Below, one piece after another: positions 1-34,440 of a DNA stretch of 34,440 nucleotides. Made by a program: the position numbers and the translations under genes. This DNA is from an uncultured bacterium. Its GTDB lineage: Bacteria; Bacteroidota; Bacteroidia; Bacteroidales; CAIWKO01. The stretch spans positions 1-34,440 of the forward strand of contig CAIOYH010000189.1 in the NCBI GenBank assembly GCA_903862465.1. Reading direction: 5' to 3'. The notes below the pieces were generated by a model that saw only the letters and a list, made by a program, of their open reading frames with translations, was not told the origin of the DNA and ran no database searches. Each line of letters opens with the position of its first letter. The stretch's first letter is position 1.

Positions 1-634
1 AAATGATGCAAAAACTTAAAGAAGAATTTTTGTGCTTCATTTTTAGGATACTTTTTCGGCAAAAATTTATTTTAACCATAGCCTGAAAAATGACTTTATA
101 AGGAGCGACTAAATAAAAATCGGTGTACGTTCCTGATCCTTTAATCATAACGATATCTTTAAGCGTAAGAATTTTAAATCCTTTCATATTGTTAATCACA
201 ATTTTCTCGATCTCATTTTTTTGATTATTTACGATATCTATCAACAAGCGTATGTTCTGCGATTCCATTTTTAATGAAATTGCTTCCTTAACTTTTTCAA
301 CCGCCGTAATCAAATGAATAATATTGATTGGTTTTAAAATATACTCGCTTGCGCTATACTTAAAAGCTCGTTCTGCATACTGCTTAGTGGCAGAAATAAA
401 AATAATCTGAAAATCAATAGTTGTAATTTGATTTAGCATGTCAAACCCTGTTCCATCTCTCATTTCAATATCTAAAAAAATAAGGTCCGGACGCAATTTT
501 TCAATCATGTCTTTACCATCCACCACACCAACTGCAGTTCCATCTATTTTAATATTCTTACAATATTTGGTAATATATGTTACAAGAATCTCCCTGCTTG
601 CTTTTTCGTCATCAATAATAATTGCACGTATCAT
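1..634 (-). CDS. LytTR-family response regulator, partial (3' end outside window), probable frameshift
   Basis: The reading frame starts at the ATG at 634 and stays open to the window edge. Residues 1-120 form a receiver domain: acidic residues D8, D9 and E10, phosphoacceptor D55 in FLDIEMRDG, and K101 in the YILKPI motif. After a linker of about 20 residues, from about residue 140, comes a LytTR DNA-binding domain (IVINNMKGFKILTLKDIVMI, then GSGTYTDFY). Such regulators bind DNA as phosphorylated dimers and usually answer to a histidine kinase, which is not in the window. Oddity: near 61-70 the frame stops resembling LytTR. Adding one T to the T-run restores a typical continuation ending FFFKFLHH, which fits the LytTR F-x-R-x-H-[KR]-S pattern. 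This is either a sequencing slip or a broken gene. No Shine-Dalgarno sequence is expected in this phylum. Confidence 0.85.
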   Translation of the reverse strand, partial: MIRAIIIDDEKASREILVTYITKYCKNIKIDGTAVGVVDGKDMIEKLRPDLIFLDIEMRDGTGFDMLNQITTIDFQIIFISATKQYAERAFKYSASEYILKPINIIHLITAVEKVKEAISLKMESQNIRLLIDIVNNQKNEIEKIVINNMKGFKILTLKDIVMIKGSGTYTDFYLVAPYKVIFQAMVKINFCRKSILKMKHKNSSLSFCII

Positions 635-694
635 ATTTGTCTTTATGAATATTTATACCATTACCTGCTATGTATTACTTCCTATTAAATAATG

Positions 695-732
695 GAAAAG
701 CAAGTCTTTCGTTTACGAAATATTTGCTTTTC
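695..732. repeat. Interrupted palindrome upstream of the response regulator
   Basis: GAAAAGCAA at 695-703 pairs exactly with TTGCTTTTC at 724-732. Inside it, TTTCGT (707-712) pairs with ACGAAA (715-720). It lies about 60 bp upstream of the response-regulator start and has no T-tract, so an operator or processing hairpin is more likely than a terminator. Function is inferred only. Confidence 0.5.
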
Positions 733-743
733 GTAATACGCTG

Positions 744-762
744 TTTTTGGCATTGCCAAAAA
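744..762. repeat. 9-bp palindrome with a 1-nt centre
   Basis: TTTTTGGCA (744-752), a single T, then TGCCAAAAA (754-762). On the minus strand it reads as a short hairpin ending in a T-run, so it could terminate the operon that ends at 846. It is equally compatible with a protein-binding palindrome. Confidence 0.45.
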
Positions 763-816
763 ATTATTATGTACAACGTTAAAAGGGCATACTTTTATTG
801 TGTAAGCCCATTAACC

Positions 817-836
817 ATGCTGAAAGTTTTCAGCAT
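817..836 (-). terminator. Hairpin just after the rubrerythrin-like gene
   Basis: ATGCTGAAA (817-825) pairs with TTTCAGCAT (828-836), a 9-bp stem with a 2-nt loop, starting about 10 nt beyond the stop codon at 846. There is no U-tract directly after it on the minus strand, so this is a 3'-end hairpin rather than a textbook intrinsic terminator. Confidence 0.45.
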
Positions 837-845
837 AGCTCACCC

Positions 846-1301
846 CTAATTCTCCCGCATCACATATTCATCATACTCCACCTCGAAACGCAGCTTATGC
901 TTCGATTCTTCTTGGGCGAGTCTGAGGAATAAATTGCGCAAATCGGTGTTGGGGGCTTTGTCGGCTAAGGCAGAATACAGTTTATATGCCGATTTCTCCC
1001 GATGCATAGCTAAAATTAGTGCATCCTGATAGGTCATATCGGGCGTAGGTTTGATGTTCACCATATAATCGCTAATCTTGAGGTCAATCACCGTGCCTGA
1101 AGGTCCGGTGTAAATGCCTTTTTCCTTCACCTCTATGATTTTAGATTTATGTATCATCTCATCTTTAGCGAATTCAATAAACACTTTTTCAATAGCCTCG
1201 GTGCGCGCTGTGCTGGCTAGTTCGGTGTAGAAATCAACTGCATTTTGTTCGTTCTCTATAGCGAAATCTAAAATTTCGTCAACGGAATTAAAATCTTTCA
1301 T
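846..1301 (-). CDS. Rubrerythrin-type ferritin-like diiron protein without rubredoxin domain
   Basis: A 151-residue four-helix protein carrying a complete set of six expected diiron ligands: E18 in helix A (ENEQNAVDFY), E48 and H51 (DEMIH), E102 (MHREKSAYKLY), and E132 and H135 (QEESKH). Classical rubrerythrins carry a C-terminal CxxC...CxxC rubredoxin domain; it is absent here. Members of this family reduce peroxide or store and sense iron and oxygen in anaerobes, presumably in the cytoplasm since no signal peptide is seen. It is the last gene of the run that begins with the NuoE-like gene at 7864, 20 bp behind the zinc-ribbon gene. The neighbouring CxxC protein may substitute as electron donor, which is inference. 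Confident on fold, not on reaction. Confidence 0.85.
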   Translation of the reverse strand: MKDFNSVDEILDFAIENEQNAVDFYTELASTARTEAIEKVFIEFAKDEMIHKSKIIEVKEKGIYTGPSGTVIDLKISDYMVNIKPTPDMTYQDALILAMHREKSAYKLYSALADKAPNTDLRNLFLRLAQEESKHKLRFEVEYDEYVMREN

Positions 1302-1321
1302 AATCTATTTTTGTGTTTAAA

Positions 1322-1738
1322 TTATCCTGTATATTGGTCGTAATCATCATAAAATTTCTTTATAGCAAGTGCTAAGTCTTCGAACTCCACACTATGTTTC
1401 AGACAGCCTTTGCGGGTACAAAAGTGTATCTTACCTCCCATATCTAATAACATTTCAGCCATCGGTGCCTGACAAGTCTTGCATAAATTTTCCGACGTAA
1501 TTTCGGCTCTGCAATGTGGGCAAGAGAAAACACCAATCTCATCGCTGATCAAATCGATTTCGCTATTCACATTATAACTGCCATAAACAGAACTCATATT
1601 GATGCTCCCTCTTTTATTTCCTAATAAAATATTTAGCTTGATACTGGGTGCATCTTCAATTTTGTGTTTGCCATCCATCAGGGATGTGCCGCAATGTGGG
1701 CATTTCACTTGTAGTGTGATGAAGTTGAAATTTTTCAT
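1322..1738 (-). CDS. Zinc-ribbon protein with four cysteine pairs
   Basis: A 138-residue soluble protein with Cys pairs CPHCG near residue 14, CPHC near 73, CKTC near 86, and C-x4-C (CTRKGC) near 107. The first pair is separated from the others by a beta-rich stretch of about 50 residues. The C-terminus is an acidic helix (LALAIKKFYDDYDQYTG). I do not recognise a named family. The pattern fits structural zinc ribbons or a rubredoxin-like redox domain. It sits 57 bp behind the large oxidoreductase subunit and 20 bp ahead of the diiron protein, so it is very likely co-transcribed. A role as electron carrier or assembly factor for the flanking metalloproteins is a guess from position. Confidence 0.75.
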   Translation of the reverse strand: MKNFNFITLQVKCPHCGTSLMDGKHKIEDAPSIKLNILLGNKRGSINMSSVYGSYNVNSEIDLISDEIGVFSCPHCRAEITSENLCKTCQAPMAEMLLDMGGKIHFCTRKGCLKHSVEFEDLALAIKKFYDDYDQYTG

Positions 1739-1795
1739 ATATATATTCTCCTATATGGTAACGCAAGTCACCTTTTTTATATTATGTAAATAAAC

Positions 1796-4700
1796 CTATT
1801 TAAATGCCTCAACAAACTTATCATCGAAATATTTCACCAAAGCATCGCAGCCATAATCGAAGATGCGATTGGCATTATCCTCAGAAGTCTGCACAAAGTT
1901 ATGTTTGGTGTTTTCGACATTGGTAGGCAACAAGGTAATGGCTTCCATCATCACATCCACCACATCCTTCATACCATCTTTGCCAAACTCATCCATGATA
2001 GCAAACAGTTGCTCGCAGTTGTCGTATTCCAATTTCGATGGAATAGATTTGTCAAACTTCTGAAGAACCTTTTGCGTATTCGTATAACTTCCGCCTGTTT
2101 CTATGGGGAAAGAGGCAGGCAATATCAAATTAGCTTGCTTAGCCGTCTCCGTCATGAAGTAATCCTGAACCATCACAAAGGAAGCCTTGCCCAACCATGC
2201 GTTTGCACTTGTTTTATCCATAGAACAACCGATGGGGTCTTCGCCAAAGATAAACAGATTCTTCAACATGCCTTTATCCAACATTTCTTTCTGATTCTCA
2301 TTCACCGTTGATGGCAATTCATTCACCTTCCACGTGGCTTTCATTTTGTTTTGCAAGTCAGAATTGGTAATGGAAACACCGCCAACGCCTATCTTAGCAC
2401 AGATGCCCATGTCGAACAAGCCCTGCGAATTGTTTTTCTCTTTTAAAGAAACAATACCGTTGGATGTTTTGCCCAATTTGCCCGTAATCATGGCTAAATT
2501 CACTAACTCGGAACAAGCATTGGCAGAGAGTTCTTTTTCAGAGAACACTGCCACAGCATTCATTTCATTGTTATAGCCTTCGGCAAACTTCTCAATACAT
2601 TCCACACAACAAACACCTGCCTTTTTGTATAAATCCTCAAAGTTTTCTTGCAAGAGATTGGCTTTATAGTCGTCAAATCCTTCGCAATTATCTTTGATGA
2701 ACATGGCATTCTCCAATCCTTTTGATAAGAGATAATGATTCACTGTTCTGATAAAATAGTAGTATGATTTCACATGCAATGTATGATCCACCTTATGTTC
2801 CAAGCTGCTTGTTTCATGATTTGTCACCAACTCAACAGGGACGCCTTTGGCAAACTTAGCATTATTGACAAAGAAACCTGCCACAGCATTATCTTTATTA
2901 ATTTCTGAACCTATCAAATAGATGCGGCTTGCACCATTCAACATATCAAAGGGAACATTCGCCTGCGCATTCTTGAAATATCCGCCCCCGCGACCTAAAT
3001 AGTGGAAGCTCGTGATATTATTCGTCTTCGCTCCTACTCGTGCAAGCTTCTGAACAAGATACATCTCTTCGTTCGACAAACGAGCACCCGCATAGAATGC
3101 ATTTTCGTCAGCCTTCACCGACTTTATCTTATCAGAAATCAAATCAAAAGCCTTGCTGAAAGAAATCTCAACGAAACCATCCCCTACCTTCATCAATGGT
3201 TTGGTGATTCGGTTAGTATCATTCATATAGGTATAGCCAAACTTAGGATATTTGCATAGATTGGCGTCTTTGTTCACCTTGCCTTTATAGCCTGTAACCC
3301 GCATAGCAAAACCTTTCTTGTGATGTACATTCACTTCGCATCCCACCGAACAATAGTTGCAGATGGTTTGCACCTTATCATGCTTCACAGGACCCGGTTT
3401 GAAGGAAACATTTTCGGAAATAGCAGCCGTTGGACAGCCTGAGATACACAATCCGCACGATTCGCACAAAGTATCTTGAAGCGCATTGCCCATACTTGGT
3501 GCCACGTAGGTTTCAAAGCCTCGATTCACCAAGCCCAACGCATTTGCTCCGACTACTTCACGACAAAGACGGATGCAACGTGAGCATAAAATACATTTAT
3601 TATTATCAATCTCGATGAAAGGATGTCTGAAGTCAACGTCCACACTCTTATATTCGCCTTGGTAGCGTGTTTGTTCCACATCATATTCCGTGGCATACTT
3701 CTTCAAGTCGCAGGTGTAATATTCCACGCAACCACATTCCAAGCAACGCTGTGTTTCATTAAAGGCAACATCAGCATCAGCATAGCCCAACTCCACTTCT
3801 TTGAAATTCAAACGTGCATTTGGATCCATGGTAGGCATTTCTTCACGCATTTGTTTGAGGAATTTGCCCGCATATTCTTCAGCCACTTGCAAACGGAAAT
3901 TATCTCTCTTGCTTACAAATTCTTTCTTTTCGGGTTCTAAAGCTACGCCTGATAAAAATTGATGGCAGCTTCGAGCAGCAATCTTAGCTTGACCAACAGC
4001 TTGAATCAAGGTAGCAGGTCCGGTGACACCATCGCCACAAGCGAAGATTCTCTTGACGCCTGTTTGCAAGGTGATAGCATCAGCATCCAAATCGCCCCAT
4101 TTATTCATCTTCAGTTCACCCAAATCGGTATGCAGATTCACTTCTTCGATAAAATCAGCCACGGTCTTTTGACCTATAGCCGCTATAGCATAATCCATAT
4201 TGATATCGAACTCCGACCCTGCAACTGTTACAGGTCTTCTGCGTCCGGAAGCATCGGGCTCGCCCAATTCCATCTTCACACAATTCAAAGAAGCGATGTT
4301 GCCTGCTTTATCTTTATTCACTTTAACAGGAGCCGTGAGGAACAAATACTCCACCCCTTCCAACTTCGACTCATGTATTTCGATAGGGTTCGCCGGCATT
4401 TCTTTCTCGGTACGGCGATATACTATATAAACCTTTTTAGCACCACAACGCAAAGAAGAACGGCAACAATCCATCGCCGTGTTTCCACCGCCAATAACCG
4501 CCACGGTCTTGCCCGTGAAGTCATAACGTTTGCCGGTGAGTTCCATCGTCTTCAGGAAATCAATTCCTGATAATACATTGCCCGCATCATCGCCTTCGCA
4601 GCCAATGGAGGTTCCTTTTTGAGAACCTATAGCGAGAATAATGGAATCATATTTGAACTTTAACGCCTTATAGGTTAGATTATCGCCAAGCTTTTGGTTG

Positions 4701-5491
4701 TAATAGATATTCACGCCCATGTCGGTGATATTCTTCACTTCTTGATCAATGATATCATTCGGCAAGCGGTATTCGGGGATACCATAACGCAACCAACCAC
4801 CGGGTTGTGGGGCAGCTTCAAAAATATCCACCTGATGTCCTTCTTTCTGCAGGAAGAAAGCAGCCGACAATCCGCCGGGACCTGCTCCTATCACTGCAAT
4901 TTTCTTGCCTGTGGAAGCTTTTATCTGTGGGGTGAATTTATCAGACGAAGCCAAATCATAATCGGAAGCAAAACGTTTCAGATAGTCAATGCCCACTGCA
5001 TTGCCTTCATCCAACAGATTGCGGCGACATGCCACTTCGCAAGGACGCACACAAACCCTGCCGCAAATAGCAGGCAATGGATTAGTCTCCTTAATTAAGG
5101 CAACAGCTTCGCTATACATCCCTTTCTCAATATAGGAAATATAGCCCTGCACATCAACGCCTGCAGGACAAGTTTGTTTGCAAGGACCTACGCAATCAGC
5201 ATAATGGTTGCTCAACATCAGGTCGAGAGCCGTTTTGCGTGCCCTGAAAACTTTACCGTTATTGGTTTCTATCTTCATCCCTTCGGCTATCTTTGTGGAA
5301 CAAGAAGGTTGCAAAGCGCGCATCCCCTCAATTTCCACTACACACACATAACAGGAGGAATAAGGTTCGAGTCTATCGTCGTTACACAAGGTAGGAATCT
5401 CATAGCCGTTTCTTTTGGCAAGTGAGAGTATCGTTTCGCCTTTGTTTCCTTTGACAATTTTTCCGTTTAATATTACATTGATATCATTCAT
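1796..5491 (-). CDS. Multidomain NuoG/GltD/MopB-like iron-sulfur flavoprotein, large subunit of a bifurcating-type oxidoreductase
   Basis: 1231 residues, domains in order. (1) NuoG-type [2Fe-2S] ferredoxin, 1-80, with C-x10-C-x2-C and a fourth Cys in SCSTK. (2) GltD/NfnB-type [4Fe-4S] segment, about 95-190 (CVGPCKQTCPAG and CGRVCVRPCEVAC). (3) Two-dinucleotide flavoprotein domain, about 195-515: FAD motif GAGPGG, NAD(P) motif GGGNTAMDC, and a second FAD contact ending in ACGDG. (4) 2[4Fe-4S] ferredoxin, about 630-690 (CILCSRC and CESCGLC). (5) MopB domain from about 705 to the end, with a CNYCSVGC cluster motif. Where formate dehydrogenases carry catalytic Cys or Sec, the sequence reads HYLGRGGGY, so this domain is probably structural, as in NuoG. 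No H-cluster motifs are present, so it is not a hydrogenase. Likely role: electron transfer between NAD(P)H and ferredoxin with the two subunits encoded just upstream. Confidence 0.85.
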   Translation of the reverse strand: MNDINVILNGKIVKGNKGETILSLAKRNGYEIPTLCNDDRLEPYSSCYVCVVEIEGMRALQPSCSTKIAEGMKIETNNGKVFRARKTALDLMLSNHYADCVGPCKQTCPAGVDVQGYISYIEKGMYSEAVALIKETNPLPAICGRVCVRPCEVACRRNLLDEGNAVGIDYLKRFASDYDLASSDKFTPQIKASTGKKIAVIGAGPGGLSAAFFLQKEGHQVDIFEAAPQPGGWLRYGIPEYRLPNDIIDQEVKNITDMGVNIYYNQKLGDNLTYKALKFKYDSIILAIGSQKGTSIGCEGDDAGNVLSGIDFLKTMELTGKRYDFTGKTVAVIGGGNTAMDCCRSSLRCGAKKVYIVYRRTEKEMPANPIEIHESKLEGVEYLFLTAPVKVNKDKAGNIASLNCVKMELGEPDASGRRRPVTVAGSEFDINMDYAIAAIGQKTVADFIEEVNLHTDLGELKMNKWGDLDADAITLQTGVKRIFACGDGVTGPATLIQAVGQAKIAARSCHQFLSGVALEPEKKEFVSKRDNFRLQVAEEYAGKFLKQMREEMPTMDPNARLNFKEVELGYADADVAFNETQRCLECGCVEYYTCDLKKYATEYDVEQTRYQGEYKSVDVDFRHPFIEIDNNKCILCSRCIRLCREVVGANALGLVNRGFETYVAPSMGNALQDTLCESCGLCISGCPTAAISENVSFKPGPVKHDKVQTICNYCSVGCEVNVHHKKGFAMRVTGYKGKVNKDANLCKYPKFGYTYMNDTNRITKPLMKVGDGFVEISFSKAFDLISDKIKSVKADENAFYAGARLSNEEMYLVQKLARVGAKTNNITSFHYLGRGGGYFKNAQANVPFDMLNGASRIYLIGSEINKDNAVAGFFVNNAKFAKGVPVELVTNHETSSLEHKVDHTLHVKSYYYFIRTVNHYLLSKGLENAMFIKDNCEGFDDYKANLLQENFEDLYKKAGVCCVECIEKFAEGYNNEMNAVAVFSEKELSANACSELVNLAMITGKLGKTSNGIVSLKEKNNSQGLFDMGICAKIGVGGVSITNSDLQNKMKATWKVNELPSTVNENQKEMLDKGMLKNLFIFGEDPIGCSMDKTSANAWLGKASFVMVQDYFMTETAKQANLILPASFPIETGGSYTNTQKVLQKFDKSIPSKLEYDNCEQLFAIMDEFGKDGMKDVVDVMMEAITLLPTNVENTKHNFVQTSEDNANRIFDYGCDALVKYFDDKFVEAFK

Positions 5492-5521
5492 TGTTTTTCT
5501 GCTGTTTTCAAAGTTTATAAA

Positions 5522-7300
5522 TTACGTAAGGCTGATGGCTGCAAACTTGCATTTCGTGTAACATGAGCCGCATTTGGTGCATAACGATTGGTCAATAAGA
5601 TGTGGCATTTTGCGCTCGCCCGAAATGGCATTCACCGCACAAACCTTTTTGCACAATAAACATCCCGTACATTTATCCGTTATGATTTCATACGTCAATA
5701 AAGGTTTGCATGATTTGGCAGGACATTTTTTATCGCGAATATGTGCTTCATATTCATCGCGGAAGTATTTGATGGTAGTCAACACGGGGTTTGGAGCTGT
5801 TTGACCCAATCCGCAAAGCGAACTATCTTTGATTTGGTTCGAGAGTTCGATGAGGGTATCTATGTCGGTGGCTTTGCCTTCGCCTTTGGTGATGCGTTCC
5901 AATATCTCAAGCATACGTTGGGTACCGATGCGACAGAAGGTGCATTTGCCACAGGATTCTTTTTTCGTGAAATCGAGAAAGAAACGCGCCATATCAACCA
6001 TACAGGTGGTTTCGTCCATCACCACCATACCGCCCGAGCCCATGATGGCGCCCGTAGCGTTCACGGAGTCATAGTCCACAACCGTATCGGAAAGATAATC
6101 GGGAATACATCCGCCCGAAGGACCGCCCAACTGAACGGCTTTAAATTTCTTATTACCAATGATGCCGCCTCCCAACTTGAAGATGACATCTTTGATGGTG
6201 ATGCCCATAGGCACTTCCACCAAACCGCCATTGTTGATTTTCCCCGTAAGGGCAAACACTTTGGTTCCTTTACTTTTGGCAGTGCCATATTTGGCATACT
6301 CGGAAGCACCATGATTGATAATCCAAGGGATGTTGGCAAAAGTCTCCACATTGTTGATATTCGTCGGACGTTTCCACAAACCCGACTCAGCAGGAAACGG
6401 TGGACGCTTGCGCGGCATGCCGCGTTCGCCTTCGATGGAAGCCATCAGCGCGGTTTCTTCACCACACACGAACGCACCCGCACCTTCTTTTATATGTATA
6501 TCGAAATCGAATCCTTCTATGCCTAAGATATTTTTGCCCAAATAGCCTTTCGCTCTTGCTTGGTCGATGGCGATGTTCAAGCGTTTGATGGCAAGCGGAT
6601 ATTCTGCTCTGCAATAAATCCATCCTTCGCAAGCTTGAATGGCATACGCCCCTATCGTCATCCCTTCCAACACAGAATGGGGGTCGCCTTCCAACACCGA
6701 ACGATCCATGAACGCACCCGGGTCGCCTTCATCAGCATTGCAGATAATATATTTCACATCGGCTTTGTTGTTATAGGCAAAGCGCCACTTTAAACCCGTG
6801 GGGAATCCGCCGCCCCCGCGACCTCTGATGCCCGAGTCTAACACATTTTGGATGATATCCACCGATTGAATCTTTTCGGCAGCTATCCTCTTGAGAGCAT
6901 CATAACCTTCGCGCGCTTCATATTCTTCTATAGATTCGGGGTCAATATAGCCGCAATTGCGCAGGGCTATCTTCACCTGTCCTTCAAAGAAGTTCTTATC
7001 TTTGGTATCGAAAAGCTCGGTTTGAACCACATAATCCTTGATGGGGTCAGCGCCCTGAATATGTTTTTCGAGTATCTCAGCAGCTTTCGCCACATCTATT
7101 TCGCCATAGATATACGAACCCTTGCCATCCACAACCTCCACGAGGGGCTCGCGGAAACACATGCCGATACAACTCGTTTTCTTCAACTCGAAATCCAAGC
7201 CTTTTTCTTCTTTTATCTGTTTGATGGCATCATACACCTTGCCGGCGCCCGCGGCTAAACCGCAACTTCCCAAACCGACAATAACTTTTGTTTTTCCCAT
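5522..7300 (-). CDS. NuoF/HydB-like NADH-binding flavoprotein subunit
   Basis: 592 residues, longer than a respiratory NuoF (about 440) because of fused ends, as in HydB of electron-bifurcating hydrogenases. Residues 1-80: thioredoxin-like [2Fe-2S] domain (GSCGLAAGAG, then CIGMC). Central NuoF domain: FMN/NADH glycine loop GRGGGGFPTGLKW, ICNADEGDPGAFMDR, CGEETALMASIEG. The [4Fe-4S] motif SCGKCTFCRIG is followed by a distal Cys in LCGLGQ. The C-terminus adds two [4Fe-4S] clusters (CTGCLLCKKVC and CTKCGSCYTKC). The subunit is expected to oxidise or reduce NAD(H) at FMN and pass electrons to the 1231-residue partner encoded 30 bp downstream and to the NuoE-like subunit encoded 24 bp upstream. 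No transmembrane partners are present, so the complex should be soluble. Confidence 0.93.
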   Translation of the reverse strand: MGKTKVIVGLGSCGLAAGAGKVYDAIKQIKEEKGLDFELKKTSCIGMCFREPLVEVVDGKGSYIYGEIDVAKAAEILEKHIQGADPIKDYVVQTELFDTKDKNFFEGQVKIALRNCGYIDPESIEEYEAREGYDALKRIAAEKIQSVDIIQNVLDSGIRGRGGGGFPTGLKWRFAYNNKADVKYIICNADEGDPGAFMDRSVLEGDPHSVLEGMTIGAYAIQACEGWIYCRAEYPLAIKRLNIAIDQARAKGYLGKNILGIEGFDFDIHIKEGAGAFVCGEETALMASIEGERGMPRKRPPFPAESGLWKRPTNINNVETFANIPWIINHGASEYAKYGTAKSKGTKVFALTGKINNGGLVEVPMGITIKDVIFKLGGGIIGNKKFKAVQLGGPSGGCIPDYLSDTVVDYDSVNATGAIMGSGGMVVMDETTCMVDMARFFLDFTKKESCGKCTFCRIGTQRMLEILERITKGEGKATDIDTLIELSNQIKDSSLCGLGQTAPNPVLTTIKYFRDEYEAHIRDKKCPAKSCKPLLTYEIITDKCTGCLLCKKVCAVNAISGERKMPHLIDQSLCTKCGSCYTKCKFAAISLT

Positions 7301-7324
7301 TTGATTATTTTTATAATGACAATA

Positions 7325-7864
7325 CTACTCTTGATGATCGCATTTACTTCCGGTTTCTTTTTCGCGTATGGCGCGGATGACATCCTTGGCTTGTTTGCCG
7401 CCCAATTTGGCGAAGGTTTCGTCGCCTATCATCATCACAGGCGCCAACGAACAACAACCCAAACATGCCACCGACTCCAAGGTGAAAAGGTTATCAGGAG
7501 TGGTTTCGCCATCCTTCACAGCCAATTCTTCCTCCAAAGCTTCCGTAACGGCAGTAGCATTCTGCACATGACAAGCCGTGCCATGACACACCTTTATGAT
7601 ATGTTTCCCCACAGGTTTCAAGCGGAACTGAGCATAAAAACTAGCCACACCATACATGTCGCTCAACTTCAAACTCGTTTCTTTCTCAAGTTTCAAAAAA
7701 GCTTCTTGGGGGATATAGCCATACATTTCCTGCGTATGTTGCAGCAATGGAATCATATTGCCACGGGTGCTTTTATATTTCTCGATGAAAGGCTCCATTA
7801 AGGTTAAATCAACGGTGTCTTGCACCACAGTTTCGCGCTTTTCGCTTATTCTTGCTATTCTCAT
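7325..7864 (-). CDS. NuoE-like [2Fe-2S] thioredoxin-fold subunit
   Basis: 179 residues, close to the usual NuoE/HydC length. The N-terminal helical part includes the family segment LLQHTQEMYGYIP; the C-terminal thioredoxin-like domain ligates one [2Fe-2S] through C-x4-C (CHGTAC) and C-x3-C (CLGCC). It is the first gene of the oxidoreductase operon. The ATG at 7864 is the first in-frame start. In HydABC and related NuoF-containing bifurcating enzymes this subunit sits next to the FMN protein and relays electrons. No consensus promoter was found in the 250 bp upstream; a weak TATTATTG (complement of 7915-7922) is the nearest candidate. Confidence 0.92.
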   Translation of the reverse strand: MRIARISEKRETVVQDTVDLTLMEPFIEKYKSTRGNMIPLLQHTQEMYGYIPQEAFLKLEKETSLKLSDMYGVASFYAQFRLKPVGKHIIKVCHGTACHVQNATAVTEALEEELAVKDGETTPDNLFTLESVACLGCCSLAPVMMIGDETFAKLGGKQAKDVIRAIREKETGSKCDHQE

Positions 7865-7987
7865 AAGTCGTGTTTTAAATTAGGGCGTAAAATTATAATT
7901 TTATTTCATCCTAGCAATAATAAATTTTTCAATACTTATTATAGCCTTTAGATTAATGCTTGTTATTCAAAATATTTAGCGACGAAG

Positions 7988-8002
7988 TACGTAATATACG
8001 TA
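7988..8002. promoter_or_regulatory. TACGTA-ATA-TACGTA palindrome upstream of the oxidoreductase operon
   Basis: A perfect 6-bp inverted repeat around a 3-nt spacer, about 125 bp upstream of the NuoE-like start codon. It does not look like the Rex operator (TTGTGAA-type). It may be a binding site for an unidentified dimeric regulator. Only the symmetry is observed. Confidence 0.35.
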
Positions 8003-8124
8003 ATAGAAATTCATTTTTTTGCTTAGGCGTTTTTTGAGTAGAAATGAAGGAAGAAACCACGGAGGGAGGGAGAGCACAATGAAGCACGAAGAAGTAAACA
8101 ATAGAACTATCCAACAGCAGAAAC

Positions 8125-8248
8125 ATTCAGCTTGCCCGTAGGGGCAGAAAATCTTCTGCCCCTACGATGAACCCCCTAACCATCTGACAATAGAATAATT
8201 CAGCTTGCCTGTAGGGGCAGAAGATTTTCTGCACCTACGACGAACCCT
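8125..8248. repeat. Two copies of a REP-like hairpin repeat
   Basis: Two direct copies of about 51 bp (8125-8175 and 8198-8248; period 73) begin ATTCAGCTTGCC and contain GTAGGGGCAGAA paired with TTCTGCCCCTAC. Copy 1 has a perfect 13-bp stem (8137-8149 with 8154-8166, loop AATC). Copy 2 has one mismatch in its stem (G8216 against A8233). They lie in the 474-bp space between the oxidoreductase operon and the gene at 8339. The form suits repetitive extragenic palindromes; no transposase is nearby. Confidence 0.75.
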
Positions 8249-8271
8249 CAACAAGAGAGCAATTCCACCAT

Positions 8272-8303
8272 AAAAAAAAGCCTGCCCAAATCGAGCAAGC
8301 TTT
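8272..8303 (-). terminator. Intrinsic terminator for the gene ending at 8339
   Basis: On the minus strand AAGCTTGCTC and GGGCAGGCTT form a 10-bp stem with two G-U pairs around a GATTT loop, followed directly by a run of T. The wobble pairs make it effective only for minus-strand transcription. Confidence 0.8.
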
Positions 8304-8338
8304 TAATTTTTCATTATTAATTTTTAATTTTTCATTTC

Positions 8339-9070
8339 CTACATAATCACCGATTGCCATACATCGCTCGGCGCACTATATTGTCCTTTTTTTCCTTTCA
8401 TCATCATTTTAACGAAATACCACGCACGCATGGCTTCTTGTTCTTGTGCGAACACACGTTCGTACTTGCCATTTTTCACCATCCCATCAAAAACAAATTT
8501 GTCTGATGAGGGAACAACTGTCACGCTTGCTGCCGTAAAAGCGATAAACACATGAATGTTTTCAACGCCATCGCCTTTTGCTTTGCTTAGTTGACCCGGA
8601 ACCAACACTTCATTATGATGCACCAAATGTTCGCCCCAACTAACAGTACCCACGAGGTTGTTGCCAACGAATATATGTGTACTTAAGGTTTTTACTAAAT
8701 CGGGAATGATAAGACCCATTTCAGCTTTTTGCTCATCGGTCACTTTTGGATTGTAGCGAATATAGCGATTTAAAAACAAACGAATGCTAGTGTCTGTAGG
8801 GTCGTCAGGGCGTCCTGACTCATAATCTTTGCGGGCTGCCTTCAATTCCACTTCTTGCGGATGCGTGAATACTTTGGTGAGAATGATTGCCCAAATAACA
8901 TCCCATCGCAGCTTCTTTTTGCCCGCTGTGTTGGATAATAAGGTGAATTCGGCTGTTGCCGCCGTAGGCAGTCCCCATCCTGCCATATTGGCTAAGATAA
9001 AGGCAATTAATGTTTTTTGGAAGTCATCAAATTTTCCATTTGCTCTTGGGATACTCGGTTTTATTGGCAT
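8339..9070 (-). CDS. Hypothetical Bacteroidota protein, 243 residues
   Basis: No signal peptide or clear membrane helix. The N-terminal half is helical, with segments DDFQKTLIAFILAN, GWGLP, a helix pair rich in K/R, and the sequence RYIRYNPKVTDEQKAEMGL, which resembles a helical domain seen in many uncharacterised Bacteroidota proteins (iR-x-F-x-n-r-I-x-n-x-vTDe-x-r-x-x-lGl). The C-terminal half is beta-rich (SWGEHLVHHNEVLVP, then AFTAASVTVV) and could be a sandwich fold. It ends with a good terminator. A possible -7 element (TACCTTTG on the minus strand, 9545-9552) would place the 21-bp array inside its leader. Function unknown. Confidence 0.7.
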   Translation of the reverse strand: MPIKPSIPRANGKFDDFQKTLIAFILANMAGWGLPTAATAEFTLLSNTAGKKKLRWDVIWAIILTKVFTHPQEVELKAARKDYESGRPDDPTDTSIRLFLNRYIRYNPKVTDEQKAEMGLIIPDLVKTLSTHIFVGNNLVGTVSWGEHLVHHNEVLVPGQLSKAKGDGVENIHVFIAFTAASVTVVPSSDKFVFDGMVKNGKYERVFAQEQEAMRAWYFVKMMMKGKKGQYSAPSDVWQSVIM

Positions 9071-9181
9071 ATTCTTGTTTTTATTATTACTATTTAGGAT
9101 TCTATATATATTGATTATGTACTAGTTAACGCTGATGTTTTCCTGCTCTTTCAAATTATAAAACTGTTCGTAGCTGCTGCC

Positions 9182-9433
9182 GTACTCGCGTCCCAAAGTT
9201 GCGTACTGCAGTTCCTAGTTTGTGTACTGCAGTTCCTAGCTTGCGTACTGCAGTTCCCGATTTGCGTACTGCAGTTCCTAGCTTGTGTACAACAGTTCCT
9301 GACTTGTGTACTGCAGTTCCTAGCTTGCGTACTGCAGTTCCTAGCTTGCGTACTACAGTTCCCGGCTTGCGTACTGCGGTTCCTAGCTTGTGTACTACAG
9401 TTCCTGACTTATGTACTCCATTACCGAGCTTCC
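9182..9433. repeat. Tandem array of twelve 21-bp units (array 1)
   Basis: Twelve contiguous 21-bp units fill exactly 252 bp. A typical unit starts GTACTGCAGTTCCTAG and ends CTTGC. Inner units differ at a few positions (GCA/ACA, CCT/CCC, AGC/GAC/GGC, TGC/TGT); the first (9182-9202) and last (9413-9433) are degenerate. Three units (9224, 9308, 9329) are identical. Because 21 is divisible by 3, one frame on each strand stays open (heptapeptides RTAVPSL on plus, KLGTAVR on minus), but no credible start or domain goes with them. There are no spacers, so it is not a CRISPR array. Confidence 0.95.
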
Positions 9434-9544
9434 GAACGCAACATCACTGCTATCGTGGTTGAATTTATTACCTTCCTGCGAGTGTAAAAAATCAGCTATC
9501 AAACGTTTTAAAAAATCAAAGAACTATCTATATCTTTACGAGAA

Positions 9545-9552
9545 CAAAGGTA
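9545..9552 (-). promoter_or_regulatory. Possible -7 promoter element reading into array 1
   Basis: The complement of 9545-9552 reads TACCTTTG, a full match to the Bacteroidota -7 box TAnnTTTG. No TTG is seen at the usual distance upstream, so this is weak. If used, transcription would run through the 21-bp array to the gene at 9070. Confidence 0.3.
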
Positions 9553-9607
9553 AGTATAAAAATACCGTGCCGCGCTGTTATGGTCGTAAACACGGAAAGA
9601 TATTTTC

Positions 9608-9994
9608 CTAAGCCACGTATTCAACTACATTAAAGATATTTGCAAGAAATAAAAAGTTTTCTATATGTACCTCCGCCACGTATAATTCCTCCACGTTTTT
9701 AAGCATCACCATGATACCTCTTCCATAGTAACGAAACTTGATGGCATAACTCATGTTTATGCTATGTTGTTTGCCTAAATGGCAAAAAATCATGGGGTCG
9801 CATTGCAGCTCGAACGCCTTTAGGCTCATTTTCCGCTTCCATTGGTTGCCCACCTTAAAAAAGATGCTCAAATCCTTGTTCTTTACACATAAATACGCCA
9901 CCGTATTGGGGTCGTCTATAGCTATTTTAGGCATGCCCGGCAGATGGACGATACCGTAAACTATTGACTTTGGTTTCTTTTTTCGAGGGCACAT
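9608..9994 (-). CDS. Stand-alone LytTR-like DNA-binding protein
   Basis: 128 residues with no receiver or membrane domain. After a basic N-terminus (MCPRKKKPKS), the sequence follows the LytTR plan: a strand with KNKDLSIFFKV, the SLKAFE segment, then IFCHLGKQHSINMSYAIKF matching the family's F-x-r-x-H-[rk]-S-x-x-N-x-x-x-I core, and a last strand ELYVAEVHIENFLF. Such proteins bind DNA directly. It diverges from the restriction-modification genes, with its own promoter at about 10031, so it could control them or the array region; that is positional inference. The match is by pattern only and moderately sure. Confidence 0.55.
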   Translation of the reverse strand: MCPRKKKPKSIVYGIVHLPGMPKIAIDDPNTVAYLCVKNKDLSIFFKVGNQWKRKMSLKAFELQCDPMIFCHLGKQHSINMSYAIKFRYYGRGIMVMLKNVEELYVAEVHIENFLFLANIFNVVEYVA

Positions 9995-10008
9995 AGTTTT
10001 GTGGGTTT

Positions 10009-10038
10009 AGGTGGAAAAGAAATAATTGTGTAAAGGTA
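10009..10038 (-). promoter_or_regulatory. Promoter for the LytTR-like gene (near-consensus -7)
   Basis: The complement of 10031-10038 reads TACCTTTA, one base from TAnnTTTG. About 22 nt further upstream on that strand lies TTTG (near 10061-10064). The predicted start is about 30 nt before the ATG at 9994. Confidence 0.4.
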
Positions 10039-10044
10039 TAAAGA

Positions 10045-10079
10045 TTTGGGAAACATTACGCAAATAATATGTACTTTTG
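10045..10079 (+). promoter_or_regulatory. Promoter candidate for the restriction-modification genes
   Basis: TTTG at 10045-10048 and TACTTTTG at 10072-10079 give a full -7 match with a somewhat long 23-nt spacer. It overlaps the divergent promoter of the LytTR-like gene and leaves a leader of about 175 nt before the methyltransferase ATG at 10263. Confidence 0.45.
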
Positions 10080-10262
10080 CGAAAATAACTATTGTAAAAA
10101 TAAACTCTATTAGTAAACGTGGATGGCTTTGTGGGATAAAATATTTTGATATACAAGACTTGCTTTATGCATAAGCAATAGGGATTTCTATTAAAATAAA
10201 TTATTGACAAGTTATAATCACGAGCAATTAAGAAGTAATATTGTTGTCTTAGAAAATTTAAA

Positions 10263-11141
10263 ATGGAAATAAAATCAGATATATACCTTGGTGATAGTAA
10301 GGAACAACTAAAATTGCTCCTGAATGATTCTGTGGATTTAATTGTGACCTCTCCGCCTTATGCTGACCAACGCAACAGCACGTATGGAGGTATAAGTCAT
10401 GATAAGTATGTGGAATGGTTTCTGCCAATATCCGAGCAACTTTTGAGAGTGTTAAAACCAACCGGAACATTTGTACTAAATATAAAAGAAAAAGTTGTTG
10501 ATGGAGAACGCAGCACTTATGTAATGGAACTTATTATTGCTATGCGGAAACAAGGTTGGCTTTGGACTGAAGAGTTTATTTGGCACAAGAAAAACAGTTA
10601 TCCGGGAAAGTGGCCCAATCGTTTTCGAGATAGTTGGGAACGTCTGTTACAATTCAATAAGGAAAAACACTTCCACATGTATCAAGAGGAGGTAATGGTT
10701 CCAATGGGGGAATGGGCAAAGACAAGGCTTAAAAAACTATCTGATACCGATAAAATTAGAGACACATCCAAAGTTGGTAGCGGCTTTGGTAAAAACATCT
10801 CGAATTGGGTAGATAGAGATAAGGCATACCCGACCAATGTTCTTCATTTGGCAACTGAATGCAACAATAAAAATCATAGTGCAGCCTTTCCCGAAGAGCT
10901 ACCTGAATGGTTTATTAAACTCTTCACAAAAGAAAATGACACAGTGCTTGACCCTTTTATGGGCTCAGGAACAACTTTGGTTGTTGCTAATAGAATGAAG
11001 CGGCATTCAATAGGCATAGATGTTGTTCCTGAATATTATGAAATGGTACATAAACAATTAAACCCTTTAGAATTATACTTATTTGAACCTATTGAAACTT
11101 ATGGAAAAGCTAAACCTAAAAGACGTATCGAATTACGTTGA
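10263..11141 (+). CDS. Type II DNA methyltransferase (N4-cytosine/N6-adenine class, beta order)
   Basis: 292 residues. The catalytic motif IV TSPPY is at residues 29-33 and the SAM-binding motif I DPFMGSGTT starts at D230, so motif IV precedes motif I (beta class). TSPPY is frequent in N4-cytosine enzymes but also occurs in N6-adenine ones; the product cannot be fixed from this. The middle (about 110-190) holds the target-recognition region, and KNSYPGKWPNRFRDSWE is a family-typical segment. It protects host DNA from the nuclease encoded immediately downstream, whose reading frame overlaps the end of this one. The pair is noticeably A+T-rich compared with the flanking oxidoreductase and lipid genes, consistent with horizontal acquisition. 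Confidence 0.93.
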   Translation: MEIKSDIYLGDSKEQLKLLLNDSVDLIVTSPPYADQRNSTYGGISHDKYVEWFLPISEQLLRVLKPTGTFVLNIKEKVVDGERSTYVMELIIAMRKQGWLWTEEFIWHKKNSYPGKWPNRFRDSWERLLQFNKEKHFHMYQEEVMVPMGEWAKTRLKKLSDTDKIRDTSKVGSGFGKNISNWVDRDKAYPTNVLHLATECNNKNHSAAFPEELPEWFIKLFTKENDTVLDPFMGSGTTLVVANRMKRHSIGIDVVPEYYEMVHKQLNPLELYLFEPIETYGKAKPKRRIELR

Positions 11142-11838
11142 AATTAATATTGGAACATTCCATTCCAAACGTATTCAAAGCTTGGATAATTTAAAACTTT
11201 CACAAGTTCTGAAACGCAAAAATCCTTATCTATTTAAAGCAAAATATGTGCAGACATCAGAGCAGATTATTCGTGGAATTGTGGATGCTCATATATCATC
11301 AAACGAAGAAACCATTTTTGGAGACTGGCTCGAAGGGCTAGCTATATTCATCAACAGCAAGGTTTTTAATGGCAAGAAATCTGGGATAACCGGCATTGAT
11401 TTAGAGTTTGACACTGATGGTATTCGTTTTATTATCACAATTAAATCTGGACCTAATTGGGGTAATAGCTCCCAAGTAAAAAAGATGAAAGCTGATTTCA
11501 TTACAGCTAAAAAAGCATTACGAACAAGCAACTCTAAACTAAATATAGTTGCCATTAATGGCTGTTGCTACGGCAAGGATAACAGACCTGATAAAGGAGA
11601 ATACTTTAAATATTGTGGACAGAAGTTTTGGGAGTTTATTTCAGGTGATCAAAATCTTTACACAGAGATTATAGAACCACTTGGGAACAATGCCAAAGAG
11701 AAAAACGATGACTTTATTAAGTCATATAGCCAAATGATAAACAAGTTTACTAAAGAGTTTTCAAACGAGTTTTGCAATGATAATGGAGAAATTGATTGGA
11801 AGAAATTGGTGCAATTTAATTCATCTTCTACGGAATAA
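11083..11838 (+). CDS. PmeII-family type II restriction endonuclease
   Basis: 251 residues from the first ATG; an internal ATG at 11101 (residue 7) is equally possible. The start overlaps the methyltransferase end by 59 or 41 bp, which implies translational coupling. Conserved family segments are visible: NIGTFHSKRI, KNPYLFKAKY, a FGDWLEGLAIF helix, GIDLEF (D106), ITIKSGPNWGNSSQ (K121), CCYGK and GQKFWEFISG. D106 with K121 fits a PD-(D/E)xK-type metal-dependent nuclease core. It cuts unmodified DNA at the site methylated by the partner; the recognition sequence cannot be read from the protein. It ends at a TAA at 11836-11838 and no terminator is seen immediately after it. Confidence 0.9.
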   Translation: MNLLKLMEKLNLKDVSNYVEINIGTFHSKRIQSLDNLKLSQVLKRKNPYLFKAKYVQTSEQIIRGIVDAHISSNEETIFGDWLEGLAIFINSKVFNGKKSGITGIDLEFDTDGIRFIITIKSGPNWGNSSQVKKMKADFITAKKALRTSNSKLNIVAINGCCYGKDNRPDKGEYFKYCGQKFWEFISGDQNLYTEIIEPLGNNAKEKNDDFIKSYSQMINKFTKEFSNEFCNDNGEIDWKKLVQFNSSSTE

Positions 11839-11924
11839 TTATTTAATTGCAGATTGTTTCACAAAGCTTTATTTTCAATTATTTCTTAATTAAATCGTTT
11901 CAGCCTAAATTGCATAAGAACTAA

Positions 11925-12035
11925 AGTGAAAAAAGATATGTATCTCTCATCCATCTCAACAAACCTGCGGGTATCTATTTCGTGAAAGTTGATGATGGGG
12001 ATAAAGTGCTTATGGGGAAATTGATTATTCAGTAG
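11925..12035 (+). pseudogene. Remnant of a type IX secretion C-terminal sorting domain
   Basis: In one plus frame, between the stop at 11922-11924 and the TAG at 12033-12035, the translation ends with LNKPAGIYFVKV then GDKVLMGKLIIQ-stop. That is the last two strands of a type A sorting domain (L-x-x-G-x-Y-x-v-k-v ... K-l-i-x). The upstream part is missing and replaced by the restriction-modification locus. It is best explained as the tail of a secreted-protein gene truncated by insertion or deletion. The domain tail is short (37 codons) but its motif and natural stop are clear. Confidence 0.7.
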
Positions 12036-12128
12036 CATATAGCCCCATTCGACATTTGACTCTGCCTCCGTCGGATATACCAAAAGAAGCTGTGCCTTTT
12101 AATAAGGTTTTCTACACTTCAATACAAA

Positions 12129-12160
12129 AAAGAAGGCTTGCCACTCAGCAAGCCTTCTTT
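12129..12160. terminator. Strong bidirectional terminator
   Basis: AAAGAAGGCTTGC (12129-12141) pairs perfectly with GCAAGCCTTCTTT (12148-12160) around CACTCA; an A-run before and a T-run after make it active on both strands. It separates the plus-strand restriction-modification/remnant region from the minus-strand adhesin. Confidence 0.9.
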
Positions 12161-12252
12161 TATGGTTGAATTGTTCTATTGCTCTATTGATTTCGTCTTA
12201 GTGTAACTAAGTGTTCTTAGTGCCTAAGTGGTTTCCCTTTGGAGCTTGGATT

Positions 12253-12270
12253 TTGGTATTTGGTATTTGG
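12253..12270. repeat. Short 7-bp repeat tract (TTTGGTA type)
   Basis: TTGGTATTTGGTATTTGG lies just past the adhesin stop codon. It is the reverse complement of the CCAAATA heptamers seen at 29061-29158 and 23893-23934. Confidence 0.6.
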
Positions 12271-12275
12271 AACTT

Positions 12276-15200
12276 TTAATCCTTAATAAACTTCCTAACC
12301 CCTTTCCCATTTTCTGATGTAAGTACCATATAATACATGCCTCTCGCAAGCTTCGATATATCAATATCCATTTTGGGTTTCAGCATGGGTTGCGTTAGCA
12401 GCAATTGCCCTTCGATATTATAAAGTGAGAGCGTTGCGCTTGTAAAAGTATTTGATGAAGTGTTTTCAATCGTAATGGTAGTGTTGGCAGGGTTGGGGTA
12501 TAAATCAAAATTAGTAGTTGAATTATAGTCTGAAATTCCGGTACATGTTTGAACGTGAATTGTAATAGCTGCGGTAGCCGTGCAACCGGTGACCGTAACC
12601 GTAACTGAATAGGCAGTAGTAACAGCAGGGTTAACTGTGATAATTGTTGTTGCTAAGCCGGTGCTCCATAGATACGATCCGCCGCCGGATGCCGTGATAG
12701 TTGCACTTGAGCCTAAGCAAATCGTGTCGTGATTTGCAACAAGACCTGCCGTTGGAATAGGATATACATTAACGGCGCCCGAGACAGTGCTAGGCAATGC
12801 ACATCCGGAATCTATAGCAGCGCAATAATAATATTTCGTTCCTGCAATAGTTGTCAAAGGAGTATAAGTGGGGTTCGTTGCACCGGGTATCAATGTTCCA
12901 CCCGTGTTTGAAGAAACAGTATTGCTATACCATTGAAATCCGGTAACAGGTGCCGCAGCCACTGTTAAAGCTGTTGCTGGTCCGCCTAAGCATATACTTT
13001 GGGTAACTAGTGAAGGCTGTAAGGAGTACACTGCCGGAGTTGCCATATTTACAGTAACCGGGGTGCGGGTAGCGGAAACACAACCGCCTCCAACATACGT
13101 TACGGTAACAGAACCATTGCCGAAAGTAGAAAGCACTGTTGCGCTTGTGCTTGCAGCTGTAGCATCAATATAGGAACTTCCGCCATAACCTGATGTATAG
13201 GAGCCGCCGCCGCCGCCGCCGCCGACATAACCGCCGCCGCCTCCGCCGCCACCTGTGCTGCATGAACAGGAGGCGCCACCGCCACCAAATCCACCATCAC
13301 CGTAGCCGGCACCGGGCCATCCACCTGCTTGACCGCCCCTTTGTCCATTTCCTCCGCTTGTGAAACTTTTTGCAACAGGATTATATACTCCGTAAGTAAA
13401 ATTAACTCCGGGAGTTGAAAAGCCTGCACCATTACTTCCGAATTGCTGAATGGCAGAACTTACAACGGCTGTTGTTGTGCTTGCATTCTGACCTGCAACA
13501 ACAATTTGTGCGGAACCACCGCCGCCACCTGCAACAAACAAAGGTGTGGCTGTTGTATAACTTGCGCCCTGAGCCACAAATGAACCACCACCACCACCAT
13601 CAGAATTAGTAAGAGCATGGCTTGAACCCACTTGTCCAACTATAATATTAAGTATAGTGCCGGCATTAAGCATAACGGTTCCGTTAACCTGCGCTCCATA
13701 GCCTGAATAGGTTGCTAAAGTTCCTCCACTAGCTCCCTTAACTGCAAAAGTATAAGAACCTGTTGCGGGAACAGTCCATTGCTGAATACCCCTTCCTAAT
13801 ACAGTAACTGCTCCGGCAAGCGTTGTGCTTGCATAAGCCGTGTTTACCATGGCTTGTGTTGGTCCAACGGTATCAGTAGCCGTACAACTGGTGAAATTAT
13901 ATATGGTGCTAGCCGGTTGGGATGCTTCCGCATAATAGGTAGTAGGAGCAGTTGGTGAAACAACAAAATTGCCGCCACTGGCTGAAGTACCTATTAGTGT
14001 TCCACCTGTTGGAACGGTGTACCAAGTGATAGTAGCTCCGGGTTCAATGGCGCTAAGGCTTGTTGAACTGCCGGGGCAAATTGTTGGCGGTGTAGCCGTA
14101 ACAATAGTAGGTGCACTAATGATAACAGCATTAAACGTAGCAGAATTTTGAGTTGCCCCACAACTTGTAACTGCGCAGTATATGTTTGCGTTGGCTGTTA
14201 AACTACCGGGATCAAACGTTTGAGTAGTGATACCGGTTGAAACTCCGCCTAAATACCATAAATACGTAAATGTTCCGTTACCTCCCGACCCTGCTGCTGA
14301 AAGTGTTCCGGGCGAAGCACCTGAACAAATACTGGGAGAACCGCCGGATAATACAGGTGTTCCATTTGCAGGATATACTGCAATTGGACCGGAAACATTA
14401 CTAGGAAAGCTACAGCCACTTGTTGCAATGCAATAGTAATAAAGCGTGCCTGCTGTTGTGGTAAGGGGCGTATATGTAGTGTTGGTTGCTCCGGGTATTA
14501 ATGTTCCTCCGGTATTTGATGCTGTAGCATTACTGTACCATTGATATGATGTTGCAGGTGAAGCAGCAACTGTTAAAGGCGTAGGTGCACTATTAAAGCA
14601 TAAGGTTTGTGTGGCTGTTGCAGGTTGTACTGAAAATACAGGACCCGGAATCACGGTAACAGTAACAGGAACGCGAGTTGGACTTGCGCAACTGGGAGTA
14701 TAATAAGCTATGATTACTTGACCGTTGCCTGCATTTGTAGCAGCCGTATTTGTTTGGGTTGTGCCGCTATTGTAAGAACCACCGCCATATCCGCTAGCTA
14801 AAGTAGAAGTAAGATTATATCCGCTACCGCCACTATATCCTCCACCTGCGCCTGCTTGAAAATTACAAGAACTATAATAATCTGCCGTAGCGCCACCTCC
14901 AAAACCACCTGGTCCATAGGATGCACTTATGCCACCGGCGCCGCCCTGACGGAATCCTTGACCCCCAACACCATAAGTAGGAAAGTAAGTATCATTTCCA
15001 CCGGAAGTATAAAATCCACCACCACCTCCACCGCATGATGTGGAAGCTGCTCCGTTACCATTCGTGCCTGGCACAGGTCCACCGCCATCACCGGTGGTTG
15101 TAACATTCGTTATTTGTCCTCCTTGTCCTGCACCACTCGTATAGCTTCCGCCACCGCCTCCTGCACATATCATGGGTGTAGCCGTAGTATAACTTGCGCC

Positions 15201-16673
15201 TAAAGCAACAAATGTACCTCCACCACCACCAGGCATACACGAACAACCGGTACCACCAGGTTGCTGTCCTACTAAGATGGATAAAACTTGTCCGCCGGTT
15301 ACAGTGAATGTGCCTTGTACTGATGCGCCAAGCCCGCCTGGTGCTGCTGCACTATATTGTCCACCTTGTGCTCCTTTTGCTGTAATGGTAAGCGAGTTAA
15401 CTCCTGCCGGAACAGTCCATGTAACAATAGAACCGGTATATGAATACGTTGTGCTTGTAAAATTGTTGCCTACTGCTTCTGCATAATAGGTTGTAGTTGC
15501 CGTTGGTGAAACTGCATAATTTGCTCCGCTTACTGAATTGCCAATACTAGTTCCACCAGTTGGAACAGTGTACCAGTTGATTGTGTAACCCGTTGCAGTT
15601 GCACTTAAGTTGGTTGAGCTACCATTACAAATTGTAGATGGTGTGGCTGTAACGCTTGTAGGGTTTGGCGGATTTGCTACAATTATTGCTCCTGATACAG
15701 TACTGGTTACTGATGAACCGCAAGTATTAGAAACAACGCAATAATAATATAAAGTCCCGATTGCTAATGTCGAAGGAGTATAGCTGCTGCTTGTAGCTCC
15801 GCTGATAAGTGTTCCTCCTGAGTTTGTTGCTACAGTATTGCTGTACCATTGATAATTTGTAGCAGTGGCTGATATTGTTAAGGGCGCGACTGCACCGCTG
15901 GGACATAAATTCTGAGATGCTGTTGATGGTTGAGTTGTTATTGCTACAGGAGGTGTCCATGTGTAGGTTTGTCCATTGGCAGGATAAACAGTAGAAGAGT
16001 ATGTTAAAGTATCAGCATTCGAGGTGCCAGTAATAGTAGCTGCCCATGAAGTTGTAGTTTTCCTGCAATTAAAATCCGCAACAGTAGCACCGGTAAGACC
16101 AACTTGTTTTCTTAAATGATCTACTGCAACACCTGCACCATAACATATTTGAATAGTATTAGAAGTTTCATATAATTTTAGTTGCATAGGCAAGGTACTA
16201 GATGTACTTACATTATCAACGTAATAATTGGTAAACTGAATAGTAAATACTCTGTTTGGTGCAGTACCTGTAAGTGACCATACAGGAGCTCCAAATAGTT
16301 TCCCATTACCGGCACATATTGCAATACAGTTGGGTAAAGAAGATAATGGAACGTACGTAGTTGTTGAAGATGCTGTAACTCCAAGCTGAGCAAAGCCATT
16401 TGTATTTGCTGATATTTGAGTAAATGTTATGCCATGATAAACAAAATTAAATCCAATGCTGGTTAAGGCTGAATAGCCATCATCAGTGGTACCGCCCGCA
16501 AGCGTAAAAGCTGTGCCTGAAATGGCATTGTAGGGTCCTGATGTCTGAGAAAAGCAATACGTTGAAACATTTTGCGCTTTCACTTCCAAGTTTACGCTAA
16601 AAAGCATAATCATAACCATTGCAACTATCGTCGCAGCGGTTTTTCTAATAATTGATGTGTAGATATTTTTCAT
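12276..16673 (-). CDS. Giant secreted surface protein with T9SS type A sorting domain and duplicated glycine-rich/Ig-like modules
   Basis: 1465 residues. A signal peptide (to about residue 33, ending EVKAQN) is followed by a beta-rich N-domain (34-240). Then come Ig-like repeats with the hallmark QWYSN...YYYC (about 245-335, 670-760, 1205-1290), short repeats beginning TATP and ending TTYYAEA, and two very glycine-rich domains (about 430-656 and 960-1194) with GGGGGS runs and the pattern FVAxGASYTTATP, resembling the bacterial ALK/LTK-type glycine-rich family. Residues from about 335 to 770 and 855 to 1295 are two copies of one compound module. The C-terminus (about 1390-1465) is a type A sorting domain: DLYPNPAN, LYNIEGQLL, SKLARGMYYM. 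The protein should cross the outer membrane through the type IX system and be anchored or released; an adhesin or matrix role is likely but not shown. Confidence 0.88.
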   Translation of the reverse strand: MKNIYTSIIRKTAATIVAMVMIMLFSVNLEVKAQNVSTYCFSQTSGPYNAISGTAFTLAGGTTDDGYSALTSIGFNFVYHGITFTQISANTNGFAQLGVTASSTTTYVPLSSLPNCIAICAGNGKLFGAPVWSLTGTAPNRVFTIQFTNYYVDNVSTSSTLPMQLKLYETSNTIQICYGAGVAVDHLRKQVGLTGATVADFNCRKTTTSWAATITGTSNADTLTYSSTVYPANGQTYTWTPPVAITTQPSTASQNLCPSGAVAPLTISATATNYQWYSNTVATNSGGTLISGATSSSYTPSTLAIGTLYYYCVVSNTCGSSVTSTVSGAIIVANPPNPTSVTATPSTICNGSSTNLSATATGYTINWYTVPTGGTSIGNSVSGANYAVSPTATTTYYAEAVGNNFTSTTYSYTGSIVTWTVPAGVNSLTITAKGAQGGQYSAAAPGGLGASVQGTFTVTGGQVLSILVGQQPGGTGCSCMPGGGGGTFVALGASYTTATPMICAGGGGGSYTSGAGQGGQITNVTTTGDGGGPVPGTNGNGAASTSCGGGGGGFYTSGGNDTYFPTYGVGGQGFRQGGAGGISASYGPGGFGGGATADYYSSCNFQAGAGGGYSGGSGYNLTSTLASGYGGGSYNSGTTQTNTAATNAGNGQVIIAYYTPSCASPTRVPVTVTVIPGPVFSVQPATATQTLCFNSAPTPLTVAASPATSYQWYSNATASNTGGTLIPGATNTTYTPLTTTAGTLYYYCIATSGCSFPSNVSGPIAVYPANGTPVLSGGSPSICSGASPGTLSAAGSGGNGTFTYLWYLGGVSTGITTQTFDPGSLTANANIYCAVTSCGATQNSATFNAVIISAPTIVTATPPTICPGSSTSLSAIEPGATITWYTVPTGGTLIGTSASGGNFVVSPTAPTTYYAEASQPASTIYNFTSCTATDTVGPTQAMVNTAYASTTLAGAVTVLGRGIQQWTVPATGSYTFAVKGASGGTLATYSGYGAQVNGTVMLNAGTILNIIVGQVGSSHALTNSDGGGGGSFVAQGASYTTATPLFVAGGGGGSAQIVVAGQNASTTTAVVSSAIQQFGSNGAGFSTPGVNFTYGVYNPVAKSFTSGGNGQRGGQAGGWPGAGYGDGGFGGGGASCSCSTGGGGGGGGYVGGGGGGGSYTSGYGGSSYIDATAASTSATVLSTFGNGSVTVTYVGGGCVSATRTPVTVNMATPAVYSLQPSLVTQSICLGGPATALTVAAAPVTGFQWYSNTVSSNTGGTLIPGATNPTYTPLTTIAGTKYYYCAAIDSGCALPSTVSGAVNVYPIPTAGLVANHDTICLGSSATITASGGGSYLWSTGLATTIITVNPAVTTAYSVTVTVTGCTATAAITIHVQTCTGISDYNSTTNFDLYPNPANTTITIENTSSNTFTSATLSLYNIEGQLLLTQPMLKPKMDIDISKLARGMYYMVLTSENGKGVRKFIKD

Positions 16674-16722
16674 TTTTTCTATTTTTTGTTTATTTGTTTT
16701 TTGATTGTTTATTGAAGAGCTT

Positions 16723-17091
16723 TTAATTTCTAATTATAGGTCCAACAAACTCAAGCTTTGAAAGCAAGTTGAGCCTGCCGAAACGAACTTTCAGTACTGC
16801 GGAACTAACTTGCAAGTCTGAAAAGTCGTTGTTTTGAATCATAAAATGTCTTGAATGGTCTGCATTATGGGTTTTTTCTTCAGCAGAAAGGTTTAGCTGT
16901 TCAAGCCTACTTGCTGCATGATGATGAAAGCTAAGTGCATCATCATTCAAATTATTATGTTGGGCAGCACTAAGAGCTTTTTCCATAGGAAATAAAGGAT
17001 AAGAGGGGGGCGTGTGTGTGTAAAAGTGTCTCACTCCATCTTTTTTGATAGAAATATAACCACCACAATTAAAATCAAACTTACCGATCAT
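16723..17091 (-). CDS. Possible small protein of unknown function in the adhesin leader
   Basis: 122 codons from an ATG at 17091 to the stop at 16723, 49 bp upstream of the adhesin start. There is no signal peptide, known domain or transmembrane segment; histidine is frequent (HFYTHTPP, LSFHHHAASR). A well-formed promoter (17145-17174) lies 54 bp upstream, so the region is probably transcribed, but the message could simply be a long adhesin leader. Residues FGRLNLLSKLEFVGPIIRN at the end are unusual in a real C-terminus. Kept as a low-confidence gene. Confidence 0.3.
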   Translation of the reverse strand: MIGKFDFNCGGYISIKKDGVRHFYTHTPPSYPLFPMEKALSAAQHNNLNDDALSFHHHAASRLEQLNLSAEEKTHNADHSRHFMIQNNDFSDLQVSSAVLKVRFGRLNLLSKLEFVGPIIRN

Positions 17092-17144
17092 AAGCTGTTA
17101 GATTATTTTTTTTACTACACCATTTTTATCACTGAAATAATTTG

Positions 17145-17174
17145 CAAATGTACGACAGAAAATGATAGGTGCAA
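17145..17174 (-). promoter_or_regulatory. Bacteroidota-type promoter for the adhesin transcript
   Basis: On the minus strand TTG (complement of 17172-17174), a 19-nt spacer and TACATTTG (complement of 17145-17152) match the -33/-7 consensus with ideal spacing. Transcription would start near 17138. Confidence 0.75.
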
Positions 17175-17283
17175 GCATTTTTTTTAATAAATGTGCATAT
17201 CAATAAAAAATGATGTTTGAGATATGCGAAATATAAGAGATTAGAAAAGAATAAACAGAAATGCGACAAGTCATATCTGACTA

Positions 17284-17392
17284 AATGACCCTTAATAACT
17301 ATCAATAAACAAAAGGCTTAAACCTGTCCCGTACACGTAGTGTCGGGATGACCACCAAATGACCTAATGACTCTAAATGACAAACAAATGAA
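17284..17392. repeat. AATGAC-type degenerate repeats with a CCCG hairpin
   Basis: This 310-bp gap beyond the RND pump gene has no credible gene. It holds AATGAC-like hexamers at 17284, 17347, 17358, 17366, 17376 and 17387, the same word as at 25087-25155 but less regularly spaced. Between them is a hairpin at 17327-17348 (TCCCG plus ACAC pairing with GTGTCGGGA, one bulged T). Confidence 0.6.
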
Positions 17393-17401
17393 TTAAAGGA
17401 T

Positions 17402-20400
17402 TTAATTATCCTTATACATTTTAATTAAAAAGCTCGGCAAAACTATCAGCAATAAAGGCAGGGCAATAATCAAACCGCCAATTACTGCAATGGCTAAGGG
17501 TTGATGCATCTGCGCGCCTGTGCCTATGCCCGCTGCCAAAGGCGATAGCGCGACAATAGCGCCGATGGCTGTCATCAATTTAGGTCGTAAACGCGCCGAG
17601 ATGGCGTAGCTGAGAGCTTCCCTTACATCCGAACGTTGTCGTTCGGACAAAAACTGTTGTATGGTGAAGATGGCATTCTCACCAATGATGCCTATTATCA
17701 TAATGAGTCCGGTGTAGCTTCCCACATTCAGCGGTGTATGGGTTAGAAACAACGCCAAGAGACTTCCTGTGATACCTAATATGCTAATGAATATGGTGAT
17801 TAAAGAGAGTTTTAAATCTTTAAACATAAACAAAACAACCAAAAAAACCAACAAGCCACCCGAAATCAAAATCATGAGCAACTCAACGAAGGATTGTTGT
17901 TGCTCGGCATAGGAGCCACCGTACTCGACATGATAGCCGGGTGGAGTGCTGATTTTGCCGACCTTTTCCTGTATATCTTTCATCACACTTCCCAAATCGC
18001 GTTCGTTCAATCGAGCGGTAACTACACCCACAGTCTGCAGATTTTCGCGCTTGATTTCCGCCACGCCGTTTTGTATGGAAATGTCAGCAAAATGGGATAA
18101 GGAAACCACCTCGCCGGAAGGCAAAAATATCTTGGTTTGGAGCAGATGGTCAACAGAAGTTTGATTATTCAGGGGGTAAATCATGCGGATGTTGGTGAGT
18201 TGTTCCTTTTCGGGGATGCTGCCCACCACGATGCCGCCCAAATTAGCTTGTATCTGAGTCTGTATGTCTGTGGCGTTTAAGCCATACTGCCGCAGGTCAG
18301 CTTCCTTAGGAATCACCTTAACCACTGGACCGGCAATCACGATTCCATCAAACACATCAGCGGTTCCGGCAACGCTTTCCACACTGTCGGCTATTTGTTT
18401 CGATAAGTCTTTCAACTTTTCGTGGTCGTTACCGAAAATCTTGACTTCCACAGGCTGCACACTGCTCATCAAATCGCCCAACATGTCAGTGATCACCTGC
18501 CCGAAATCAACCACCAAAGCAGGAACGGCAGCTTCAACCTTTTTCCGAATATCGTCGGAGACATCTTCGGTAGTCTTATCACGTTTTTTGTGAAGTTGAA
18601 TCAGATAATCACCACTGTTTGGTTCGGTGATGAAAAAGCCCATCTGCGAACCCGTGCGTCGAGAATAGGTTTCCACTTCGGGAGTCTTATCCAATATCTT
18701 ATCCACCGAAGTAAGCATACGGTCTGTTTCCTCAAGGGAAGTCCCCGGGGGGCTGTTGTAATCCAAAACGATGGAACCCTCATCCATTTCGGGCAAAAAT
18801 CCATTCTGTAGTTTGGGAACGATATACACAGCACAAGCAATGAGAACCACCACGAAGCTATAGGCAATGTAAGGCTTTTTCAAGAAAAACACAATCCAAT
18901 TCCGGTGCTTCACCAATTGTTTTTTTCCACTGTCGGAAAAGGCTTTATCTCTTGAAAACAATAAATATAACACGGGCAAGCCCAACCACACTACCACAAA
19001 TGAGCATACCAACGTGATGACCATGGTTTCGGTTAATATTTTGAAATAAGCACCTGCCACTCCCGACATCAGCACAAAAGGAATGAAGATGACGATGGTG
19101 CTTAAAGAAGAACTGAGCATGGCAGGAAACAAAAAGTTTATGGCTTTGCCTACAAGTTCTTTGGGTTTTCGCTCAGGGAATTCCTCGTGCGTTCGATGGA
19201 TTTGCTCCACCACAATAATGGCATCATCTATAATCAAACCGATGGATGCTGCAATGGCACCGATGGTCATGATATTAAAATCGAAACCCAACGCCCGCAG
19301 CACAATAAAGGTTAAGCCTAATGTAACAGGTATGCTAATAAGCACCACAGAGCTTGCCTTGAAAGAGCGCAAGAAAATAATTACTACGACAATGGCTAAC
19401 AACAAACCTATCCACAATACATCAATGATGCTGCGGATACTGTCATTGACGAACTCCGCCTGATTGTAATAGGGTTTCAATGTAACACCTTTGGGCAATA
19501 TTTTATTCAATTCCTGTACGCGTTTGTTGACATCCGTAGCCACATCAATCAAATTGCTGGTGGGTTGTTTCAACACGGCAACCAAAGGCACGTCTTTGCC
19601 ATCCACTTTGATTTTCACATATTCATTTTGAGCAGCCACCTCCACATGTGCCACATCGCTCATGGTGATACGTCGGTTGGTATCATTAAAAATCACAAGA
19701 TTCTCTAATTGATCTTTATCTTTGAGAGAGGCATCCGTAACGGTTAGATACAAACGTTTGTAATCTATCGTATATCCATTGGAAGCCACAAAACCCGTTT
19801 GTTCCACTGCATTGGCGATATCACGAGTACTAATCTTCAGCAAATTCATTTTCTGTTGATTCAAAACGATGCGATACTCTTTTTCTCTGCCGCCTATCAC
19901 GGCGATTTGCGATACGCCATCAATGCTCGAAAGGAAAGGCTTCACGGTGTATTCGGCTATCATTTTAAGCTCCACTTGCGTCTTGCTATCAGATTGCAAG
20001 GAGAATCCCATCACAGGCAAAATGGACGGATTCATCTTCTCAACCGTTATTTGCACTTCGGAAGGCAAATCGTTTTTTATTTGAGCAATCAGCGCCTCCA
20101 TGCGTTGCTTTGCCATATCAATGTCGCTACCCCATTTGATATAGGCAGATATTTCGCAACTTCCCATCGCGGTGGTGCTTCGTATCATCTTCAAATCGGG
20201 CACTTGCTTGATGGCATTCTCCAATGGCTTGGTGACTGTCACCATCATTTTATCCACAGGCTGACTTCCGTTCTCAGCAATGATTTTAATCTTCGGAAAT
20301 GTTACATCAGGGAATAAAGATGTCTTCATATACGAATAGGAAAACACCCCGCCGATGATGACCAACAAGAGTATGACCGCAATGGGGCTTTTGAATCGGA

Positions 20401-20416
20401 CGAAAATCTTTTCCAT
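17402..20416 (-). CDS. RND-family inner-membrane efflux transporter
   Basis: 1004 residues, the length of AcrB/CusA-type pumps. The N-terminal helix (SPIAVILLLVIIGGVFSYSYM) and SLFPDVTFPKI are typical. TM4 carries the proton-relay pair D397-D398 (GLIIDDAIIVVEQ). TM10 has E913 in IIGENAIFTIQQ, where AcrB has a lysine; a glutamate there is also found in CusA-like metal pumps. Two periplasmic porter/docking halves are recognisable (residues 35-330 and 555-850). It is the last gene of an operon and starts immediately after the adaptor gene (20417), so the two are coupled. Substrate (metal, drug, lipid) is unknown. Forms a tripartite pump with the two genes upstream. Confidence 0.93.
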   Translation of the reverse strand: MEKIFVRFKSPIAVILLLVIIGGVFSYSYMKTSLFPDVTFPKIKIIAENGSQPVDKMMVTVTKPLENAIKQVPDLKMIRSTTAMGSCEISAYIKWGSDIDMAKQRMEALIAQIKNDLPSEVQITVEKMNPSILPVMGFSLQSDSKTQVELKMIAEYTVKPFLSSIDGVSQIAVIGGREKEYRIVLNQQKMNLLKISTRDIANAVEQTGFVASNGYTIDYKRLYLTVTDASLKDKDQLENLVIFNDTNRRITMSDVAHVEVAAQNEYVKIKVDGKDVPLVAVLKQPTSNLIDVATDVNKRVQELNKILPKGVTLKPYYNQAEFVNDSIRSIIDVLWIGLLLAIVVVIIFLRSFKASSVVLISIPVTLGLTFIVLRALGFDFNIMTIGAIAASIGLIIDDAIIVVEQIHRTHEEFPERKPKELVGKAINFLFPAMLSSSLSTIVIFIPFVLMSGVAGAYFKILTETMVITLVCSFVVVWLGLPVLYLLFSRDKAFSDSGKKQLVKHRNWIVFFLKKPYIAYSFVVVLIACAVYIVPKLQNGFLPEMDEGSIVLDYNSPPGTSLEETDRMLTSVDKILDKTPEVETYSRRTGSQMGFFITEPNSGDYLIQLHKKRDKTTEDVSDDIRKKVEAAVPALVVDFGQVITDMLGDLMSSVQPVEVKIFGNDHEKLKDLSKQIADSVESVAGTADVFDGIVIAGPVVKVIPKEADLRQYGLNATDIQTQIQANLGGIVVGSIPEKEQLTNIRMIYPLNNQTSVDHLLQTKIFLPSGEVVSLSHFADISIQNGVAEIKRENLQTVGVVTARLNERDLGSVMKDIQEKVGKISTPPGYHVEYGGSYAEQQQSFVELLMILISGGLLVFLVVLFMFKDLKLSLITIFISILGITGSLLALFLTHTPLNVGSYTGLIMIIGIIGENAIFTIQQFLSERQRSDVREALSYAISARLRPKLMTAIGAIVALSPLAAGIGTGAQMHQPLAIAVIGGLIIALPLLLIVLPSFLIKMYKDN

Positions 20417-21319
20417 TTATTTCACTTTCTTGACAACGGAACTGTCGGGCAAGCCATACGCACCTTTGGTGATGATTATATCGTTGGGCAGCAGTATGGG
20501 CGTTAAAATCTCCGTTTCACTATCATTTACTATGCCTTTTGTTATGGGAACTTCGACGGCAAGCGTATCGTTTACCAATTTCATGAGCCAAAACTTATCT
20601 TGCGTTTCATTGGTCAATACAGCCGAGTTGGGCACACTTAATGCTTTGTCTTTACTTCTTTTCAATATGCTGATGATGACGTTTAGATTTTCGGGCAATT
20701 CAGAATAAGTGGAAAGTTTTACGAAAACGGATTGTGTCTGCGACATTTTATCCACCAATGGCATGATGCGAAATATGGTGGCAGGCAATTGTTTTCCGTC
20801 GGGCAGCACAAGTTGGCAGGCTTTTCCGAGCTTTATCACATCGTTGTTTTCGTAAGGCACATTCACCTGAATTACGAGGTTTTCGGGTTGCGTTATTTCG
20901 GCAAGCACATCGCCCTGCTGCGTGTATGTTCCTTGCTGCACATGAAGCGCCGAAAGGATACCGCTTTTATTACTTTTGATGAAGATGGAACGCGTGAACA
21001 AATTGGTGTCCTTCACCGAATTCATGGCATAAGCCTCGGAGGTTTTCACGGCAAATAGCTTTTGATTTTGAACGATATGCTCGCCCATCGTAGGAAATAC
21101 TTCCGTGATGTAGCCCGTTACCGTGCTTCTGACCACTTCCTTCTGCAAAAAGCTTGTCACTCCATTCAGCACAATATACTCGTTGAGGGTTTTGATTTGC
21201 GGATTGGCACATTCCACCTCAGGAATATTCTTTTGTTCGTCCGCTGCCGTGTTTTTCGTTGGATTGCAGGCAACAAGCAGGTTGAATACTAAAGCAACTA
21301 TGATAATTGAGTATTTCAT
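20417..21319 (-). CDS. Periplasmic adaptor (membrane fusion) lipoprotein
   Basis: 300 residues. A lipoprotein signal with lipobox LLVAC places the acylated Cys near residue 18, so the adaptor is membrane-anchored. A barrel-sandwich hybrid is split between VVRSTVTGYITEVFPTMGEH and NKSGILSALHVQQGTYTQQG; the intervening alpha-hairpin is very short, as in CusB-like or truncated adaptors. A beta-barrel follows (VNVPYENNDVIKLGKACQL) and a membrane-proximal part ends in GAYGLPDSSVVKKVK. It links the RND pump, whose gene follows without a gap, to the TolC-like channel encoded 16 bp upstream. Confidence 0.9.
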   Translation of the reverse strand: MKYSIIIVALVFNLLVACNPTKNTAADEQKNIPEVECANPQIKTLNEYIVLNGVTSFLQKEVVRSTVTGYITEVFPTMGEHIVQNQKLFAVKTSEAYAMNSVKDTNLFTRSIFIKSNKSGILSALHVQQGTYTQQGDVLAEITQPENLVIQVNVPYENNDVIKLGKACQLVLPDGKQLPATIFRIMPLVDKMSQTQSVFVKLSTYSELPENLNVIISILKRSKDKALSVPNSAVLTNETQDKFWLMKLVNDTLAVEVPITKGIVNDSETEILTPILLPNDIIITKGAYGLPDSSVVKKVK

Positions 21320-21335
21320 TTTATTCTTATTCTTT

Positions 21336-22652
21336 TTACCAATTCAGATAATTATATTCGTTAATCGCAAGCATTTTGTTTGTTTCAGCCAAGGTAGTAT
21401 CGCGCAGCAAATCGTTGTAGTTTCTAATGGCATTCAAATAATCAATCACCGATAACTGCCCCTGACTGAGTTGAATCTTATACATAGTCATGATCTCTTC
21501 AAAATCCTGTAACTGCTGTTTCTTTTGCGTAATGATATGCTCTAAAGCTTTTATTTTATTCAAGGCATTGACTTTTTGCACATCGTGTTGCTTCAAAAAA
21601 CTCGCTTTATAGGTCTCCGTAGTGTTCAACAAGATAGCGTTCTTTTGCTGTTCCAATTGCTTTTGCTTGCCATCATAGAGCATCCAATTAAACGTGAGAC
21701 CTGCGCTCCAACCAAACTTACGTTGGATGCCGGGCAGTTCCACTGCATTTAAGCCCGTGTTTGCATACAGGTTAAGGCTCGGTTTGTACTTCAAATTATA
21801 AACGTTTTGAGATGCGATGATTTGCAAACTATCACTTTTATACATCTGCAAGAACTTCGAATCAACATTGCTGTGCAAAGCTTCAATATTGGGAGTTGCA
21901 ATTATGACAACGGCGGAGTCTTTTATGCCGCATAGGGACTTTAATTGTAAAAAATTATCTGCATAATCCGATAGATATTGCGCGAGATTGATTTGCTGAT
22001 TTTGAATTTCGATACCCATCAACAAATAATCCGTTTGCTTGGCAAGCCCATTCACCACAAGGGTCTTCACCACTTCTTTTTCGTCTATCAATAGGTTTAT
22101 CGCGTTCTGAACATACGTAATCTGCACTTGCGATAGATAACAAACGATATATTGATTTGTGATTTGCTGTGTAAGCTCATGTTTGGTGAGTTCAATTTGG
22201 TTGGAGAAGGACGCTTTTTGCGCCAAACAATCATTGCGATATGCCATTTTGCCCGCCGATGTCAACAAAGGCAAACTCGCATTGGCAGTGGCGGAGTAGA
22301 GTCCGCCATTCGACATGTTTACATCATATCCTATGGCTTTGTCGCCGGGTTTGGCGGAGATAAATCCACCATTATTATTCAAATAGGGCGCAAGCATAAT
22401 ATCGCTTTGCACATACACTTTCGGGCTTGCCAATTCGGCAACGGATTGTTTCAAATTTAATTCTGCAAGTCGAAGCTTATTCTCGTTGTCTTTTATGATA
22501 GCGTTGTTTTGAAAAGCACTATCCATTAAAGTTTGCAGACTGACAGCCATAGGTTGTGTAAAATGAGACGCATTTTGTGCTTTGGCAACACAAAATATGC
22601 CCAATAAAAGAATGCTTGCTACTAAAATGCGTCTCATCTTAACTTTCATCAA
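21336..22652 (-). CDS. TolC-like outer membrane efflux protein
   Basis: 438 residues with a signal peptide (hydrophobic ILVASILLLGIFCVAKAQ). Two structural repeats of coiled-coil helices are present: LRLAELNLKQSVAEL, LTKHELTQQITNQYIVCYLSQVQ for the first, and QLEQQKNAILLNTTETY plus KIKALEHIITQKKQQLQDF for the second, with outer-membrane strand segments between them (LNLYANTGLNAV). Proteins of this family form trimeric channels. M1 at 22652 is used; M2 and M6 are near and cannot be excluded. It lies 21 bp behind the PepSY-like gene. Confidence 0.9.
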   Translation of the reverse strand: MMKVKMRRILVASILLLGIFCVAKAQNASHFTQPMAVSLQTLMDSAFQNNAIIKDNENKLRLAELNLKQSVAELASPKVYVQSDIMLAPYLNNNGGFISAKPGDKAIGYDVNMSNGGLYSATANASLPLLTSAGKMAYRNDCLAQKASFSNQIELTKHELTQQITNQYIVCYLSQVQITYVQNAINLLIDEKEVVKTLVVNGLAKQTDYLLMGIEIQNQQINLAQYLSDYADNFLQLKSLCGIKDSAVVIIATPNIEALHSNVDSKFLQMYKSDSLQIIASQNVYNLKYKPSLNLYANTGLNAVELPGIQRKFGWSAGLTFNWMLYDGKQKQLEQQKNAILLNTTETYKASFLKQHDVQKVNALNKIKALEHIITQKKQQLQDFEEIMTMYKIQLSQGQLSVIDYLNAIRNYNDLLRDTTLAETNKMLAINEYNYLNW

Positions 22653-22673
22653 TGTTTAATACGCCTCAAGCGA

Positions 22674-23141
22674 TTAATCTTCTTCTTCGCTCTCTTTCCC
22701 AATAGGTTCTTTCTTCACTAATTTGCCATCGGCAGCAAGCTGAACTTCAAATTTCGAGCTTCCTTTTGATACTTCAAATTCGTATAACTTGGCGGCACCG
22801 GGAGTTTCTAATATCACCGATTCGTTTATTTTATAACCCGCGAACTCTTTATCTAAAGTGGCTTTCACAGTAACCGGAATTTGAGCATTAGTCAACTCTA
22901 TTTCTGTTTCTAACCACTTACCTGTTTTATCAAAATTCGCAGAACATTCGGCTCCATCTTTCATAAAACTGATTTCGTAATCGTTCTTTTCCATCTCATA
23001 GCCCACCTTAGTGGCAGTTGGAAACTTTGCTTTGAAAGCGGTTTTTACTTCAGCAGGAACTTTTGCTTCCGCTACCTTTTGACTAAATGCAGCATTCGAT
23101 ATCAGTAGGAATGCCGCTATTATTAAAATAATGTTTTTCAT
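22674..23141 (-). CDS. PepSY-like periplasmic protein
   Basis: 155 residues with a cleavable signal peptide (IILIIAAFLLISNAAFSQ). Two PepSY-like repeats follow: VPAEVKTAFKAKFPTATKVGYEMEKNDYEISF with AECSANFDKTGKWLETE, and TLDKEFAGYKINESVILETP with LYEFEVSKGSSKFEVQLAADGKL. The pattern fits the PepSY-like family (PF11396 type), often found in Bacteroidota near two-component or efflux genes. It has an acidic tail (ESEEED). As first gene of the efflux operon it may bind or sense a periplasmic ligand of the pump; that is inference. Confidence 0.85.
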   Translation of the reverse strand: MKNIILIIAAFLLISNAAFSQKVAEAKVPAEVKTAFKAKFPTATKVGYEMEKNDYEISFMKDGAECSANFDKTGKWLETEIELTNAQIPVTVKATLDKEFAGYKINESVILETPGAAKLYEFEVSKGSSKFEVQLAADGKLVKKEPIGKESEEED

Positions 23142-23233
23142 TGTATTTATATTTTATTGTTTATATAAGATATTTGTTTGCAATTACATGTATGTCGTAG
23201 CGCCCATACCGTAATGATAAGAAAGTGCCACAA

Positions 23234-23272
23234 CATTATGCAATACAAAAGTAAGGCATTATGCAATACAAA
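23234..23272 (-). promoter_or_regulatory. Promoter with 16-bp direct repeat upstream of the efflux operon
   Basis: CATTATGCAATACAAA occurs twice without mismatch, at 23234-23249 and 23257-23272 (period 23). The minus strand has TACTTTTG (complement of 23246-23253), a full -7 box straddling the end of one copy, and TTTG (complement of 23269-23272) in the other, with a short 15-nt spacer. A regulator bound to the repeats would cover the promoter. The leader would be about 95 nt. Confidence 0.6.
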
Positions 23273-23340
23273 CGTGATTAATTTTGAAATAATGATAAAA
23301 TCAACAGACGAGGGGTTCTAGAAATTAGATTTTTCGAGGC

Positions 23341-23400
23341 GGACAAGTTTTTAAAAGCGCAGTTTACCCGAGTAAATGAGCATTTTAAAAATCAAAGTCC
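23341..23400. repeat. 60-bp imperfect palindrome element
   Basis: GGAC at 23341 pairs with GTCC at the end, TTTTTAAAAGC (23348-23358) with GCATTTTAAAAA (one bulge), and GTTTAC with GTAAAT around CCGA. It lies between the efflux operon and the exported protein. One plus frame across it is open for about 37 codons, but without a start or known family. It looks like a miniature or extragenic repeat element. Confidence 0.5.
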
Positions 23401-23417
23401 AACGATGAAAAAATAAT

Positions 23418-23837
23418 TTATAGAACTCCCAAGATGATTTCGGGGGGATGAAAGATAGCATTCAGGTCCGTACTTCTATACGTTTTGATATAAGGAGTAT
23501 TATTTTCGACCTTTGTGACAACGGGAAGCATAGATATAGCAGACGGTTCAACGTAATAACACAACATATAAACACCCGAAACAACCATATCAATCGGCAC
23601 GGGCTTTTGCTCTTTCTCAAAAGGATTATCAGCGGGTTCATCTTCCACATTAAATGAAGTCATCTTGTCAAAAAATTCTTCTTCGCAAAAATCAAACACG
23701 CTCACATCGCCATTCAGTTGCTTATACTCGGATATCATTCGCGGCAATTGCATCAACAAACCAAAATCGCCCTTCGGTAGTATCACCGAAGCGGTTAGGA
23801 TTTGTAAAGATACTATAATTGCGAGAATTCTTTTCAT
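23418..23837 (-). CDS. Small exported protein of unknown function
   Basis: 139 residues from the ATG at 23837. A longer frame to 23924 is rejected because it would contain the promoter (-7 box at 23883-23890) and starts in intergenic repeats. A hydrophobic N-terminus (ILAIIVSLQILTASVIL) is a signal peptide or anchor. The middle is acidic (FDFCEEEFFDKM, VEDEPADNP); the end IFHPPEIILGVL has the H-P-P tail seen in several small Bacteroidota envelope proteins near metal-transport genes. A weak resemblance only; no function is claimed. Confidence 0.7.
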   Translation of the reverse strand: MKRILAIIVSLQILTASVILPKGDFGLLMQLPRMISEYKQLNGDVSVFDFCEEEFFDKMTSFNVEDEPADNPFEKEQKPVPIDMVVSGVYMLCYYVEPSAISMLPVVTKVENNTPYIKTYRSTDLNAIFHPPEIILGVL

Positions 23838-23882
23838 TAGATGGATAACGCTATTGGAATTGATTTTATTTGATTTAATGTG

Positions 23883-23912
23883 CAAATATACACAAAATAC
23901 CAAAAGCCAAAA
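23883..23912 (-). promoter_or_regulatory. Promoter of the small exported protein
   Basis: The complement of 23883-23890 reads TATATTTG (-7 match) and TTTTG lies 17 nt upstream (complement of 23908-23912). It decides the start at 23837, leaving a leader of about 40 nt. The -33 box falls within CCAAA-type heptamer repeats. Confidence 0.55.
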
Positions 23913-23990
23913 TCTAAATACCAAATACCAAGTCTTGCCACTACGAATTACGAATACCCAAAATACGAATTACAAATATACGAATACCTC
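23893..23990. repeat. 7-bp periodic repeat tract
   Basis: Consecutive heptamers of the forms CCAAAAG, CCAAAAT, CTAAATA, CCAAATA, CCAAGTC, then TACGAAT twice and ATACGAA/TTACAAA variants. Same family as 29061-29158. No gene is seen in it. Confidence 0.65.
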
Positions 23991-24440
23991 CATATCTCAG
24001 TGTATCTCCTTTTGCTCTTTGTGTTTCCGTGTAAATTCCATAAAGCTACATGCCAAACCTAAAGCTTCTAAGAGCATAATTCGTAATTCAGAAATTCGTA
24101 ATTCAAAAAAGCTTCGCACACAAAATCATCACAGCAAAAAGAAAGAAAACTACTTTATAAACTCGATTCGTTTATCCGTGTGATTTTCGAAATTTGATAG
24201 ATTTCTACAACAAATTACGTGAGAAAAATGCTTCGCTTCTGCTGTAATTTTTCTCTATAAAATCATCATATAAAACATCCTTTTTATGTAAGAAAAAAAT
24301 GTGTTTTTTCACCAATTTTCCATCCATTTTTACGACAAAATCATCCAAAGTCATACGCCTTAAAAATTCAAAAATCAGACATTTTGTCATATCATTCTTC
24401 GATTTTTAGGTTTCAAAAGCCCAAATACCCCCTTTATAGC

Positions 24441-24797
24441 CTATTTTTTCGATTTCGATGTAAGAATCGGTATGTTCGATGTGAGTTTCGCCATGTTCGA
24501 TGTGAGAATCGCCGTAGTCGATGTGACAATCGCCATGTTCGATGTGACAATCGCCATGTTCGATGTGAGTTTCGTCATATTCAATGTTAATTTCGCCGTA
24601 GTCAAAGTGAGTTTCTTCATAGTCGATATGAGTTTCGCCATACTCAATGTGACTTTCGCCGTAGTCATTGTGAATTTCGCCATAGTCATACTGACATTCT
24701 TTCCGATTATTCTAAGAATTTTATACGCTGAAAAGCCTTTCTCCAAGCTCAAAAAAGCGATAGATATATAAGCTGAAAACAACGCATCCGAAGCCAT
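24441..24797 (-). other. Open frame across array 2 (doubtful gene, 118 codons)
   Basis: An ATG at 24797 opens about 35 non-repetitive residues (with hydrophobic ALFSAYISIAFLSLEKG) and then eleven heptads such as MAKLTSN and MAIVTSN, ending SKSKK. An N-terminal unique part followed by heptads could be a small coiled or fibrous protein, but no promoter box is seen upstream and the plus strand is equally open. Probably a by-product of a 21-bp period. Confidence 0.2.
24454..24705. repeat. Tandem array of twelve 21-bp units (array 2)
   Basis: Twelve contiguous 21-bp units, again exactly 252 bp. A typical unit starts TTCGATGTGAGTTTCG and ends CCATG. Units diverge gradually rightwards (GTCATTGTG, GTCATACTG). 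TTCG or ATCG occurs twice per unit. Frames are open on both strands with heptapeptides (FDVSFAM on plus, MAKLTSN on minus). The sequence is unrelated to array 1, yet unit length and unit number are the same. Confidence 0.95.
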
Positions 24798-24846
24798 AAA
24801 AAATGCTCAAAATATCACCCTAAATCATCATCCCAAAACATGAAAT

Positions 24847-24876
24847 AAGCCGTTGCATTTTCAGTCAGCAAGGCTT
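24847..24876 (-). terminator. Terminator-like hairpin
   Basis: AAGCC and TTGC (24847-24856, one bulged G) pair with GCAA and GGCTT (24868-24876) around an 11-nt loop. It resembles the stems of the terminators at 8272 and 12129 but lacks a strong T-run. Perhaps a decayed terminator. Confidence 0.4.
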
Positions 24877-24985
24877 GTGGGTTTATGAGAGAATAAAATA
24901 ATAAGGTTTAGAAGGTAAGCCGTGTTAGGTGTTGCCGTTCTATTGACGTGGAGGAAGAAAGGAAGAAGATTTTTCGATTCAATAT

Positions 24986-25076
24986 ATTTCGCCCCTAAAG
25001 GGGCTTAGGAGAGAGGGGGTGCATTTTTCCCTGACTTGTTGGTCGGGACTACAAACATTTCACCCCTAACGGAGTT
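24986..25076. repeat. Two diverged copies of a CCCCTAA repeat with a hairpin between
   Basis: ATTTCGCCCCTAAAGGGGCT at 24986 and ATTTCACCCCTAACGGAGTT at 25057 are diverged direct copies; the first is itself palindromic (CCCCTAAAGGGG). Between them 25029-25047 folds as CCC-GAC with GTC-GGG, like the hairpin at 17327. No gene is present. Confidence 0.55.
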
Positions 25077-25086
25077 CTCGAAAAGC

Positions 25087-25155
25087 AATGACAAACAATG
25101 ACCACCTAATGACAATAAATGACCTCCTAATGACAACAAATGCCCCCTTATTGAC
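25087..25155. repeat. Helically phased AATGAC hexamers
   Basis: AATGAC occurs at 25087, 25097, 25108, 25118 and 25129, with variants AATGCC at 25139 and ATTGAC at 25150. Successive distances are 10, 11, 10, 11, 10 and 11 bp, a 21-bp period with 10.5 bp per element, so all lie on one face of the helix. It sits 22 bp beyond the stop codon of the MMPL fusion gene. Confidence 0.85.
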
Positions 25156-25176
25156 CAATAAACTCAATCAACCCAA

Positions 25177-28100
25177 TTAACTCTCCTTCTCAATCAAGAA
25201 AAGCATATTCGAGGTCATCACCCCTTTGTTGATGATACTCATTTTCATGTCGAAGGAGCTGACGATGGCTTGCAGGCGTGTGGCAGACAGGAAATGAAGC
25301 TGCATGTCGTCGGTTTTGTTGAAGCCGATGTTGGTCGAGAAGAACTCGGTGAAGCGTGTCAGCTTATGTTTGTCGTGCAGGTCGCTGTTGCCGTCGCGGA
25401 TAAGGATGCGCCCGCCGGGGTTGAGGTTGCGAATACATTTCTCAATAACGCGCAACTGCTTTTCGTCAGAGAAATAATGCAACACATCGCTCAAGATGAA
25501 CACATCGCAAGGCTCCAACGCACATTCGGTGATGTCGCCATGCGAAAAGGAAACGTTGCGGGGTTTCGACATACAATGTTCGGCAATTTCAATCTTCTCT
25601 TCATCATAGTCAATGCCATGAATGAGTCGCTCGGACGAAACCATCCCCAAAATCAGGGAGAGATAGCCATAGCCGCAGCCGATGTCGGTGATTTTCGCTT
25701 TGCGCGGAATCAATTCATCATAGACTTGATAATTGCGTTCCAAGCGCAACTTGATGCGGGAGTACCATTCCACGATGGGTCCTTTATACACAAAATTGCG
25801 GATGACGATATCGCGAAACTGCTTCGGTTTGCGATAATGCTCGTTCAACAAAAGCTCATATTCATTGCGCATCAAGGCTTGTATGTTTTTGGCGCGTGCC
25901 GAATAATCCTCGCCCCACGCGGCATCCTCGTGGCGAATGCGGTCGAGGAACTTGACGGTAATCAAACTCTTTTTGCCCATCAGCTCCCCTTTGGCGATAT
26001 AGTCGCCTGTGCCATGGCTCACGAGGGGCAGAATGTCGAGATGCATCTTGTCGGCAAGATAAAAAGCGCCTTTGTGGAAACGATGCAGGTGTCCGTCGTT
26101 GTTGCGGGTGCCTTCGGGAAACACCATGATAGAATAACCATCTGCAACGGCAGTCGCCAATTTGTCGCCGATGAAATCGAAGCCCGCCGAGGCAGGCAAA
26201 TAGCCGCCAAGTTTCACGATGATGCCGATAAACTTATTGTAGTAGAACTTATCGTTGGTAATCATGATGACTTTGTGGGAAAACATCAGGAACAAAGGAA
26301 TATCTATGAGCGATTGATGGTTTGCAATGATGACGGCGGGTTTCTTGAAAGTATCTTTCCCAAGGTTGATAATCTTTTTCCGCGTGAAATACATCAAATA
26401 CATGGTACTGCGACAGACTATCATCAAGGTAATATGGTATAACCAACGGCGATTCTTCCTTCCCACGGGCAGTATCTTATAGATGCTGAGTCCCAACAGG
26501 GCGGTGATGAAACATCCCGTGAGGAAATAGGTGTAGCAGGTGACGGCGTACAGGAAATCGTAGGCAGTGAGCGGAAATTTGCGGAATGCATCTTTTTTAT
26601 AGACCAAAAGTCGAAACAAAGCGGGCGGAATGGTATAAGAAAGAAACACCACCGAAAACATGCCGATGATGGTCAGCAGGGCGATGGACTTTAGGGCGGG
26701 ATGTTGGGCAAAAATCAGCACCCCGACGCCAATCAAGGTGGTGAATGCCGACAGAAAGACAGCCGTTTTATAAGAGTCGAGCAGTTTCACACCGCGCCGC
26801 TTATATTCTTGCAACATCCCATCCATGATAAAGATAGAAAAGTCGTCGCCCAAGCCGAAAATGAAAGTGGAGATGATGATGCTGAATATATTGAATTTGA
26901 TATCCAACAAACTCATGATGCCAAGTATCCATATCCAACTGATAAACATGGGTATGAAGGTGATGATAGCCAACTCGATGCGCCCGTAGGAGAACAACAA
27001 GAAGAAAAACACCAAGAGGGACGAAATTAATAGGATGGTATTGAAATCGTTGTTGATGACGTCAATGAAATGTGAGAGCAAGTTGTGTGTTTCCACAATC
27101 ACGGTGTTCTGATCTTCGGGCAAAGCCTTCACCACGGCATCGCGTTTCTGCGGATTGATTTTCAACACCGTGACCACGAAATTATTGTCGGCGTCTTGGT
27201 TGATAAATTGCCCGGCAAGTTGTTGTTTAAGATAGTCGAAATCGGCAGCGTTAATCTTTTCGGGCTTATGTTCGATGCGCCCCAAGAAGCCGAGGAAGGC
27301 ATCCTCGCGAAACTTCAGCTTTTTGCCGCTTGCCAACAGCCAACGCTTGAGATCGTCGATGCGATGTGGGTTCCAAAAGGTCTCCCATTGTTGTGCTTTG
27401 ATGTTTTGCATGGAGTCGCTCAGCAAGACCGACGAAACGCCCGCCACCTGATTGATCATGTTTTTGGCTTGCAGTTGGCTGATTTTGCGGTTGATGATTT
27501 CGTTGTTCTTTAGCGATTCGTTGAGGGTTTTGCCTTTCGAAACCACATAGATTTGGCGCAACGAACTGTCGGAAATGTTACTCAAGGTCTGCTCTGCTTG
27601 CTTGAGTTTGGTGGATGTGTAGCCCAATTTGTTCATATCGTCCTCAAAACTCACCTTGCGTGCCATAATAAAAAAGAAAACTGTAAGGACAACAATGCCG
27701 CCAAGGATGTAAGGGTTGCGGTCGAACTTATAGGCAGAGATTTTGTCAATGATATTATCTTTATGGATGTGGTCGTCCACCTCTTTCTTGGTTTTGATAA
27801 AGAAAGGAAAGAAAACAAGCGTGAACAAGACCGACCCAACCAAGCATAGCGCCGAAAAGAGACCGAAATCTCTCAGCACATCCGATTTAACCAACATCAG
27901 CCCGAGGAAAGCCCCGATGGTGGTGGTGCTTCCTAAGGTTAGAGGCAAGGCGAGGTCTTTGATGACCACGCGAAGGCTTTTCACATGACGATAATGGGCA
28001 TAGAAATGCACGGAATAGTTGATGGCGATACCCAAAATGATGGAGCCGGCACCTATGGCGATTAATGAGATATGCGGATGTATCAAATAAATAACGCCAA

Positions 28101-29037
28101 AGGAAAACAAACCACCGAAAAGCACAGGAGTCATCAGCACAAAGAAGGTGCCTTTGTTTTTGAAGAACACAGCGAAGAAAATCAGCAGCAGCAATAAGGC
28201 GATTCCCATGGTGATATAGAAATCAATACGCAACTGACCTGCGTTACCAACAGCAGCAGCCACCGCACCGTAATATTGTATCTTGATAGCGGCATTTCCT
28301 GCTTTGTCGTTATAATCTTGGATGATGTCGTCGAGTTTGGTGATAAACTGCGTGTTCTTATAGCTTTCGCTTGTGGGGTTGGCGGCGCTGAGAAACATCA
28401 AAAGATGCTTCTTATCTCTAGAGAAAATATAGCCCTTAAACATCTCATAGCTGTTGCCGATGCCCGAGAGGCTCATCTTCTGCAAAGCAAATCGGCTTAA
28501 GCCCAATGGATCCCTGACAATGAACTTCCGCATGAAAATACCCGCAGGCGAGACCAATAATTTATAATCTTTTTGCAGCATAGAATCAATCTTGGTGGAG
28601 TCCATCATGGTGGCGATGTTATCGTAGTCGGTAGCGTCTAAGAAATAGGGCAGATTGTTCCACAAAACATCGTAGGTGCCTGTCATTTGGTCCTCGCTGA
28701 TTCTGTAGGTCATATCTTTGACCATATCGGGCATTAGTTTGTTCTTCACTTCCTGCGAAAGCTTATCGGCGCAAGCAATCAATTCGTCGGGCGAAGCTTT
28801 CTTGTTCTCATCCTTAGAAATGATGACAATAAGTCTGTTGTTTGAGCTAACCAATTTGAACACATCGGTGATATTCTCCACGCCTTTAGTCTTAGGCAAG
28901 AAATCGGTGATATCCTCATTGAACTTTATACGTATGGCTAAGGTATAAAAGAGCGCAACCAACACAAACAAGATTGCGAAAAGCAGAAACTTGCGCCTCA
29001 CAAAGAAATCATAAATCTTTAAAAATACTGTTGCCAT
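25177..29037 (-). CDS. MMPL/RND exporter fused to a PlsC acyltransferase and a SAM methyltransferase
   Basis: 1286 residues from ATG 29037 (MATVFLKIYDFF). A start at 29106 would only add residues encoded by intergenic heptamer repeats. Residues 1-820: two RND-type halves with about 12 membrane helices and periplasmic loops. In the first half the TM4 position usually holding Asp reads GIAINYSVHF (Asn), while the second half keeps acidic residues in GLGDDFSIF. Residues about 880-1090: acyltransferase with N-H-x4-D (NHQSLID, near 903) and FPEGTR (near 970). Residues about 1095-1286: class I methyltransferase with DIGCGYGYL (near 1117) and DVLHYFSDEKQ. The three activities could acylate, methylate and export one lipid-like product. 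Similar parts occur as separate or fused genes in aryl-polyene and flexirubin clusters. Confidence 0.9.
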   Translation of the reverse strand: MATVFLKIYDFFVRRKFLLFAILFVLVALFYTLAIRIKFNEDITDFLPKTKGVENITDVFKLVSSNNRLIVIISKDENKKASPDELIACADKLSQEVKNKLMPDMVKDMTYRISEDQMTGTYDVLWNNLPYFLDATDYDNIATMMDSTKIDSMLQKDYKLLVSPAGIFMRKFIVRDPLGLSRFALQKMSLSGIGNSYEMFKGYIFSRDKKHLLMFLSAANPTSESYKNTQFITKLDDIIQDYNDKAGNAAIKIQYYGAVAAAVGNAGQLRIDFYITMGIALLLLLIFFAVFFKNKGTFFVLMTPVLFGGLFSFGVIYLIHPHISLIAIGAGSIILGIAINYSVHFYAHYRHVKSLRVVIKDLALPLTLGSTTTIGAFLGLMLVKSDVLRDFGLFSALCLVGSVLFTLVFFPFFIKTKKEVDDHIHKDNIIDKISAYKFDRNPYILGGIVVLTVFFFIMARKVSFEDDMNKLGYTSTKLKQAEQTLSNISDSSLRQIYVVSKGKTLNESLKNNEIINRKISQLQAKNMINQVAGVSSVLLSDSMQNIKAQQWETFWNPHRIDDLKRWLLASGKKLKFREDAFLGFLGRIEHKPEKINAADFDYLKQQLAGQFINQDADNNFVVTVLKINPQKRDAVVKALPEDQNTVIVETHNLLSHFIDVINNDFNTILLISSLLVFFFLLFSYGRIELAIITFIPMFISWIWILGIMSLLDIKFNIFSIIISTFIFGLGDDFSIFIMDGMLQEYKRRGVKLLDSYKTAVFLSAFTTLIGVGVLIFAQHPALKSIALLTIIGMFSVVFLSYTIPPALFRLLVYKKDAFRKFPLTAYDFLYAVTCYTYFLTGCFITALLGLSIYKILPVGRKNRRWLYHITLMIVCRSTMYLMYFTRKKIINLGKDTFKKPAVIIANHQSLIDIPLFLMFSHKVIMITNDKFYYNKFIGIIVKLGGYLPASAGFDFIGDKLATAVADGYSIMVFPEGTRNNDGHLHRFHKGAFYLADKMHLDILPLVSHGTGDYIAKGELMGKKSLITVKFLDRIRHEDAAWGEDYSARAKNIQALMRNEYELLLNEHYRKPKQFRDIVIRNFVYKGPIVEWYSRIKLRLERNYQVYDELIPRKAKITDIGCGYGYLSLILGMVSSERLIHGIDYDEEKIEIAEHCMSKPRNVSFSHGDITECALEPCDVFILSDVLHYFSDEKQLRVIEKCIRNLNPGGRILIRDGNSDLHDKHKLTRFTEFFSTNIGFNKTDDMQLHFLSATRLQAIVSSFDMKMSIINKGVMTSNMLFLIEKES

Positions 29038-29060
29038 GCTGTTCCACTCTTTATTAAGAT

Positions 29061-29158
29061 CCAAATACCAAATTCCAAGTTCCAAATACCAAGCTCCAAA
29101 TACCAAATCCCAAGCTCAAAGACCCAAATCCCAAGCTACAAGCTCCAAATATCGAAAT
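29061..29158. repeat. Fourteen 7-bp units (CCAARNN)
   Basis: From 29061 every 7 bp reads CCAAATA, CCAAATT, CCAAGTT, CCAAATA, CCAAGCT and so on, 14 units without phase loss; three are degenerate. It fills the first half of the gap between the fusion gene and the glycosyltransferase. Confidence 0.85.
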
Positions 29159-29169
29159 GTGATTACTTT

Positions 29170-29281
29170 TTACCATATACCGTATACTTTATACCTATTA
29201 CCATTTACTCTATACCTGTTACCATTTACCCTATACCTGTTACCATTTACCAAATACCATCTACCATTTACCATCTACCCT
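29170..29281. repeat. Sixteen 7-bp units (WTACCHN) with a 21-bp superperiod
   Basis: Heptamers such as TTACCAT, ATACCTG and TTACCCT follow one another from 29170 to 29281. ATACCTG-TTACCAT recurs every 21 bp (units 29188, 29209, 29230, 29251). The last heptamer overlaps the stop codon of the glycosyltransferase gene (29275-29277). Confidence 0.85.
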
Positions 29282-30468
29282 ACCTCCACTCTTTTCTTGC
29301 GAAATACTTTCAACAACACAAATGTAATGATGCCCATAACTGCAGCTATGGCTGCGGCAAAGATAAAAGCGCCTATAAGATATTGTAGTAGGTTATACTT
29401 TATGGCTTCAAGGGTAAGATTGGAGGAGTATTGTAGTTGCACCAAATCGTGTTTATATACAAAACCGCCAAACAGATAACTCAGATAGATAATCACGGGT
29501 ATCATGGGCGGGATGCTGATGTTGCTTGCCACCAAAGTAATCACCTTGTTGAGGCGAAATAACATGGCTAACAACAAAGCGACTGCCATTTGCCATCCCC
29601 AAAAGGGCGCTATGCCCATAAACATGCCCAACATGACCGATAAGGTAATCTTCGCGTCCGACTCTTTGCTTTGCATAATATATTTCTGAAAGAACTCACG
29701 AATATTCTTGCGATTTAAGAGATTTACAAACTTGAACGGCTTGACGATGAGCACCGCAATGAGCACTAAGAAAACATTGAGGATACTTACGCGTGAGAAA
29801 TCCCTAAAAGGACGAAAATGTGACACCCGTTCTTCCCGAGGTGCATAATAAACTTGTATGGGAACCGAAACCACATTGATGTTGCGCCATGCAGCACGTA
29901 CAATCACTTCTATCTCGAATTCATATTTGCGGGTGATATAATGCTTCTTACCTATCAGATGCAGCGGATAGAGACGATAGCCCGATTGGGTGTCGGGTAG
30001 CTTCACCCCTGTCTCAAATCGGAACCAAAAGTTCGAAAACTTATGTCCGAAACTACTTTTGCCGGGCACACTGCTTTGATTCATGTTGCGAGCACCGATA
30101 ATGATAGCATCGGGTTCTTCTTTCAGCTTCTCCAAAAACACAGGCAAATCCTCCACAAAATGCTGTCCATCGGAATCTATCGTAAAACCATACTTGAAAC
30201 CTTTATTATAAGCAAAGCGAAAAGCTTTCCGCAAGGCGAATCCTTTGCCGCGATTCTTAGCAAAATGAATCACATGCAGATCGCTGTAAGCATCTAAAAT
30301 GCTTTTGGTGTCGTCTGTAGAACCATCGTTCACCACAATCACGTCCGAAGTATATGCCAACACGCCATCAATCACCTTCCGTAAGGTCGTGGCATTGTTG
30401 TATGTGGGAATAATCACGCAACACCGCCATGTTTTGAACTGATTTTGAATTTCTATATTTGCTTTCAT
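29275..30468 (-). CDS. Family 2 glycosyltransferase fused to DUF2062 membrane domain
   Basis: 397 residues. Residues 10-235 are a GT-A glycosyltransferase: CVIIPTYNNATTL, VVNDGSTDDT, and the metal-binding D-x-D region FTIDSDGQH. This resembles dolichol/polyprenol-phosphate mannosyltransferases. Residues about 245-395 form the DUF2062 domain with membrane helices (VSILNVFLVLIAVLIV, GMFMGIAPFWGWQMAVALLLAML, LIGAFIFAAAIAAVMGIITFVLL) and a basic tail. It would glycosylate a membrane-bound acceptor. The gene is 9 bp behind the C45-type hydrolase gene, in the same operon. The last codons lie in heptamer repeats, so the C-terminus may have been rewritten by repeat turnover. Confidence 0.9.
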   Translation of the reverse strand: MKANIEIQNQFKTWRCCVIIPTYNNATTLRKVIDGVLAYTSDVIVVNDGSTDDTKSILDAYSDLHVIHFAKNRGKGFALRKAFRFAYNKGFKYGFTIDSDGQHFVEDLPVFLEKLKEEPDAIIIGARNMNQSSVPGKSSFGHKFSNFWFRFETGVKLPDTQSGYRLYPLHLIGKKHYITRKYEFEIEVIVRAAWRNINVVSVPIQVYYAPREERVSHFRPFRDFSRVSILNVFLVLIAVLIVKPFKFVNLLNRKNIREFFQKYIMQSKESDAKITLSVMLGMFMGIAPFWGWQMAVALLLAMLFRLNKVITLVASNISIPPMIPVIIYLSYLFGGFVYKHDLVQLQYSSNLTLEAIKYNLLQYLIGAFIFAAAIAAVMGIITFVLLKVFRKKRVEVG

Positions 30469-30477
30469 TTACTTGTG

Positions 30478-32142
30478 CTAAGCCTTACATTTAATTCGAG
30501 ATATATTCAGATGCTTTTCTATCGTTTCCTTCTCTTTGAGAGTGGGAATCGGTTTTTTTAAAGAAATAGAATACATATCAACCGCTTGACAATACATTTT
30601 ATTGTGCATATAAAAATCTCCTGCTTCCCAATACGATAAATAACTATCGGGGTTGAGGGCAATCAATTCATCAATGAGTTTTTGACTTTCTATCCTTGGC
30701 TTTTTGATTTCATGCAAAGATAATCGTATTTTTTTAAAACGGATGTAGTTTTCATACCCGCCATCAAAGAAAAGAGCATCGGCAGGAACCAAATCCTGCG
30801 CCACAGTTATCTCAGGATGATTTTTGACATCAAAATTGGGATGGAAGATTTCGTTCAAATCATAACAAACATAGCTCCCCAAACAATAAGGTCCGGCAGA
30901 TATCCACATTTTTAAGACTTCAGGTTTGAAAACCACCGAATGATGAGCAATAAGTTGGTCAATAGCAATTTCATTACCGAAGCCGACAATAGTGTCGCCC
31001 ACTCCTTTCTTGTCGCGAAGCATGCTGATAACAACATTAACCGAAATCTTCTCGTGACGACCAAACAACTCTTCCATGCGTTTAAACCGCATCATGGAAC
31101 TACTTTCGTTGATTTGTTTGATGTTCAAAGCATCATGTTTCATCTTCTCAGATTGAAAATGATTGGTACATATCAATTCGAAACCTTTGGGAGCATAAAC
31201 GGCACTATCGTAGGGTGTCTTTTCAATCACGATGGAAGCATTTTCTTTGCCCGAACTCACATGTATGGCTTCCGAAACAAATATGCGGTGTTTGTCGGCT
31301 ATCTCCACGGCTTGCTCGATGCTTGTGGCGTATTGCAACATCTCTCTCACCAAAATAGAAATAGGCGTAAAAGATTTGGAAGGTAGTTTTGATTTTGCAG
31401 CATTCAAGGTCACTACTATGCCATGAATGTTCATCCCGGAAACGGTTCCAATCATGCCTCCCCACGTTATCATCACAAACTTGCCGCCTTCCGAAGGATG
31501 ATAGAATGTGATGATCTTTTCTTCCGAAAACTCATCGCCCACATGGAAATCGAAGTTGCGACCATGCACCAACATGCCGTCCTCGCTCCTACTGCCCCAT
31601 GCGGCAAATGAAGTGCATCCAACAAAGTTCATATATTGCAGGGTATGTCCAATATCGTGGGCTGCGTGATAGTTCAATATGCGGATATAACCCGGACCGA
31701 TAGAGGAAAACTCAGGCGACGCAGAACGAGAAACGCCATAGATTTCCGCATTATATTCTTTCCCGACATAAAAGTTAAGCTTCCGATTCATCCATGCCAC
31801 AAATAGCTTCAAGAAAAACAGATAGAGTTTGTTGGTCACTTTCTTTTTAATCTCCGAAACAAAAAACTTCTCTTGATTATATATCAGCTTGGATGCCAAC
31901 ATGCCATTCATCAAGCCGCGTTCATAAGGCTCTCCTTCAATATACATTTCCCACAATCCGTGTGAATTCTTTTTAATCCAATTGCGGTTGATGGCATAGA
32001 AATCATCAGCCACCCGAATAGGTTTCAGGTCTCTTTGATGCAAATTTGGTACTTTAGGTGGAATTTTCAGCACAGCAAGTGCAAACAATGCCAATAAAAG
32101 TAAAAGTAAAGAAGCTATTCCTAATAATATATATATAAACAT
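30478..32142 (-). CDS. C45-type Ntn hydrolase/acyltransferase-like protein, membrane-anchored
   Basis: 554 residues. An N-terminal hydrophobic anchor (IYILLGIASLLLLLLALFALAVL) is followed by the penicillin acyltransferase-like (peptidase C45) domain. C176 in VGCTSFAAWG is the expected nucleophile, with the family's HGRNFDFH just after it and WGGMIGTVSGMNIHG further on. In acyl-CoA:6-APA acyltransferases the Cys becomes N-terminal after self-cleavage; here it lies at 176, after an extra membrane anchor. The last 70 residues look TPR-like (SYLSYWEAGDFYMHNKMYCQA). Homologues are regular members of aryl-polyene/flexirubin-type clusters, where their reaction is unsettled. It is 29 bp from the acyltransferase upstream. 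Confidence 0.85.
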   Translation of the reverse strand: MFIYILLGIASLLLLLLALFALAVLKIPPKVPNLHQRDLKPIRVADDFYAINRNWIKKNSHGLWEMYIEGEPYERGLMNGMLASKLIYNQEKFFVSEIKKKVTNKLYLFFLKLFVAWMNRKLNFYVGKEYNAEIYGVSRSASPEFSSIGPGYIRILNYHAAHDIGHTLQYMNFVGCTSFAAWGSRSEDGMLVHGRNFDFHVGDEFSEEKIITFYHPSEGGKFVMITWGGMIGTVSGMNIHGIVVTLNAAKSKLPSKSFTPISILVREMLQYATSIEQAVEIADKHRIFVSEAIHVSSGKENASIVIEKTPYDSAVYAPKGFELICTNHFQSEKMKHDALNIKQINESSSMMRFKRMEELFGRHEKISVNVVISMLRDKKGVGDTIVGFGNEIAIDQLIAHHSVVFKPEVLKMWISAGPYCLGSYVCYDLNEIFHPNFDVKNHPEITVAQDLVPADALFFDGGYENYIRFKKIRLSLHEIKKPRIESQKLIDELIALNPDSYLSYWEAGDFYMHNKMYCQAVDMYSISLKKPIPTLKEKETIEKHLNISRIKCKA

Positions 32143-32171
32143 TCAGAAAAGTATGAGCCGACAAAATTAGC

Positions 32172-32954
32172 TCAATTTTTGTTTTTAGCGGTTAATTCAT
32201 TTTGTTTTTCTGCTTCTGTAGCCAACGAGAGATATTCTGCGCGCATGATGGTGGAAACATTTTTTGTTAGTTCCTGATAGCTATCCCCATATTCTTTACT
32301 ACCAAATTTGACCCTATCGAGATATTTTATGGTCACCTTTCCATTCTTCATGAAATACCATTTCCAAGAGAATACATTCTTTGAATAATGTATCACCACA
32401 GGTTGTATGTCTATCTGCAACTTCGAAGCTAAATAAAACCCGCCTTTATGGAAACGACCGATATTTTCCTTGGTATTCATCACCCCTTCGGGAAAAATTA
32501 GCACAGGAAATTCGGCAGCGATGGAGGGCTGCAATGCCTCAACCAATGCATCTTTTTCCATATCTATCGGATAGAAACGTATGTATTTCAAAATAAAAAA
32601 CCGCGCCCACGCATTGTTGTGCCAATTGTTGTTTATGACACACATCTTCGAAGTGAATGCAATTGCCACCGTAGCATCCAACACCGACTGATGATTGCAC
32701 ACAATTAAGGAAGGCGTGTCGAAGATGTTTTTTCTACGGTTGATATGTTTGAACCGCATATTGAAATTCGTGATATTCCAAAAGACGGTAAAGTTTCGGA
32801 GCAAACGCGCATAGAACAGATTGGTATTGCTTCTTTTGGTTGAAAATGGCAGCACAATAAGCAGCGTGAAAAACTGACTCGTGATAGCGAAAATCAAAAA
32901 CGAGACGCTTCCTCTAAAGATGACCCAAAAATTAAATAGTTGTTTCTTTATCAA
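32172..32954 (-). CDS. PlsC-family 1-acyl-glycerol-3-phosphate-type acyltransferase
   Basis: 260 residues. An N-terminal membrane helix (FWVIFRGSVSFLIFAITSQFFTLLIVLPF) is followed by N-H-x4-D (NHQSVLD, near 87), FPEGVMN (near 155) and RFHKGGFYLASK. It is the first gene of the four-gene lipid/export operon and a separate paralogue of the acyltransferase domain inside the 1286-residue fusion; both share the R/H-FHKGAFYLA-type segment. Acceptor unknown. The -7 box at 32989-32996 gives a leader of about 28 nt, supporting this start. Confidence 0.9.
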   Translation of the reverse strand: MIKKQLFNFWVIFRGSVSFLIFAITSQFFTLLIVLPFSTKRSNTNLFYARLLRNFTVFWNITNFNMRFKHINRRKNIFDTPSLIVCNHQSVLDATVAIAFTSKMCVINNNWHNNAWARFFILKYIRFYPIDMEKDALVEALQPSIAAEFPVLIFPEGVMNTKENIGRFHKGGFYLASKLQIDIQPVVIHYSKNVFSWKWYFMKNGKVTIKYLDRVKFGSKEYGDSYQELTKNVSTIMRAEYLSLATEAEKQNELTAKNKN

Positions 32955-32988
32955 TTTTACAATAGTTTTGTTGCAGAAATTCGGAGTG

Positions 32989-32996
32989 CAAAAGTA
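32989..32996 (-). promoter_or_regulatory. -7 box of the lipid/export operon
   Basis: The complement reads TACTTTTG, a full match, 35 bp before the acyltransferase ATG. No -33 TTG at normal spacing was found, so a weaker or activator-dependent promoter is possible. Confidence 0.5.
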
Positions 32997-33051
32997 CAGA
33001 AATTTCGTGTTTTTAAATCATATAATTATCACAAAGTAATATTTTTTCGGC

Positions 33052-33078
33052 TTGCTATCCATTTTTAGTTTAAATTTG
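33052..33078 (+). promoter_or_regulatory. Promoter of the ICMT-like gene
   Basis: TTG at 33052-33054 and TAAATTTG at 33071-33078 (full -7 match, 16-nt spacer, slightly short). The ATG follows at 33130. Confidence 0.45.
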
Positions 33079-33129
33079 TTGTCGTTAAAATGAATCATAA
33101 CCAAGCTTTTTGAATTATAACCTACTGAT

Positions 33130-33651
33130 ATGTTGCGTCTCGCCTTTAATTTCTTCGTAAAAGTTCTCGACTCTTGCCTTTATGGCTTTGTGGGTCCGTT
33201 TAGCATGTTGGTGATTATTCCGCAGTATCTGATTTATATTTCCGATAGATACGACTTGCCCTTTTATGGTTTCCCCTATAGTGAAATCATAAGCGTGGTG
33301 TTGATGTGGATTGGCGCATCCGTGGCGATTTATAGTGGTGCGCTGATGTTTCTGTTTGGGAAAGGCAGTCCCGCGGTGACCTCATCCCCGCAAAAGATTA
33401 TGCAGAAGAATATCTATGCTTATTTCCGCCATCCGATGATGTGGGCGCTTACGTTGGTGTTGGCAGGCGAAGTGATGTATCATGGCATGTTGATTATGTT
33501 GGTGTGGTTTGTGGCGTGGTTGCGCATTCAACAATTGTATGTGGTGAACTACGAAGAACCACAATTGGAGAAGCGTTTCGGCGATAGCTATCGGGAATAT
33601 TGTCAGCAAGTTCCGCGGTGGTTTCCCCGTCTAAGTAAAAAAATAAAATAA
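33130..33651 (+). CDS. Isoprenylcysteine carboxyl-methyltransferase-like membrane protein
   Basis: 173 residues with about four membrane helices (SMLVIIPQYLIYI, IISVVLMWIGASVAIYSGALMFLF, MWALTLVLAGEVMYHGMLIMLVWFVAW). The family signature is present: YAYFRHPMMWAL, then EEPQLEKRFGDSYREYCQQVPRWFPR, where the E-x-x-L-x-x-x-F-G-x-x-Y-x-x-Y motif binds SAM in ICMT/PEMT-like enzymes. It methylates an unknown lipid or small substrate in the inner membrane. It diverges from the lipid/export operon, which makes a shared substrate possible but unproven. Confidence 0.88.
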   Translation: MLRLAFNFFVKVLDSCLYGFVGPFSMLVIIPQYLIYISDRYDLPFYGFPYSEIISVVLMWIGASVAIYSGALMFLFGKGSPAVTSSPQKIMQKNIYAYFRHPMMWALTLVLAGEVMYHGMLIMLVWFVAWLRIQQLYVVNYEEPQLEKRFGDSYREYCQQVPRWFPRLSKKIK

Positions 33652-33655
33652 ATAA

Positions 33656-33688
33656 TTTGAGTTTTCTCTGTAAAAAGTATTAATTTTG
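33656..33688 (+). promoter_or_regulatory. Consensus promoter of tRNA-Arg
   Basis: TTTG (33656-33659), a 21-nt spacer and TAATTTTG (33681-33688) match the Bacteroidota -33/-7 consensus; the start would fall near 33695, a few bases before the tRNA. Confidence 0.75.
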
Positions 33689-33699
33689 CAGCCCAAAAG

Positions 33700-33773
33700 G
33701 GCCCCGTAGCTCAACTGAATAGAGTATCTGACTACGGATCAGAAGGTTGAAGGTTTGAATCCTTCCGGGGTCA
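33700..33773 (+). tRNA. tRNA-Arg (anticodon ACG)
   Basis: A complete cloverleaf: acceptor GGCCCCG (33700-33706) with CGGGGTC (33766-33772, one G-T pair) and discriminator A33773; D-arm GCTC...GAGT; anticodon stem TCTGA/TCAGA with loop CTACGGA giving ACG; T-arm GAAGG-TTTGAAT-CCTTC. CCA is not encoded. A34 should be converted to inosine to read CGU, CGC and CGA. Confidence 0.97.
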
Positions 33774-33783
33774 CTAATAGAAG

Positions 33784-33816
33784 AAAGAGTGCTTTTTATT
33801 AGCACTCTTTTTTTTT
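33784..33816 (+). terminator. Intrinsic terminator after tRNA-Arg
   Basis: AAAGAGTGCT (33784-33793) pairs with AGCACTCTTT (33801-33810) around TTTTATT, followed by further T to 33816. A textbook terminator. Confidence 0.93.
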
Positions 33817-33877
33817 GCACTTTCCATCAATCTATTATTCTTTAACACAACGTATAGAAATACTATAGTTTATATCA

Positions 33878-34440
33878 TTAATTCAATAAATGGTTTTTAT
33901 TATCCCAAATCATACCTTTTAATTTTGCTAACAGTAATTTATCGTGAAAATTTTCAAGGCTTTTTTCTGCATCTTTTTGTAGGGTTTTCATTTTTCTTAA
34001 TTCTTTATTGTCATGTTGATATACTTTTATCCATTTTTTTGTCTCTTTTATAAATGATTTCATACCAATAGGAGTGTCAACAAGACCTTTTAGATTTTCA
34101 TCCTTAGAAAATTTCGTATAAAGCGCCATTACAAACTTTAGAAAAATAATCCTATCTTCCCAATTGTTGGGCAATGAATTCGTAAACTCATGATTGCATA
34201 CCGAGCAAATGACCCTATCACTCCTAAGATCTAAATCATCATGTTTTGTTTCACCAATTATACTTACCGGGCTCTCCTTCCCGCAGGTTGGACAACTTGC
34301 ATTATTTCGTTTTTCAACCAATAAAGTTTCCATTTTTTTTTCTAGAAGAGCGATGGCTTGCCTACTTTTTGCATTCATATGAACCATTTCTATCATTTTA
34401 TTAAACATAAGTAGTTTTTCATGGTACTCGGGGTCGTGAT
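33878..34440 (-). CDS. Zinc-ribbon protein of unknown function, 5' end outside window
   Basis: At least 176 residues from an internal ATG at 34408, but the frame stays open to the window edge and the extra residues (HDPEYHEKLL) look like real helix, so the start is probably outside. CPTCG and CSVCN, about 33 residues apart, form one zinc ribbon; the rest is helical and lysine-rich with a coiled-coil tail (ELRKMKTLQKDAEKSLENFHDK). The ribbon could bind nucleic acid or be structural. The region is A+T-rich compared with its neighbours, perhaps an accessory gene. No family recognised. Confidence 0.65.
   Translation of the reverse strand, partial: HDPEYHEKLLMFNKMIEMVHMNAKSRQAIALLEKKMETLLVEKRNNASCPTCGKESPVSIIGETKHDDLDLRSDRVICSVCNHEFTNSLPNNWEDRIIFLKFVMALYTKFSKDENLKGLVDTPIGMKSFIKETKKWIKVYQHDNKELRKMKTLQKDAEKSLENFHDKLLLAKLKGMIWDNKNHLLN

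What the first reader, a model, noticed from the sequence alone, without database searches (positions are those of the whole stretch)
9182..29281. Several unrelated intergenic repeats share one length scale: 7, 10.5 and 21 bp
Array 1 (9182-9433) and array 2 (24454-24705) have 21-bp units. The tract at 29170-29281 has 7-bp units with a 21-bp superperiod, and 29061-29158 has 7-bp units. The hexamers at 25087-25155 alternate 10 and 11 bp, giving 21. Their sequences are unrelated, so they are not copies of one element. 21 bp equals two helical turns, three heptamers and seven codons. Plain slippage would not be expected to choose the same period repeatedly. Possible explanations: phased binding of a nucleoid or partition protein, sequence-independent curvature, or a repeat-generating process with a fixed step.
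Basis: partly seen in the sequence, partly recalled or inferred. Interest (0 to 1): 0.8.

Follow-up and report, generated by a model that had tools for sequence, protein, structure and literature searches.

The report
21-bp repeat arrays before accessory genes
This uncultured Bacteroidales genome carries many intergenic arrays of about twelve 21-letter DNA repeats whose letters differ from place to place while the 21-letter step stays fixed, and such arrays sit just upstream of two little-known protein families in other Bacteroidota too, probably as evenly phased docking sites for gene regulators.

Summary
In a 944-kb sample of this genome 107 of 189 tandem arrays have a period that is a multiple of 21 bp; neighbouring periods are near background. 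Units mostly differ between sites. Stretches from 20 other families of the order gave none (0 of 11 arrays).

The new finding is what the arrays accompany. The gene beside array 1 (8339-9070) belongs to a multicopy family with a helical N-terminus and a weakly Fn3-like C-terminus. An array of period 21k lies within 600 bp upstream of 32 of 37 testable family genes in ten genomes, and downstream of 0 of 37. A second family gives 13 of 19 against 0 of 18. In this genus stand-alone LytTR regulator genes precede arrays (11 of 14 examined). LytTR proteins bind 9-bp direct repeats 12 bp apart: 21 bp.

Best reading: helically phased operator arrays for LytTR-type regulators of accessory genes. The association is shown; binding is inferred, and outside the genus a LytTR neighbour is nearly always missing. 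The heptamer tract (29056-29279) and the hexamers (25087-25155) are separate dispersed repeats.

The parts
9181..9425 (.). Array 1: 11.7 units of 21 bp (TRF consensus TTGCGTACTGCAGTTCCTAGC), adjacent units 80% alike; 110 bp upstream of the start of 8339-9070
8339..9070 (-). Gene of family A1 (243 aa; helical N-terminal part, weakly Fn3-like C-terminal domain; no Pfam or NCBIfam match); putative target of array 1
9608..9994 (-). Stand-alone LytTR DNA-binding protein (128 aa, PF04397, E 5.9e-5), same strand; its 3' end faces array 1; putative regulator
24454..24699 (.). Array 2: 11.7 units of 21 bp, adjacent units 78% alike. No A1 or A2 gene beside it in the window; the related array on C71 (84%) lies between a methyltransferase-like gene and a 308-aa gene (names read from sequence)
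16780..16825 (.). About two diverged copies of a 21-bp unit where relative L027 has about 13 copies: a short form of an array locus
29056..29279 (.). Heptamer tract (CCAAATA-like, then TACCATT-like) with 21-bp superperiod; a dispersed simple repeat, separate from the 21-bp arrays
25087..25155 (.). AATGAC hexamers at alternating 10/11 bp; a dispersed repeat, separate from the 21-bp arrays

Best explanation
The 21-bp arrays are cis-acting operator arrays: commonly 10-14 sites spaced two helical turns apart, lying about 60-350 bp upstream of small accessory genes (helical part plus an Fn3-like or carboxypeptidase-regulatory-like domain). In the window's genus several are served by a stand-alone LytTR regulator encoded just before the array. 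A LytTR protein reads a site of about 9 bp and the next site follows after about 12 bp, so that successive proteins sit on one face of the helix: the step is fixed while the letters can change. The phased sites also bend the DNA, so a filled array probably forms one wrapped complex that switches the accessory gene. Copy number changes by whole units; gene, array and regulator are gained, lost and exchanged between species. SHOWN: the period, the non-coding intergenic nature, the upstream association with two gene families, LytTR genes before arrays in the genus, copy-number and unit turnover. INFERRED: that LytTR (or a like regulator elsewhere) binds the units, and that the effect is on transcription.
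For: A 21k array within 600 bp upstream in 32 of 37 testable A1 genes against 0 of 37 with 250 bp or more downstream; outside the genus 20 of 23. Second family A2: 13 of 19 upstream, 0 of 18 downstream, 0 of 8 control genes; outside the genus 10 of 16. Of the TRF arrays in the A1 upstream stretches 36 of 39 are 21k. Small LytTR frames (under 200 aa): 11 of the 14 examined have a 21k array within 1.5 kb, all 11 downstream of the LytTR gene; larger frames 4 of 16. Order LytTR - array - A1 gene on one strand in five loci. Published LytTR sites: 9-bp direct repeats 12 bp apart (11-13), conserved in spacing more than in letters, upstream of the -35 (passages of PMC6193735 and PMC2766830). Orthologous LytTR genes (87%) in G000 and G003 are both followed by three 12-bp cores at 21-bp steps with differing 9-bp spacers. 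Between the window and C40 modules the target protein is 84% identical, the LytTR protein 19%, and the units unlike. Congener G002 has no A1 gene, no LytTR frame under 200 aa, and 0 of 3 arrays of period 21k in 118 kb.
Against: No binding or expression data. Outside the genus a LytTR frame was found beside 0 of 24 A1 loci and 1 of 27 A2 or control loci (L233), and that one has no array. Only 5 of 16 A1 loci of the genus show a LytTR neighbour; one has a LuxR-like HTH protein instead (L179, read from sequence). Small LytTR loci elsewhere: 1 of 3 with a two-copy repeat downstream, 1 with one upstream, 1 with none. LytTR similarity does not predict unit similarity over 55 pairs; two G001 loci (L258, L274) have rather similar units with LytTR proteins under 35% identical. 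The conserved block expected inside a unit is only modestly supported (z -1.9 to -2.7). Published sites have two repeats, not twelve. Many arrays of the genus have no A1 gene (10 A1-type proteins among 1126 in the sampled stretches).
Confidence: 0.5

Rival explanations
1. Shape element: any sequence repeated every 21 bp is intrinsically curved, and the curve itself (helping RNA polymerase or a bending protein) is the function; no sequence-specific regulator is needed.
For: Wedge model: 48 arrays have end-to-end/contour 0.557, column-permuted arrays 0.604, random 252-bp genomic pieces 0.844; the same units at 19, 20 or 22-26 bp give 0.79-0.92. 31 of 48 arrays are more curved than their permuted median, 5 at p <= 0.05. 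It explains why letters are free, and why LytTR neighbours are missing outside the genus.
Against: Curvature alone does not need near-identical units. LytTR genes before arrays in the genus stay unexplained.
Confidence: 0.22
2. By-product: a lineage-specific duplication process with a 21-bp step (replication or repair on DNA wrapped two turns) makes arrays in any spare DNA; they do nothing.
For: In the genus arrays lie in tandem (26), convergent (13) and divergent (11) gaps, many with no A1 gene; copy number differs between species in whole units. Isolated 11-mer pairs outside TRF arrays also show a small excess at lag 21 (15 against a mean of 5.3 per lag), though less than at lags 7, 15 and 14.
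Against: In other families the arrays track A1 genes (20 of 23 upstream, 0 downstream) where 20 random stretches gave 0 of 11 arrays of 21k.
Confidence: 0.12
3. Exchange site: arrays are recombination points by which accessory gene modules are swapped, comparable to cassette recombination sites that conserve structure rather than letters.
For: A gene-plus-array block (L088:8794-10889) is absent from the orthologous site in G003; the same unit family (89%) lies in G003:C31 without that gene beside it; after orthologous LytTR genes the downstream DNA differs between species.
Against: The array lies inside the missing block, not at its edge; no recombinase or target duplication was found or systematically sought; most unit sequences are unlike, so homologous pairing between sites would be rare.
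Confidence: 0.1
4. Coding: the arrays encode heptad-repeat peptides (21 bp = 7 codons).
For: Open frames cross arrays 1 and 2; one array reads as a coiled-coil-like heptad (L115).
Against: 48 arrays: 2.21 open frames of six against 1.91 expected; 7 arrays with none against 7.3 expected; variable columns show no 3-base rhythm (z -2.4, below chance). Periods 20, 41, 43, 52 and 53 also occur.
Confidence: 0.02

Closest known systems
LytTR-family operators (SilA, HdrR/BrsR of the LytTR Regulatory Systems; AgrA-type)
   Same: Direct repeats at 21-bp steps (9 + 12 bp), upstream of a gene, spacing conserved more than letters (passages)
   Different: Two repeats there, about twelve here; each array here mostly has its own unit; binding untested; LytTR neighbour mostly absent outside the genus
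BrickBuilt minisatellite/MITE of Porphyromonas gingivalis (PMC4596501, abstract and outline seen)
   Same: Intergenic minisatellite of near-21-bp unit in the same phylum
   Different: One 23-nt unit sequence within a mobile element with inverted-repeat ends, 19 copies; here many unlike units of exactly 21 bp, tied to gene families
Heptamer direct repeats (TAACTGA of Beggiatoaceae, cyanobacteria and some Bacteroidetes, PMC4679880, abstract and passages; cyanobacterial STRR, recalled)
   Same: Short intergenic heptamer arrays; fits the tract 29056-29279
   Different: Different heptamers; does not describe the 21-bp arrays, whose units are not heptameric
Plasmid iterons / centromere arrays (recalled)
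   Same: Helically phased direct repeats of about 17-22 bp beside the gene of their binding protein
   Different: Few sites per replicon; here about 107 arrays in 22% of a genome, beside accessory genes

Membership tests
LytTR operator | Direct repeats with 20-22 bp between equivalent positions | tested here: met
   Period 21 in arrays 1 and 2 and genome-wide
LytTR operator | Conserved core of about 9 bp and variable spacer within the unit | tested here: inconclusive
   Clear after one orthologous LytTR pair (L266/L270); over 48 arrays z -1.9 to -2.7
LytTR operator | Lies upstream of a regulated gene | tested here: met
   Position only: 32 of 37 A1 genes, array end to start codon 59-352 bp, median 130; regulation not tested
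LytTR operator | Matches the LytTR binding consensus | not tested
LytTR operator | LytTR protein encoded nearby | tested here: inconclusive
   Met in the genus from the LytTR side (11 of 14 small frames examined; 14 of 19 such frames had loci); from the array side 5 of 16 A1 loci; outside the genus 0 of 24 A1 loci and 1 of 27 A2 or control loci
LytTR operator | Bound by a LytTR protein | not testable with these tools
   Needs gel shift or footprint
CRISPR array | Identical repeats separated by unique spacers | tested here: not met
   Whole units repeat head to tail without spacers
BrickBuilt-type MITE | One unit sequence with inverted-repeat ends, copied over the genome | tested here: not met
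   99 unlike units remain after removing look-alikes; inverted-repeat ends were not systematically sought
Heptamer repeats (tract 29056-29279 only) | 7-bp intergenic tandem unit, dispersed over the genome | tested here: met
   Lag 7 in the tract; similar tracts on many stretches

The most novel reading that the evidence does not exclude
A class of cis-elements found across Bacteroidota in which selection holds the repeat step (21 bp, two turns) and roughly the length (about 12 units) but not the letters, tied to two or more families of accessory helix/beta-domain proteins and, in one genus, to fast-changing stand-alone regulators: an exchangeable gene-array-regulator module.
Probability: 0.4. 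Interest if true: 0.88.

Novelty: new variant of a known kind. Interest (0 to 1): 0.75.

Why it matters
It is a concrete case where DNA seems to keep a geometry while its letters are free to change, and it gives a simple signature (a 21k array upstream) for accessory protein families that sequence search barely detects: of the seven weak A1 matches in two other Bacteroidota families (E 8.5e-8 to 4.9e-4), six carry the array. If LytTR-type proteins read the arrays, it offers many natural regulator/operator pairs for learning how this DNA-binding domain changes specificity.

Tried and rejected
Coding heptads: rejected. Palindromic units: 5 of 53 arrays at p <= 0.05, a minority. One shared motif: only weakly enriched 5-mers. 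Promoter-only placement in the genus: arrays occur in all gap types (that gene finder ignores small ORFs lying mainly in arrays, so the single 'inside ORF' case of 51 may be an under-count). One family explaining all arrays of the genus: the A1 profile reaches 10 of 1126 proteins in the sampled stretches, 8 beside a lag-21 array, 1.07 expected; many arrays belong to other genes or to none. LytTR and arrays outside the genus: undecided, since could give no loci and searches are mostly negative. Paper searches without a match of use; one search listed 19 papers and 20 of 189, of which only PMC4596501 and PMC4679880 (already listed; passages) were opened. Array lengths may be capped by short-read assembly; six sampled contigs begin inside a lag-21 array.

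Rows set aside: stretches that are all N (3 in G000, 2 in G001, 2 in G002, 5 in G003). A1: 4 of 41 genes had under 250 bp upstream (one of them, L177, has an array). A2: 30 loci were returned out of a longer hit list; L227 and L231 had too little upstream, L244 was dropped from the controls for the same reason, L237 (407 aa) was counted as a control although it may be a distant member (as a member: 13 of 20 and 0 of 7). L219 and L240 count as positive on two-copy repeats, and one row of L216 is heptamer-like. A2 was built from genes beside arrays, so its three genus loci are no independent test. LytTR: 30 of 35 matches had loci; the five without were all in G001.
Full report
WHAT IS THERE. The window is contig C189 (34,440 bp) of a 4.23-Mb, 230-contig genome. 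A protein of the window is 97% identical to one in L027 (AlinenLipids bin-6511) and 63% to one in L028 (bin-7433, 'uncultured Bacteroidales'). Genome G001 is bin-7433: its contig C22 and record CAIWKO010000022.1 both have 80,331 bp. G003 is probably bin-6511 (about 560 against 558 contigs), an inference. Arrays 1 and 2 have 11.7 units each, adjacent units 80% and 78% alike.

GENOME-WIDE TEST. I sampled 61 stretches, the window included (944,224 bp, 5,865 of them N). TRF at score >= 60 found 189 arrays: 107 of period 21k, 18 of 7 or 14, 64 other; at score >= 150, 86 arrays, 58 of them 21k. One lag scan, 3 all-N stretches subtracted, gives 67 arrays at lag 21, 0-6 at the other lags tried from 17 to 35, 69 at lag 42 and 10 at lag 43. 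Congeners: 7 of 14 arrays are 21k in G001 (214 kb), 11 of 19 in G003 (155 kb), 0 of 3 in G002 (118 kb). Outside: 0 of 11 in one stretch from each of 20 other families of the order (253 kb, a few of them very short) and 0 of 5 in 18 loci of Mucilaginibacter, Chitinophagaceae and other Bacteroidetes (345 kb).

ANATOMY. The 61 internal lag-21 arrays of G000 have a median of 228 bp; 35 of 61 hold 9.7-14.7 units (heptamer tracts included). Of 67 arrays 16 are at contig ends; 50 of the other 51 are intergenic by my gene finder, in tandem (26), convergent (13) and divergent (11) gaps. They are not coding and palindromic units are a minority. After removing look-alikes and heptamers 99 unlike units remain from the arrays in hand. 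Periods of strong arrays are mainly 21, 42 and 63 with some at 84 and 126, but 20, 41, 43, 52, 53, 104 and 106 occur too, which fits helical turns better than codons or heptamers. With a recalled wedge table, 21-bp arrays are strongly curved whatever the letters, and changing the unit length to 19, 20 or 22-26 bp straightens them.

TURNOVER. At window 16780-16825 there are about two diverged units where L027 has about 13. A 308-aa gene (L088:1286-2212) has a homologue in G003 (83% at DNA level); both have an upstream array (256 and 243 bp) but with unlike units, while DNA beyond the arrays is again similar, 78% over 109 bp. A block with gene and array (L088:8794-10889) is absent from the orthologous site of G003. 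Arrays thus change copy number in whole steps, change their letters, and come and go with genes.

GENE ASSOCIATION. The gene left of array 1 belongs to a family (A1) without Pfam or NCBIfam match, in 4, 6, 6 and 0 copies in G000, G003, G001 and G002. AlphaFold gives six helices then a beta domain (pLDDT 77.4, pTM 0.50). The only PDB match with E <= 0.001 is an Fn3 domain (E 4.4e-4, TM by query length 0.30), so the Fn3 label is weak and covers the C-terminal part only. The A1 profile hit 7 of 295 genomes of the order and 3 of 395 drawn from the phylum, own genome included both times. Of 41 genes 37 had at least 250 bp upstream: 32 of 37 have an array of period 21k within 600 bp upstream. Of the 37 genes (not quite the same set) with 250 bp or more downstream, none has one there (Fisher 1e-15; paralogues are not independent, so this is a guide only). 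Misses: L181 (truncated gene), L204 (array 669 bp away), L203 (weak array below the cut), L185 and L209 (none). By genus: 12 of 14 inside, 20 of 23 outside, from seven genomes of seven other families. Array end to start codon: median 130 bp, range 59-352; of all TRF arrays in those upstream stretches 36 of 39 are 21k.

A second family (A2, about 305 aa, with a C-terminal part that also matches frames of 700-1000 aa, which I take for TonB-type receptors) was built from genes beside arrays. In loci returned for the order, 13 of 19 testable members have a 21k array upstream (10 of 16 outside the genus), 0 of 18 downstream, and 0 of 8 control genes that match mainly by the C-terminal part. It is sequence-unrelated to A1 as far as the two profiles show; I did not compare the profiles directly.

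REGULATOR. On the far side of array 1 lies a 128-aa LytTR protein (PF04397). PF04397 matches number 8, 14, 4 and 9 in G000, G001, G002 and G003; the four of G002 lie in frames of 249-348 aa. Of 14 small frames (under 200 aa) with loci, 11 have a 21k array within 1.5 kb, all downstream of the LytTR gene (eight within 350 bp, three at about 1.05 kb); of 16 larger ones 4 do (Fisher 0.009). Two of the three misses are cut by contig ends (L259, L272). Five A1 loci show LytTR - array - gene on one strand (L167, L169, L170, L172, L173). Published LytTR sites are 9-bp direct repeats 12 bp apart, conserved in spacing more than in letters (passages): 21 bp. An orthologous pair of LytTR genes (87%, G000 and G003) is followed in both species by three 12-bp cores at 21-bp steps with differing spacers, then by different DNA. 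In the window and C40 modules the target proteins are 84% identical, the regulators 19%, and the units unlike.

AGAINST THIS. Outside the genus a LytTR frame was found beside 0 of 24 A1 loci and 1 of 27 A2 or control loci (L233), which has no array. One A1 locus has a LuxR-like HTH protein instead (L179, read from sequence). Three small LytTR loci elsewhere are unconvincing. Across 55 pairs LytTR similarity does not predict unit similarity, and L258 and L274 have rather similar units with LytTR proteins under 35% identical. So the operator reading is favoured, not proven, and the regulator may differ by lineage.

THE OTHER TWO ITEMS. The 29056-29279 tract is a dispersed heptamer repeat, and the AATGAC hexamers at 25087-25155 another. 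AATGAC copies stand at both edges of a 7.8-kb block (17322-25103) that L027 lacks. They share 21 as a multiple; a gene association was not tested for them.

VERDICT. In detail: the 21-bp period is real, dominant in this genome, and, upstream of two accessory gene families, found in other families of the phylum. No report of it turned up in the searches, which cover open-licence papers only and were read as listings apart from the four papers opened.

Noticed in passing
17322-25103: A 7.8-kb block (RND-type efflux genes by reading the ORFs, plus array 2) is absent from relative L027; AATGAC hexamer tracts stand at both edges in the window and one tract remains in L027, as if recombination between tracts removed or added it.
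   Followed up: partly
16780-16825: Two diverged 21-bp units here against about 13 in L027 at the same site.
   Followed up: yes
29056-29279: Heptamer tracts of the CCAAATA/TTTGGAA kind recur on many sampled stretches of this genome, in short intergenic gaps.
   Followed up: no
L179:1498-2238 and upstream: An A1 module in G001 has, before its 42-bp array, a gene whose C-terminus reads like a LuxR-type HTH instead of LytTR: the regulator type may vary.
   Followed up: no
L266 and L270, downstream of the LytTR gene: Three 12-bp cores at 21-bp steps kept in two species, followed by different DNA: same regulator and site, different target.
   Followed up: partly
L214:1893-2382: A 42-bp G+C-rich array of 11.7 units upstream of an A1-like gene in a distant Bacteroidota genome.
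   Followed up: no
12276-16673: A 1465-aa glycine-rich repetitive protein with a signal-like N-terminus and a tail resembling a type IX sorting signal (read from the ORF list).
   Followed up: no
L009, L017, L100, L107, L113, L123 (contig starts): Six sampled contigs begin inside a lag-21 array, so arrays break the assembly and true lengths may be greater.
   Followed up: no
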